From Paramacrobiotus metropolitanus (lineage: Eukaryota > Tardigrada > Eutardigrada > Parachela > Macrobiotidae): 64,000 nt of DNA. Positions 1 through 64,000 of the stretch are shown here, one piece after another. Made by a program: the position numbers and the translations under genes. A model generated the notes under the pieces. It searched no databases and was not told where the DNA came from. It saw only the letters and a program-made list of their open reading frames with translations. The stretch's first letter is position 1, and every line of letters starts with the position of its first letter. The stretch is from the NCBI RefSeq assembly GCF_019649055.1, contig NW_026570241.1, positions 620,001 through 684,000 on the forward strand. Direction: 5' to 3'.

Positions 1-877
1 GTTATTAAGCACTCGTACTTTCACGCTCCTTATTACACGCCAAACCTGAATGGTTTGCAAAGAACTGCCCTACCAGGTTTATTTCACTTTTAGTCTGTAT
101 GTTGGCAAGTCTTCAGACACGATTAGCAGAACTGATTGCAAGTCTTTAATCGTCTATGGTCTTATCGGTAACATCTTGATACAAGTGTGAGTTAACTGTG
201 AGAAGTATGTAAGTACCGGTGCTTACTCGACTACTACGTACTTTCTGTTGCGTTCTGGATTCGCGCTGTTGGTCGCAGGCAGCACTGTGAAAAATTTACT
301 GGTTACACGAGGAAGATCTGTTGAATGAAGTTTTCTTTTGGTACTGCATTAGCCTGTACGCATTGCATTCTACCTAGTGTCGCTACGTTTTCCACTATGC
401 CTTTGCCGATTTGCGTTACTCCGACTGCAGTGACGCCGACTAACTGCACTATGTTGGTACTGTGATTTATCCGACTTTGTTGTTGCTTATCTGTTCCTAC
501 AACCTTGTGAAGCAGGGAGAAGCTGTCAAAATTACGAGTACATGGACGCAGTTAGAGAGAGCACGCAGATTTATCAGAATACTTTAGACTTCAGATGACA
601 CCTGCGTGATACAACCAATATACCGTAGCGGTTGGGATCAGATAGTGGTTGTTTTCTGGACTCACTCAATACTGCCAGGACACACAGTCATAGTGCAGTT
701 GTTTGTCGTCTGACCGGTTTAACCAAAATCAAATAATTACTCTACTACTCGTGTCCAGCAGCTGTACTTATATTGACCTAAGCTCCCAGCATCTTATTGT
801 CCGTTCAACCATATTTATGTTAATTGGGTAACTTCAGCAGCAGTATTTTTGTTGCGAGTGAAACTGCGACCACCGCA
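1..877. other. No gene recognised upstream of astacin copy 1
   Basis: I see no open frame with coding character, no repeat shared with the rest of the window and no RNA gene here. The last 100 bases or so should contain the promoter and 5' UTR of the astacin gene that starts at 878, but I cannot point to a convincing core element. Confidence 0.4.
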
Positions 878-2093
878 ATGTTCAGCACGAATGTTCTACG
901 ACTGGTGTTCAGTGCTCTGCTTATTGCGCATTGCCTGTTACATTTGAAACAGATTAACTGCGCAGAATTACCATCAGGTTGGCAGCACTCTTCGAATGGC
1001 ATTACCCAACAATTTCGAATATGACATGTTCTCGGCGCAGAATGGCGACATCGAATTCACCCATCGGTCAGCGAATCGGAAGAAGCACTGACCAGAGCCG
1101 ATATTATCTGGGAAGATGCAGCCACACCGGGATACCCGATGTTGGCCGCAGAGGAACCGGGAAGCGGTCACATTGTGTCGGGTAGCAATTACTGGCCTAA
1201 CAGCGGACAGTGCATTCCATATCGTCTACACCCGGCATTCGGTACAGTAACTGTTTTTGACCAATATTTAATGCAGCAGTGTACCAATATTCAATTTACT
1301 TAGTGTAGTGCATTCTTATTTCCCACTTTTTCGCTTATATAAATCATGGAATTATTATTTTAGTGAAACTATTAGCAGTTGTTTCGTGAAATTATGTGGT
1401 TCAATTAGGTAAATATTTACAGACGAAGAAACCAAGCAGCGTATCCGTAACGCCATGAACACCATCGAGCGACGCACAGATCACTGCTTGTCTTTCAAGA
1501 TCCAAACGGAGGAAACCGAATACATATCTATCGTTCCCGCTGGGCGAGGGTCAGTAAAGCTTCATTTACGGCGACTCTTTATTGCAGCCGGTTGAAAACT
1601 ATAGATTGCATCAGGTCAGCAGTGCTCACAGAAATCATTGCACCTCGATAATTGATTGCATGTTCTTTAACAGTCGTGCTAAAAATAAAAAACTATAGTC
1701 AGTAAGAGACGTGATAATCTATTGTGTTTGATTGTAACTTGTAGGTGCATGTCGCACGTCGGTATAATACCTGGACGAACAACGGAAATCCGACTGGGAA
1801 GCGGCTGTATGAAAGACGGAATCATTCTGCACGAACTTCTGCATGCGCTCGGCTTCTACCACGAACAGAACCGACCTGACCGTGATGAGTTCGTCCAAGT
1901 ATTCACCGAAAACATTCAGCCCAACATGTACGAACTGAACTACGGTATCTTGCCACATATGCCCACCCACGGTCTCCAGTACGACTACGAATCCATTCTG
2001 CACCATGCAGCGTGGAATTTCGCCAAGAGCCGCGACAAACCGGCCATCATTCCCAAGATTCGTTCGCCCGTGAGAATGGGTCAGCGCAAATAG
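878..2093 (+). pseudogene. Astacin-family zinc metalloproteinase, four exons, truncated by a nonsense codon
   Basis: Secreted zinc endopeptidase of the astacin (M12A) family. Exons by GT-AG junctions and conserved phase: 878-977 (signal peptide, ends at AELPS), 1041-1241 (propeptide and start of the catalytic domain), 1423-1549, 1745-2093. The model gives 258 codons. Exon 4 carries the zinc signature HELLHALGFYHEQNRPDRD; the Met-turn reads ESILHH, so the usual Met is Leu and the usual Tyr is His. The frame ends at TAG (2091-2093), where the paralogue at 52733-55355 and the fragment at 35345-35705 both have TGG (Trp). Homology continues after the stop (LSALDVAKLQKAYGC), so the last helix and its conserved Cys are lost. 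The first intron is only 63 bp. Either a recent pseudogene or a truncated, probably inactive, protein. Confidence 0.8.
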
Positions 2094-2330
2094 CTGAGCG
2101 CCCTGGATGTCGCGAAGCTACAGAAGGCTTACGGTTGTATCGATGACAACTTTGAAAGAGTGGAGCGGAGATCGCAGTTGCACTGCGACGGGAACAGCAA
2201 CACTGGAAACCAGGCTACCAGACAACAATTGTTAGTGATAGCGCAAATACTGTTTCGACAACTACGGCGGCAACCGCTGCAACTTCGAAGAAAAGTCCAG
2301 CGACGATACATTTCTCAGACCTAATGTGGA
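2094..2330 (+). pseudogene. Untranslated remnant of the astacin C-terminus
   Basis: Directly after the TAG of astacin copy 1 the same frame continues with residues matching the C-terminal end of the intact paralogue (LSALDVAKLQKAYGCIDDNF), then a low-complexity Gln/Arg-rich tail. This is former coding sequence exposed as 3' UTR by the nonsense change. From about 2330 to 2700 I see no supported gene. Confidence 0.6.
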
Positions 2331-2700
2331 CGATGATGGAAATGTCCGACACCGGTGTCAACAATATCCAAGTCTTAGACGGTCGTCTCCATCTCCGTCT
2401 GACGAAACGCAACAATTTCTTTGCAACAACGCAACAACAATACAGCCAAATGGACCCTCATCCGCGTATTGGTATTCAGTTTTCGCGGTGGGGTAACGCC
2501 GATGCTCCGATTGCTAGTTACGGGGTCACCAGTCGGCGTCTGCCAGCGCCCTTTTCAAGCGGTGCGGATAAGCAGCACGCTTTCTCGTTTTTCCTTGTTG
2601 CGACGTACACAACCTAGACATACGAATGGAAGCCGGGGAACGTGACGTTTTCATCGCAGCACAATCATCAGAGTAGCCACCGGGATTTATTGTTTAAGAT

Positions 2701-3050
2701 ATGGAGTTATACCGGGAATGCGCAGAGTATTCCACAGAAAACGCAACCTGTAACGATGAGTTTATGCGTTTATGTATAAAGATAACGAAGCGGGCGATAT
2801 GGAGGATGTGGAAATTGTGGTGCATTTGTTTCGGTTTTTTCCCGAATGTAAGTACGAACACATTCGTTTACGTACTGAAAGCTTGAGTCTGAGTTTTGGT
2901 TTTAGTTCGCAGGTACGTTGTACAAAGTGGGACGCCGTAGCCAGAATTGCTCAGAAGAAGGGGATAAACGGGCAGCAGCTCGTTGTGGTTAATAATATTG
3001 AAAATCCTGAGATGATTTATCCTGGACAAAATTTGATCGTGCAGTTATAA
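2701..3050 (+). CDS. Small LysM-domain protein, two exons, possibly decayed
   Basis: LysM domains bind N-acetylglucosamine polymers such as chitin and peptidoglycan. Exon 1 2701-2847, intron 2848-2912 (gtaagt to cag, 65 bp), exon 2 2913-3050; the phases match. Exon 2 encodes AVARIAQKKGINGQQL followed by NNIENPEMIYPGQ and a stop, which fits the LysM pattern of IA..yg......L...N.I.np..iypGq. The start of the domain is abnormal: the expected YxVxxGD is only found in another frame (YKVG), so a small deletion or frameshift may have damaged it. The first exon has a basic then hydrophobic stretch (WRMWKLWCICFGFF) that could be a signal peptide from an internal Met. Start choice is uncertain. Confidence 0.45.
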
Positions 3051-3245
3051 CAATTGCTCCTACACGCCACGCGAGAACGAAGGTGGGCTCGGAATTAACT
3101 TCCTTTTGGCAATTACTGTATACCGAACATGGCCGGAAATGGCCCCAAGCCATCACAAAAACAACAAAAAAACAGGAAAAAAATTTTTACACAGCAAGTG
3201 ACACATGTCAGCGTTCAACATTTCCCAATTTACACCAGTTCACAC

Positions 3246-3778
3246 CAGACTTGGGCCACCGTTTTGGTGGAGTGGGAAAAATCCCACCTTTTCCGCCCAC
3301 CTCCACCTTTTTTGGAGGGCGGAGGTGGGTGGAAAGTTTGAAGGTGGTGGGCGGTGGCGGGGTGGAAAATACGAGCGCGGGCGGAGGTGGGAAAAATTCA
3401 AAAGTGGGAGGATAACGGGCCCCGCCAAATCAAATTATATTGTTTTTCAGCCACAACTCGGGAAAAAAATTCCGCGCTCCGCGCGGTTTTGATGACATCA
3501 GTGTCACTTTGGTGACCTGAGCACGCGAAAAATTAAATAATTTTTTTATCACGTGATTTCTGTACTATTTTTGAAGTGCAACACGAGCCAAACACGCAAT
3601 AAAAACTGACGAAATTTTTTTAAAGCCAGTGGGCGGGCGGGTGGACAGTGGAAGCATTTATCGTTGGCGGGCGGAGGTGGGCCATTTTTTTAGCGTGGTG
3701 GGGTGGGGTGGAGCGGAAAATTTGTGGGGTTAGGTGGGGTGGGTGGAAGGTGGAAAACGCAAAGGTGGCCCAAGTCTG
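3246..3778. mobile_element. hAT-type MITE, 533 bp
   Basis: Perfect 15-bp terminal inverted repeats CAGACTTGGGCCACC at both ends, flanked by a perfect 8-bp direct repeat GTTCACAC at 3238-3245 and 3779-3786. An 8-bp target duplication and ends beginning CAG are hallmarks of hAT transposons. There is no transposase frame. Both subterminal parts are rich in GGTGGG and GGGCGGAGG runs on the plus strand, with some complementary tracts near the 5' end. The undamaged ends and target duplication point to a recent insertion by a transposase supplied elsewhere. Confidence 0.9.
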
Positions 3779-3786
3779 GTTCACAC

Positions 3787-4430
3787 ACACACATAACTGT
3801 AACAGAGGGACCACTTAAAAGGGGGGCGTGTCGCGTGTCGCAATACCCAGATTCCTGCGTCCCTCTGAATCTAACCCATTTAACTGGCCTTTTTCTTGCT
3901 GGTGAAAAATAATTCTGCTGCAAAAATTTTAACGGTTGTTGATTAAATCGTGCATCCAAATTTTGTTCGTAAACATACAGCAATTAGTCTAAAAAAGAAA
4001 ATAAGGTTGCTGCGAAAAACGCTCTAAATGAAACTACAGCAAATAAGTATTATTTTCTGAATGCGTTCCCGTTGGAGAATTAAGTTTCCGTTGGAGAATA
4101 TTCAGTTCGTGGCTGACTGGTTGCTGGTCCGGCGGGGGCGAACGCAGACCACAGTAAAGTATAGATAAAAGAAAACGGCAGGAAGCACAAGCGTCTTCTG
4201 AAGCGTACAAGTATGATCAAAACGTAAATGCTTATTTGCATTATGTTTTTAACCCGTATTATTGCAAAATGTTAGAACAATAAATTTGGAATAGTTCTGC
4301 CATCGGCCCAGCAGTAGTGAGCGGCGTCACCTGGTCGTATCCCGCAAGAGGTACGGATGCGCTCCGATGATTGCATTTTAGCCGGTTGACGATGCCATAA
4401 ACAGTGCATAATGCGAGCATTCTGTATTCA
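3787..4430. other. No gene recognised between MITE and LTR element
   Basis: AT-rich to mixed sequence. I find no exon with coding character and no repeat shared with other parts of the window. Confidence 0.4.
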
Positions 4431-4434
4431 GGCA
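4431..4434. repeat. Target-site duplication, left copy (GGCA)
   Basis: GGCA precedes the 5' LTR and recurs at 29217-29220 directly after the 3' LTR, as expected for the 4-bp staggered cut made by a Gypsy-type integrase. GGCA also happens to precede the 3' LTR internally, so the assignment rests on the TG...CA ends as well as the match. Confidence 0.75.
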
Positions 4435-4818
4435 TGTCAGAGACCGCACACTCGAGGCGGTAGACACCTCTTGTGGCTTTGCTCTGTCGCCCGCCCGCGC
4501 ACGGCTACTCCATTCGTGCCGCGCTATTACGCTGCTCACTCAGCGTATACTTTGTCTACGCTGACCAATCAGCGCATTTCTGCACTCTTGGGGGCGTAGC
4601 CCAGCGCCTACGAGCGATACCATGCTTTACGGCATCAGCTGTTGCATACCTGCAGCACGCTGCATCATTACATTTTTACTGACTTGCGCGCTCGCAGCTA
4701 CTTTTCACAGCATACGCCGCATTGGCATTTCTGTGTTTGTTTGTGGTTGCTTTATTGTTATCACAATAAAGGGATATTTGCCCCATATTTTTGCTCTGCT
4801 TCCGTGTCCCATCTGACA
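4435..4818 (+). repeat. 5' LTR, 384 bp
   Basis: Begins TGTCAGA and ends TCTGACA, a perfect 7-bp inverted repeat with canonical TG/CA termini. It differs from the 3' LTR at one position only (T at 4792, C at 29190). A polyadenylation signal AATAAA lies at 4765-4770 inside an 8-bp hairpin (4751-4770, TTTATTGT/ACAATAAA). A TATA-like TATACT occurs around 4551 but promoter assignment is tentative. Confidence 0.95.
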
Positions 4819-4832
4819 TGGTAGCAGTATCG
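4819..4832 (+). other. Primer-binding site candidate, initiator tRNA-Met type
   Basis: TGGTAGCAG follows the LTR with no gap. It is complementary to the 3' end CTGCTACCA typical of animal initiator tRNA-Met. Only the first nine bases match that tRNA as I know it, so another tRNA with the same acceptor end is possible. Minus-strand DNA synthesis would start here. Confidence 0.6.
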
Positions 4833-5830
4833 TTCGGTTTTCTTTCCTGGAACCTCTGATCCCAGTGAAGGCACCATATCGGTCGAACTACGCTGATCGC
4901 CTATAAGTAGGCCAGCCATCCCGCGACCATCATCTCCTGCATCATACAGGTTTCATTGGAAACCTGCAGCGCGACGGATTATTCATACGGGTCAGGTTCA
5001 TAAGTGGACCTCCCGCAGCTTTGGCTCCCCGCGCAAAAACTGCGTTGGGTACGATCCTGCTGACCAAATAAGCGCCCTACCGGGTCGCGTTCATACGGGT
5101 CAGGCTCATAAGTGGGCCTCCCGCAGCTTTGGCTCCCGACGCAAAAACTGCGTTCGGTACGGTCCTGTCACACCATTACGCCCTATCGGGTGCGCTTGGC
5201 CCTCACGGAAGAAGGGGTGAAGTGGAACGACGGAGCAGCATTGTCTGGAGCGAATAACCGCCGGTAAGACCTGCTGTGACGCGTAGGGTTTCTCGGAGAA
5301 CTTTCGGAAATTTCGTGGTTTTTCGTAGAACCTTAACTTTAAAATTCGATAACTTTTGAACCTTACATCCGATCAGCCTAAAGATAGCTTTTTTGGATTC
5401 CTCGTAAAATTCTGTCCTAGAAAAATAGAACAGAACTCTCGAGAAAATTTTCTTTGATTTTTACCGAATTATCGGCGAAAAATAATCGCCATTTTGTCCA
5501 GCCGGAATTTTCGCGAAAAAGTCGCGTGACGTCAGCGTGGTTATTTTCCATAAAATTCTGACCAATCAGAACACGTGGGAAACTTCCCTGTGTTATAACA
5601 GTCGTAGTGACTCATACTTTTTTGCATTTTTGCTCACGGCACGCTACTCGTGACGTAGAGCTTTTTGCAAGACCATTTTGTACGTGACGTCACACTGGTC
5701 AGTAACGTAACATAGGGCCATAGGAAGCTAACGCTAAACCTGAGCTCTAGCGTACCTGACCAGCACCGACAGCGACCCAACCCGTTCCGGTCCGGACCAT
5801 AACCAAAGAAACCTTCTAAGTCCCAATACC
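4833..5830 (+). other. 5' leader of the retrotransposon
   Basis: About 1 kb of untranslated RNA before the gag AUG. It holds a two-copy tandem repeat of about 108 bp (4982-5089 and 5090-5197), each unit ending in CCCTAYCGGGT, then an AT-rich section. Packaging and dimerisation signals usually sit here in such elements; nothing specific can be assigned. The word CATAGGG at about 5711 recurs before ORF4. Confidence 0.7.
4982..5197 (+). repeat. 108-bp tandem duplication in the leader
   Basis: Two adjacent units start TTCATACGGGTCAGG at 4982 and 5090. They share GCAGCTTTGGCTCCC and GCAAAAACTGCGTT and differ at scattered bases, so the duplication is older than the present insertion. Confidence 0.85.
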
Positions 5831-6388
5831 ATGGGCCAAACTGAAAGCGCCTTGGCCAAGGTGATGCCATACACCAGCCATGAGCAACTCCAACGGAGAT
5901 TGCTCAGTCCTATGGACGGGCGCCAGCCAAACGAATACACTAGGCCTCTCGGAAAGAACTACGCCACGCGCCAACCAACGGGGCCCTACGGGCTCCGTAG
6001 CGCCAGGCAAACCAGTTCCGACCCAGAAGAGCCAAACTCGGCCGGCTCAACGAGTTCGGTCGAGGCCAAAGCCAGGCGGGACAAACAAATCCTGCCAGTC
6101 GACTTGGAGACAAGCGACGAAAGCTTGGACGCCACCCGGGACGACACATTCCAGGAGGCATCCGATGAGTTGTCCGAGGCTAACCAGCCTCAGGACAGCC
6201 AACCTGGCGCCGATGGGACGGCCCAGGCCAACAGTGTCCCTCGGGACTTGGCACAACAACCGGCCATACCTGGTCCGGGCCAAGTCCAACTTGAGGCGCC
6301 AACGGCGGCCACAAGTGAGGAAAGACACGCACCGATGGACCAGGGCCAAACAACTTGGCCCGGTCCAACCTTGACGTCCAGGATCTGA
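5831..6388 (+). CDS. gag: Gag N-terminal part with myristoylation-type start
   Basis: First AUG of the genomic RNA in a good context (ataccATGG). The 185-aa product starts MGQTESA, matching the N-myristoylation pattern MGxxxS; this would send Gag to membranes, as in retroviruses. The rest is hydrophilic, Ser/Gln/Pro/Glu-rich and without a known domain. The frame stops at TGA 6386-6388, overlapping by 70 nt the long gag frame that continues one base back. No X-XXY-YYZ slippery heptamer is present in the overlap. A degenerate 137-bp duplication (EAPTAA coded near 6293, EAPTVA near 6430) straddles the break and, not being a multiple of three, could have created it. In an intact element this is probably the N-terminus of one Gag protein. 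Confidence 0.75.
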   Translation: MGQTESALAKVMPYTSHEQLQRRLLSPMDGRQPNEYTRPLGKNYATRQPTGPYGLRSARQTSSDPEEPNSAGSTSSVEAKARRDKQILPVDLETSDESLDATRDDTFQEASDELSEANQPQDSQPGADGTAQANSVPRDLAQQPAIPGPGQVQLEAPTAATSEERHAPMDQGQTTWPGPTLTSRI

Positions 6389-9300
6389 TAACAAGTCCAA
6401 CCCTACCAGGTTCGGACCAGATCCAACCTGAGGCACCAACGGTGGCCAAAGGTGGACGCAAGGCCAAGGGCCAAGCCAAAAAGGCTGGTCCAAAGGCAGA
6501 CGACCAGGGCCAACAGCCCATGAGTCAGTCGCCCATCATGTTCGACATCGATGGCTCTACACAAACAACGCCATCGCCGACCAATGACGTCATCGGCGCG
6601 TCTGGCCCGTCCAAACCGGACCAAGAGCCATTTGTGGACCTGGCACAATTAAACAGGGCCACAGCCAGGATGGACCTTAATCAGCCCACCTGGGACACAC
6701 ACAGCGCCAGCGTCAGCCCGCCAAAGCTGATCCAGGCAACCCGGCCCGAGGAGATCGACGAAGTCGACCAACTTCGGACCACAGTACGGGACCTGACTAA
6801 ACAGCTGGCGGACATTGCAGAAGCAGCCCTGTCATCCGAACGTTGGATGCAGGACGAGATCTGCAAACACAAGGACCTCTCGTCCAAATCGGACGCAGAG
6901 GCTAAACGTGTCTCGGCCATACTGGCCCAGACCCAACTTGAGCTAACTCAGCTCAAGTTGTCACCATGTCCCAATGCTGAGCGAGACCAGCTCAACAGGA
7001 CAATCCACAGCCTAGAAATGGCTGTGGCGGGACTTGAAGCATTGCTCACCTCTACGAGGACTGAGCTGGCCAAAGCCAAGGACGACTTGACTGCGGCCCG
7101 GACCACCATTGACGAAACCGATTCTGAGGCGGACCGCCTTCAGAATGATAATGATCGTCTAACCGACGACATGGCCAACCTGCAGGACGAAATCAACCGC
7201 CTGCGGAACGGCTATAATCTTCTTTATGAGAGCCACCAAAATCTCATGAAGACGATTCAGCAAGGAGGACTGATGAGCCAAACGGTTCAACAGAAGGAGG
7301 CACAAAACGTGCAACTCCAACAACAGATTGTTGCCCTCCAGAGCCAGCTCAATACCGAAGCGACCATTCGGGCACAACTTGAGCAAAATAGCACCATTGG
7401 ACATCAAAACTTTGTCCAACTGGAGCAGGCCTTCGCCCAAGCCAAACAGGTGATCCAGGGCCAACAGGACCGGATCATTACATTGGAGGCCAACAACGCC
7501 GGCCTGGTCAAAGATTACCAAGCGGCCACCCAACGTATCACCGAACTCAACGAGGACCTGGAAAGGCTAAGCACGGAGAACGCCTGCTTAGATGCGGAAA
7601 AATCACATCTCGAGAACTTACACTCTGAGATGTCCGCGGAACCACCGTCCTACCATACCTTTCCGGACTCGGATACACAACGTCGACAAGAAAAAGTCGA
7701 CGAGGCTTTGCGGCAGGGCCAACGCTTCTACCGAGAGCCAGTGTATCACCAGCAAAACTATAATGTTAACATGGCTGTGGAAGGACCATCGGTTGGACAA
7801 CCCCCAACGGGGCCAACCATACCTGCGCCTCCCAGCCCGGTGGACCGAGGAACATCAACGGCGACAGTAACGCTGCCGCCACCACCAATCCCGGTCACCA
7901 CATCAGCCACTATTGGTCCAACGACCATAGTGACACCTGCAACGCAGACTCATCCGTCTGCGTCAAGCGGGCTAGCCTTTGACCCAAGCCAGGCGATACC
8001 CAGCCACAACTACTTTGGGTCAAGGCCACAATATCCGTCCTTGTATCCATCGATATTCCCGAACATGGACTTCAACTTTAGTCCACATCCGGCCACAAGC
8101 CAGGCTCAGACCAGCGGCATGGATCCGAACCGGACCAGCCTGCCGAGCCCAATGTTCGGACCATCGGCCACACAAGGACAGATGGGAGGCCAAAGTGGTA
8201 CACCAACGGTGCAACCACCATTAGTAGGCCAACTAAGCCTATTTGGCCCTCCTATCTCGGCGGCAGCCCAAACGGGCCAAGCTCAGCCACAGACGGGTCA
8301 AAATGTGCCCCAGGGCCAAACCATGCCCCAACCATTAGGCGGACCGCCAACAGCGGCCACGCTACCAGGACCAGCAGCCCAACCAGGCCAGGGCCAGAAT
8401 GCGCCCATGTTGGTCCAGCTCCCGAATGGAGCATATGCATGGATGTCCTCTAACGGAGCCATCCAGATCATACCGGGACAGCCAATGTTGGCTCAACCCC
8501 AGCAGGTGCCGCAGATACCACTGCAACAGCCAACACCTGCCCCGTCGCCACCGGCCAGTCCTACTCTCTCAACCAGAGAACAAATAAGGGAAATGGCCCA
8601 GGAGATGGGAAAAGCTACCGCCAAGGCTCAAGTCCGCACCGCGTTGCCAAAATTTGATGGCAACAAAACCATGGTGAAAGGATGGCTCGCTCAGGTCCGA
8701 CGGATCTGCAAGCAGTCGTCCGATCTGAACAAACCAGATCCGGACTTTATGAGCCGAATTTACATGGCCCTATCGGACCCTGTAAAGGAATGGTACACTG
8801 GCCAAGCCAATCGTGAAGACGAGGACGGCTGGCCAGTGGAGGAGTGGCTCCAAAAATTTGCCACTCGATATGGAGATGACAATCAGCAGGCAACTGCCAT
8901 GGGAGAAATTACCCATCGGTACTATCAACACTTGACCGAAACCCCTGAGCAGTACTATGACGCCATGCTGACTCTCCAGACGCGCGCAGGCCTGGACGAC
9001 ACAATGACCCTTCACTTCTTGCGAGAGAATGTGAAAGAGCCAGAACTGCGCCGCGCTCTGGATATCCGGATACCAAAGTCACCGGCAGAATTCCGGGACT
9101 ATGTCCGGCAGTATACAATGGGAAAGCCGGAGTACGAAGGGAAGGCAGGCCGCGGATACCCAACAATCCGAACGGCCATACAAACGCCACCAGCCCAAGT
9201 CGTACCACAACAACCGGCACTTTATCCCCCGCAGGCTACACAAGCCCAAATCGAGGCAACATATGCCGCCATCGCGGCCTTGAACTTAGCCTCCCCACAA

Positions 9301-9996
9301 CGTGGACCCACACCGCCCAACGGCGGTAGTGGCGGCTATGGCCAGGCCCGAAACCAGGGCAACTTTGGCTACAGCCAGGGCAACAGCGGCGGAGGACCAA
9401 AGGGCAAGTTCTCCAAGGGCCAGAACGCCAGCTTTAGCGGAAGCCAAGGCGGCAATAGCCCTGGGGGACAAAACCGAAGCCCAGGAGGCCAGAGTGGCCA
9501 ACGCCAGACTCTGAGCCCCGAAGAGGCCCGCAGACAAGAGGACGTGTACATCGACCGAGTCGAGCGCATGTTCGAACGATGGGCCAAAGATGGAAACATC
9601 ACCTGTAGCCACTGCCTGTGGGGAAACCACGCAACTGATGGCTGTGGCTACGCAAACAGGCCATACGGCGAAAATCCAAACCGGAAGTGGTATTTGGATT
9701 GGCGGAGCCGTTACACAAAGGGCTACCCTACCGGGTCAGCCAACCCTAACCGCTTCGGCCTAGTGCCACCCAAACAACCCAGACCACAACGTGGTAATGG
9801 GGGGAATGGCAGCCGAAGACAGTCCACCGGCTCAGGAAATGGGTCTGGTGGCGGCAACCGGCAGAATGGTCCAAAGCAGGGATACCAGACGCCAGCCAAT
9901 GAAAGGCCAGCGCTACCACCCATACCGGACCAGCTGGTAAAGCCAAACGGCGGAGGCGGCCCTAATCGGGCCAGCCCAACCGCGGGAAACGCTTAA
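6319..9996 (+). CDS. gag: Gag main part: coiled coil, capsid-like region, CCHC knuckle
   Basis: Structural protein of the retrotransposon particle, over 1,200 codons, several times a usual Gypsy Gag. The frame opens after TGA 6316-6318, has no early ATG (first at 6520) and is best read as the continuation of the preceding MGQTES frame. Domains: a long heptad-rich coiled coil at about nt 6750-7640; a Pro/Gln/Thr-rich linker (7640-8560); a retrotransposon-gag/capsid-like helical region (about 8640-9130, from LPKFDGNKTMVKGWL to FRDYVRQYTMGK); Gly/Asn/Gln-rich sequence; a zinc knuckle C-x2-C-x4-H-x4-C (CSHCLWGNHATDGC, about 9603-9644) for RNA binding; and a Gly/Arg-rich tail. It ends at TAA 9994-9996, four nucleotides after a -1 slippery heptamer. 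The coiled coil is an unusual addition and may drive assembly. Confidence 0.88.
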   Translation, partial: GKTRTDGPGPNNLARSNLDVQDLITSPTLPGSDQIQPEAPTVAKGGRKAKGQAKKAGPKADDQGQQPMSQSPIMFDIDGSTQTTPSPTNDVIGASGPSKPDQEPFVDLAQLNRATARMDLNQPTWDTHSASVSPPKLIQATRPEEIDEVDQLRTTVRDLTKQLADIAEAALSSERWMQDEICKHKDLSSKSDAEAKRVSAILAQTQLELTQLKLSPCPNAERDQLNRTIHSLEMAVAGLEALLTSTRTELAKAKDDLTAARTTIDETDSEADRLQNDNDRLTDDMANLQDEINRLRNGYNLLYESHQNLMKTIQQGGLMSQTVQQKEAQNVQLQQQIVALQSQLNTEATIRAQLEQNSTIGHQNFVQLEQAFAQAKQVIQGQQDRIITLEANNAGLVKDYQAATQRITELNEDLERLSTENACLDAEKSHLENLHSEMSAEPPSYHTFPDSDTQRRQEKVDEALRQGQRFYREPVYHQQNYNVNMAVEGPSVGQPPTGPTIPAPPSPVDRGTSTATVTLPPPPIPVTTSATIGPTTIVTPATQTHPSASSGLAFDPSQAIPSHNYFGSRPQYPSLYPSIFPNMDFNFSPHPATSQAQTSGMDPNRTSLPSPMFGPSATQGQMGGQSGTPTVQPPLVGQLSLFGPPISAAAQTGQAQPQTGQNVPQGQTMPQPLGGPPTAATLPGPAAQPGQGQNAPMLVQLPNGAYAWMSSNGAIQIIPGQPMLAQPQQVPQIPLQQPTPAPSPPASPTLSTREQIREMAQEMGKATAKAQVRTALPKFDGNKTMVKGWLAQVRRICKQSSDLNKPDPDFMSRIYMALSDPVKEWYTGQANREDEDGWPVEEWLQKFATRYGDDNQQATAMGEITHRYYQHLTETPEQYYDAMLTLQTRAGLDDTMTLHFLRENVKEPELRRALDIRIPKSPAEFRDYVRQYTMGKPEYEGKAGRGYPTIRTAIQTPPAQVVPQQPALYPPQATQAQIEATYAAIAALNLASPQRGPTPPNGGSGGYGQARNQGNFGYSQGNSGGGPKGKFSKGQNASFSGSQGGNSPGGQNRSPGGQSGQRQTLSPEEARRQEDVYIDRVERMFERWAKDGNITCSHCLWGNHATDGCGYANRPYGENPNRKWYLDWRSRYTKGYPTGSANPNRFGLVPPKQPRPQRGNGGNGSRRQSTGSGNGSGGGNRQNGPKQGYQTPANERPALPPIPDQLVKPNGGGGPNRASPTAGNA

Positions 9997-10027
9997 GGTC
10001 GGGGAGTATCGGCAACTCACCTGACCT
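9984..10027 (+). promoter_or_regulatory. -1 ribosomal frameshift signal between gag and pol
   Basis: GGGAAAC at 9984-9990 is a canonical X-XXY-YYZ heptamer in the gag frame (gcG GGA AAC), one codon before the gag stop. After a 5-nt spacer, 9996-10003 (AGGTCGGG) pairs with 10020-10027 (CCTGACCT) and inner GAGT with ACTC, giving about 12 bp with one bulge and a 7-nt loop. The -1 frame is open from 9966 straight into pol. The same heptamer works at retroviral gag-pro junctions such as SRV-1. Confidence 0.85.
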
Positions 10028-13000
10028 ACGACCGGAACCTAAACCGCCGGACATAACCCCTGTACAGTTACTAACCCACATGGATCCCAAACTAACCCAC
10101 ATGGCTCAACAGCCTACTAAGGGATCCAGGCTTTGCGCCAAACCAGCGTCTAAGCCACCTGGCTCTAAAAGTGATGCCAGGCCGACAGTCGCACTGCAGG
10201 CGACCAAGTCGATTTTCGGAGCCTCAACTAACCCCGAGGCCAACCGATCACCAAAACTCGGAGCCGCAGCTATTGCTAAGGCCAACCGATCACGTGGCAA
10301 AGCGAGACGTCGCACCACGAATATGACGTACCCTAAATCGGCGTCAGACACATCCTCCGACAGCGCAACGGAAGGATGGTCCGTACAAGATACGGACAGT
10401 GAGGTCGGATCCTTAAAAGATTGGACAGCCGAACCCCTTGAGGCGTCAAGTCCCCGTACCTGCTGGCCCCAGACCGGTGGACGACCCCTCGGCACCACAC
10501 CAACGGTGCGAACCATAAACAGCTCACGGACTTTCCTGAACACCAAAAATATGTTTTCGACCCTACGGGTAGCGGAAACATCACCGCAGGAAGAGTCTGT
10601 CCAACAGGAGCCTTCAGCACCTAAGTATGCTCCTGACGATCCAGGACCAGTGTCGCTAATCCCCATTGTACCGGTGATGCGGGAAGTGACAGTTGGCCTC
10701 GACGAGAATCGCAAACCGAAAACCGTTAGAGCATGGACACACAAAGTCCAAATTGGACCAGTCCACACGCTCGCTATGCTGGACACTGGAGCGGAGACAT
10801 CCCTCATCAGCCAGCAATTTTGCACCGCCAATGGCATCAAAACAGAGCCATTAGAACGGAACACCAAAATCCTTGGTGTTGGCGGCCAAACCGCCTTTGT
10901 GGTCTCCCACTGCTGCACCGTACCGGTGACATTGCAGGGATACAAGAGCCACCATACGTTCTTCGTCCAACCGACGTTAACGGACGTGCACGTATTACTT
11001 GGCTGTGACTATCTCCACTCCAAGTTTACATTCATCCTTAAGCCAAACGAAGAAATCGTTTGGGACGCGGTAAAGTCTATCCCGATACCAGAGGCACCGG
11101 GACCCGATGATGAAGTGAGAGTTAATCGGCTTGATCACCCGAAAAGTTCTCCTTCTACCTGCTGGGAATGCCTGGACACCATTGAAAGCCTCATATGGGA
11201 GCTGCGCGTCCATAACGCAATCGAGCGTTACATGACCCGATTTCGTGCAGGCATACTTAAGCCAAATCACGGGATAGTAAAGACTATCTCGATACCAGAG
11301 GCACCGGGCCAACGGCCGGTGCCTGACAGAGAAATTAAAGAGAAATTGGTCCAGCGATACAAGACTTGGTTTACGGGAGTAAGAAACTTCCTGGAATACC
11401 GCGCTGACCGACTCTTTGCCCTAGAAGAGGGCTGGCTACAAGAAAAAGGCGCACCACTACCGTGGCCGCAGTTAGCCGACCAATATGGACCATTCGCCCA
11501 AGAACTGGACGATTTGGTCCAAGAAGGAGCTTTGTGGGAGGACGAACGTCTAGCCCTCGTGTGGGAATACAGGGAGTACCACATGGAAGCCCCGAGGGCA
11601 CTCCAAACGATGTGCTCGGATCTCTTCCAAGAGATTATAACACTTCGAAGACAGGTGGCCCAACATTCGGACGTAACCGTCACTATTTGGCCAAAGTATG
11701 ACCTGAGCCTGACTAACGTCAGGACCATACCGGAACCATTGCCAGAAGCAGCACCGCACATGGCGACAAAAGTGCGCTTCAATGATGGCCCACACCCAGA
11801 ACAGGGAGGCCATCGAAGGGACACCAGCCAGAACGAGCAGGACCCTTCATCAGAGGAAGTCCAACTGACTTGTCCTCTATGTGGAGACGGCGTTGAAGCG
11901 GTAATACGGGCCATACAAACCCGTTCGACTCAACGGTGGGCAGGAGGCCGACCAGCCTCACCACTCCCTAACGGGAGCCGTCCAACCACTTTGGCGGAAC
12001 CGGACGAACCTGAGAAGCAGGCAATCGCAACCGGGACGCCAGAGATCCAAACAGTGGATCTCACAGCCAAACCGGCACTAACAGTGACCGGCGGCGAGCC
12101 AACCTCTAACGAGGACAATGGCCAGCCAAAACCTGAGCAGGACGATAAACCCGAGTCTACCGACTCGGACGTCCAAAGCTCAAGTGACTCACCGGATACG
12201 GACTCCGACAACCAATCGTCGGAGGAGTCAAGTGATGACGAAGAGGACACAGAAATTCTCCAACTCCGAGCCGAGGCACCGGTAATCCGCAAACTGCGGA
12301 CCGAACGTCCAATGGACTGCCTTAAGGAGGAGAGAGAAGTTGTCTTCGTCCACCAGCGGTACACTTTACCAGCATACTCAACCTGCTGGATCAAGGTCCG
12401 GTCCTATCGGACTATGGACCCGGGACGGCCAATCCACTTTAAGTCGCTGAGACGACCACACCGCTTGGTCTTACCGATCGAAGCGGAGGTCCAAACTCGA
12501 CATGGCGAACATGCGTGGATTCAGGTCCAAAACAAGTCCCTGAGAGACCAAATCCTCCGTAAAGGTGCAAAGATTGGCCATATGTACTACAGTGACATAT
12601 ACGAGCCAGACATCAAGGAGGATGGAGTAGATGGGTCCATTCCCAATGCCGACGCCTTACCATGGACAAAAGTGGCAGGGAATAATCCAAACCGGTACCG
12701 CACCATTAATGACCATGCTATGGTCCGGGCAACTGCAAAAGTGGAACTCCCACCGGAGTCCATAACCCCGGTCCAAGTTAGCATCGACTTTCCCGTCGAC
12801 CCGAGACAGAAACTTATGTACCTCGGAAGCCAAGACACCAAACGGAGTCTGGCCATGCTCGACGGACCAGTCCAGCATAATGGCACTAGTTTCACCATAC
12901 TGGTGTCAAACTACTCCAAAGAGCCCCATATACTCCGGAAAGGAGTCAACATGGGCCAAGTGGAGCCATACGAGGAAATCTCGGATGAAGATTACGCCAA

Positions 13001-14228
13001 AATCAATTCCCTCCAAACCGGAGAGGAAGATCCAGAAGTGGAGCGCGAAATACGCGCCCACATCGCCAATGCACATTTTGGCGACCACCTGACCGAGGAG
13101 CAGATTGCTCTACTCCGTCAGGACTTATGGGAACTCAGGGCCATATTCCCGACGTCCAAAAAGCCATATGGCGACGTCAAAGGAGTGACCCACGCCATAG
13201 AAGTTGGCGACGCTGCACCAATCAAAATGAACCCAACCAGAACGAGTTGGAAGGGACGAGAGTTCATAAACAAGCACGTCCAGGAAATGCTGGACCAAGG
13301 CGTGATTGAACCGTCCATGGCAGCGTGGAGTTTCCCAGTGGTCCTCGCTTCAAAGAAAAACGGCGACGGGACCATGGGCACCCGGTTTTGCATAAACTAC
13401 ATAAAGCTGAACTCGGTGACCAAAAAGAATAATTACCCATTGCCCAATCCAGACGAACTTCTGGATCAATGTGCAGGCAACGCTTATTACGGCAAGGTAG
13501 ATTGTCAGTCCGGATTCTGGCAAATCCCTATGGACCCAGCGTCCATGGACTACACTACCTTCGTGACTCCAGAAGGGATGTTCCGGTTCAAACGAATGCC
13601 GTTTGGCGTCTGCAATGGGCCAGCCACATTCCAAATGACAATGGACAAGATTATGGCGCCGGCCCGCAAACAAGGCGGCGTCTTCGCATACATCGACGAC
13701 GTGATATTCTTCGGCAAAACATTCGAGGAATTTAGGAAAGCGTTCAGAAATACGCTCCTTTGCCTCAGAGACGCCGGATTCACGATAAAACCGTCGAAGT
13801 GCGAATTCGGAATGGAAAAACTCCAATTCCTTGGACACATCCTCAGCAAGGACGGTGTCCATACTGATCCCGAGAAGGTAGCGGCCATCGCCGAGAAACT
13901 ACCGCCCAAGACCGAGCGTCAACTTCGCTCGTTCCTTGGACTCGCCAACTATTACCGGAAGTTCATTCAGGGCTACGCCCAGAAAACTTCCAAAATGTAC
14001 GAACTCCTGCGGAAGGAAAGTTCGGTCAAGAACGACTGGACTGACGCCCACACCGCCGAGTTCAATGAAATTAAGAAGGCTCTAACGGAAGCCCCAATAT
14101 TGGCCAAATTCGATGCGACCAAACAGACCACCATCGAATGCGATGCAAGTGGTGCTGGCATCGGAGCCATACTCAGCCAGGACTCAAGGCCAATCGCCTA
14201 CGCAAGCCGTGGTCCTACATGGCGCTGA
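9990..14228 (+). CDS. pol: Pol part 1: protease, reverse transcriptase, start of RNase H
   Basis: Made as Gag-Pol by -1 frameshifting; an internal ATG at 10080 exists but is not needed. Aspartic protease: LDTGAETSLI with D codon at 10782 and a later LLGCDYL. Between protease and RT lies a long linker (about 11100-13000) with an internal duplication (KPNEEIVWDAVK and KPNHGIVKTI, each followed by IPEAPG) and an acidic stretch. RT (about 13190-13850) shows KVDCQSGFWQIP, RMPFGVCNGPATFQ, the catalytic YIDD at 13689-13700 and LGHIL. RNase H begins with TIECDASGAGIGAIL and is then cut by a frame change at about 14211-14221, ending at TGA 14226-14228; the domain continues one base forward. One inserted base explains this. 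Ty3/Gypsy order and motifs are clear. Confidence 0.92.
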   Translation, partial: RLRSGSIGNSPDLRPEPKPPDITPVQLLTHMDPKLTHMAQQPTKGSRLCAKPASKPPGSKSDARPTVALQATKSIFGASTNPEANRSPKLGAAAIAKANRSRGKARRRTTNMTYPKSASDTSSDSATEGWSVQDTDSEVGSLKDWTAEPLEASSPRTCWPQTGGRPLGTTPTVRTINSSRTFLNTKNMFSTLRVAETSPQEESVQQEPSAPKYAPDDPGPVSLIPIVPVMREVTVGLDENRKPKTVRAWTHKVQIGPVHTLAMLDTGAETSLISQQFCTANGIKTEPLERNTKILGVGGQTAFVVSHCCTVPVTLQGYKSHHTFFVQPTLTDVHVLLGCDYLHSKFTFILKPNEEIVWDAVKSIPIPEAPGPDDEVRVNRLDHPKSSPSTCWECLDTIESLIWELRVHNAIERYMTRFRAGILKPNHGIVKTISIPEAPGQRPVPDREIKEKLVQRYKTWFTGVRNFLEYRADRLFALEEGWLQEKGAPLPWPQLADQYGPFAQELDDLVQEGALWEDERLALVWEYREYHMEAPRALQTMCSDLFQEIITLRRQVAQHSDVTVTIWPKYDLSLTNVRTIPEPLPEAAPHMATKVRFNDGPHPEQGGHRRDTSQNEQDPSSEEVQLTCPLCGDGVEAVIRAIQTRSTQRWAGGRPASPLPNGSRPTTLAEPDEPEKQAIATGTPEIQTVDLTAKPALTVTGGEPTSNEDNGQPKPEQDDKPESTDSDVQSSSDSPDTDSDNQSSEESSDDEEDTEILQLRAEAPVIRKLRTERPMDCLKEEREVVFVHQRYTLPAYSTCWIKVRSYRTMDPGRPIHFKSLRRPHRLVLPIEAEVQTRHGEHAWIQVQNKSLRDQILRKGAKIGHMYYSDIYEPDIKEDGVDGSIPNADALPWTKVAGNNPNRYRTINDHAMVRATAKVELPPESITPVQVSIDFPVDPRQKLMYLGSQDTKRSLAMLDGPVQHNGTSFTILVSNYSKEPHILRKGVNMGQVEPYEEISDEDYAKINSLQTGEEDPEVEREIRAHIANAHFGDHLTEEQIALLRQDLWELRAIFPTSKKPYGDVKGVTHAIEVGDAAPIKMNPTRTSWKGREFINKHVQEMLDQGVIEPSMAAWSFPVVLASKKNGDGTMGTRFCINYIKLNSVTKKNNYPLPNPDELLDQCAGNAYYGKVDCQSGFWQIPMDPASMDYTTFVTPEGMFRFKRMPFGVCNGPATFQMTMDKIMAPARKQGGVFAYIDDVIFFGKTFEEFRKAFRNTLLCLRDAGFTIKPSKCEFGMEKLQFLGHILSKDGVHTDPEKVAAIAEKLPPKTERQLRSFLGLANYYRKFIQGYAQKTSKMYELLRKESSVKNDWTDAHTAEFNEIKKALTEAPILAKFDATKQTTIECDASGAGIGAILSQDSRPIAYASRGPTWR

Positions 14229-16755
14229 GAAGAACTACGGCGTGACCGAATGGGAATGCTTAGCCGTAGTATGGGCCGTCCAAAAGTTCAAGCACTATAT
14301 CGACCACGGACCATTCACCGTTCGGACGGACCATAGAGCCCTAACGAATCTGCTCAGATGCGAGTCTAACCGGCCCGGCATCAATCCTCGTCTTACTCGA
14401 TGGGCCCTCGCCTTACAGGGACGGGACATCACCATCGAGTACAAACCAGGCACATTCTGTGACAATGCCGACGCATTGTCCAGATGGCCACTCGAACGGG
14501 ACGATGACAAAGGTCCACATGAAGAGTTGGACCAAGTCCCAAACTTCGAGGATTATAAGGACGAGATTCCAGCACGCATCATAAAGGTGCGCAGGCTGCA
14601 AGTCACGGATGAGGACCCCGCAACTGAATGGGACAAGCCTCTCCTTCCTGATTGTAATGCAATCAGTGACTGGAATGAGTTCAGCACGGCGGACATAAGG
14701 GTGATTAATGTACCGGCACCCACACCGGGAGAGCCAGAGCCCGAGGTCCCACCGTGTCCAGAAAAAGTCATGGACCGCACCGCGCAAGAACTGCGACGGA
14801 TGCAGCACCGTGATCCAACTCTGGCCAAGAAAATCCATGAGTTGGAACATCAAAGCGAAATGGACAAGAGGTCCAAATTACCTGAACATTACCAGATGGA
14901 CAAAGGTGTGCTCTACCGACTCACCGAAATCAATGCGAAACTCGAAAGGAGATTCGTTGTCCCTCTGTTTATGCGGAAAAACATTATCCAGTCCCTCCAC
15001 GACGGAAAAACAGGGAACCACTTTGGATACCGCAAGACCATTGAAGCAGCCAAACTCCGGTACTACTGGGACCGCATGAGCTGCGACATACACGACTACA
15101 TCGACCGATGTCAGACGTGTATTTTCGGCAAAGTACCGCGGCGAGCTACCTACGGTAAGCTGCAGCCGACCGAAGCTGTTGCACCTTGGTACCGCGTCTT
15201 TGCTGACTTCAAAGGACCTTTACCGGTGACTCAAACCAAGAAGTACCGGTACATCGCTGTGGTGGTCGACCAAATGACGAAATTCACCATAGCCCGGCCG
15301 ACCAAGACAAACTCGGCCAAGGAATTCGAGAAGTTCTTTGTCGAAGAAGTCGTACTAAAGTACGGCATGCCACATACAATGCACTCCGACCGGGGCACGC
15401 ATTTTACGGCAAAATCCTTCGCCAAAGTGGCGAAAATCTTCGGCATTGAGCAGACCTTCGGATCCGCTTATCATCCAGAGGGCCAAGGCCAAGTCGAACG
15501 CCAGATGCAGACCATCTGGGACGGAATTCGAAACTTTGGCGGCGCCGGCGACGAACATCGTTGGCACCGGGCCCTACCATACGTGATTTCCGGCATGAAC
15601 CGTGCTGCTCACGCAACCACCGGATTCTCGCCATACCACATGCTGTATGGACGAGAAATGACCATACCGCAAGACGTCCTCGCTGGGACCAACGTCCCAG
15701 AAACATTTACGACTAACGAACGTTACGTCAAGAGGATGCAGCAGCGCCTGAACCGGGCGCATGAAATCGCGAAAACGCGGATCGAAGAAGGATTCCTCAG
15801 GGACGCGGCCATCTACAACAAAAAGAAGTCGCAGGCCGAGTTCAAAAAGCGGGACTTGGTCACCCTGAAGAATATGATAGACGGCCCGACAAATCCAAAC
15901 AAGTTTGAAGGCGTCTACATCGTCATCGGCATACCCAAGCCGAACACTTACTGGATCCGAGAGCGGGACACTGGTGTGGAACACACCGTATGTGTCGATC
16001 GCCTAAAGCCATACCTTAATCCGGACGGCCCAACTCGCAGAATCACTCGCTCAACTAAAAAGAAGGGCGGCGACGCCGAACCGGAAGGTACAGAGTCGAG
16101 AAGGTGCAAAGACCAAACAGAGCCGGAACATAATGCAGAGCTCCCACATGCCCAGAGTAAACTGGAGAAATTGCTGGGAAAGCAGAGGCCTGGAAAGGGC
16201 CCGTCCAAGAAACTTGTGGCGGAACAGCAAAAGACTTTGCAAATCCCCGGCTACGGTCCACCTGCCTCAAAGACATCAGACCCAGAGCCACCAATAAAGC
16301 GTGGCCCAGGCCGACCTCGAAAGGCCAAACCGGATTTCGAGACACCGGCGCTTCAAAAGCTTCAAAACCAGCCGTTAGCCGTCATTGACCCAACTTTGGC
16401 CCCAGCGGAACCTGAAAAAGGGACACCCGCCACGGACAAGCCAGTGGTGACCGAAGAGCCAAAAGTGGCTCCGGCGCCTAAGGAGAAGCCCAAAAGACCA
16501 AAGACGCCTAAAAAGCCTAAGGCAACCCTTACGGCCCAGCAAGTCCTAGAAGAGGACGTAGTTGCTGATGATGAGGCGGATAAAGACTTGCTCACCCGTA
16601 TAACCACGGGACGGGAAAAATCTGAGAAAGTCTCAAAGGGCAAAAAGCAGAAGTCCAATACGGTCCTACCGGACGTATCGGACAAGTCCAGTACAGTCCC
16701 ACCGGATGTACTGGACAAGACGGTCAATAAGGCTGGACAGAATGACCTTAAATAA
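14212..16755 (+). CDS. pol: Pol part 2: rest of RNase H, integrase, AT-hook tail
   Basis: Continues RNase H as GAEKNYGVTEWECLAVVWA and TDHRALTNLL. Integrase follows: zinc-binding H-H-C-C (LHDGKTGNHFGYRKT, then CQTC at about 15109-15120) and a complete catalytic triad, D at 15205, D at 15388, E at 15496, with 35 residues between the last two (DD35E). A GPY/F-like region is at about 15840-16020 (KKRDLVTLKN). The Lys/Pro-rich C-terminus contains an AT-hook, KRGPGRPRKAK, from 16297, which may tether the enzyme to AT-rich DNA; no chromodomain is seen. The frame is open upstream to 14113, but sequence before about 14212 is a shadow of part 1. If the frame break is real this copy cannot make full-length Pol. 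Confidence 0.9.
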   Translation, partial: VLHGAEKNYGVTEWECLAVVWAVQKFKHYIDHGPFTVRTDHRALTNLLRCESNRPGINPRLTRWALALQGRDITIEYKPGTFCDNADALSRWPLERDDDKGPHEELDQVPNFEDYKDEIPARIIKVRRLQVTDEDPATEWDKPLLPDCNAISDWNEFSTADIRVINVPAPTPGEPEPEVPPCPEKVMDRTAQELRRMQHRDPTLAKKIHELEHQSEMDKRSKLPEHYQMDKGVLYRLTEINAKLERRFVVPLFMRKNIIQSLHDGKTGNHFGYRKTIEAAKLRYYWDRMSCDIHDYIDRCQTCIFGKVPRRATYGKLQPTEAVAPWYRVFADFKGPLPVTQTKKYRYIAVVVDQMTKFTIARPTKTNSAKEFEKFFVEEVVLKYGMPHTMHSDRGTHFTAKSFAKVAKIFGIEQTFGSAYHPEGQGQVERQMQTIWDGIRNFGGAGDEHRWHRALPYVISGMNRAAHATTGFSPYHMLYGREMTIPQDVLAGTNVPETFTTNERYVKRMQQRLNRAHEIAKTRIEEGFLRDAAIYNKKKSQAEFKKRDLVTLKNMIDGPTNPNKFEGVYIVIGIPKPNTYWIRERDTGVEHTVCVDRLKPYLNPDGPTRRITRSTKKKGGDAEPEGTESRRCKDQTEPEHNAELPHAQSKLEKLLGKQRPGKGPSKKLVAEQQKTLQIPGYGPPASKTSDPEPPIKRGPGRPRKAKPDFETPALQKLQNQPLAVIDPTLAPAEPEKGTPATDKPVVTEEPKVAPAPKEKPKRPKTPKKPKATLTAQQVLEEDVVADDEADKDLLTRITTGREKSEKVSKGKKQKSNTVLPDVSDKSSTVPPDVLDKTVNKAGQNDLK

Positions 16756-17000
16756 TATCTGACATGGTAGACTTAAAATTAGTCTAACTAATCTTGAAAT
16801 CTCACGATCGGCACCGTGAGCTGCTACCGAAACTAACCTTAAATTAACTAACCTAAATCGACTAATCTAACCTAAGACCAGTAGCTTAAAAATAGCTTAA
16901 TCTGGTCCAATAACAGATATTTGTCATGGTAGCTTAGAAGTAGCTAGCCGTACATGGAACTAACAAGTAGGTAGGAGTCTAACACCGCGTGATTCGTCTC
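16756..17000 (+). other. Pol-ORF3 spacer with an internal LTR/primer-site-like copy
   Basis: Directly after the pol stop, 16757-16770 repeats 14 bases (ATCTGACATGGTAG) of the LTR-end/primer-site junction at 4811-4824. A second, looser match CATGGTAGC occurs near 16925. The spacer is AT-rich with many CTAAC/CTTAA words, unlike its neighbours. It could hold a splice acceptor, a second priming site, or the scar of a fusion with another element. Confidence 0.6.
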
Positions 17001-20000
17001 ATGACAGCGCCCCATTCAACGATGGAAGGACGCCGACGTACTGACCGCTCAGATGACTCCGACCGAAGCAACCGTACACACCCATATTCACGACCGGAAT
17101 CCCGGTCGGGCGGATCCTCCACTCGGTCGTCTAACCGGCTTCCGAGTGTCCAGGTACCCAATATCCGAGCTAACTTAACTGCTGAGCAGCTGGCAACTAT
17201 GTCAGTCGGCCCCAATCCCCGGGCTGACACACCGCTACCGCGGGTCCAGCCTCTGCCACCTCGAGCCATTCCGCCACAACTCTGGCCGCCAGGGACATTC
17301 TCTGACGTCACTGGACTCTTGGTGAACGCAGCAGTAGCTGGCAGCCAGCCAAGCTCTACGTCGGGCCAAACGGTCCGTCGTTATCCTCACGGCCGTACTG
17401 GCCCACCTCAACCAATCCTGTATGGTGGCCTACCGACCACTTCGGCAAATCAGCCGGTTTTCACAACTGCGGCAGTCGGGCCAACGGTCACGACTACGCC
17501 GGTCCATACTGGACCGCGGCCACAGTTTACTCCGCCGCCATACTACAATCCACATTATGGATATCCACCATATCCTGCGCCTGGACCTTCAAACCAGCCG
17601 CAGCCAGATCCAAACCAATGGCGATACCCACCACCGTGGATGTATCCGCCAGGACCTTATGGATATCCACCGCCTTATGGCGGATATGGAGCATACGGCC
17701 AACCGCCGTATAGCCCACCATCAGCGGCACAACCTGACCCTACGGGCCAGGCGCCGTCTGACTCGTCCATAGAACCTCCACGAGTGGGACCGGAGGCGTA
17801 CCACACTCCAGCGCCACCGGAACCCCAGCCAAGCACATCACGGCCCGACGGGTTACGTGATTACCCATTACGGGTATTCGTGGACGGACGATTAACGGTC
17901 TACAACCGGCCAGAAGAGGTTCCACCAGAATTGGCGGCCCAACTTGGCCTAGCCGAATTGGAACCAGCGGCACAGCCAACACCGAATCCAGTGTCGGCTG
18001 TCCCATCAACCTGTGTCATATCTGACATGGTCGAACCCATATCATCGCCAATGCCAGACGATGATGAAGATGAAGGGGACGTCCAGGCGGACCCAACCAC
18101 TCCACCAATGAGGATTGAATCCCCTACAGAACTTTTGGCCGACGGCCGGACTCCACTCTACCAACTTCAGGACAATCTGAAGGAAGTAGAGAACGCCATC
18201 CAAGAATTGGAGGCCATGATTCGAGAATTGGACAGGCGCAGCCCTCACTACCGTGAGACGGCCCGGCGCATCATTCTCGATCAAGATGAATTCCGGCGAC
18301 TCGCACATGATCTTAGCGAGGAAATTGCGACCCGCCAGGCTCAGAACGAGATATTCCCTTTGCATGACCAAACCGGTCAGGCATTGCTGGCGGCATCTCG
18401 CAGGCTGAGGGACCAGCTGGAACAATATCGGACGGAAAGACAGCTGAGGACCGAAGGATCCGCAGCACCAACGCGTCCGCCACCAGCACCATCAGCCCCA
18501 CCGCCCCCATTGAACCCAACAGTCGTAGTTACCACTACGACAGGAGGACCTTCCGCGCCACCAGTGGCCCAGCCTACGTCTACCGACGAGGCTATGTTAA
18601 CGGCCACTGGATTGGAACCGCGAGAACCAGCTTCTTCTCCGTACGACCTGAGGGCTTATCCAGACATACCGCCTCTGGAACGCGAACTTCACGCGGCGGA
18701 ACTCCTAGAGGAGGCAATCCGCAAAGCCATCAGCAGCCTAAAAGGCACCGATGTCGCAACCATACGGAGAAAAGTCGCGTTGGACTTGGAATTCCAGCGC
18801 GTCCTGGAATACATAACCAGGATCCGACGGGCCATGCTGCGGTTTATGGACAAGCCATTAAACACGGCTAATGACGCGCCAACATTGCGCGACTTCCGTA
18901 ACCGGCAATACCAGCTTGGCCTGATAGATGAAGCACTTAGGCGCGTGTTACCCAAACCCCGACCGGGGCAGCCAACACGCGTCGGACAAACTGGACTCCT
19001 GACGCCAACGCAATCCTCAACACGCCAACCGGCGGAAGAATTGAGGATGCGCGTCTCGAGAATTATGAGGATCTCGGCCGAACGATTTGCGGCCGGACCG
19101 GCACTTAGTCGACCAGCCAGCCCGTCGGGCACAGAAACCGACAGCGACATCGAATGGTTCGACATGCCAGATCCAATTCCAGTACCAGGGCTGACGGCCC
19201 CACCTGACCATTCAGTCGCGCCAGGACGACAGGTCCAACCTAGACCAGGCTCGCTGGCGCCGCCACCAGAAATTGCGGAACGGTTGGCACTCATTGGGAG
19301 GGCCATCGTCACCCCATTCAGACCGGCTTACACGGATGACTTTCCAGTGTTCAACCAGCCGGATAACATCAATCGACCGGCCCCTCGAACCACTCAACCG
19401 GCCCCTCGAACCAATCAACCGCCCCAGCGTACTATACGCCAACAATGGGACGAAGACCAGGCAGCAGCGGACCAACGGTTGCGCGATGCTGATACTGAGC
19501 CTGTTATCATGACGGCAGCTCAAATACTGAGCCAAAGGCACTTGATACAAGATGCTGAAGATGTTTATCGCCGTCTGTATGACAGGATAAGAGACCTTAG
19601 ACCGTTCGACCCAGAAACGGTCAGGTTGACCCAACAGCAGCAAAGCTTATCCCAACGGGTGGCTCTGCTCAGGGAACTTACTCCGAACAGTACGATGCCT
19701 ACCGGCCAATCGTTAACTGTTTTGGACCACACCACAAGATGGATCCGGGAATTTATCGAAGATTACTGGAAGGTCCAACGACCTGGCCCGTCAACGACGG
19801 CACGCCCCAGTGACTTCGATCCAGTGAACGAATGGCGACCATCACCAGTGCCGGCGCCAGCACCTTTGGCCCTCACATATGAATCAGTCGCCCCACCATC
19901 AGTTGGACAGCCAATTCCAACTGAGTTGGTCCAGGCCCTAACGGTGCCTGGCCCAACATCAAGCCAATCAGTGGACGCTGCCATACCCGCCACAGCGGAC

Positions 20001-23000
20001 AGCAGCATAGAAGTCCCCCAGCAGGACGTCGAAATGGACGTGAGCCTGCCCGACAATACCCTTGAGCTTTTATCGCAAAAGCCGATTGAAACTGAGTCGA
20101 CACCAGTCCAACTGGCTGGTGAACCGACAAGTCCAATGACTGTTGATGCGCCAACGGCGTCATCACAGCCCACACTGAAGCCAATCGAAGGCGACACATC
20201 AAGTGGTACGCTCATTGTCCGATCAACGGACAGGAAATCGACAGGAGGAAGGCCAGAACCAGCCACTCCTGCCACAACGAGCGGTCCACAGTCGCCCAGG
20301 TTCAAGAAGAAGAAGAGGACTCCCCCAGAAGCAGAAGAGCCTCCTTCGCAGCGGTCACTCCCACCTTGGGGAGGACCGCGGGAAAACCTGGAACTTAACC
20401 GTCCAACCAGGTCCACCCTACCAGCGTGGAGTGGCCCGCCAGCGGACTTAGACGTTCCTGGCCCTACCAGGCCTGGCCCGTCAATCCTTAAACCGAAGAA
20501 GGCGGAACCACCGACTCTGACACTTCGTGGTCTGACGACCAAGAAGAAGAAGTCGCCGCCAAAGAACTTTCCTGGCAAGGGACATGTGCTTTCACCACCG
20601 GAAGCGCCGAAGATCCCGTCAGGAACAATTCAGCCATTGCGGGACGAACCTCCAACGAGGCATCGTATCCGATTGACTCAAACAGAGTCATGGGATGACC
20701 CGCATAACCGGGCTGTTAGCGAGATCATAGAAGTTGATCTTCGCTTAAATCTGACCGAAGAGGACATGCGCCAGCGCCTACGCGCCGGCGATCCGGCATT
20801 AACGGACCATGAGATTGACCGCATCAACCGAGGCTGTCAGTTGTTGGTCCAGGAGCGCACAATCCTCATCAGAAAACTGATGGCCATGCGGAGCAAAAGC
20901 CAGGCCCTTCGCCAACGCAAGCTGCCTAGCGAAATCATTGAGCATGCCATCTACATACGAGGTCCACACATTGACCCAAGAGCATGGACCGTTGAACCAC
21001 GCCCAAGACCAGGCCAGCCAGTGGAAGACCAACTCCCACCGGAAGAGGCAGAAAGTGAGGACGAACGTCCTCAGATGCCAGCGGCCTTCTGGGGCGTCAT
21101 GTCCAGTGAAGAGTCGGAGAACGAATCGGACTTGGACGAAAATGTCCAAAGGGCGCTATATGAGACCAGTCAGGTCCGGCCACCTTCAACGAAGGAATCG
21201 CCACGCCGTAGCCGATCTCCATCCAAAAGGACTTCTCCTGGACGCGCCACATCAACTCCGGCGCGAATGCCCAGCATGCCGGCCATCGAACCGGCGCCCG
21301 CCAGGTTCACACCGAGCCGGCCAGGCAAGTCCCCGACCAAAGAGAGGATGGACACCACACCTCCTCAGCAGCAAACCATGACCATTACTGTGGAACGAAT
21401 CGCAGCACCTACGGTGTCTGCAGGTTCATCACTTGAGCCAGTAACGGTCACGGTTAGGACCCCTGCACCAGAGGCCGCAGAATCGGCCAGACTGACGGTG
21501 CAGATAACCCCGGCTATCTCGGACCAAGAAGTGGAAGCCGACGCGGCCTTAATGCCTATGAGTGCTCTCACTCCTATCGAGCAGAGACACTTACTGATTC
21601 ACGCTGACCATAATGAGCGCCGGCAATATCCATTCCTGCTCACAAAGAGACAGGAGGCCAAGGAGCAGAATCGTACGGAAGAGTACGATATGATCACGGA
21701 AATGCTCCGGTCCTTGGTCCTACGGATGATAGACGATTACCGGCGCCGCAGCAACCAAAATGCCTTCCCTCCACCGGGGGAAGACCTAAGAATGGCCGAA
21801 GCCCTGTCGTCAAACGCCCCACCAACCGTGGTACCGCCAAAGACACAGGCACCTGCAGCTTCTGAGCCAATGGATACTTCCCCGTCCGGACCTGTGCCTG
21901 TACAGCCAGACACGATCCGACAGGAGGAGCCACCGAAGGCCACTTCGTCGGCGCAAGATTCGACAGGCCAAAGCCAGTCCGGAACAGGGCCAACGGCCGC
22001 TGCTCCGATAATACTGACGAACATGCCTGCCAGCGTCGATGATATACCTTTTGGCCGTCCAATAACATTCCCCATAACCGGGACACTGGATAACTTGGCA
22101 CTTGGCATGGGTGTCATCCACTCAGCTAACTCCCAACGGAGTAAGCAGCCAAGGAAAGCCAAGAACCCAGAGAGGGCCAAACCACCCTCTCGTCCAACTT
22201 CTCCACAACCGAGGGCCAAACCAGCCACTCGACCAAATTCCCCTCAACCGAGCGGAAGTCAGGCGGCCACACCCCGGCCAACGGCTAATCCAGAGGCCGA
22301 AAGGAACCGCCAAAAGAAGCAAGCGGCCAAAGATAAGAAAAAAGAGGCCAAGATCGCCCAGCTAGAGAAACGGCTGTCAGGCGATGAAGATGTCCAAGTC
22401 CTATCGGACAGTCCAGATAAACCAGCGGAGCCCACACCAGATCGCTCACGGCGGGACGAGGAGCACGAACCACACTTCAGGGCAGAACCAGCCTCAGAAG
22501 AAGTGATGCTTCCCTCGCCCTGGGACGACGAGGCCGAGCTACCACAACCTGGACCGGAAGCCACACATATAGAGATCCCAGCGGATCACTATATACGATT
22601 AACCGTGGCAGCCGCCAGGGCCATGAGGCGCGCAACAGGACGAGACATGTACCAATGCCTCGTCTGCGTTCTCAGAGCTCGCCTGAAATATTCAGAGGAA
22701 TACCAAGGCCTACCGCCGGCGGACCGTGTACTAACGGCACCCTTTATGCGGCGGATGGTATCTCGCATTCTGGACATGGGACTTCTGGTCCGCACACACC
22801 GTGATTGGACCAGCCTGATGGAATTGCACGTGCCCCATCGGCCAGCGGGACTTTCCCGTACCAGGGACCTCCCTTTCCATCAGATATGCAGGACCATCGC
22901 TTACCTGCACAATCCAAGAGGTTCCAACCTGACCGACATCGCCAGGACACTCAACGCTCTCTACTACTATGGAGAGGAGAACCTGGACAAGCTCACTACC

Positions 23001-24662
23001 AGCTTGGCTGATGAGCTAATCGCGCTGGTCAGGGAAGGAACTTTGGAGACGACCAATGCACACCGGGCGGAGCCAATTCGCTTCACCATTCCGGGATTTA
23101 TCCCACAGAAGACCCAACGGTCTCTGTACGTGTCACATGACGTTGACACAAAATGGGATCCGGACCGAAAGAAAGCGGTTGGACCGCCAAAGGACAAGCT
23201 GACCGGCAGAGCCAAGCAGGCTTACTTGATCTCCCAAGAGGCCAAACTGCCTGGTCCAAAGAACTTGCCGGCCGAAAAGCCTCCTCGACCATCGGTCACA
23301 AGGAGAGAAAGGGTCGCACGGCAAGAAGCTGAAGAAGAGAGGCGCGAGGCCGGAATCCGGCCCGTGCCAAGGGACACCGTGTCACTGCCAAACGCAGCTG
23401 GCCAGTCCAGACCTCCTTCACCAGCCCCATCAGCCACGTCTACAAAGAGTCGAAAGACTACGGCCAAAAAGGCCACGGCCACAAAGAAGGGCGGGGATAA
23501 AGGATACCCGCCACTGGGGCAAGATGTATCGGACTCTGAGGACTCCAAACCGGAGGACTCAGAGGAGGAACAAGAAGAGGAACCGGACCAGGACCAAACC
23601 ATGGAATCCCAAAGGTCCGACTCAGATGACGATGATGACCAGAGCCCTGGCAAACTGACCATGGACGTCCCACCGGACCATGATATGGAAATCCCACCCG
23701 GTGACGAAAACCGGCCACCCAACGGTGACCAGGACATGGAGGACCAGGGCAGCGCAGAAAACGCTGGTCAAGACCAAAGCGGCGCAGAAGGCGCCGATCG
23801 GGAAAGTCAGGCCAGCATAGAAGACGCTGAGCCAAGTGGCAGCGGCGCACAGCCCTACCGGGACAGAGTGCGAGACTCCACCTCACCAGAATCAAATGAC
23901 GGTGAGATCCATTGGACTTTACCCGACCCATGCCCGGCCAAACCGCGCATCGATTATGTGCCGCCACCGAGAACCTTGGTGGCGAGGAAATGGCCCGGCA
24001 GAGATCCTTCAAAGAAGCCGAAGATCTCCAATACGGACGAGACGTGGGCGTACATCAAGGCGGCCTTAAAGGCGTTGTCCCAAACGGGTACAACCCTTGC
24101 TACAGGAGGCTTGGCCTTCCAACTTATCCAGAAATGGAATGGCCCACCAGTCACAAAGTCCAAGGTGATGAAATACATCCGAATGGCCTACGAACAAGGA
24201 GCCGTTCTCCGGACCCATCTGCCTAACATGCAGATGTTTTACACGTTCCCACCGGAAAGACGTGATGATGCGCCTCAAGGCTACTGGGAATGGCGAAATG
24301 CCATCTTGGCGGTACTAACCACCACGCAACATCCCTTGGGCCTGACAAGAGGCGAAATGACCAACCAACTCCTTGGACGATACAACGTCCAAATCTCGAC
24401 GTACGATCCCCAGCTGAGTGACGGGAATGAATATCCCTCTAGTCGCCCTAACGGGTTGTACTATCTCAGCGAGGACGTACGATACGTCGTCAAGAAGATG
24501 CTACGCGAAGGCTGGCTCGAACAGACCGTTGACGAGCCAGAAGCGCAGCAACGGTACCGGATGAAAAATAACCCACCGGACCGGTATGGCCCTCGTCCCA
24601 CTGAATCCGCCTCCTTGGCCTCAACCAAGCCCAAGAAGAAGCGGCGCACTTACCACCAGTGA
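17001..24662 (+). CDS. ORF3: giant accessory protein, about 2,553 aa, function unknown
   Basis: One uninterrupted frame of 7.66 kb; start taken at ATG 17001 (a second ATG, MEGRRR, is 21 nt on). I do not recognise the family. The N-terminus is Arg/Ser- then Pro/Tyr/Gly-rich. About five degenerate 60-residue helical units follow (near 18154-18340, 18670-18850, 19530-19680, 20750-20930, 21570-21750), for example IILDQDEFRRLAHDLSEEI and VALDLEFQRVLEYITRI. The C-terminal third has four modules with a winged-helix or linker-histone-like rhythm (residues about 1863-1944, 1957-2033, 2347-2418, 2428-2523), each a helix pair, then a hydrophobic helix ending GxL, then a short beta-like end such as FYTFPP. 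Basic clusters KKKKR and a terminal PKKKRR look like nuclear localisation signals; an acidic stretch lies at about 23510-23650. No signal peptide or membrane segment. A nuclear, DNA- or RNA-binding role is inference only. Confidence 0.8.
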   Translation: MTAPHSTMEGRRRTDRSDDSDRSNRTHPYSRPESRSGGSSTRSSNRLPSVQVPNIRANLTAEQLATMSVGPNPRADTPLPRVQPLPPRAIPPQLWPPGTFSDVTGLLVNAAVAGSQPSSTSGQTVRRYPHGRTGPPQPILYGGLPTTSANQPVFTTAAVGPTVTTTPVHTGPRPQFTPPPYYNPHYGYPPYPAPGPSNQPQPDPNQWRYPPPWMYPPGPYGYPPPYGGYGAYGQPPYSPPSAAQPDPTGQAPSDSSIEPPRVGPEAYHTPAPPEPQPSTSRPDGLRDYPLRVFVDGRLTVYNRPEEVPPELAAQLGLAELEPAAQPTPNPVSAVPSTCVISDMVEPISSPMPDDDEDEGDVQADPTTPPMRIESPTELLADGRTPLYQLQDNLKEVENAIQELEAMIRELDRRSPHYRETARRIILDQDEFRRLAHDLSEEIATRQAQNEIFPLHDQTGQALLAASRRLRDQLEQYRTERQLRTEGSAAPTRPPPAPSAPPPPLNPTVVVTTTTGGPSAPPVAQPTSTDEAMLTATGLEPREPASSPYDLRAYPDIPPLERELHAAELLEEAIRKAISSLKGTDVATIRRKVALDLEFQRVLEYITRIRRAMLRFMDKPLNTANDAPTLRDFRNRQYQLGLIDEALRRVLPKPRPGQPTRVGQTGLLTPTQSSTRQPAEELRMRVSRIMRISAERFAAGPALSRPASPSGTETDSDIEWFDMPDPIPVPGLTAPPDHSVAPGRQVQPRPGSLAPPPEIAERLALIGRAIVTPFRPAYTDDFPVFNQPDNINRPAPRTTQPAPRTNQPPQRTIRQQWDEDQAAADQRLRDADTEPVIMTAAQILSQRHLIQDAEDVYRRLYDRIRDLRPFDPETVRLTQQQQSLSQRVALLRELTPNSTMPTGQSLTVLDHTTRWIREFIEDYWKVQRPGPSTTARPSDFDPVNEWRPSPVPAPAPLALTYESVAPPSVGQPIPTELVQALTVPGPTSSQSVDAAIPATADSSIEVPQQDVEMDVSLPDNTLELLSQKPIETESTPVQLAGEPTSPMTVDAPTASSQPTLKPIEGDTSSGTLIVRSTDRKSTGGRPEPATPATTSGPQSPRFKKKKRTPPEAEEPPSQRSLPPWGGPRENLELNRPTRSTLPAWSGPPADLDVPGPTRPGPSILKPKKAEPPTLTLRGLTTKKKKSPPKNFPGKGHVLSPPEAPKIPSGTIQPLRDEPPTRHRIRLTQTESWDDPHNRAVSEIIEVDLRLNLTEEDMRQRLRAGDPALTDHEIDRINRGCQLLVQERTILIRKLMAMRSKSQALRQRKLPSEIIEHAIYIRGPHIDPRAWTVEPRPRPGQPVEDQLPPEEAESEDERPQMPAAFWGVMSSEESENESDLDENVQRALYETSQVRPPSTKESPRRSRSPSKRTSPGRATSTPARMPSMPAIEPAPARFTPSRPGKSPTKERMDTTPPQQQTMTITVERIAAPTVSAGSSLEPVTVTVRTPAPEAAESARLTVQITPAISDQEVEADAALMPMSALTPIEQRHLLIHADHNERRQYPFLLTKRQEAKEQNRTEEYDMITEMLRSLVLRMIDDYRRRSNQNAFPPPGEDLRMAEALSSNAPPTVVPPKTQAPAASEPMDTSPSGPVPVQPDTIRQEEPPKATSSAQDSTGQSQSGTGPTAAAPIILTNMPASVDDIPFGRPITFPITGTLDNLALGMGVIHSANSQRSKQPRKAKNPERAKPPSRPTSPQPRAKPATRPNSPQPSGSQAATPRPTANPEAERNRQKKQAAKDKKKEAKIAQLEKRLSGDEDVQVLSDSPDKPAEPTPDRSRRDEEHEPHFRAEPASEEVMLPSPWDDEAELPQPGPEATHIEIPADHYIRLTVAAARAMRRATGRDMYQCLVCVLRARLKYSEEYQGLPPADRVLTAPFMRRMVSRILDMGLLVRTHRDWTSLMELHVPHRPAGLSRTRDLPFHQICRTIAYLHNPRGSNLTDIARTLNALYYYGEENLDKLTTSLADELIALVREGTLETTNAHRAEPIRFTIPGFIPQKTQRSLYVSHDVDTKWDPDRKKAVGPPKDKLTGRAKQAYLISQEAKLPGPKNLPAEKPPRPSVTRRERVARQEAEEERREAGIRPVPRDTVSLPNAAGQSRPPSPAPSATSTKSRKTTAKKATATKKGGDKGYPPLGQDVSDSEDSKPEDSEEEQEEEPDQDQTMESQRSDSDDDDDQSPGKLTMDVPPDHDMEIPPGDENRPPNGDQDMEDQGSAENAGQDQSGAEGADRESQASIEDAEPSGSGAQPYRDRVRDSTSPESNDGEIHWTLPDPCPAKPRIDYVPPPRTLVARKWPGRDPSKKPKISNTDETWAYIKAALKALSQTGTTLATGGLAFQLIQKWNGPPVTKSKVMKYIRMAYEQGAVLRTHLPNMQMFYTFPPERRDDAPQGYWEWRNAILAVLTTTQHPLGLTRGEMTNQLLGRYNVQISTYDPQLSDGNEYPSSRPNGLYYLSEDVRYVVKKMLREGWLEQTVDEPEAQQRYRMKNNPPDRYGPRPTESASLASTKPKKKRRTYHQ

Positions 24663-24850
24663 CCTAGGCGTAGAATTCGCATAGGGTCTAGGGGGTGATC
24701 CCGATATAATTCACCGGGCAAGAAAAGCCTAGTTAACAAATCACATGTAAAACATAGGGACGTAAACATAGGGCGTAATTATCATAGGGACCTGTCATAA
24801 AAAGCGGACTTAACCTTATTCTGCAAGTTTCATTTCTGTTACCACAGAGA
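24663..24850 (+). other. ORF3-ORF4 spacer with CATAGGG repeats
   Basis: The 7-mer CATAGGG occurs four times (from about 24681, 24758, 24770 and 24783), and also in the 5' leader near 5711. Spacing is irregular. A regulatory or RNA-processing role is possible but unsupported. Confidence 0.5.
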
Positions 24851-25039
24851 ATGGGACTTACACCGCAGCAGAAATATGAACCGCGATGCTCGGACTGCAG
24901 ACGCAACAGCGGCGATAACTTGACTTATCCTCACCGCCGGGACAATTCCTCACGGAGTTGTTCCCCTGCGCATACCACCTGCGACCGGGCTTTCGCGACG
25001 AGAATGACCGAGCCTACTGCTTCTACTTGGAAGTGGTGA
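24851..25039 (+). CDS. Short frame at the start of ORF4 (MGLTPQQ)
   Basis: ATG 24851 opens a 62-codon frame beginning MGLTPQQKYEPRCSDC. The start resembles that of Gag (MG-x-T). It overlaps the main ORF4 frame, which lies one base back and has no early ATG. The CSDC pair here and the later Cys/His (FPCAYHL) in the main frame could be parts of one zinc-binding fold, implying the two frames belong together and a base is missing near 24919-24960. Past that point this frame looks like a shadow. Confidence 0.4.
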   Translation: MGLTPQQKYEPRCSDCRRNSGDNLTYPHRRDNSSRSCSPAHTTCDRAFATRMTEPTASTWKW

Positions 25040-26796
25040 GAGGCAACTTTGACGCGTACTGCCACATGACCAGCCGCGATGGAAGCCACTTGTTTCCCCT
25101 ACTGAGGGACCATGAGCAGATAGAGATCTACGATCTCTATATGCAACGCAGTGGCGCCCGACAACCTGGCTGGAGCAGCACCGGAACTCCGATTCCTCCA
25201 CTCAGCCAATCGGCCAGAGACAAAAAGGAGGAACGTGACCGAGAACGTCGAGCTCGTCACACGGGCTCCGACCAGTCCTCAGGGCGTGGCCCAACGGCCG
25301 CCCCGAGCAATTACGCACACCAGTCACATCCACAGCGGCCAGCATCAGGCTCTCGTTCCCACGGATACGAGTTGCCTATACCTATGGAATACAACCAGAT
25401 CCTGGAAAACATCAACAAAGCCATGGTTGACCAGGTGGCCAAACAGCTGATGGAAGGTGGATTGCTGGATGCCATAAAAGGCCAATATCAGCCAGCGCCG
25501 TCGGCACCGCTACCGCGGAAGCCAGATGACTTACGTCATCAGATTCAGAGCCGCAACCAGGGCCAACCTGGCCGCCAAAGTCGTGGCCAGCCCGAGGAGC
25601 GCCAAACGCGCACATCACCCGGAAAACGGAGCGAGGCGGAGTCCAGCCTGGTTGTCGCTCAGACCACCAAGCGACTAGACAGAAATGTCAGCTCGGTGGC
25701 CCATAACATCAGCATCCAGATCCCGATGGAGACAGAGTCCGCACCGCCGTCATCGGACCCACCGGCCCGACAAGACGCAAGCGTTAGTGCTACGGACTTT
25801 GATCCTTATAAATATGCCGAGGACCAAGGCATCAATATCCGACCACTTCCCCACCGGGAGGTGACGGATTACATTATGAGAGCCATCCCATACCCCAGGG
25901 ACAGATGGGCTCAAGTCAACGCCATGGTCCAAAACCTGCAAACTTTCGTCACCCGGTCCGGACTCGAAACGGAAATGCAGAAAAAGGAGTGGCCCCGTGA
26001 CTTCAGCATGGCGGAACACACCGAAAATCGTGAGGGCTACCCTATGGTCCGTGATAATGCTCTATCGAGCATTACGGACGTGAACTTACTCGGACAGCCC
26101 ATCACTAGACCGGACTGGAATGACCTGTGCCAACTGCACATTAAGGACGACCAACTTGATGTCGTCAAATACCTGGCCCAGTTCGTCCTACCGGACGCGA
26201 ACGCCAGCTTCATAATGGCAGCCACCAGAGCTGCTATGGAAATTCCATGCAAACCGGTTGACCATAAGGATAACCCAGAAGTGCACGCTTACTCCTATAA
26301 CGGCATGATGATACGCATCTTTGCCGCCAGACTTGGACACCTACGGTGCCACTGGGAACTCGAAGTTGCCTACCGGCAGGGGAAAATCATTCCCCGATTA
26401 CTGACCCAAGTGGCCCTTCTCGGAAACCAGATCCACGAGGTCGAAGCGGGAGTCAAAATTCAGAGCGCCCTGAACGTTTATAGGAGCCGCGCCAAAGATT
26501 ACCGCTATCGACAGCCAACGGACTTCGACGACGGTGCGGAAGCGTTCGTTAATCGAACGGCAACACGGAAACTTCCAACGAAGTTTCGTACTCAGCGATC
26601 CTCAACAGCATCGTCCGCACACGTCCAGACTCAGGCCGCACACTCTGGCCAAGAAGCTCAGCCGACCAGCGCCTCCAGCCAACCACGGGACAACCAGACC
26701 GAACAGGAACTGGCGGCCATGGAGGAAAGCGTCGTCGACCCGCTCAACCCTGGGCCAGGCGACGGCGACCAAGCCGGACAGGGAGGGCAGGAATAA
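24919..26796 (+). CDS. ORF4: accessory protein, about 600 aa, function unknown
   Basis: Open from 24919 (after TAA 24916-24918); first in-frame ATG only at 25066, although the sequence upstream (FPCAYHLRPGFRDENDR) already looks coding. I do not recognise the family. N-terminal part: compact and Cys/His/aromatic-rich. Middle: low-complexity Arg/Gln/Ser/Pro. C-terminal half (about 25790-26570): a globular, mostly helical region with motifs such as DWNDLCQLHIKDDQLDVVKY and SFIMAATRAAMEI. No signal peptide, transmembrane helix or fusion peptide, so it is not an envelope-type protein despite sitting where env lies in retroviruses. How it is translated is unclear: splicing, joining with the MGLTPQQ frame, or a non-AUG start. 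Confidence 0.7.
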   Translation, partial: LDLSSPPGQFLTELFPCAYHLRPGFRDENDRAYCFYLEVVRGNFDAYCHMTSRDGSHLFPLLRDHEQIEIYDLYMQRSGARQPGWSSTGTPIPPLSQSARDKKEERDRERRARHTGSDQSSGRGPTAAPSNYAHQSHPQRPASGSRSHGYELPIPMEYNQILENINKAMVDQVAKQLMEGGLLDAIKGQYQPAPSAPLPRKPDDLRHQIQSRNQGQPGRQSRGQPEERQTRTSPGKRSEAESSLVVAQTTKRLDRNVSSVAHNISIQIPMETESAPPSSDPPARQDASVSATDFDPYKYAEDQGINIRPLPHREVTDYIMRAIPYPRDRWAQVNAMVQNLQTFVTRSGLETEMQKKEWPRDFSMAEHTENREGYPMVRDNALSSITDVNLLGQPITRPDWNDLCQLHIKDDQLDVVKYLAQFVLPDANASFIMAATRAAMEIPCKPVDHKDNPEVHAYSYNGMMIRIFAARLGHLRCHWELEVAYRQGKIIPRLLTQVALLGNQIHEVEAGVKIQSALNVYRSRAKDYRYRQPTDFDDGAEAFVNRTATRKLPTKFRTQRSSTASSAHVQTQAAHSGQEAQPTSASSQPRDNQTEQELAAMEESVVDPLNPGPGDGDQAGQGGQE

Positions 26797-28832
26797 GCTA
26801 ACAGCCATTCCTGCATGTCGGCCCTAGAAGTGGACCGGCATCGGCTGGATCGGACTCGAACACCATGATGGGTACAATCTAACGGTTGTAGCCCTCGCCC
26901 AACAAACGTGGCTTACGGCCATGTATTGTCTACCTTACCGGACCTAAATCCCTGGATCTTAACCGGATTCCCCGGATTGGCTCTGGCTTAGCGGCTGGGA
27001 CCATGAATTTGGCTCGGCCATCCCAGACCATCCGACGGAGTCCACCGGACCGAACTTGGCGCGAGCTAAGTTCCCCGGCATGGAAAGGATCCAGCGCCCA
27101 GAAGGCGGCGACGGCCCGCATCGAAGTTGCGACAAACCGTGGATCAGCCTGGCCCGCATAGAAATTGCGACAAGCCACGGCCAAGGCCTGGCCCATAGAA
27201 ATTGGACCAGGCCCACTATGTGTCCAACGGACCATATGTGGCTCATGAGTCTAGTTGCCGTACTAGGCAACTGGGACAAATGAGTTGTGGGAGCCACATA
27301 GAAGTTGTGGTACGCCCACTTTGCATGCCATGTCCAACATCCTCACCATGGACCGCCCAGAGGCTCATCCAACAGATGCACCGCCCCGAGGCCAAACGAG
27401 GATGTCCCTAGTCAGAAGACCAACTCCTTTGTGGTAAACGCCTACCGGCGCCCACAACTTAATTTTTGGAGTTTGGCCAGGCCAATCTGATGTTTTCGTC
27501 AGAAGCCACTTAATTTTGTTATGGCCACGGTCTCAGGGAAATCGCCTATCCGACACGGTAACTTATCGGACATGGTTGCCACTTTGGCCCGTCCAACGAC
27601 GTGGCCCACCAAAAATCGACTAAGTCTTTTGGCCCGTCCAACGACGTGGCCCACCAAAAATCGACTAAGTCCACATCCGAGGGCCAAACCTGGCCATACA
27701 GGACCCCAAAGTCCCACACCAGCCGGAGGTGAGCCATATCACAATGGGACCTCGTATCCCGGCCTAGAGCATGTCAGAGACCGAGTTTGGACCGCCCTAA
27801 CGGGTTTGGTCCATCACACCACCTCGGTCCTGGGACTTAGAAAATTTTTCCATTGTGGCCCTCCTGGACTTAGAAGATTTTTGGCCCGAGGCGCATGACC
27901 AAACCAGCATGCAGGGCCAAACCCGACCAAAATGGACCACCTCAACGGGACTGGTCCAAAGCACCAATTTTGGCCACCGAGAAGGAATCCGACAGGACTC
28001 CCACTCCCGCCATACCTGGGACAACCCTAACGGGTCAGGTCCAACAGAGGCATCCCGGACCAAAGCATGGCCATCCTAACGGAATTGGTCCAAGCACATT
28101 AATTTGGTCACAAAGGCACCTCTCCTGTCCAGAGGCATCACTCTGGCCCATCATGGACCGCCCAACCGGGCTTGGTCCACCATACATTAACAAGGAAGGG
28201 GACAACTTGTCCTTGCGCATGCAACCGTGCCTTCCATATACCGCACCGCTGGATTTACTCCATTGGACCCCTGTGGACATCTCTGGGAACCGTCGCCCCG
28301 GATTCACAGGACCAGACCAATCCTACCGGATAAAGCGGACCGTTGACTAGGACCCCTGTGGACTCAAATGGCCCTGTGGTAAACCTAGTCGGAATAAGCC
28401 ATTTTTCGTCTAGTTTTTTAACCATACCTGGTTTTTCTAGACTTATTAACCAAAGAAATTGATGTTTTTATTTAGCCATTAACCAAAGGAATTGGCTTTG
28501 GGATCTCTAACTATGATCTTTACTCTAATTCTCACTGAAATTGTGATTTTTCTATTTCGATGTTTAACCAATGAGCCTTATAAACCTTTATTTTTTTACT
28601 TGTTCGACCAAAGCAAGCCTTCAACCACACTGGAACCCCCAGCAACCAGAGTGCACTCCAGATTTCGGCCGTTCGGTGCACTGCACCGCGGGTCTGGAGC
28701 GACCGACCCTACCGGGTTTAGAGACAAAGTGGCATCCGGCCCTACCGGGTATCGGATCCTGGCACCCTACCGGGTTGGCCAGGGGCAGAGTCGGAAGGTG
28801 CTCGCAGGAGCTCCCACTCCCGCCCAGAGGCA
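26797..28832 (+). other. 3' noncoding region of the retrotransposon
   Basis: Two kilobases without a long frame. It contains a 45-bp tandem repeat (27583-27670), degenerate units of about 40 bp with GCCCGCAT or GCCCATAG starts (27113-27213), and several copies of CCCTAMCGGG-type words (for example near 28022, 28706, 28741, 28764). Its wording (GGCCAAA, GGTCCAA, CTAACGG) is the same as in the coding regions. There is no good polypurine tract next to the 3' LTR, only AGAGG; the nearest purine-rich run ends about 35 nt upstream. Confidence 0.75.
27583..27670 (+). repeat. 45-bp tandem repeat, two units
   Basis: The unit TTTGGCCCGTCCAACGACG... ending CGACTAAGT occurs twice with a period of 45 bp and almost no divergence. 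Confidence 0.85.
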
Positions 28833-29216
28833 TGTCAGAGACCGCACACTCGAGGCGGTAGACACCTCTTGTGGCTTTGCTCTGTCGCCCGCCCGCGCAC
28901 GGCTACTCCATTCGTGCCGCGCTATTACGCTGCTCACTCAGCGTATACTTTGTCTACGCTGACCAATCAGCGCATTTCTGCACTCTTGGGGGCGTAGCCC
29001 AGCGCCTACGAGCGATACCATGCTTTACGGCATCAGCTGTTGCATACCTGCAGCACGCTGCATCATTACATTTTTACTGACTTGCGCGCTCGCAGCTACT
29101 TTTCACAGCATACGCCGCATTGGCATTTCTGTGTTTGTTTGTGGTTGCTTTATTGTTATCACAATAAAGGGATATTTGCCCCATATTTTCGCTCTGCTTC
29201 CGTGTCCCATCTGACA
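28833..29216 (+). repeat. 3' LTR, 384 bp
   Basis: Identical to the 5' LTR except for C at 29190. AATAAA is at 29163-29168 inside the same small hairpin. It is followed by GGCA, the right target-site duplication. Confidence 0.95.
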
Positions 29217-29626
29217 GGCACATTAGATGAACGCTTATCTCCGTTCCAATACACGGAACAAGGGCAGATACGAGGAAAATTCAGACAGTAGGAGTGAGGA
29301 AAGGTCACGGCGACGATTTGGTTGCAGCTGATTAGAACCAGCGCAGAGGCCATACGTATTGGTACAATAGCACTCGCGTTGTATCGAAACAGCAATCGAA
29401 AAGTATCGAAACAGCAATGTATCGAAATAGCGATCAATAAAATCAATACTGTGCAGTGTGAATCGGCTCACAACATAAATGCATAATGCACCGTCAATCA
29501 CAGTTTCATTATTAAATTCCCAACCATTTTGCCGGCGATATACGAGATTCAGTTATACTCACAAAATTCTGAAAACGAGGAGCATTATATTTTACGATTT
29601 AAAAATAGCTTTGGTCAAGAGTCACC
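29217..29626. other. Right target-site duplication and flank; no gene recognised
   Basis: 29217-29220 is the right GGCA duplication. The remaining 400 bp hold short direct repeats of the type ATCGAAACAGCAAT (near 29393-29420) and presumably the promoter and 5' UTR of the gene at 29627. Confidence 0.5.
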
Positions 29627-29941
29627 ATGACAGTTATTGTAGCAACAACCGCGTTGCTTATATTATTTGTTGTTATTAAGCCTGCTTGTGCAGCCACGAC
29701 AAAGTGTCCCTGCCGGACGTCCAATCCCACCTTGGCTGCCGGAGATTCTTCTCCGGCCACGGAAATTACACTTCTGGATGACACCGCAGAGGAGAAGGGG
29801 AGTCTGAACGATGCCGGAGGGGCATCCGATCAAGGAAAAACAACTGGAAACGAAGAAAAGCGGACGTACACACTGGCCGAGGTCGGTGCCTTTGTTGTTG
29901 TGGCATTCGCTTTTGGCTGCGCAATCACCGGCTTGGGTTAG
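29627..29941 (+). CDS. Small secreted, membrane- or GPI-anchored protein (104 aa)
   Basis: Single-exon frame from an ATG in good context (gtcaccATGA). The N-terminus MTVIVATTALLILFVVI ending PACA fits a signal peptide cleaved before ATTKCPC. The middle is short, acidic and Ser/Thr/Gly-rich. The last 20 residues or so (AEVGAFVVVAFAFGCAITGL) are hydrophobic to the end, which fits a GPI-attachment signal or a single transmembrane helix. I do not recognise a family. Upstream introns cannot be excluded but are not needed. Confidence 0.55.
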   Translation: MTVIVATTALLILFVVIKPACAATTKCPCRTSNPTLAAGDSSPATEITLLDDTAEEKGSLNDAGGASDQGKTTGNEEKRTYTLAEVGAFVVVAFAFGCAITGLG

Positions 29942-30482
29942 TAACAGCAAATATGCGAACAGTAATATTAATCATTATTACTATCCTAGTACCCTAATTG
30001 ATAGCCGATTACGATTAACTTAACGAGAGAGACTAAAACAGGATAAGCGCACAGCGGCATAACTGCTTAATTTGTGCGTGATGGGCGAACTGTGGGAGCT
30101 CGAATCGTCACAACTTGCAGCTTTGTCAAACAATTTTCACTGAAAAAATATACGGGTCGTGTAAAAAAAAAACTGTCATTATTTACTACAAATATACAGA
30201 TCGATATAACTATTTTAGTATCCGTAAAATATAAAGTTGAACGTTGAAACAGGATGCACTGAAAAATAATACTTTAGAGTTTTTCTAAAAGAATTTCAAA
30301 AAATCGATTTTTACTGAAATAAAAATAGGAAATTTTAAACAGGCCTTAATTCTTAAAGTTTAAAATACGGTAAAAATTTGTTGGCAGTAAGGGTTTTTCA
30401 ATACACTGGTCATGCTCATACTAAAATTTTATTGTTGTTAAATTTGTGTATTAACTAATGATTTCTTCTTTATATTATCAAG
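29942..30482. other. AT-rich spacer, nothing recognised
   Basis: AT-rich intergenic sequence with poly-A/T runs; no coding exon or repeat shared elsewhere in the window. Confidence 0.45.
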
Positions 30483-33137
30483 ATTCAGATCTATATTGCC
30501 ACGAATGGGATACACCAGAGCCGGCAAACCAGAAAAGACTGACCAAAACCAATATTATATTCTGAAAGCCCGTAGTCGAAAACCCGGCCAGATGGTATTC
30601 ATTTCTTTTAAAACCTCTCCCGCTTCGAGCGCCACAGCGGAAGAGGTTTGACTACCTTCACCAAATGTAACTAAATTATTATAATAATAATTATCATCGT
30701 GGTATTTTTAACCAGGCAATGTTGCCACGTAAACCAAATAAAATATAGTTAAAAAATGAAAGTATGAAAATACTTTCATACTTTCATTTTCACTAATTAA
30801 ATACTTTCATACTTTCACTAATTAAAAATATCAGAATCAATTTAATTAGCAGACCGTTGGGCGTTGGCGTTATTGCAACAAGAACGACTACATATCCAAC
30901 GTTGTCATCGAGGACCATTCTAAACCAGTGCCGGCCAAGCAGCGACAGACAGAACTACCGCCACTGTTCAGTGCACAAGCCCGTTAGTTGACCGAAATAC
31001 CACTACATTCTAGTTAAAATAGCCCGCTAAGCCAGTGGCCGAACTGCCACTATGGATAGCTATGTGAGCGGTTGACCGAGCTGTCATTACTGTCCGATGC
31101 CGAGTGACCGAGTGACCGAGTGACCGAGCTGTCACTACTTTTCAGTGTAAAAAGCCCGTTAGGGAACGAGTGACCGAGTTACCACTACTGTCCGGTGCAC
31201 AGAGCCCGGTAGGAGAGCGGGTGACCGCGCTGTCACTAATGTCCGGCGCAGAAAGTCCGCTAGGTCCACTACATTCTAGTTAAAATAGCCCGCTAAGCCA
31301 GCCCAAATACCACTACATTCTAGTTAAAATAGCCCGCTAAGCCAGTGGCCGAACTGCCACTATGGATAGCTATGTGAGCGGTTGACCGAGCTGTCATTAC
31401 TGTCCGATGCCGAGTGACCGAGTGACCGAGTTACCACTACTGTCCGGTTCACGGAGCCCGTTAGGTGAGCGGGTGACCGCGCTGTCACTAATGTCCGGCG
31501 CAGAAAGTCCGCTAGGTCAGCGGGTGACCGGGCTACCACTGCTGTCCGGCGCAGAAAGCCCGGGAGGTGAGCGGGTGACCAAGCTGTCACCACTGTCCAG
31601 TGTACAAAGCCCGTTAGGGAACGCGTGACCGAGTTACCACTACTGTCCGGTGCACGGAGCCCGTTAGGTGAGCGGGTGACCGCGCTGTGACTATTGTCCG
31701 GCGCAGAAAGTCCGCTAGGTCAGCGGGTGACCGGGCTACCACTGCAGTCCGGCGAAAAGAGCCCGTTCGGTGATAGAGTGCTGAGCTGCCACTATTGTCC
31801 GTGCACAGATCCCGGAAGGTAAGCGGGTGACCGAGCTGTTGCTACTGTCCAGTGTACAAAGTCCGTTAGGTGAGCGAGTGACCGAGCAACCACTACTGTC
31901 CGGCGCAGAAAGCCCGGGAGGTGAGCGGGTGACCGAGCTGTCACCACTGTCCAGTGTACAAAGCCCGTCAGGGAACGAGTGACCGATTTACCACTACTGT
32001 CCGGTGCACGGAGCCCGTTAGGTGAGCGGGTGACCGCGCTGTGACTATTGTCCGGCGCAGAAAGTCCGCTAGGTCAGCGGGTGACCGGGCTACCACTGCA
32101 GTCCGGCCAAAAGAGCCCGTTCGGTGATAGAGTGCTGAGCTGCCACTATTGTCCGTGCACAGATCCCGGAAGGTAAGCGGGTGACCGAGCTGTTGCTACT
32201 GTCCAGTGTACAAAGTCCGTTAGGTGAGCGAGTGACCGAGCAGCCACTACTGTCCGGCGCAGAAAGCCCCACCAGTCCACCACTACAGTCCAGTTTACAG
32301 AGCCAAAAGATACGAATAAAAACGATTAAAATAAAAATTCGAACAGACCAGTCGTAGAACTCAAGAAACGGGAAGCGAAGCCGAGATGAAACAAGTGACC
32401 GAGCTACCACTACTGTCCGTGCACAGAGCCCGGGAGGTGATACGAGTGACCGAGCTTTCACTACTGCCAGTGTACAAAGTCCGTTAGGTGAGCGGGTGAT
32501 CGAGCTAACACTGCTGTCCGGCGCAGAAAGCCCGGGAGGTGAGCGGGTGACCGAGCTGTCAGTGGCGGCTGTCACTACTGTGCAGTGTACAAAGTCCGTT
32601 AGGTGAGCGGGTGACCGAGCTACCACTGCTGTCCGGCGCAGAAAGCCCGGGTGGTGAGCGGGTGACCGAGCTGTCATTATTGTACAGTGTACATGAGTGA
32701 CCGAGCTACCACTACTGTCCGGCGAACGGAACCGGTTAGCTAAGCAAGTAATCGAGCCACCACTACTGACCGGACATACACCGCTGGGCACACACCAACT
32801 TCCAGTGAAAAGAGCCAGTGAAGTGATGAGTTACCGAACTAGTGATCTAGTGCACTATCACTGTTTCGAATTTCACACCTTATAGACTGATATTTCGGCT
32901 TTCTTTTCGGGTAGGGGATATCATAAATTATCTGTATGTACAGCGAAAGGGAATGGTTTCAAGGTCGAGAGAATCATGAACTGATTTTCATAGAAAATTC
33001 GTGTTTGCCCTATTGCATGTACCGATCATGTTTCGACGAATACACTGATGTTAATCTAATAAATATTCATTCAAATTCAAATAAAATGGCCATGGACCAC
33101 AAGAAACGCTGAGGCGAAGCCGAGGCTGTTTCTTGTA
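30483..33137 (+). repeat. Composite repeat element, copy 1 (2.65 kb) with minisatellite core
   Basis: Shares a head of about 240 bp (starting ATTCAGATCTATATTGCC) and a tail (ending GAAGCCGAGGCTGTTTCTTG, then TA) with the copy at 40371-41651; between them lies a 51-bp minisatellite. Head, core and tail keep the same order in both copies, so this is one mobile or duplicated unit with a variable array. No transposase, clear terminal inverted repeats or target duplication was seen. Copy 1 also holds a small palindrome (about 30755-30800) absent from copy 2. Confidence 0.8.
30955..32820 (+). repeat. 51-bp minisatellite, roughly 35 units
   Basis: Unit of the form GTGACCGAGCTACCACTACT, GTCCGGTGCACAGAGCCCGT, TAGGTGAGCGG with many variants. 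Two internal higher-order periods are visible: a block of about seven units repeated with a 354-bp period (from 31584 and 31938), and a block with ACATTCTAGTTAAAATAGCC repeated at 31003, 31265 and 31313. As 51 is a multiple of three, long frames on both strands are by-products. Confidence 0.85.
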
Positions 33138-33922
33138 CATATTATCACTTTGCCAATGTAGAATTAGGTAAATTCGGGAACAGAATCCACACTCCATACG
33201 CCGATTACGCTACTGCAGTACCGGTTAAAGTATACGAGGATACACGCAGTCAAACCGACAGCAAATTTTTTCAGCCAGACCAACCGACAACCGTGCATAT
33301 AGTGCAAGCAACTGCCAGCCATCCACGGACGACTGTCGCCTTTACCACGCATACTGTGCAAACGATACCTCCTTTCCACGGGTGGCTGTTGTGTGAAACA
33401 ATAATCTGCTTGTGTGCATGGTTGTCGGTTGGTCTCGCTGAAAAAATTTACTGTCCGGAAGAAAGCGTTTCTTTATACATTCCTGCATGCATTAGTTTGA
33501 ATCACAGTTTAAGTGGCAGTAAGACAGAAAGATTAAGTTCAATCCAGAACTAAAAAAGTAATTAACATTTTTTTGTTGCCAGCTTGCTTTCTTTGCTGGA
33601 CGAAAAAATTGGATTAAGTAATATTTTTTCGTTTTTCACTACAGTACCTCCTACTATTTACCTCGGTAATTTACAGAGCTCTGTAGTCCTGAAACGCAAT
33701 TTCCCACTGTTAGCTGATACGATCCTTCTTGTAACAACAGATAAATTTGGAGAAATCTCATTTTTGATCTGCTTACTATGGTATGTAACCTGTTTTTAAT
33801 GGTTTCCTTCTAGTTGTGGCGTGTTGTATCCGTCGCCATAAAAAGAAAAGGCGACTGCATCCAGACGCACGTCAACCAGCAGCAAATCGAATGCGCATGA
33901 AAGGAATTCCAACGGACGTGTA
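33138..33922 (+). CDS. Possible exons of an unrecognised membrane protein
   Basis: Weak evidence. From 33140 to 33552 one frame is open and reads as Thr-rich sequence (TPYADYATAVPVKVYEDT) followed by hydrophobic WLLCETIICLCAWLSVGLA. A good acceptor and donor surround 33644-33779, and an acceptor at 33828 precedes VACCIRRHKKKRRLHPDA, which resembles a basic cytoplasmic tail ending at TAA 33922. I could not join the three pieces in one phase, so the model is incomplete and may be wrong. Confidence 0.2.
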
Positions 33923-34717
33923 AAAGAAATGAATGTTTTTCTTCTCCAATATGGAAGTAGCCAGTTTTTAATTAATTATGCCTAACTGACTTTTTGTCGC
34001 AAATAACAGCAACAACAGAAAATAATTATCAATTGTATTTGCTAAATTATTCATTATTATAATAATTAATAGATGACTGGTAAATCATAATCCCTACAAT
34101 TTAACTCATAATACCAATAGTTTTGGAAGACAGATAGACCGCATATGCAAAGTGTGTTGTACTAATTATGTACCGTATAAGCTAATAATAAATATTTTAT
34201 CTGTGTATTTATGGTGTAACTTCTTGTCACTACGCGTCAAACTCATTCTTTAAGCTGTTGTTCGACCTGATCCCACACCTCAAGAAAATTTCAGGCTAAA
34301 TTAAACCATTCTTGTATCACGGTTTTTTCGTGCCTCCCCGCATAGCTCTTCCGGAAATGTGATAATCGGCTATGGCGTATGCAGTGAGTAAGTGCCGTAC
34401 TTTCGTCGTGATCGCCGTTGGAGATCGGTAACTACCTCTGTGGTGCTCTTTCGGATTTTTCATTCATTTGCGCAGGCGGCTCCATGTACAATAGAATCAA
34501 TACTGATATTAAAATAATGAAATATCAATCAATACTGACCTGAAATGAATAATTATATGAAATTAACGCTCATATTCTTTATAACCGGTACTCCGGCAGC
34601 ATGCCTTCACCGAATCTGGCCAGATCTAGCTGTACAGTTGAAATTTGTTGGCAAAAAAATAAATCCACAAAGCGTCAAATTTTCTGCATTCCGATAAAGC
34701 AGGGCAGAACCAAAACG
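33923..34717. other. AT-rich spacer, nothing recognised
   Basis: No coding exon. AT-rich with short direct repeats (AATATCAATCAATACTGA-like words near 34500). Confidence 0.4.
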
Positions 34718-34831
34718 ACTTATTCCGATCGCGAATGAATATATATATATATATATATATAGTATATATATATATATATATATATCTAGTGCAGACTGTA
34801 TATTCACTTCGCGATCGGAATAAGTCGTTCC
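34716..34831. repeat. Palindrome with (TA)n centre
   Basis: ACGACTTATTCCGATCGCGAA on the left is matched by its reverse complement TTCGCGATCGGAATAAGTCGT on the right, around two (TA)n runs. It would form a cruciform or hairpin; it may be the remnant of a short foldback element. Confidence 0.75.
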
Positions 34832-34905
34832 AGTACTGGAATATATATTTTTGTAAAACATAGCGGAAGTACATGGGTTATTTTGTACCAGTTTGTTTGC
34901 ATGTA

Positions 34906-35089
34906 CAGCGGCGAATTTAAGGGGGCTCCCGGGGCTATTGCCTCCCCGTGATGTAAAAAATTCGCAAGAGGGGGTACGTTGCGAACTTTTTACGCCGGAG
35001 GTCGCCGAAAAGCGAGAGAATACTCCCCCTTTGGTGCAAGTTCTCTAGCCCCCCCCCCCCCCGTCCAAACCCGCCTAGATTCGCCACTG
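34906..35089. mobile_element. hAT-type MITE, 184 bp
   Basis: Imperfect terminal inverted repeats (CAGCGGCGAATTTAAGG against CAGTGGCGAATCTAGGCGG) and a perfect 8-bp target duplication TGCATGTA at 34898-34905 and 35090-35097. No frame. A run of C residues lies near its 3' end. Unrelated in sequence to the 533-bp MITE at 3246. Confidence 0.85.
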
Positions 35090-35344
35090 TGCATGTAGAC
35101 CTTTGGAAGATCGTGTAAAGCGATGGTAACCGCGTTAAAGAAGATCTAAAAGAAGTTGATTGCTGTTACAATGGTTGTAGCAATGTTTTCCATAATGTTT
35201 TAATTTAAACGCTGTTTACACAAACCGCAATTAAACGAGCAAAATTTGCCCAGACTATATAACGTCAAGATAAACCATGTTATTGCGAGTACAAGTACTC
35301 GTACAGTCGTACTCATTTACGCGGTATAACTCCAATGCAAAGGC

Positions 35345-35705
35345 TGTGCTCGCTCCATTTTTTAAAGTCGTCGATACACTCGTGTCTTCTTTAGCTTTGC
35401 GACATCCAATGCGCTTAGCCATTTGCGTTAATCTATTCTTAAGGGTAGCGAATCTTGGGAATGATGATCGGTTTGTCGCGGCTCTTTACTATGTTCCAGG
35501 CTGTATAGGGCAGGATAGACTCGCAGTCGTACGGAATTCCGTGGGTGGGCATATGCGGTAGGATCGCGTAGTTGGTGTCGTACATGTCTCCTATAATGTT
35601 TCTGAAATCGCTTGGATGGACTCACCGCGGTCCGGGTGAAGTTTTTCCGTGATAGCTACCCAGCGCATGCAAAAGTTCGTGCAATATACTGTAGCCGCTA
35701 GATGA
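35345..35705 (-). pseudogene. Astacin catalytic-domain fragment
   Basis: Read on the minus strand the sequence follows exon 4 of the astacin genes: ILHELLHALGSYHGKTSPGP, then MYDTNYAILPHMPTHGIPYD, KSRDKPIIIPKIR and a stretch like RKWLSALDVAKL. The zinc helix HELLH is kept but the GFxHExxRxD end is degraded, stops and shifts occur, and the flanking exons are missing. At the position of the nonsense codon in copy 1 this fragment has TGG. Confidence 0.8.
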
Positions 35706-36036
35706 AGTGAGACCACAGAGTCTGGTGTACGGAAAAATGCAAGCCCAATATACACACTTTGCTCCATGCAAAAATCAAACTGTTTTACACTGCTACTACC
35801 GACATTTTACATGTTTTACTGTTTTTTTTGGTTATTTTCTTATTCTTTGCAACGAAAGATAATTACTGTAAGAGCAGAATATCAGAGATCTGATAGTTTT
35901 CTGTTTATAAATCTGATTTGTTGTGGTTTTTGGGGTGCCCTGGCAAGGGCATTACAGTACTCGTGCTCAATGCCCGACGAGTGGAAGGCAACGCCCGGAT
36001 CTAACAGTGGTCTCACTTCATCTAGCGGCTACAGTA
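35687..36036. repeat. 30-bp perfect inverted repeat around a 290-bp spacer
   Basis: 35687-35716 and 36007-36036 are exact reverse complements (TACTGTAGCCGCTAGATGAA... on the left). The left arm lies at the upstream edge of the astacin fragment. It may mark an inverted duplication or a foldback insertion. A 174-codon frame (35766-36290) spans it, but I see no family and do not call it a gene. Confidence 0.8.
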
Positions 36037-37212
36037 ATACCCTCCTTCATGCAGCCAGTTTCCACTTGAATTTTGGTCGCGCGCCCCGGAAATTGGCCGA
36101 CATTTGCAATACAACTAAATCAAAAGAACTGAGCTATTGTGTTTTTGTCAGTGTTTACGTTCAGTATTTGCAAATCGTTCTGTTATTATGCAGATTCTTT
36201 TCCAGTGGGAATCATCGAGATGTATCTTCTTCGCTGGCCCGGGCTTTAAAGGTCAAACAGTTGTCGGTACGTCGTTCATTTGTACGATAACGTTCAGGGC
36301 ACGTTGTCGAGCGGGGTTGTATGGAAACTCGTGGCTTGCGAAAATTATAGTAGACCCGGGCGATCTCTGATTATTTTTTGCTAACATAGGCAGAACTCTA
36401 ATCTAGTTATACGGTTTATACCGTAAGTAGAGTATCGTATGATACGGTTTGCCGATTACCGTAACGGTAGTTTATCATGACGGTTTCTATATCACCGTTA
36501 GAAGTTTATGTCTTCCCAAAGATAGATAACAACTAACTTCCCAGCACAAAGATAACGTTCGACACAGATGCGGAGTCGGCTCGGGCTCGATCCGCTCTCA
36601 CTAGATTTAAAATTGTGTAACCCGCTTGTGGGGTAGCATTCTTATTTCTCTTTTATCTGCTTGGTAAAATACTTTAATAAATAGAGCGATGTTTTAAGTG
36701 CTTATTTCTTTTTACCAAACGGTATTCTACCAATTCCACGCCTCCCAAGATTCTACCGGGGATGCCCAACCATACCAACGCTATCTATTGTTACGTATTG
36801 TAGTAGAGTATCCGTTTAATTTTCTCGGCGCTATTCCACCAACATCTTTCGACTGACAATCTGATACTTCTGAATTTCTGAAATCAAGGAATCCGAAAAG
36901 TGAAAATATGGTTTTAAGTTGGACAGTTTTCTTGCATTCTGCTTGTCATGAATTGTGCCTAGTGCGTAGTAGCACTGCCTTCTGCCTACTTAAGTTAGGC
37001 ATATGTAATCTGTACTTTGCCAACATCTTAGGGAATACTGTAGTCCTGTATTAAATTAAATATTTTTAATAAATATTTGTTGCACGCATAGATCTAAATA
37101 ACACAAAGAGATACCGATAACTATTGTTTAGGTTGCTAAGTTGCGAAACTTTGTTTTTTCCTCATTCGAGACCTTTCCAGAATTTACTGAAAATTTCTAA
37201 GAGCTTCAAACG
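36037..37212. other. No gene recognised
   Basis: Contains short ACGGT/ACCGT-type direct and inverted repeats near 36410-36510 and otherwise AT-rich sequence. No exon could be supported. Confidence 0.4.
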
Positions 37213-37590
37213 CTAAGTACTGAAAGTTTGAAACGTTTTTGGAAACGTTCCGGAAACCAAAAGTTTTTTCCAAGCTACAGGTAGGAAGCTTTGGAAGATG
37301 CTGAATTTTATAGAACTATCAAAAGCTTCCCAAATTGAATCTCGAATTAAGAGGCATTTTCCAAAACATGATTACGTAGGGATATATGAATCTATTGAAA
37401 CCCTAAGTACTGAAAGTTTGAAACGTTTTTAGAAAAGTTCTGCAAACAAAAAAGCTTTTTTCGAACTACAGGTAGGAAACTCTGAAAGACGCTGGGCTTT
37501 ATAAAAATATCGAAAGTATCACAAATTAAATCTCGAATTAGAAGATAATTTCCAAAAAATAAGGACGTAAGGATATATGAATCTATTAAT
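37213..37590. repeat. 190-bp tandem duplication, two units
   Basis: Units start CTAAGTACTGAAAGTTTGAA at 37213 and 37403 and both end near ATATATGAATCTATT. They have diverged by many substitutions, so the event is old. AT-rich, non-coding. Confidence 0.85.
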
Positions 37591-38261
37591 ATATAAAATA
37601 TTCTTAGGTATTTGCTATATAGTGTCAGCCTTACAGTTAGTTTTTATCTACATACTTAGCAGCAGAAATTTGTAAAACGGATGGATTATGAAGTTGTGGA
37701 GTAAAATCCACTACTCGGTGAAACATCCTAGGCAGATTAACATTCGGCTGTTCTCGAAACATGGAAAAAAATTTTGCTGGAGCATTTTTGTCGGCCAAAC
37801 TGAAAAATAATCTGTGAAACCTACTCTACCTGGAGATACTGTATTTACGGTTCAAATTACGTTGGACGTATTTGTAACCCGCGTGCATGGTTTTGCAAAT
37901 ACCGGCAGATATCGAATCAGCCAAATACTAAAATGGAACATGGGCTGATACGCAAATACGTTGAAGAAATACGAGTACTCTCTGTACTTGCATGTTAGGC
38001 TACTAGTCACTCCATGAACTTGCTCTATTGTCAGGCCAGGACGCAACTTGTACTTGCCGGTACTGCGCTTGTTACATCGCGCAGTTGCCCTTTTTCGTGC
38101 TTTCACCGCAACGTTCAAGTTAAATTTTTTGCTGTTGCTGTCTGTTCAGTGTTCAATAAACTTACGCAAGTACTGTTACTTCTACTAAAGAAATCAGCTG
38201 CAAAGAATTGCCATAATGTTGATGGCATTTTTCAAATGAGATTTCTAGAAAATTACAGTTT
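37591..38261. other. No gene recognised
   Basis: AT-rich spacer; no coding exon or shared repeat found. Confidence 0.4.
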
Positions 38262-38730
38262 TCTCTGCACAAAATGGCGACATCAAATTCACCCACCCGT
38301 AAGCGAATCATAAGAAATGCAACCAGAGCCGATATTATTTGAACAGAAACGACATAGGGTTACGTGATGCAAACCGCAAAGGAACCTGGAACGTCGCATT
38401 GTGTCTGGAAGCATGTAATGGCCTCTGGTATTTACTGGTATACTGTACGAGTATATGTACTGTAATATAAAAGAGCTGTCAAAGAGCAAGGAAAAAACTG
38501 TGCTTGCTGTCGTCACCCGGCCGGAATATGACGTTGCAGCAATGCATACGGTTAAATCTGGCGCGGTACGTAACCACCGTGTTTAGCCACTACGTAAAAT
38601 ACCTGCCGGGTGACGGCAGCAAGTACAAGGAGTGCTGGCCTAAGCAACTGTCAGCCCCTTTTATTTATCGTTAGTACCGAAGTATTCCATACTCGTATTG
38701 GTCCTACCCGGCATTCGGTACAGCACGTAC
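38262..38730 (+). pseudogene. Astacin propeptide-exon fragment, interrupted
   Basis: 38262-38440 matches exon 2 of astacin copy 1 (AATGGCGACATC, ACCAGAGCCGATATTAT), but the splice acceptor CAG has become CAA and a stop interrupts the frame. 38632-38730 resumes with TGCTGGCCTAAGCAACTGTC and CCCGGCATTCGGTACAG, the end of the same exon with its donor. The insert between them includes a small element with inverted ends at 38500-38625. Confidence 0.75.
38500..38625. mobile_element. Candidate MITE, about 125 bp
   Basis: Ends GTGCTTGCTGTCGTCACCCG and, reversed, GTACTTGCTGCCGTCACCCG form a 23-bp inverted repeat with two mismatches. Target duplication is not clear. It sits inside the astacin fragment, which it may have broken. 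Confidence 0.55.
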
Positions 38731-40370
38731 TTCTATCAGCAGCTCGCATAAAATGGATGTGCTACTGCTTAAACTGCTGACAATTAATTGTGAATGGTAA
38801 AAGCTGAGCGGTTGTTGAGAAAAGCCGAAGTACCCGTTAGAATTTCACACAACAGCAGAACTGCAGTATCTACTTCATTTCATTCGGCTATTTAAGCGTC
38901 GAATGTGCATTTAATTTAACAAAAATAACAGTGCATATCTCGGTATCTGCTTACTTATATTACTTGGTTTCGGGTCAGTCTAGGTACTAACAGCGATGCT
39001 GCGGTACAGATATATGACGAGCACTTCGTCCTAGCGAGAATATCTACCAGTCAAAGATGCAGTCACACTGCAGTCATCGATTTTCCCCTGCCCCGGCCAC
39101 ACACCCACTATTAATTTCTTCAATCGTGTTTAACCGTTCTAGCACTAGTTGGATCTTTTTGGGACTTCCAAGATTTCAAAAATTTTAAAAATTAAGTGTA
39201 AAAATATTTTGTTCGGTTAAATCTCAATGTTTGAGTGTAGAATTTTTAGCTCTATCTTTCCTACTTAAAGTCTAACAAAATCTGACCGAAATAAAATACG
39301 GAATACCTAAACGAAATTTTGCTACGAAATAAAATGATGGGGAGCTAACTTCAGCTAAAATACCAAAGTATCTGAGATGTCCTTCCAGTGCCAAAAGCTG
39401 GCTCTGGAACCATACAATTTAAGGAATAATCAAACATCATAAAGTATATTAATTTGTGAGAGCATAGTCAGGTCAAGCGCACGCGAATCGTAACAGACTC
39501 TGTAATTACTGCTACCCGTGAAAATGTTTAGCGTTTTTGACCAAACCAAATTTTGGCAGACCTGGTCCCTTATCTTTAGCTTGCGCGTGTGGTTACTGCT
39601 CCATGTGCTTTACACTGAGTTACGGTGCAGCCCCCCAGACAGGTTTACAGTAATCCCTTAACTTCGATTACTATATTGCACGCTGGTTTTTGCATCTCGG
39701 AATCATATGGTGGAAAGTGGAAACAGCCGGCTTTCCGTGCGATATATTACTGAGGTTTCGAAGCGTGTCGGCATGGCCGGAAGTGCGCAGATGCAGCCGA
39801 TCGAGAATCATAGCTTAAGGCACAATTGCTCACTGTCGGTACACTCTCTTCTCTCCCCTTTAAATTATGGATAATAAAATATCTGTCGTAAGCGGTGCTG
39901 CACAGGATAAAAAGAGATCTCTAAAAAAACGTCCGCCGAAAGCGTCCAGTATTCAGACGTTTTGGCGGATTTAGGCTTCCCCTTAGGCGAGCTCCAGCGG
40001 GTATACTGCACTAATTACACCATAGTAGTTTATACTTTTCTAGATCTAGTAACAAGTTAGGAAAGTTTCTGGAACTGGAAGGGTATGCATTGTACCGGTG
40101 CACGAACGAAGGAGTATTTTACCCGAAATTCTGCATACTGCTAGAGGTTTTTACCACAAACCGTTTAAATCGTGATGATGAAATGAAACTACAAGCGTTC
40201 GCTGAACACATTCAGCAAGAACGAACGATCTGAATTTTATATCTTGTGACCTGCCCAATAGTATCAGCGCACGGAGTGCGTAAGATTTCGACTTCGCTTT
40301 GCAGGACTGCGGTCTAGGAGTACGGAAGCATTAAGTCTATTATTATTTCCTTACTATCCTGATTCTCCTA
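38731..40370. other. No gene recognised
   Basis: 1.6 kb of mixed sequence without an exon that I can support, a shared repeat or an RNA gene. Confidence 0.4.
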
Positions 40371-41651
40371 ATTCAGATCTATATTGCCACGAATGGGATA
40401 CACCAGAACCGGCAAACCAGAAAAGGCTGACCAAAACCAATATTATATCATGAAAGCCCGTATTCGAAAAACCCGGCCAGATAGTATTCATTTCTTTCAA
40501 AACCTCTCCCGCTTCGAACGCCAAAACGGGAGAGTTTTGACTATCTTCACCAAATGCAACTAAATTATTGTAATAATAATTATTATCATCGTGGTATTTT
40601 TAACCAGGCAATGTTGCCACGTAAACCACCTAAAATATAGCTACATTTGTAAAAGAATTGTAGTCATTTCTACTAGTACAGTATTTAAAGTATCAGAATG
40701 AATTTAATTAGCAGACCGTTTAAATTTTACGACAAGAACGACCACATATGAACGTTGTCATCGAAGACAATTTCTGCACGAGTGCCGGTCGACCAAGTGA
40801 CCAAGCTACCGGTACTGTCCAGTGTACGGGATCGACCCGATAGGTGAGCAGGGGACCAAGTTATCGCGGTATTGTCCAGTGTACAGGACCCGATAGGAGA
40901 GCAAGTGACCAAGCTATTGGTATTGTCCAGTGTACAGGACCCGTTAGGTGAACGGGTGACCGAGCGACCGGTATTGTCCAGTGCAGGGAGCCCGTTAGAC
41001 GAACGAATGACCAAGCTACCGGTATTGTCCAGTGTACGGGACCCGTTAGGTGAACGGGTGACCGAGCTACCGGTACTGTCCAGTGCACAGAGCCGGTGAG
41101 GCGACCGAGTGACCAAGCTACCGGTATTGTTCGGTGAACGGGACCCGATAGGTGACCGGATGACCGAGCTACCGGTACTGTCCAGCGCAAATAGCCCGTT
41201 AGGCAAACGAGCTAGCTACCGGTACTGTCCAGTGCATGGATTCTGTCAGGTGAAGGAGTGACCAAACTGCCGGTACTTGCCAGTTTACGGAGACCGTTAG
41301 GTGAACGGGGGACCAAGCTTGCACTACTGTCCAATGCACAGATCCCGTCAAACGAACGAGTGACAGAGCTTCCACTACTCAGATTCATCAGGTTGAGATT
41401 CACAGATTCCTGGATTCAGTTGTGAAAATTTATGGTGATTTGAGAGATCATGAACTGATTAAAAAAATGATATTAAAATAAAACCCGTGTTTTTATATAC
41501 CTCGTAAAATCCGTTTTTTTGCGCTAATACGATGTACCGATTATGTTTCGACGAAATATAAATGTTATTCTAATACATATTCACTAAAAACTAAACAAAG
41601 TGGCCGTTGATCACAAAAAACGCGGAGGCGAAGCCGAGGCTGTTTCTTGTA
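40371..41651 (+). repeat. Composite repeat element, copy 2 (1.28 kb)
   Basis: Same head (from ATTCAGATCTATATTGCC) and tail (to GAAGCCGAGGCTGTTTCTTG, then TA) as copy 1 at 30483-33137, with about 87-90% similarity in the head by eye, and a shorter array of the same 51-bp unit between. Comparison of the copies shows that the array expands or contracts while the ends persist. Confidence 0.8.
40785..41390 (+). repeat. 51-bp minisatellite, about 11-12 units
   Basis: Units such as GTGACCGAGCGACCGGTATT, GTCCAGTGCAGGGAGCCCGT, TAGACGAACGA. More uniform than copy 1 and with a different variant (ACCGGTATTGTCCAG) predominating, which suggests independent homogenisation in each array. Confidence 0.85.
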
Positions 41652-42652
41652 GATTATAGAACACCGTCCTGGTTCTACACTATCTGTATTTGCCGTCCGG
41701 ATTCGCCATATTAGGTGGAGCAGCTGACGATATTACTGCACCGCAATTCGGCAAAAACAAGATAGCAAGGCGTGCTGGTCAGGTAATAGCCAGAATGAGA
41801 CAGCTTTAAAAACTATTTACTTATGGTTGATAATTTCGAGAAAGTACCGTATCCTCCGTGTGCAGGCTACCAATAGTACGACAATATTACGATAACAGAT
41901 GCGTCACGCAACGTAGGTATTTATTATCCCATTCTGTTACAACCACCGAAGCACTCGGGAAAAGAGCTGCGGCGGAAAGTCGCGGTAAACTTTCGTTTAA
42001 CAACTGCGTATCCGTTCCTGCTATCGAAACTTTTTGCTATTCCTGCTCTTGTCTGGCTGAAGATGATCAATTTCGATTGGGATGCACGATCAATTTCGAT
42101 TGGGCTTTGTGGCAACGTCCGTAATGTTAGTACTAGTTGATGTCACTGGTACTGCGGTAGCGAGAATGGTACCGTTACTGGTACAATAGTCAGCTGTAGT
42201 GGTAGCATTTATGTTAAAACACCGGTATTTTTAGCGAACACACAAGAATATTGTAATCTAGCGCCTTTATGCGACTAGGGCTTGCTCATATGTATTTGCA
42301 ATTTTGCAGTGTTGACTTTTATCAACGTTGGCCAACCCATATGACACTGTTCTGGATCACAGATCCGGGCTGCTGAGTGGACGGAAATTACCGAACCTGC
42401 TCTGCTAGCACTGACGAGTAATTTACGAAGACAACATTCGCAGTTACGCACATACAGTCTGTAGTGAGCGGGATCAGTACAGTACAGCTTACCACTGTGC
42501 ACCGTTCGGCGTTTTTAGTGTATCATAATACCACTGTTCGGTGCCAATGGCACAACGGATGGTACGACATCTCAGGGTACTGTGCAAAGTGTGCATCCTC
42601 AGTCATCACGCGTTCAAGACTGAGATGGCTTCCTGGCACTTCGGCAGCCCGT
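41652..42652. other. No gene recognised
   Basis: Contains an 18-bp direct repeat GATCAATTTCGATTGGG at about 42066 and 42090. An 88-codon frame around 41858-42124 (with SCLAEDDQFRLGC) is Cys-containing and follows a possible acceptor, but I could not build a gene from it. Confidence 0.35.
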
Positions 42653-42989
42653 CACTTTGGCCACCCGACACTTCGGCCGCCAGAGTAAGAAAAAATAAGG
42701 AAACATTACAAAACATAAGAAAAAAAAACAGAAGGAAACGTAAGAAAACAAAACTTAAGAAAAACCTGAGAAATGACCACAAAACGGTGTTCGATTTAGC
42801 TATAAAACCTATAATCCTGCTATAATCAAATCCATGCACGGTAATGCATACAGGCACATTATACTCGTACAAATGATAGCTCATTTTCGAATCTGCTGCG
42901 CAAGTGTACGTAATGCATAATATTTTCGAATCAGCCGCGCGGCGCGCACCCGAAGAGTCAGGCAGCCGGAGTGTCATGTGGCCAAAATG
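42653..42989. repeat. Foldback-like inverted repeat, 32-bp arms
   Basis: 42653-42684 (CACTTTGGCCACCCGACACT...) is the near-complement of 42958-42989 (seven or so mismatches in 32). Between them are an A-rich run of AAGAAA units and AT-rich sequence. Possibly a degraded MITE. Confidence 0.55.
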
Positions 42990-43424
42990 GCAAAATACCG
43001 ACGATATAATTTTTATCCAACGGCAACCCTTAGTCCTTAGACACCCCACTGACCACTGATTAGTGCTATCAATGCCTGCTCTTTAATCGGCTCACACTAT
43101 CCGTTTACCATGCCTGCTGTTACTGAAAAAAGGAGGCGATTCACATTGTCCAGAAGCAAGATTTCTGTTTCCCGATATACTGTGAAAAGAAGGGGTTTAC
43201 GATATTGTTCAACACACCTTCCCTGTACTCCTCCAATCATCCTCCCGGAGGGGGTCTGGCTGCACGTAGTGACTATGCAGCCACGTGGTCATAATCCAGA
43301 TTTAACTGGAGTAGTAATCGTTACCGTGAATTATGGTGCATTACAATTATTATTTCAGTTATTTTGGTTAATAGTTTATACGATTATTATCTAACTATCG
43401 ATATCAATATCGTTCGTATTTAAA
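42990..43424. other. Upstream region of the Ig gene
   Basis: No exon. Around 43213-43245 the sequence ACACCTTCCCTGTACT, CTCCAATCATCC resembles part of the 63-bp inverted end of the element at 45326, so a degraded end of that family may lie here. The promoter of the Ig gene should be in this stretch. Confidence 0.45.
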
Positions 43425-44645
43425 ATGGTGTCTTACTATATCTTATCGAGTTTACTGGCCCCTTGCCTCTGTATAACGTTTCAGTTTTCTTGTGCGTGCT
43501 CCGTACAGAGTGAGCGTAGGCACGCCCGAAATACAAGTAGGTTCCTGCATCTTTAATCATAAAATTTCGAATCGTTTGCACATTTTGTTGGGTATTATTA
43601 TATTTTTATTCTTCATACGTATTACTGCCTTTTAAAATAACAAATTGCTCAGATAATCGAATTTTACAGCACTAAATAAAAGTGAAAATATTCAGAAAAT
43701 GAATTTATTATTAATTTACAGACTGTAGTACTGAACATGCTAATGTAAAGTTGTAAACCAAAGAAAGATAAAAGCCATGTTTTATTTTGCATAGTCATCA
43801 ACTTGCTGGATCAGTCCATTTCCACCGGGACTAACGGCATTTACTGTTTACATCTTTCGCAAGACGAAAACGCTTTGCTAAGAAAATTGTCAATCGGAAG
43901 CGTCATCAGGGCTCCAACAGGAAGCACAGTCATTTTTCGGTGTAACGGAAGCAATTTCAACCTTTCTCCGAATCCACAGCCGTCATCATCCCAGTTCATG
44001 TACAATGGCCAATTTTTATACAACTTTACCACGAAACGCCGGCGAAAGCGTGAAAATTTGGAGAATGATTTTATTTGCTGCGATTGTGCGACTCATTGTG
44101 ACACTAAAAAGCTTACACGGAGAACGAGAGTTAGGCAAAATCCTGTTACGAATTCATTCACCGTGGAACTAGACAACTTCTTCCATATGCACAGCGGGAA
44201 ATACGAATGCGTCAGGTTTCGGGACGATCAGTGGGTAGTGACTCATACGTATTTAGTTAGCCCGCAACTGACACCATTAGAAATATTTCAGCCTCCGATG
44301 CGAAATGTGACAAAAAAAGTTGGTGAAAATGTTCACCTTCGGTGTTTCGTCAAATTCTGGGCATTACAAGGGGATCTGGCAAAACGGTTTATGTGGAGGA
44401 ACGAAGAGTATCTCATAAGCGCCCCGGGAATTAGCGCGTTCGGAACGACAGTGGAATCCCGGCAGGGATCGCGATCAGTCTTCCTGACCGAAAACGACCG
44501 AAATTTCAAGTGTAGATGCCTTTCGACTTTGATGATTTTTGACCTAAGGAAGAGTGATTCTGGCAGCTACCAGTGTTGGTTTAAAATCGACGATCTTTTC
44601 CAAGAATGGGTGATGCAAGAAATCTACCTCACTGTTAATGCTTAA
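43425..44645 (+). CDS. Secreted protein with two immunoglobulin-like domains (320 aa)
   Basis: Two exons: 43425-43536 with a signal peptide (MVSYYILSSLLAPCLCITF), and 43795-44645; intron 43537-43794 runs gtaggt to tag and the phase is kept, giving 321 codons with stop. Domain 1: VIFRC for the first Cys and HSGKYEC for the second, with an unusual Cys-rich insert (FICCDCATHCDTK) next to a polybasic RRRKR that could be a furin site. Domain 2: VHLRC, core Trp in RFMW and DSGSYQC. No transmembrane helix or GPI tail at the end (YLTVNA), so it is probably secreted. I cannot name an orthologue; it may act in adhesion or immunity, but that is only a family tendency. Confidence 0.85.
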
Positions 44646-45325
44646 GGTTATTTTTGTGCAGGCAGCGAATTCACGTACCATATTCTTGCACTGATCTGAC
44701 ACATAGACTGGAATCAAGAATACAGAAATGGAAATCGAACGAGGACAGATTTGAAGTACTGTCGGCTGATGTTTGGAATGTGCGTTAATCAGACATACTT
44801 TATGTAGTCCATGCAGACACTACTGTACATCGTACACATCCTTTGTTTTTTTCCTTGATTTAAGCTCCAATATGTCGCAATATGTACGAGTACAAAGCCA
44901 GCTTCGCTCAGCAAATACAGTTCTTTAATTATTCAAAAATAAGGTACAGCCATCGATAATTGTAAGAGGAAACAGAGGTAATAATAATAAGTGGAGTTTA
45001 ATACAGCTTGCATGCCCTAAAGAGTAATTTGAAACCATGGAAAAAGTAAATTAGCTCAAAAAGTTTCAGGAAACTCTTGCAAACAAGGCGCCTTGATGGA
45101 GCAACCGCGCATTGTACGTACTGCCAGCTATTTCACAAGCAGAAGAAACGAAACTAATTTCTGGTTCGCTTTAAACATCCGAAACCAGGTGGTACTCTGT
45201 ATGCGTAAAACAAGTAACGTTGTAACGTTTCAAGGATGGGTGATTTCGATTGCAAACACAAACGGTACACTCAGCCCAAAACACACTGCGTAAGGATGCG
45301 GTTTTTGCTACTAAAACTGCAATAC
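44646..45325. other. No gene recognised
   Basis: 3' flank of the Ig gene and AT-rich spacer; no exon or RNA gene supported. Confidence 0.4.
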
Positions 45326-46054
45326 ATATAGGGGGAAATCGATTGCATATTATACACCTTCCCTGTACTGCTCCAGTCATCCGTATGGATTTTCACGTCA
45401 GGGGTGAACAGGGGTTTTTAAAAGCGCTACATTTATACCTGGACATTGATTGCTACAAAATCGCTTTATCAAGCGTATCTCGGTATGAGTATGAGTGATT
45501 ACCTTCAAACTGCCTTGTATTCGTGGGAAATCTTTTTCCTGTTTTTTTTACATGAAGATTTCATAAAGACCTCAAAGCTAAGCGTTACAGAAAAACGAAT
45601 TTAAAGAACTTCCGGTGCGTGACGCAGGTGGCACCGCCCGGTGTGGCACCGTGATTTGGCTTGCATTTTGAGAGTTTTCGAAATCGTCCATCCTTTTGAT
45701 TTTCGATTTTTGGGCGAAAAAGACGCTTCTGCGCAACTTCGGTTGCAAAGTGAAGAATAAATTAAGGGAATCATTCTACGTGGTAAAATATGCTGTTCTG
45801 AACTAGATTTGTGCACACTTCCACGATTCTGCTTGCGCGATGCACAACAAAATGCAAATTCTACTGTCACTGCAATGACTGCAGCACTTTGATTATCACT
45901 ACGTCTCACATGGTATTCACATGTACCTGCGTAAATGTGCAGGTATAAATGCAGCGCCTTGAAAAACCCTGTTCAGCCATAACGTGGCAAGCCATACGGA
46001 TGACTGGAGCAGTACAGGGAAGGTGTATAATATGCAATCGATTTCCCCCTATAT
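45326..46054. mobile_element. Non-autonomous element with perfect 63-bp terminal inverted repeats
   Basis: 45326-45388 and 45992-46054 are exact reverse complements over 63 bp (outer end ATATAGGGGGAAATCG). The 600-bp interior has no convincing coding frame. The outer TATA makes a TA target duplication of the Tc1/mariner type possible but ambiguous. Perfect arms imply recent movement or strong conversion. A related, degraded end may lie near 43213. Confidence 0.8.
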
Positions 46055-47052
46055 TTTCAACGCACAAATATTTGGTCGTAATGCAATCCTTTCAAAAATT
46101 GATACGGTGTTTGTGAACAGCATCATTCACTGCTGTGTATTGTAATTGGTTTTGCACTAATTTTAAAAATTCAGACCGATAAACTCTTTTATTTCTGTTT
46201 GCCTAGTGATCGTTAGGAACACACTGCTACATACAGAGTACACTACAGGTAAACTCAGATCCGTTACTTGCTCTTTCTCTTTACGGAGTTTCTGGTAAAA
46301 CTGAAACTTGTCACGTTTTCTAGCTTAGCACTCTGGCTGATGATTATTTAAGCGAATTCAGTTTGATAAACTCTGATGACCGTCTGGTGTGGAACAGTGG
46401 TGCAGCTGTTCAGTGTTCGGTGAACTTTTCCGGCTTCGGAAGTGCGACACATAATTTACCGATTTTCTTGCACCGCTTTCACTCTACATCATGTCAATGG
46501 CGCAAAGATCTGGTATGTGTTTGAAAAGTATCTGTCTTGCACACAGCCCTTGCGTATTGAACATATTGCGCAGCGTACGACCGAAATGCTTTCGGAGTAG
46601 AAGTATTTAAATATGCGCACGGATACCTGATTGAAATAGGGGATAGCTTTAACGTTTCAAAATATCACGAAAGGAGAACACGGGTGGTCATGTCAACAAG
46701 AAGACGAAGCTGCCTGAAGGTATTTCAGGTGTAAAAGGGAAGTAAAACGTCTCGGTACAGACCGTGCAGTGTCAGCGGAAGCGTAAAATGTAGGACGAAA
46801 AAGTTATACACACGATCTGTAAGTATTACGTTATGTGAATTAATGTCACTTATGTGTATTTATTAAAAAATCTAATTCATAATGCATACTGCACAAACAA
46901 GCACTGCATTATTCGAACCCAGTCCTGAATTTACAAATAAGTAAGTATGTGTATTTCTGTGACGTGTTGCTTCTCTAGCGTACGTATTACTGGTGTTTAA
47001 CGAGTTGTGGTGACTTGACTAGCCTAGCATATTCTTTTTTAAAGGGAAGACG
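46055..47052. other. No gene recognised upstream of the non-LTR element
   Basis: Mixed sequence; may include the 5' UTR of the non-LTR retrotransposon that becomes coding at 47053. Confidence 0.35.
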
Positions 47053-49908
47053 ATGCCTAACAATCTGCAGTGCCCAAAGTGTCGGACTGTTCTAACCTCG
47101 GAACATTATCTGACAAAACACCTCGAGAACCAGCCCCAGTACTGCAAAAAAGCCCAAGCACGTCAACAACGCTTGGAACCAACACAATCATCGGCACCTG
47201 TCGTCACCGTTTCAGCCCCTAAGCGCGATCTAGCATCCCGCCTTGCAGATCTGCGCAAAACAGTCCACCTACCTGACCACATACCGAAGAGCACCCGTGC
47301 AATCGTGGCAGATGCACTGATTAAGGTACTGGAGAAGGTATCCAGTGAAAACTCTGTTTCGGCCTGGACGGATCTCCTCACCTTCAGCTATGCAGCGCTC
47401 AGGCAGCCAAAAGCAGCCAAAGGGGAAAGATCCCCTTTATCCTTTCCCAATATTGTGCGTCGCAACCTGCTGAACGCCACCACCCCAGAACAGAACTGTG
47501 GAGCTCCGGCTCGCCACCCGCCCCAGCCTACCTCCCGCGAAGATCCATCCCGGACACGAAAACTGGTAAGCCGCAAGCTACAGGACGGAGACGTATCAGG
47601 CGCTGTCAAGCAGCTGATCAGCGAAGAATCCGTGATGCCTCCCACAGAGCAGACATTCGCAGCACTGTTGGAAAAACACCCACCCAACGTGCCTATCAAC
47701 CGCCCGCCCCCGGGTGCAGCAACGCCACTGCCCCCGGAAGTTACCCCTACCGAGATATGCGAAGCCATTCGTGCCTTCCCCAACGGCTCTGCTGCAGGAC
47801 CCGATGGAATGAGGCCGCAATACCTTAAAGAGTTAATCGGTATGAAGCACAACGAACAATCCAAAAAGCTTGCTGATTTATTAGCTGCCGTTGCGAACAT
47901 CATGCTAAAGGAAAAGTTCCCAGGAAATTGCAGATGTCTTCTATGGTGCCAGCCTCTTTGCCTTCAAGAAAAAGGACAGCGGCATCAGGCCTATAGCTGT
48001 CGGATTTTGTCTTCGGCGAATAGTGTGCCGCATCGTGTCATACAGATGTACCCACTTGAATGACGTGCTACGGCCCGTGCAGTTAGGATTTGCGACAAAG
48101 GCGGCGTTGAAGCAGCAGTCCACGGTGCACGGTATTTTATCGAGCACGCTCTTCAAATGGAATCCCCACAAGTCTTTCTAAAGCTGGATGTGAAAAACGC
48201 ATTTAACTCCCTCGATCGAAATTGCATTTTAAAGCTGCGGAAGAACATATGCCGGCGTATTACCACTTCGTGTGGCAGTGCTATGGAACCCCATCAGTGT
48301 TGTTGCACGGATCCCACCAAATCCTTTCCAGGGCGGGCATCCAGCAAGGAGACCCGCTCGGCCCGCTACTGTACTGCCTGTCTACGGTAAAACCACACAA
48401 GAATCTGAAGTCTAAGTTGAAATCCAGTTTCCTTGATGATGATGTACTCGGTGGCGACCCGGACGATGTTTTTGATGATTTGTGTTCGTTAAAGGATGCA
48501 TTGCGGGACTGTGCACTGCTGCTGAACATCAGCAAATGCGAACTAATCGTTCTGGGAGGTTCGGAAGAAGACAAAGAAAAGGTTACAGCTGCATTCCTTG
48601 ATGTGTTTCCTGATCTACAGTGTCCCCAATTACACGAGCTACACTATCTGGGCGCACCGCTACACGACGATGCTACGGCGGGAGCTATTGTTAATGCGAC
48701 AGAGGTTGCAGAAAAAATGACGCAACGCTTGCAAATGATACCAGCACACCAGGCGTTGTACCTCTTAAGATGCAGCATGGGACCAGTCAGGGTGACGTAT
48801 AAACTACGTACGGGTCGATGCTACATGCATAGCGGCCTTTTGCAAGCATTCGACGCGGTAATCCGGGAAAGTCTTTGCACGATTAAACGTTGCCATCACG
48901 GACCAAATGTGGACGCAGGCATCCCTGCCGATCTCCGAGGGCGGTCTTGGAATTCGCAGCATTGAGAAGCTAGCCCTTCCGGCCTTTTTGGCCTCGGCTT
49001 ACTCAATCGCGACGCTGGCATCCGAGACTGCGGACTTTCACCCTGATGAGTACTGCAGCGCGGCAGTAGAGCAATGGCAGGGAATTACAAAAAGGGATGC
49101 GCCGGATGTCAATATTCGCAACCTACAGAAAGTGTGGGATGAACCTCTAATCGCGGAAGCTGTGGAAATGTTGCGGGTTGAAGCCCAGGATGACCTATCC
49201 AGTCAAGCTCGGCTGCGCGGCGTGAGAACAAAAGAGAATGGGGCTTGGCTAGAGGCGTTACCGGCAGCATCACTTGGAAACATGCTGACAGATTCTGCCC
49301 TGAGAATCGCTGTTGGGCTACGCCTTGGAGCTGCTATCGTCACTCCGCACCGTTGCATCTGCGGGGACTGGGTGGACGCCCGAGGCTACCATGGCCTCAG
49401 CTGCAAGAAAAGTCGAGGCAGAAAGCCCAGACACAGCAGCTTGAATGCTGTCTGTAAACGAGCATTCGCATCAGCCGGAATTGAAACAGAGCTTGAACCA
49501 GTGGGCTTATGTCGAACGAATGGCCAACGCCCGGATGGCGTTACGTTAGCACCGTGGGAAAGAGGAAGAATGCTGACGTGGGATGTCACCTGCGTCTGTA
49601 CGGTGGCATTATCGCATATCGTGGCAACATCCGAGCGAGCTGGTGCAGCGGCGGCAAAGGCTGAACAGGATAAGGTAACCAAGTACCAGAACATCACCCC
49701 GGACTACCTGTTCAGCGCTCTGGGCTTTGAAACACTAGGACCAAACGGACCGGAAGCTTCCCGTCTGCTGACGGAAGTGGGTAGAAGGGTACGGCAAGAA
49801 ACTGGCGAGGCAAGAGCACCGGAATACCTGCGCCAGCGTATCAGCATAGAAATCCAGCGCGGGAACGCGGCCTCCGTTCAGGAACAGCTCCACCGGGAGC
49901 AAATTTAG
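47053..49908 (+). pseudogene. Decayed non-LTR retrotransposon (zinc finger, RT, nuclease-like C-terminus)
   Basis: One former polyprotein now in at least five frame segments. From the N-terminus: zinc-finger-like CPKCRTVLTSEHYLTKH...C; a segment with GSAAGPDGMRPQYLKELI typical of RT start; after a shift near 47925, FAFKKKDSGIRPIAVGF; after a shift near 48098, FLKLDVKNAFNSLDR; after one near 48235, AGIQQGDPLGPLLYC and FLDDDVLGG (catalytic YxDD position as FLDD), NISKCELIV; after a shift near 48907-48965, the C-terminal part with RPDGVTLAPW and MLTWDVTC, resembling the restriction-like endonuclease region of R2-type elements. It cannot make a working protein as read. The family is widespread in marine invertebrates as R2-like or unclassified RT genes. 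Confidence 0.85.
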
Positions 49909-50006
49909 ATCAGTTGTTCTCTGTTCTTAGACCTCCGAGGCTGTTTTCTGCTGATTGAGTGTACTGCGTTGTGATGTTAACTGTTGTGTATAAGCTAAAT
50001 GTACCC

Positions 50007-50072
50007 AATAAAATATCAGGCATATTCTTCAACGGACAGGATACGTGATGTTCTTCAACGGACAGGATACGT
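50007..50072 (+). repeat. 3' end of the non-LTR element: AATAAA and 26-bp tandem repeat
   Basis: AATAAA at 50007-50012 is followed by TTCTTCAACGGACAGGATAC repeated with a 26-bp period (50025 and 50051). Short terminal tandem repeats are common 3' ends of non-LTR elements, so the element probably ends near 50072. Confidence 0.6.
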
Positions 50073-51008
50073 ATGGGACAGTGAGAGTGACCGTTTACGG
50101 GCTTGGCTAATCAAAAAATACATTCGATTCAATTCAATAGTTACGCGCAATCGATGTGCTCCTCCTGCGCGTTTTGTGTTAATTTTAATGCTAAATTTTT
50201 GAGCCGCAGACCTTCTGGACAGTTGCCATTTTGTGTCTTGAATTCAGGTTGCATGAGTTGTGTCACAATCGCCTCGATAACCAGGACAAGGATCCTACTT
50301 CCGCTGCGTACCCACCAAAAATATGAGCTAAAAGGTTGCATCATAGGGACTAATTTCTGTGGTATTCCGGCACTGAACATAATCTAATGAAAGAATGATT
50401 GCCTTGCGCGAAATTAATATCGCTACAGAATGTCATAAGAAACACCCAGTGAACAGAATAGCGAATAACCCACAGTATAAGTGATGTTCGCGAGCGATAT
50501 TCTCATTGCGTATAATAAGGCACAGTGCAAACGAACTGCTCGTCCACATTAACTTCTTTCTCCTGGCTGGTTTGTATGCGATTATGCAATTATATGCATA
50601 AAATCCAACGCCTGTTTATTATCGACTGTCTGAATTGCGAGCGAAACAGAAACAGCAGATTCGTGCGCATGTGCAAATCACAGCATTGAGGGTGCGCCCT
50701 GTATGTTTGCAGAGAAGCCAGGGACATACGGCATTAATTATTGTAAACTCGTGTTCTCAACATCCTCTAACACAGCTTGAGTCTTTAGTCTGCCGTTGCC
50801 GAGACTTTGATAAAACCGCTGTGCGCTCATGTCAGTTATGCCACCGCATCGCGCAGGTGATATTACTTACAGCTTTGATCGTCAGTTTGTGACCTTTACC
50901 ATAGCAGGAATGAAGGTCCCAGTTTACCAGTTTGCTTTTGCAGCGGTCGATACCGGCGGCGGCCCTCACATGGGTACTTGCGCGATGCGGTGGCACACCT
51001 GAATCAAT
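50073..51008. other. No gene recognised
   Basis: No exon, RNA gene or shared repeat that I can support. Confidence 0.4.
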
Positions 51009-51064
51009 GAAAAAGATAAAGATCTTCATTTCCATAAATGGAAATGGTGATCTTCATCTTTTTC
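51009..51064. repeat. 27-bp hairpin with 2-nt loop
   Basis: 51009-51035 pairs with 51038-51064 at 24 of 27 positions. Almost a pure palindrome; the loop is too small for a usual microRNA precursor. Confidence 0.75.
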
Positions 51065-51150
51065 CATTACCGTGTCTGCCATCATTATCGCGAGAGCGTT
51101 CGGCTGGCCCGATGTCTTCTCGAGTAGTACGCGGGTGTTGTCGAGTGCCG

Positions 51151-51225
51151 TGGTAAAGTGGACTTTCTGGTAAGACTGTAGTGATACGACTACGTGGACT
51201 TCTTACCAGAACGTCCTCTTTACCA
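51151..51225. ncRNA. Hairpin, candidate small-RNA precursor or tiny MITE
   Basis: 51151-51174 (TGGTAAAGTGGACTTTCTGG...) pairs with 51202-51225 at 22 of 24 positions around a 27-nt loop. Size fits a pre-microRNA, but mobile-element remnants look the same. Strand cannot be decided. Confidence 0.3.
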
Positions 51226-51379
51226 TTCGACGGCGGCCCTCCGTCGGAGGAAGACCTAAGCTCGAAAATACAAGGATACCCCGGTCAACGCGGAGCATCA
51301 CGTGGAAAAGACGGACAGGTAAAAGACCGGAATGCGAATATGTGACCCTTATCGATAAAGGCCACATAGTCCGCTGAGG

Positions 51380-51736
51380 TCAATTTCCGAAATCGGGCTC
51401 GCGGCTTTTGTCGTTGTATCTGGCTTCTGTTGGAACTTTATCGATAATTCGACCGCGAAGTAGTACATAGCTGTTTTTATCCAATACAGAATCGTTCTTT
51501 ATTGTGAGTATTATTACCACATAGTTGTATTTTTTCGCAGACTGTGTATTCAACAAGCGTCGACAAAGGGCTCTTTTCAATGAAACATCCCAGGCATCCG
51601 TCGTTTCCATCCGGATGCCCGGGATATTCCTTTGAAAATTGTTAAAACAGATTGCCCAGTTTACCTCGCAACCAGAAAGGTGGTTCTGGTTATACTCTGC
51701 TGCATCAAAATACCGAAAACTTAACGGTTTTTGCAT
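51380..51736 (-). CDS. Hypothetical 118-aa frame
   Basis: Starts at a real ATG (51736) and reads MQKPLSFRYFDAAEYNQNH with mixed composition and no known domain, signal peptide or membrane helix. It overlaps the hairpin at 51574-51638, whose palindrome constrains part of the reading. Could be chance. Confidence 0.2.
   Translation of the reverse strand: MQKPLSFRYFDAAEYNQNHLSGCEVNWAICFNNFQRNIPGIRMETTDAWDVSLKRALCRRLLNTQSAKKYNYVVIILTIKNDSVLDKNSYVLLRGRIIDKVPTEARYNDKSREPDFGN
51574..51638. ncRNA. Hairpin, best candidate microRNA-like precursor
   Basis: Arms 51574-51600 and 51612-51638 pair at 23 of 27 positions, with some mismatches readable as G-U, around an 11-nt loop. Total 65 nt, a typical animal pre-microRNA size. 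No homologous microRNA is recognised. Confidence 0.3.
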
Positions 51737-52732
51737 TTAGTTTTGTTAATTAACTTTTGGCTATACAAATAAGGCCAGATTCGATGACGGCATGCTATCG
51801 GTCATAATGACCATAAACGTTAATTTTCACATTTCACCTACCCTAACTATTTTATTTTTATTTCAGTATTGATTAATATTTCGTTTCATTTCAGTACGGA
51901 TCTTGCATGGAGCCGCTTGCGCAAATGCACGAAAAACCAGAAATCGCACCGCAGACATAATTACCGGTCTCCAGCGGCGATCACGACGAAAGTATGGCAC
52001 TTACCCACTGAATGCGCTATAACCCTTTATCACATGCCCCCGGATGCTTTGCGGGGTGGTGCAAACAAACCCGTGATACAAGAACGGTTTAATTTAGGAT
52101 GAGATTTTCTAAAACCTAAGAAACCTAAGAAACATGAAAATAAGAAACCTAAGAAAACTAAAAGACTAGACAGGAAAAGTTTGAAAGAGTTATAGGTTAC
52201 CCGCAGCAACAAGAGAGGATGGCAGGGTATTCGGTAGTCGAGTCTGTGTACCCATTGTCGGCTGTTACTGCGCCCAATAATTATTGCTATTTTTGATGCT
52301 CTTTGCGGGATTTCTCGCATTCCACCATGGTGTACGGATTGGGAGCATTGAAGCTTTCCCAGTTCGTTTTGTTTGCAGTCATGGTACGAGTGCTGTTCTT
52401 CAGAATCTGGCGAAACGTGTTATAATAATTCTTATTAACTTTGCGGGGATGCAGTGTTTGTATAGCTTGTATGCTGAGCATTATCAGATGTGTGGAAGTA
52501 TGTCGATTAGTGATAATCGCTTCCTGTGATCAAATGGACGCCTACAAGTCAGGCTTTTTTAACTTTTCGCCGTAATAGTACATTTACTGCATTACCTTTT
52601 ATTTGCTGTGATTCAGCACTTTGTAGTACCAGTCGAAGACTCTTTTCTTGTCGAACCTGTCGATTTTCTACAAGTTACCATGCCATTACATAAACCATCA
52701 GGGCAAGCTAATTTTATTACAAAATTATAACA
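51639..52732. other. Spacer with A-rich simple repeat
   Basis: 52107-52175 is built from CCTAAGAAA-type units, resembling the A-rich run inside 42653-42989. No gene recognised. The end should include the promoter of the astacin gene that starts at 52733. Confidence 0.45.
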
Positions 52733-55355
52733 ATGTTAATAAATACGTTACCGGTTGTTTGTTGTGTTGTGCATTGGTTTATCCACTTGCAACTCGCTGA
52801 GAGTGCAGAGTTACCACCAGGTTTGCCTATAAATCTGCTAATTTTTAAATACATTATTCTTCTACCCCAAAAATGCTTATGACCTTAGCTAACAACTGTA
52901 AGAGGCACTTTTATACAAAGGGGATACCAAAAGTTTTTTTCCCTATTTTGCCAGGTTTCCAGTTGATGTGATTCATCAGCGATATATTTTTTGTTGCGCG
53001 TAACCTAATCTCTTACCTATCGAAGAAAAAAATAATTCTAACTGTCGAAGAAGAACGAACCAGACGAAAAAATATTTAGCCGGTGATGCTTTGGGCAGCC
53101 TAACCACTCCCTTTCCCAAAATTCAGTTGTTTTATTGCCACTTCTCTTCCTCTCAACCTTTTTATCTGTAATTTCTAATACTACAAGCTTACCATGCCTT
53201 AGCTGTTATCATGATGACGAAACGTTTCTAAACTTTCACACATTAGCATAATAATTTTATTTCTAAAAGCCATCAATTTTTTTTGGTTTTCCTCTTTTCT
53301 GCTATTCCGAACTTCGGAGCCGTTTCCTCAACAAAAACTTTACCCTTGACCCACTCCAGCGCATACTAGCCATGATCAAATTTATTGCCAGTTGGTTAAC
53401 CGCAAATTTTTTTTCTAGATTTTCCATATTTTTGCCCTGTGGAGACCGACAGGTTTCGTTTTTTGACAACTGGTCACTAACAGTTTTAATTCTTTTTTAA
53501 AACTAGTAGGGGCTGCCTTTTTTCGTTCTTGATTTACATTGCAAGAGCGAAGAGTTCTGAACATAAAAGCGTTTTGTGCTGCTCGGAGAATAAACGAGGA
53601 GAATTTTAATAACAGTACAATGCTGCGGGAAGACCAGAAATTAGGCTGCCAGAAGCCGCCAACAGTCTTTGTGGCGAATTCCCCAGCCGGATTGAGCAAA
53701 ACCTAGATTACAATTTTCAATAATTAGTTAATGAATGACATCAGTAAAAATATGGGTGGAAAGAGTACAGTGAGTTTGTGGGGGAAGATAAAAAATAGGG
53801 AAAAAAACTTTTGGTATCCCCTTTGTATATAGGTACCTTCTGATTTTGGCAGTTGTATATGCAGCTTGCCAATTTGTATGCCGAAAAAATCATTTTTCCA
53901 TGCAGACTGGAGAAGCAGAATCCATGCATCCTTGAACCAATCCGAAGAATCGCTCACCACGGGCGATATTCTGAATTGGGAGGGACAAAAGCCGTACATG
54001 GTGCTGCAGCACGAGGATTCCCAAAGTACTCCGGACATATCAAACGACAAGTACTGGCCGAATAACGGACAATGTATACCCTACTCTCTTCACCCGTCGC
54101 TTGGTAAACTCCTCCGACTGACACTCTTGTGATCAGTCGTTTTAAAGACTGTCAGTCGTTTTATTTATTTAAATTGACAACTAAATACTGAAAGCTACAG
54201 TACTAAAAGTTATCAACGCGATATTGGCAAAATACGCCTAAATAGGCACAGTGCGTTACAAATACAGGTAGATTACACTGAAACTGTCAAACGAAAAAAC
54301 ATATTAAAATATCCACTTCTGGGCTTTCTATTTTCGGAAATGTATATGAAGTTGCTGGTCGCAACAAGATACAGATAGATAGTGCCGAAAATTTAACTTA
54401 TACTGTACTTTGGCGAGGCTGTATAGCCACCATCTACTCTAGATTGTTAACACGTCGAATGAGGAATCGTCTATGTAAATACACAGAATTTCATAAGCCA
54501 TTATTTTCCAGACAACCCCTCTCGACAACGCATCCTGAACGTTTTGCGGACGATTGAGCGACGTACCGACAACTGTTTGACCTTTAAATCACGGACCAAC
54601 GAAGAGGAATACATCTCGATAATTCCCGCTGGACGAGGGTCTGCATAATAACAGAATAGTTTTGCTAGATCACAATGGTTACATTTTCATCTGCGTACAA
54701 TTATACAATTAGTTGCATGGCACACGTCGGCCGATTTCCCGGACGAGTCACCGAAATTCGGCTGGGAAGCGAATGCATCAAGGATGGTATAATATTGCAC
54801 GAACTGTTACACGCGCTGGGTTTCTACCACGAACAAAACCGCCCGGACCGCGATGAGTTCGTTCAAGTATTTCCAGAAAACATCAAAGCAGACATGTACG
54901 ATGCCAATTACGCAGTTCTGCCCCATATGCCCACGCATGGACTGCAGTACGACTACGAATCCATTCTACATTATGCAGCATGGGATTTCGCCAAGAGCCG
55001 CGACAAACCGGCGATCATTCCGAAGATTCGCTCGCCCGTGAGAATGGGACAGCGTAAATGGCTAAGCACTATGGATGTCACTAAACTGCAAATGGCATAT
55101 GGATGTATTGATGAGAACTTCGAAAAAGTGACTCTGAAAGCACCAATGTCTTGCGAAGAAATCGCAAATATCGGAAACCGCACCACGCAGGCAACCTCTA
55201 CTGGTAGAGTACAAAAGCAGTCTCGAAGCACACCAAAAGCAACTGTTGTGATCCCGCAAACCAATCGTTATACAAAACAGCCTGCTGTAACATCGGTACC
55301 GCCAGCTGTTACTAGTACTATCGGTAACTGTGACTCCATTGTGCAAATAACGTAG
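52733..55355 (+). CDS. Astacin-family zinc metalloproteinase, four exons (351 aa)
   Basis: Secreted zinc endopeptidase (M12A). Exons 52733-52820 (signal peptide MLINTLPVVCCVVHWFIHL), 53906-54103, 54512-54638 and 54713-55355; all junctions are GT-AG and phases agree, giving 352 codons with stop. The propeptide is short. Catalytic features: HELLHALGFYHEQNRPDRD (three zinc His, catalytic Glu) and ESILHY at the Met-turn, with Leu in place of the usual Met but the Tyr kept. The catalytic domain ends LSTMDVTKLQMAYGC and is followed by a Ser/Thr/Gln-rich tail of about 80 residues without a further domain. The first intron is long (1.1 kb), others 74 and 408 bp. Paralogue of the truncated gene at 878; this copy appears intact. 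Confidence 0.9.
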
Positions 55356-56103
55356 TCATTCGTTATTATACAAACTTAAGTAGTATCTTAATGTGCAGTC
55401 CCGGTACGACAAGCTCAGCCACCAGCCAACGGCCAAGAAAACCTGCTGGGAGATTTCTTGAAAGGCCTTCATTCAATTGGTAAGTACGATTTTGTTCGGA
55501 AATAACGAATGCTTAACCGTATTTCAGCTTTAAAATTTTGTTGAAGCCACAATTTTTAATGTTCACATATAAAATCTTGTAGATTGGAGTTGCCGGCATA
55601 AATGCACAGAACGGTTCTGGTGCACAGTAACGAACCTCGGCAATTCCAAACCCTGCCGAGAAAGGGCAATCGGATGCAACTGCGCATTGTCGACAATAAC
55701 AGAAGGAGTTGTTTAATAATCTTTTCCGTTTTGCACATCACGATGCTTCGAAATTTTCGCAGTTGTCACGCGCCTCGAAATTTTCACTGGAACTATATCA
55801 TCGTTGACTCAACATTTTGTAAACTGGATTCTTAGAAACAGGTTTTTATTATTTTTTTAAGGAAAGCGACCCGGTACATTATATCAAAAACATGTACATG
55901 AATTAAACTTTCGCACACTCCCGAGTGCTTTTCGGCATTTTTATGACATTCCACAGTAAATAATTCGATTTCTTTTACGTAATAACTTTTAATCAGCTGG
56001 TAACTTGTTAAATTATAAAAAATTGGCTGAAATTTAAAATAAAGTTGTTTGGAAAGAGCTGCCGCAATTAAATACATAAATCAATCACCGAATGCGAGTT
56101 CAC
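55356..56103. other. Intergenic between astacin (+) and FUOM (-); nothing recognised
   Basis: Convergent 3' flanks. No exon supported. Confidence 0.45.
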
Positions 56104-56833
56104 CTAGAACGACACAACAGCTGAAGAATGCGTATGCGGCACATCGCGTGCAGAGTGCAATCGCCCTTTCTTTAATATCAGACATCCGTAAAATGTATCC
56201 TTCGTCGTGACCACAGCGTACGCTGTTCGAGCCTTCCCGAGGAAATCTTCCCGGCAGATCTTCGTAACTGACTCTCCCGAAATGCCGAAACCGTCCAAGA
56301 CGGTCTGATATTGTCGCCAGATCATATTGGACAAGTGCGGTTTACTGTCGTTCTCGAAACTGTACATCATGTATACTGGCGATGACCTGAGAAAGCCAAA
56401 ATTACAGTAACAAGCATATGATTGACATGGCACTACAATATTAACACGCATTGTACTCAGCTTAATTCACAACTTTCAACCTGATCCAGCGTCCAGATTG
56501 CAAAGCTTCCAGTGTACTGGGATGATTTCTAATTGGGAACAACTTGAGAATCGATGCGAGTAAATCCGGAATACCGGAAGTGCTAGCGGAAATCGCCTTC
56601 GGTCCGTATTGTGTACATACGGAAGAAACAGGGAAGAATGAGTCCGCCAACACTATACAAGCAACAAAGATCAAACAGTAAGTACGATCCAAAAATTCAC
56701 GCTGACGTTAATTACTGGTACCGATTTCGTCGCCTTCTTCCATAGACGCCATCGCATGTAACAGATCCGGCGAGAGATTTGCCGGTATGCCGAACAGCCC
56801 GCTATTGGCGGAATTTGAACCGGAAACCGGCAT
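56104..56833 (-). CDS. FUOM: L-fucose mutarotase (RbsD/FucU family), three exons (188 aa)
   Basis: Interconverts alpha and beta anomers of L-fucose in the fucose salvage route; cytosolic. Exons on the minus strand: 56833-56722, 56652-56481, 56386-56104; introns 69 and 94 bp, GT-AG, phases consistent, 189 codons with stop. Family landmarks: GIPANLSPDLLHAMASM, GDEIVLADSFFP, GIPDLLASILKLFPI, AYAVVTTKDTFYGCLILKKG. Oddities: the family motif GHGDEI reads EEGDEI, so the catalytic His is Glu, and the Tyr of FYERA is Leu in FLGKA. These are my recollection of the active-site residues. The C-terminus is about 30 residues longer than usual, and the N-terminus has a short Ser/Asn extension. Clean exons argue for a real gene that has perhaps lost or changed activity. 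Confidence 0.85.
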
Positions 56834-58375
56834 TATTGTTAACTCTGCTTACATAATTAATATACGACTGTTGAAACGTTTTTGATTAAACAGCAGGAAA
56901 AAAATAGCTGGTTGATGATCCAAAAAAAGATGTGTCATTGCTGTGATTTCTCAACTGTGGAGGAGCTCTACGGGAGCAATGCGCGCATTACCGTTGCCGC
57001 AGTTTGAAGTGAGCAACAGTAAGCAACTCGTATTATAAAATTAATAGTATGCGCTCTGTTTAGTCTGCTGCAACAAAAACATATACGTCTTAACAAACCG
57101 GTTGTATCTGATTATTCAGAACGAAAGTTCTGGTATATTCCAAACAAATCGTAGTATTAGTCATTTGTTATACCCGTACAGATTCTGAATCCGTTATAAC
57201 TTGTACTTAATTCTGCGATAAATGCCTTGCGAATGTTATTAGAAGGGGGTGCGTTTGTAAAACGCAGTGATGTCTGCATTAAGTTCATTGTTATTCTTTC
57301 TCACGACTACTTCGCAGAAGTTTGTATTAAAATTTGCATCTGCATGCCGCATATTCTAATAACACTGCTCGGTTACTGATTGTGAGTTATGTATGGTATC
57401 TGCACATATATATACGTGGTGAAATTACGACAAAGTGCAAACCTGATTTACAGTTGACTGGTGGAAATTATACTGCATAAGAGTTTCTAGTTCAATACCT
57501 ATTATTACGAAATTCGTGCCTGTGTCCGGCCTAAACCAATCGGCAGAATTAGGAACTGAGAAGTAATTGTCTGCAGAATTAATTACTTCTGATAAGAACA
57601 AATTATTGACAATGCTTCGGAATGAGGTCAAGTGATATTGTTTGAATAATTAGAAAAATGTAATTAGTTTAATTTTCCACGATGCAGCTGGCTGCGGTAA
57701 ATTCCATAATTGTTGTCTTCCTTTCTTTAGACATTTGATAATATCAAGCTAGCCAAACATATTCATATTGAAAACATTGCAAATTAATAACACTCGCGAT
57801 TTTAAAGTCCAAGAAGAAAATTTTAATGGCTGTTATCTCATTAATATTGTTAAAAATAATTGTCTTATTTTGGTGGCTTTCTTTGCCATGCAGTTTTAAA
57901 AACAAAACATTTACAGCTTCTATTCAATCGACTTAACTGTAAATATCGGTACCGACTGTACCCACTTAAGCGGAGCGGGAGCTTTATGCTTTACATACTG
58001 CATGCGACGCTTCACTTCGACTGCGCTGCGCAGACGATCATGAATTTGTGAGTTTTCATTTTACAAACACTCTGTTATTGTAATTACTTATCAGCATTAA
58101 AGCGGTTATACGATTAATATGAAAATCTAACTGCTTCAGAATTTATAGCTAATAAAACCATTTTCCGTTCCAGAAAATGTTTAAGCTTTGCTACTTTTTA
58201 TTACCATATTAGTACAGACGGCAATACGGGTTTCTTATTAGATTTTTTCATGCGAAATCAGTCTGCATTAAAGAGGGGCATTTACCAAAGGTCACTTAGC
58301 CATTATATATTTTCTACGAGTAGACATCATGCACAGCCGCAGTGATTAGCATAATGAACACAACACCAGATAGAT
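56834..58375. other. No gene recognised
   Basis: AT-rich 1.5 kb. It should hold the FUOM promoter at its left edge and the 3' flank of the Gly-rich gene at its right edge; no exon or RNA gene supported. Confidence 0.4.
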
Positions 58376-58953
58376 TTAAATAATCATATCCGTTACACTG
58401 ACGCTATCCACTATCCCACCGCCCAATCCCAGCCCGCCGCCGAATCCCAACCCGCCGAACCCGAGGCCGCCGTAGCCCAGTCCTCCGAAACCCAGACCGC
58501 CGAGACCCAGTCCACCGAATCCCAGACCGCCGAACCCTAATCCGCCGTAGCCCAGTCCCCCGTAGCCGAATCCTCCGTACGGCAACCCATAACCCAAACC
58601 GCCGAACCACCGGCGGTTACGCTTCAGACCGGCATCCGATGGCGATGAGGTGCCGGTGACCTTTGTCCCGCGTGCCTTGATAATGGCCGGCGCCGCCGTG
58701 ACGAAGCCGGTGGATTTACCGGTTTTGTCCGTCTTCGGCTGGGTGGCCTTGTGGGGAAAGGAAGTGCTGACGGTGTGTGGGGAGATGGTGGTCGTGGGTA
58801 CCGTGGTGGTAATGCGGGTGTTGCCGGTGGTGGTGGTCGACGGGTCCACGTCGAAGTGGCCGCTGGGCGCCAGCACCGGGGTGCCGACCGCCACCGGAAT
58901 GCCGGTGTTGTTCGATGGCGCTGCCACTATTACGCGGCCAGCGGAAGTTCCTA
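58376..58953 (-). CDS. Glycine-rich secreted-type protein, last exon
   Basis: Minus-strand frame of about 190 codons after an acceptor (taaatag) at 58954, ending TAA 58376-58378; the first exon, presumably with a signal peptide, was not found, and the frame has no suitable ATG. The first two thirds are Thr/Ser/Pro-rich and mucin-like. A polybasic GLKRNRRW marks a likely processing site, after which about 60 residues are GGLGYGGLGFGGLG-type repeats. This layout (spacer, dibasic site, Gly/aromatic tail) resembles Gly-rich antimicrobial or neuropeptide-like precursors and cuticle proteins. DNA repeats in the tail make length variation likely. Confidence 0.65.
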
Positions 58954-61185
58954 TTTAAGCGCATAATTAACCCGCGATTATATTGGCAACATCGTATACG
59001 TACGTATGTGTAGGAGTACTTTGTATAAACTCGTATTTTCAATAAAATTTTATTAAGAAAATGCAACACGAATGCAAGTAATATATTGTACGTAATTTAT
59101 ACATAATAAGCTTCTTACTTTTGGAAAAACTAAAAACTAATACGATTATCGAACCGTTCAGTTTTACGCTTAAAGTATTCTGGAGTAAACCCAAACAACA
59201 GTTGCATTGTGATACCACACAAAATCCAAGGTTCTCACCCAAAATATTATTCTTGAAACAATTATTGACAGATTATTTATAATTAGCAAATTCTTATACA
59301 TAGCGTATTGCGCCAAATTTTATTTTCTCAACAATAAAAATTACTACGATTACTAATGGCGGTGCAGTTATTAATATAAATTATTTAAATGCACAATTTA
59401 CTGCTGATTAACAGCACATATTTATCATAAAAGTGCCCATTCTTACCTCTGGAGAACAGCAGTAAAGGAAGTAAGGAAATTATAGAAACTGATGTTGAAA
59501 AAAAGCTCTTCATTTTTGATATGTTTATGTTTAGCAGACTGTTATAAACTACTTTATATTACTAGAACTGCAGTCGAATTCGCCCAGTTGTTGCGGTAAA
59601 TGTCGATGTTCTACGGCAGCAAAACAAATCGCAGATTGCATTCCGTAATTTCAAATGTCGAAAGTGAAAGTGATTTCGGGCATGGACAGACCTCTTTATA
59701 TGCAGCGGAATGCGTGCTCTTGTCCGTCTAGCTGGTTTTGTCATGGTGCAAAGGAAGCGTTCCTTTGGTGCTTTTGCTTTTGTCCAGCGCTGCCCACTGC
59801 CTGCTCTTAGTCATTTTACATCGACGATGGAGACATCATTGTCCAAGAAGATGCTGATATGTAATTATGCACTTTGCCTTGTTGAGTCGTTCCCGCACAG
59901 CCGTTTTGAAGTTGCTGTTCATCCTTGCAGATAACGATTTCTGGGTTAATTAGATTGCACCTCAGCTCAGAACTGACCGTCCGGCGCCGTATTTTCCAAG
60001 GTTAGACTTATCGCCAATCAAAACACTTCATAGCCGGTGCTTCGCTAATTAACGTACACCGTGCAAGATTTACTTGTAATGTGCAAATTTCATCCCGCGG
60101 TAATAATAAGAACTAAAAGTGATTATGCGCAGAGAGAAATCAAGTAGCGTATTTCACTATGGTATGACCTTTACCGTAGTTTTGGTCGGGCCGGGATGAG
60201 ATTTTTGTGGCAATGTGTTTGTGATTGTCAATTGTCATCGATTCAGAAAATGCGTAGAATGCGTGGCAGATATCAAAAATAAACGTAAAGATTTCTGTAA
60301 TCGTGATAATCAGATTTTATTAAATTAATGTAGTGAATGCATATACACTGCAAGCGTAAGAAGAGAAACAAAGACAACATTGCCGCAACAATAATACTTA
60401 AATTTTCAGTCAACACAAGTTAGCAACTGAATGGACATAATGGATAATCGAGTAAAGGCATCGGTTTCAAATTTTACGTCAGCTGGGACTTTTGGATTAA
60501 TGGCAAATTTTGCTCATCTAAAAGCATCAAAATGACCAAATATGCAACCAAATGAAAAACTACAAAATGTGCTTATCGACTTTATTTAAATATGTTTCAC
60601 CTCGAGATGAGTGCATCCAACTTGGCAACATTTCACCAATATTCGTTGCTTCTGTCGAGCTTGCGGTTGCGCAATGCTTCGTGCAAATGGACCTAAAGAA
60701 CAAATTAATCATAACGCATAATATCATAATTTTATTCACTTGTACGAAAATAAGCTTACAGCAGTTATCCTTTTACAACATGTGCTTTATTAAAGTTAAA
60801 ATCAAAAGACAAAAATAATTATCGAATTATATGGGAGCAAACTGAAAAAAAGCAAAATAAAAAAAGAGAAAGCGCAGCAAATTTATAATGCACGCGTTTG
60901 TGTTTGAGTATCTGAAATCGAAAAAAATAATACGGAGTACACACGGAACAACTTGCACTAATTTAGACGATGCCTTTGCAGGGGCGGTAACTTCCTACAT
61001 TATCCTGCATAAAGCCATTGTACTACATTCTGTTTATTTCACATAGGAGCCTCCTGTCCAATTCGTTAGCCAAATCATTTATTTTTCAATATAGAATTCT
61101 AAAATCACAATTCAAAATAAGATAAGCCAGATTTAAAGGAATAATAACAAAAAACTGCGTTGTGAAGCTGTGCCCTTTGGAGGTG
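58954..61185. other. No gene recognised
   Basis: Over 2 kb, mostly AT-rich. Frames of 60-90 codons on both strands have no coding character. The missing first exon of the Gly-rich gene may be here. Confidence 0.4.
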
Positions 61186-61653
61186 TTATGTCAGTAGCAA
61201 AGTGACAGTCAAAATTAATATAATTCGGGAAATCGTATTATCCTGATCAATGCTAGCAACATATTTAATATTTATTTTTGCAATTAAATTTGTCAACATA
61301 CTGGCGGCGGTGCCGTTGCTGGATCGTTTCTGGCGATCATTGAAGGCGTTTCGCTGTTGGAAGCGATTGACGAGGCTCTCGTACTCCTTGTTACGGTACA
61401 TGCTCATATCAATATCGAAGTGAACCACACAATACTGTTCAATCTCCCGCAGCAGATTCTTGTCGCACGTCAAAACATTGTCGACCTTTCGGGGAAAGAT
61501 GACGATACGGTTCATGGCGGCGCTGCTGGCCATTAGCGCGGGATCCAGAGGAGCCACGGGGGCACTCCACGCCCTTTCCCACCACTCACTCGCTATCGTG
61601 AGAACCAGAGCTCGCAGCACGATCGACGGCAGATTCCTCTTGCAGACAGCCAT
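61186..61653 (-). CDS. Small membrane- or GPI-anchored protein (155 aa)
   Basis: ATG at 61653 (minus) directly follows a good splice acceptor (cttttttag), so the first intron may lie in the 5' UTR or remove an earlier exon. The N-terminus has a hydrophobic segment (LPSIVLRALVLTIA) usable as a signal peptide. The central part has two Cys (VLTCDKNLLREIEQYC) and a dibasic RQKRS. The C-terminus ends in IILILTVTLLLT, which fits GPI attachment or a membrane anchor. Family not recognised. Confidence 0.5.
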   Translation of the reverse strand: MAVCKRNLPSIVLRALVLTIASEWWERAWSAPVAPLDPALMASSAAMNRIVIFPRKVDNVLTCDKNLLREIEQYCVVHFDIDMSMYRNKEYESLVNRFQQRNAFNDRQKRSSNGTAASMLTNLIAKINIKYVASIDQDNTISRIILILTVTLLLT

Positions 61654-62581
61654 GCTAAAAAAGACATAGGACACCTCGTAATAGATCTCAATACGGTGAG
61701 GACAATAGCGGGTAAATGTGTTTCTGGCTAAGTTTTATCGACTGTGAAAGCAGTGAACATGAATAAATCATAAGTTAGAAATTTTGTTAATAACCTACGG
61801 CTTGCATCTGCGCAAATGTTGCTGGTTGAAAACCAACAACGTCATTCGAAACGTCAGCACGGCCTTCGAAGTGTGTTAGGCGCGATACGTAATACCGTGC
61901 AGACGTATCACGATTCGCGTAGCACAAACAGTAATAAGTAATTACTGTGTAAATTTAATTTATTAAGCTGACGAAACAATAAAAAATACATACTTGAGGA
62001 TTACCGATGCTATGGCTCCAAACCCTTGCAATATAGGTACCATGAATCACCCTTCCCGGAAGGTCTGGAAGAAATAGGGTTGTCAGAGAACCCGCGCACT
62101 GGACGGTAGTAAATGTTTTCATACATGGTTTTAACTTTCGAGATACAAAATGTAATCCAAAGAGCAATATTTTTATGCCATAAATTAAAGGCCCAAAAAA
62201 CTTAATTTCTCAGTAGTGCTAAATTCTTCGTTCTGTCGGTCAGTTACGTAGACTTAACACAGCCATGTACATAGTGGATTGACAGCCACTGTACTACGAT
62301 ATCACAACAAAAATAGATTTTAATACCATTGAGCGCACAGCAGACGGAAGCTAGTAAGTAAATAATAAGGGAAACAGGCATAAAATTCTATCTGACATTG
62401 GCAAATATCTCCTCTGTGTAATGTGCATTACAGACTATTGCGCATTACAGACTGTTTTTACGCAGCATACGATGGAGCGTATTTCAAAAACACACGAGAC
62501 AATAAAATTCTGATAGTTTCTACATGTTACAGTTTCGAGAAACATCACGGACAAGAAAGTCCCCTAGGAAATCCAGATCTC
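61654..62581. other. No complete gene recognised
   Basis: A 70-codon minus frame at 61955-62167 ends in a plausible donor (caagtatgt) and might be an upstream exon of the gene at 61186, but the phases did not join. Otherwise nothing supported. Confidence 0.35.
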
Positions 62582-63870
62582 TTATTCCTTACGCACACGC
62601 GTACAGGCGGTCAGCCAGCTGTACAGTTTCTTGGGCGCTTCGCATAGGTGCTTCCATTGGATGCTCTGGACGCCCAGCCTTGCCCCGAAAATGGCCCCAG
62701 CCATCGTGGCGATCGTATCCGAATCGCCGCCCATCGAAATCGCGTATAAAATCGCTCGTGCGAAAGGGTTATCAGTCTGAAAAAACAATATACATCTAAA
62801 AACTATAATAAATATCAATCGGGGACAACATTCCCTGACTTCGATGCCGGGTACAGATCGTATGGCGTCCAGTGCCTCCATATTAACGGAGTGCTCCATT
62901 TTCTCTATCACCTCTTTTTGCGTGACATGAGGGTCATGCAGCAACGCTTTGGCGGTGAGCAGCCGCTCCGTGTATGGTTTTTTCACCTCGCTGCCAACAT
63001 GCAAGCACGTAATTAAACGACAGCAACGAAGCGTACCTATAACGTGAAAACCTGAAAACGTCTGCGAACTCGTTTTCTAGGCGGTCACGTGCAAAGCCGA
63101 TGACGGCATCCAGTAGGGTTCCTCCATCTGGAGAGTCGGGCCGAAGGGCTAGATGAACAGCCAATGCTTGTAGAATTGCTCCGTTGTAACCCAGTGCGTG
63201 GTTGTGCGTCAACAGCGTGCTCAGACGGGCAATCTGAAACAATCGTAAGACGATGATTTCGCCAAGGTGGTCCACCTTAGGGTAAGACCCTATCCACTTT
63301 GATTTCGTTTACGAATACTGTGAAATACGTACCGGTATTCCTGAATTTTAAAAATGCGGAAAAAACTTAATTCTCTAGTATCGATAACACAAGACAGGAA
63401 AAAATCAACCAGCATGCATACTGCGCGTGTATTGTATTTTCCAAAGCTAATACGTAAATTAAAGGTCAAACCTCGACAGTCTCCTTCAGTCGATTTCCAG
63501 AACAGCGGCGCACTGGCAGTCCGCATGCCTCCGCCATTCCCGAACGATCCCTGACCGCCAAACTGCTGCCGGGCCGGTCCAAAAACATCCCCTTCGAAAT
63601 CGATGGCTTGCCAGACGGAGAAAATGTCCGCCACAGTGGCATACATGTGATGTGTGCCCGGTTCGGCGTCATACTTAAAAGCGAACCTGGACAAAAACTC
63701 AGGCATTTTGGCGTCAGTTTTTAGAAAAGGACACGCTTCGAATATATCGTATTTAATTTGGGAAAGACATAGCATACGATTTGGCCATATCGCGCGCGGC
63801 CAGATGTCCACAGTGGATCAGCCATCCTGCCAATGCATTGCCGTATCATCGGTATATGGCAGCGGATATC
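62582..63870 (-). CDS. ADPRS: ADP-ribosylhydrolase of ARH3 type, N-terminus outside the window
   Basis: Removes ADP-ribose from serine and from poly-ADP-ribose; acts in nucleus, cytosol and mitochondria in other animals. Minus-strand exons: 63870-63769, 63686 to about 63475, 63233-63052, 62990-62840, 62776-62582; introns of 82, 240, 61 and 63 bp. Landmarks: YTDDTAM (metal ligands), GQGSFGNGGGMR, IARLSTLLTHNHALGYNG, ALAVHLAL, SMGGDSDTIATMAGAI (metal ligands). Oddities: just after TDDTAM one base is missing, and in the second exon an extra base lies between MRTASAPLF and NRLKETVE; both frames continue to match ARH3. About 15 residues after SVP are missing compared with the human protein. So this is either a young pseudogene or a real gene with assembly indels. 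The rest of the N-terminus lies beyond 64000. Confidence 0.8.
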
Positions 63871-64000
63871 CTTACAAATGGATTGAAATTAAATGGAAAT
63901 AAAGGACCAATCAATGCAAGCAGAGTTTAAAAAAGAAATAAAAGCGACCATGCTAGAATATAATCGATATAAATCAAATCGGCTACAGATCTGTATATCT
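63871..64000 (-). other. Intron of ADPRS
   Basis: Ends (minus strand) with the acceptor tttgtaag before the TDDTAM exon; AT-rich, no exon. Confidence 0.5.

Follow-up and report, generated by a model that had tools for sequence, protein, structure and literature searches.

A giant Ty3/Gypsy-type retrotransposon of the tardigrade Paramacrobiotus metropolitanus with two accessory reading frames apparently linked by splicing

The element

The window analysed here—64,000 nucleotides of contig NW_026570241.1 (positions 620,001 to 684,000, forward strand) of Paramacrobiotus metropolitanus—contains one LTR element of 24,782 bp, at 4435-29216, with gag, a pol of Ty3/Gypsy type and two further large ORFs, ORF4 and ORF5 (Table 1). 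Paired LTRs, a short target duplication, a primer-binding site and a conserved plus-strand site identify it as an LTR retrotransposon. The original prediction, of a young and unusually large single element of Ty3/Gypsy type carrying gag, pol and extra coding DNA between 384-bp LTRs (383/384 identical) and a 4-bp duplication, was sound. The LTRs have TG...CA ends, differ by one mismatch, which supports recent insertion, and are flanked on both sides by GGCA; Pfam domains and ORFs fill the space between them; and the length is indeed unusual.

Table 1. Features of the element (window coordinates; ^ marks a cut)
Feature	Position	Strand	Remarks
Target-site duplication GGCA	left 4431..4434, right 29217-29220	n/a	on both sides of the element
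5' LTR	4435..4818	+	384 bp, TG..CA ends
Primer-binding site TGGTAGCAG	4819..4827	+	directly abuts 5' LTR
Candidate leader splice donor CCG^GTAAGA	5256..5271	+	cut after 5263
N-terminal Gag part, MGQTESALAKV...	5831..6388	+	start present with small variants in 13/13 leaders
Main gag frame	6319..9996	+	ORF
Capsid-like core in main gag	8662-9123	+	common to family B
CCHC-like knuckle in main gag	9604-9645	+
Slippery heptamer GGGAAAC, gag frame	9984..9990	+	predicted stem-loop follows; -1 shift into pol
pol, first part	9966..14228	+	protease 10743-11018, RT 13362-13844, RNase H start (Pfam)
pol, second part, other frame	14086..16755	+	RNase H remainder, integrase H2C2 14962-15123, core 15184-15477 (Pfam)
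AT-hook-like RGPGRPRK	16300-16329	+	within second pol part
Candidate splice acceptor TCTCATGACAG	16997..17007	+	precedes ORF4 start
ORF4	17001..24662	+	2,553 codons from 17001; ATG common to C287 is 17022
Exon common to ORF4 and spliced ORF5 message	17008..17153	+	ends CAG^GTACCC; 5' end inferred
GT-AG intron, 7,694 nt	17154..24847	+	contains nearly all of ORF4; precisely missing in copies C27 and C287
ORF5 exon	24848..26796	+	MGLTPQQ... start; open in window copy from 24919; 576 codons from ATG 25066
Tandem repeat, 45-bp unit	27583..27671	+
Candidate plus-strand priming site CGCCCAGAGGCA	28821..28832	+	by position only; precedes 3' LTR
3' LTR	28833..29216	+	384 bp, TG..CA ends

The terminal signals are well conserved. 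All 13 5'-LTR loci compared have the same nine bases, TGGTAGCAG, as primer-binding site, and in a further copy, C27, the last base differs. We take these bases to be the complement of CTGCTACCA, the 3' end of initiator-Met tRNA; a pattern search for this tRNA in the host genome gave no match, so the identity of the primer is one that we infer. The plus-strand candidate CGCCCAGAGGCA is identical at 17 of 17 3'-LTR loci and is not a long purine tract. Repeated matches in several copies suggest that the unit number of the 45-bp repeat varies between them. ORF6 (27874-28350) was rejected as a gene: most of the 16 other 3'-end loci have stops or frame changes in it, and over its last 282 bases their differences from the window (0.078, 0.054 and 0.079 by codon position) show no third-position excess.

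Gag begins with what is presumably a myristoylation-type sequence, and the gag ORFs match no Pfam gag family. The frameshift signal GGGAAAC occurs in the window and in seven of eight fetched stretches, the eighth (C7) having missed the gag-pol junction. The window copy itself is frame-broken in three places: its 5' gag ORF and main gag ORF lie in different frames (in three of four other copies, reading continues from inside the former into the latter in one frame), the two pol frames meet within RNase H (overlap 14086-14228), and ORF5, judged by other copies, starts in the wrong frame. The host assembly is described as built on ONT reads (PMC11191345), and so some of these breaks may be sequencing errors.

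The PR-RT-RH-INT domain order found by Pfam is that of Ty3/Gypsy elements (Metaviridae), and among solved structures the RT matches Ty3 RT best (E 4.6e-55), followed by 8r0s 'Enzymatic polyprotein' (9.4e-38), presumably from a caulimovirus, and by retroviruses (7.5e-30 and weaker). In an RT tree of 121 rows with no labelled reference clades, four tardigrade rows form a clade on a long stem (SH-aLRT 100); P0003, whose match was too short, was left out. Between four copies (6 pairs), dN/dS of the RT is 0 to 0.014. Pfam finds no chromodomain after the integrase, where there is instead a motif that we take to be AT-hook-like, and neither the Pfam scan nor hydropathy of the ORFs reveals an env glycoprotein.

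A multicopy family

Searching the genome with the LTR and the ORFs, as the original prediction proposed, revealed a multicopy family in which the accessory ORFs keep their position and order. Forty of 237 LTR candidates were scored, all 40 at 91% or above, and among them are 10 same-strand pairs spaced 17.5-28.8 kb apart. The 4-bp target duplication is exact in seven of the eight copies whose flanks were read (seven LTR pairs and C27); the exception is C151 (CGTT vs AGGG). Eight of the 10 LTR-paired copies have ORF5 in cis, and nine have the C-terminal part of ORF4. Nor are the accessory ORFs confined to the window copy, the outcome that would have spoken against a single transmissible element: of the exon-1 matches (40 scored of 67 candidates), 34 have a same-strand ORF5 match downstream, 32 of them at 7.3-8.7 kb.

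Related elements form at least three groups (A, B and C), and the window element belongs to one of them. LTR spacing suggests that family B elements are 21-31 kb long; one copy retains an ORF5 homologue and another (C25) an ORF4 homologue, and the 20.9-kb C42 has no ORF4. Losses occur elsewhere, too: C187 has lost most of both ORFs, and C115 most of ORF5.

ORF4 and ORF5

To judge from dN/dS, both accessory ORFs are under purifying selection: values are 0.11-0.18 for ORF5 (22 of 45 possible pairs, 10 copies) and 0.13-0.18 for the C-terminal third of ORF4 (6 pairs, 4 copies). A Pfam scan with a cut-off of E 0.5 finds no family for either. In the protein collection searched, ORF5 and the C-terminal third of ORF4, the sole part of ORF4 queried, have no relatives outside the host genome. 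Among viral contigs, where near records have possibly been left out, ORF5 patterns found no match, and 20 stretches fit a pattern from the C-terminal third of ORF4, none of them confirmed. The original description of these ORFs as novel-looking is thus justified for the parts queried.

ORF4 is proline-rich (13.6% P). The highest 19-residue hydropathy means, 1.25 in ORF4 and 1.03 in ORF5, indicate no membrane-like segment. ORF5 shows no link to a known fold or family, and both AlphaFold runs, each on a single sequence, gave models of very low confidence (pLDDT 35.5 and 43.8). Three faint resemblances were discarded: ORF5 to a LIM-domain protein in PDB (E 0.05-0.08) and family B ORF5 to BDV_P10 (E 0.012-0.02), both taken as chance, and two winged-helix-like stretches of ORF4 picked out by eye, of which the two compared share no similarity.

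The intron and the copies that lack it

C27 and C287 lack exactly 17154-24847, and their 17153/24848 junctions, the same to the base, run the first codons of ORF4 in frame into ORF5. Within the element, CAGGTA is unique to the 17153 donor; the acceptor reads TTTCTGTTACCACAG^AG at nine of 10 ORF5 loci, all but C27. In family B, the ORF4 homologue of C25 has CCGCAG^GTACAT near its start, by eye apparently at the same place as the window donor. The original prediction of two accessory genes therefore needs revision: the two ORFs are there, and their order is kept in other copies, but they appear to form one spliced locus, not separate genes.

C27 is a complete element of 17,665 bp, with LTRs 388/389 identical and its own CTTT duplication. 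Intron-less forms are few—one of 34 scored exon-1/ORF5 pairs, plus C287—and since these few copies were apparently made from spliced RNA, the genome itself keeps a record of the splicing. C27 groups with C24 and with the unspliced C51 (a clade of three, 100/100). C287 lies outside this clade, pointing to two independent losses of the intron; it sits on a long branch and is not securely placed. Other internal deletions were considered as splice products and rejected: those of C187, C121 and C24 have ends that differ from the intron's, and the join in the 20.9-kb family B copy, set against C25, is not GT-AG.

A second splice would lie upstream. The leader donor motif CGGTAAGAC is present in 13 of 13 leaders, in surroundings that are poorly conserved (11 leaders), and the candidate acceptor reads TCTC(A/G)TGACAG in seven of eight aligned sequences and TCTCGCAACAG in C287. 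From these conserved motifs, donor and acceptor are probably joined. We put the probability that the anatomy and the ORF4/ORF5 splicing are as described, read as they are from genomic copies, at about 0.8.

Expression and function

Unless we misread these signals, this is a giant tardigrade Ty3/Gypsy-type element with a retrovirus-like plan of expression. Genomic RNA would yield Gag and, by -1 frameshifting, Gag-Pol. Splicing from the leader donor to the acceptor just 5' of ORF4 would give an ORF4-type message that, with the 7.7-kb intron kept, encodes the very large ORF4 protein, and after a second splice joins the first ORF4 codons to ORF5, as C27 and C287 show. Because the intron lies 3' of pol, RNA without it retains both LTRs, gag and pol and so can be copied; reverse transcription of such RNA evidently produced the shorter, 17.7-kb element C27.

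We tentatively propose, at less than even odds, that this constitutes a splice switch: intron kept for ORF4, removed for ORF5, with compact 17.7-kb forms arising repeatedly and the locus predating the split of families A and B. RNA that has lost the intron still serves as a template for copying, and so ORF5 or ORF4 might set the balance, in the manner of Rev or CERV. The role we favour for ORF5, possible if rather doubtful, is a nuclear or packaging one on intron-containing RNA, as CERV has for Cer1. The ORF4 protein, which is rich in proline and lacks membrane segments, might be a scaffold or an RNA- or chromatin-binding partner.

A structural role, in which both proteins enlarge or stabilise the particle for packaging a 25-kb RNA, would suit the large genome, the very long proline-rich ORF4 and the selection on both ORFs. 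We think it unlikely: C27 and C187 inserted without a full ORF4 and C42 has none (packaging in trans is possible, though), and ORF5, tried as a second capsid, has no detectable profile similarity to the capsid region of Gag (two-row alignment). That either ORF encodes an envelope-like or membrane-fusion protein, making the element an endogenous retrovirus, is very improbable given their hydropathy and lack of Pfam matches. Hardly more credible is recent capture of host genes by the window copy. The absence of relatives in the protein collection might suggest it, but the genome holds 84 ORF5 and 63 ORF4 matches, and in LTR-paired copies these follow pol in a constant order; the family B ORF5 homologue is only 34% identical whereas RT is about 80% identical; and the ORF5 search recognised no single-copy, intron-bearing source gene. 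Least plausible is loss of the intron by chance deletion, for although C187, C121 and C24 also have deletions in this region, these end elsewhere, with short shared sequence by eye at the C187 and C121 joins, whereas the C27 and C287 joins are base-identical, GT-AG and in frame, in copies far apart in the tree.

The tardigrades thus gain a giant LTR element with two uncharacterised proteins under selection. Genomic copies alone indicate a large retained intron and spliced RNA that is reinserted as a complete element, and the export and packaging of intron-containing RNA by giant retroelements thereby becomes testable in this animal, which is kept in the laboratory. A paper curating the elements of two other tardigrade species states that, to its authors' knowledge, no curated annotation preceded it (PMC11071193).

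Comparison with known systems

Burro, of planarians, is described as a giant gypsy-like element with an internal region of up to 25 kb and unusual extra coding DNA: an ORF1 polyprotein, about 4,900-5,100 residues long, in which BIR, ankyrin and BCL2-like parts occur together with an Env-like region that lies between gag and pol (PMC6431247). By description the two are alike as giant animal Ty3/Gypsy-like elements with added coding DNA, and are set apart by the tardigrade extras, which follow pol, are splice-linked and have no known domains, and by its LTRs of 384 bp. The Pfam scan of the tardigrade ORFs found no BIR, ankyrin, BCL2-like or Env-like family. Ogre of plants owes much of its length to LTRs of 1.9-6.5 kb, unlike the short ones here, and its extra ORF and intron are also placed differently.

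Complex retroviruses combine Rev-type regulation, myristoylated Gag and -1 frameshifting. The tardigrade element resembles them in its slippery GGGAAAC, its MGxxxS Gag start and its 3' genes from spliced RNA, and differs in having no env and an RT whose nearest solved relative is that of Ty3. Cer1 of C. elegans makes CERV from five exons, exons 1-3 being in the gag frame (PMC10309623). Both are LTR elements with a non-Env accessory protein from spliced RNA—the tardigrade splice as read from genomic copies—but, comparing descriptions, the shared exon here is the start of ORF4. Spliced element RNA also gives rise to SpIREs, retrocopies of human L1 (PMC5860796). L1, however, is a non-LTR element, whereas the tardigrade spliced copy retains gag, pol and both LTRs.

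Organization of the element

The original prediction of one element between near-identical LTRs and a 4-bp duplication holds: the LTRs have a single base difference, GGCA lies on both flanks, and gag, pol, ORF4 and ORF5 follow one another on the plus strand between them. Pfam domains for the protease, RT, RNase H, and the zinc and core parts of integrase are present; a Pfam scan of ORF4 and ORF5 returned no family up to E 0.5.

Coordinates of features of the element and its surroundings in the window
Feature	Position	Strand	Remarks
5' LTR	4435-4818	+	starts TG, ends CA
5' ORF start	5831	+	MGQTESALAKV
Exon 1	17008-17153	+	start of ORF4; putative 5' end
ORF5 exon	24848-26796	+
Candidate primer site	28821-28832	+	12 bases, before 3' LTR
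3' LTR	28833-29216	+	starts TG, ends CA
51-bp tandem repeats	31060-32700, 40780-41400		diverged, 17-codon units
Stretches common to both repeat places	30474/40362, 30675/40567, 33048/41562
Ig-domain coding stretch	43803-44645		E 2e-6
ORFs adjoining RVT_1 match	47053-48063, 48907-49908
RVT_1 match	48222-48965		E 7e-5, below Pfam's cut-off
Astacin protease coding stretch	54675-55355		E 2e-37
Repeated stretch	1742-2041, 54710-55009		78% identity

The 5' ORF start, allowing for small variants, occurs in all 13 leaders. Of four other copies read from within the 5' ORF, three (C23, C176 and C81) continue into the main gag in a single frame and C6 has a frame break of its own; the window copy has a frame change between the two. 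In C23 the frame that holds the RT is open across 2,262 codons. At the end of gag, the window and seven of eight fetched stretches have the slippery heptamer GGGAAAC, correctly in register; the eighth stretch did not cover the site. A stem-loop is predicted 3' of the heptamer, and a pseudoknot is possible.

The 12 bases before the 3' LTR are invariant in 17 of 17 loci and recur in C42, a family B copy. A long purine tract is absent there, and the sequence is a candidate for an unusual plus-strand primer site.

Copies in the host genome

The published P. metropolitanus assembly is described as built on ONT reads (PMC11191345). Searching the window's own genome with the LTR gave at least 40 matches scored among 237 candidates, all 40 at least 91% identical, and at least ten same-strand pairs 17.5 to 28.8 kb long. 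Seven pairs whose flanks were read carry 1, 1, 7, 0, 3, 2 and 5 LTR mismatches, and all except C151 an exact target duplication. ORF5 has at least 84 matches, with 76 of its 579 candidates scored; for the C-terminal part of ORF4 there are at least 63, from 873 candidates of which 55 were scored. The element thus forms a multicopy family: ORF5 lies inside eight of ten LTR pairs, the exceptions being C187 and C115 (in C115 a short remnant is left), and the ORF4 part inside nine, C187 again excepted. C187 (G000:C187:73226-90779; 17.5 kb, LTRs identical) has an internal deletion that joins ORF4 codon 655 to ORF5 codon 519, and is possibly a non-autonomous form.

The RT search gave at least 103 matches scored among 1,682 candidates; by hand count, at least 46 belong to family A, that of the window copy (88% or more), and at least 57 to family B (76-81%). 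Group C, marked by the protein P0001, has at least 28 matches scored among 2,646 candidates; P0001 is itself encoded in the host genome (100% over 1,686 residues). Three P. metropolitanus proteins, P0001 among them, were best in a protein search with the window RT region, at 64-75% identity, the others among 120 matches listed being at or below 45%. These matches, together with the full identity of P0001, point to this tardigrade as the host.

Pairwise dN/dS is 0.11-0.18 for ORF5 (22 of 45 pairs among 10 copies, two with stops). With 6 pairs of 4 copies in each case, the ORF4 C-terminal third gives 0.13-0.18 and RT 0 to 0.014.

A probable intron between exon 1 and ORF5

Nine of the ten ORF5 loci aligned upstream share the boundary TTTCATTTCTGTTACCACAG/AGAATGGG. 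In the tenth, C27, the first ORF4 codons are fused straight to AGAATGGG; mapped on the window the join is 17153/24848, and the absent 7,694 nt start with GT and end with AG. CAGGTA occurs once in the whole element, at this donor. C27 is a complete 17,665-bp element; its LTRs differ at one position, and CTTT flanks it on either side. C287 has the same join, though it is just 74-80% identical to the window there. In a tree of ORF5 starts, C27 groups with C24, which retains part of ORF4, and with unspliced C51; C287 falls outside, its exact place unsure because of a long branch. The simplest account of the two joins is splicing followed by reverse transcription, which probably happened at least twice.

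An exon 1 search (40 matches scored of 67 candidates) found ORF5 downstream in 34 of the 40. Measured to the start of the ORF5 match, which is partial in some copies, the spacing is 7.3-8.7 kb in 32 of the 34 pairs, 219 nt in C27 and 1,548 nt in C121. The last is a different deletion, not the same intron loss.

Conserved motifs suggest that a first splice likely leads from the leader to just before ORF4: every one of the 13 leaders has CGGTAAGAC, and seven of eight sequences have TCTC(A/G)TGACAG just upstream of the ORF4 start.

Family B and the RT tree

Family B LTRs are 452 bp. Same-strand pairing of LTR matches gives copies of 20,958 (C42), 20,918 (C163), 29,101 (C33) and 31,522 bp (C3), among which contents were inspected in the 3' part of C42. 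In C42, pol is followed by an ORF5 homologue (E 4e-28; 34% across 304 aligned residues); ORF4 is absent from the region inspected. The pol of C25 is near-identical to that of C42 (96.9% over 1,640 bases) and is followed by broken ORFs, one matching ORF4 (E 1.3e-9, small search); a further ORF4 match covers 71 residues (41%, E 5e-5). Read by eye, a C25 start and donor, CCGCAG/GTACAT, appear to correspond to those of ORF4. A profile search of C25 with ORF5 and the ORF4 C-terminal part gave nothing convincing, and no 3' LTR was found there. Two further ORFs lie beside this copy (G000:C25), one with an integrase core (L052:5036-5797; Pfam rve, E 9e-14) and one of 474 residues that matches no Pfam family (L052:7198-8622); by impression this is a Polinton/Maverick.

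In the RT tree, which omits P0003 as too short a match, the window copy, C25, P0001 and P0002 group together with an SH-aLRT of 100; a long stem leads to this clade, whose place among the other rows the tree does not fix.

Surroundings in the window

The two places with 51-bp repeats, some 9 kb apart, are perhaps an old duplication; both have stops in all three plus frames. The RVT_1 match, to another reverse transcriptase, is weak.

Accessory proteins and known systems

No description of this element was found among the matches listed in open-licence papers on giant animal LTR elements and on tardigrade or Paramacrobiotus elements; PMC11071193 curates elements of two other tardigrades. A search of some 5.8 billion proteins, in which the roughly 8,000 candidates with most words in common were scored, found nothing at E 0.001 for whole ORF5 or for ORF4 residues 1700-2553; the preceding two thirds of ORF4 were covered by the Pfam search. 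A PDB search with ORF5 and the ORF4 C-terminal third gave nothing convincing, no membrane segment was found in either protein, and folding without an alignment gave no usable model. A role is therefore suggested by analogy: the accessory proteins might act like CERV of the C. elegans element Cer1, which is described as a nuclear protein made from a spliced message and required for export of the unspliced RNA (PMC10309623).
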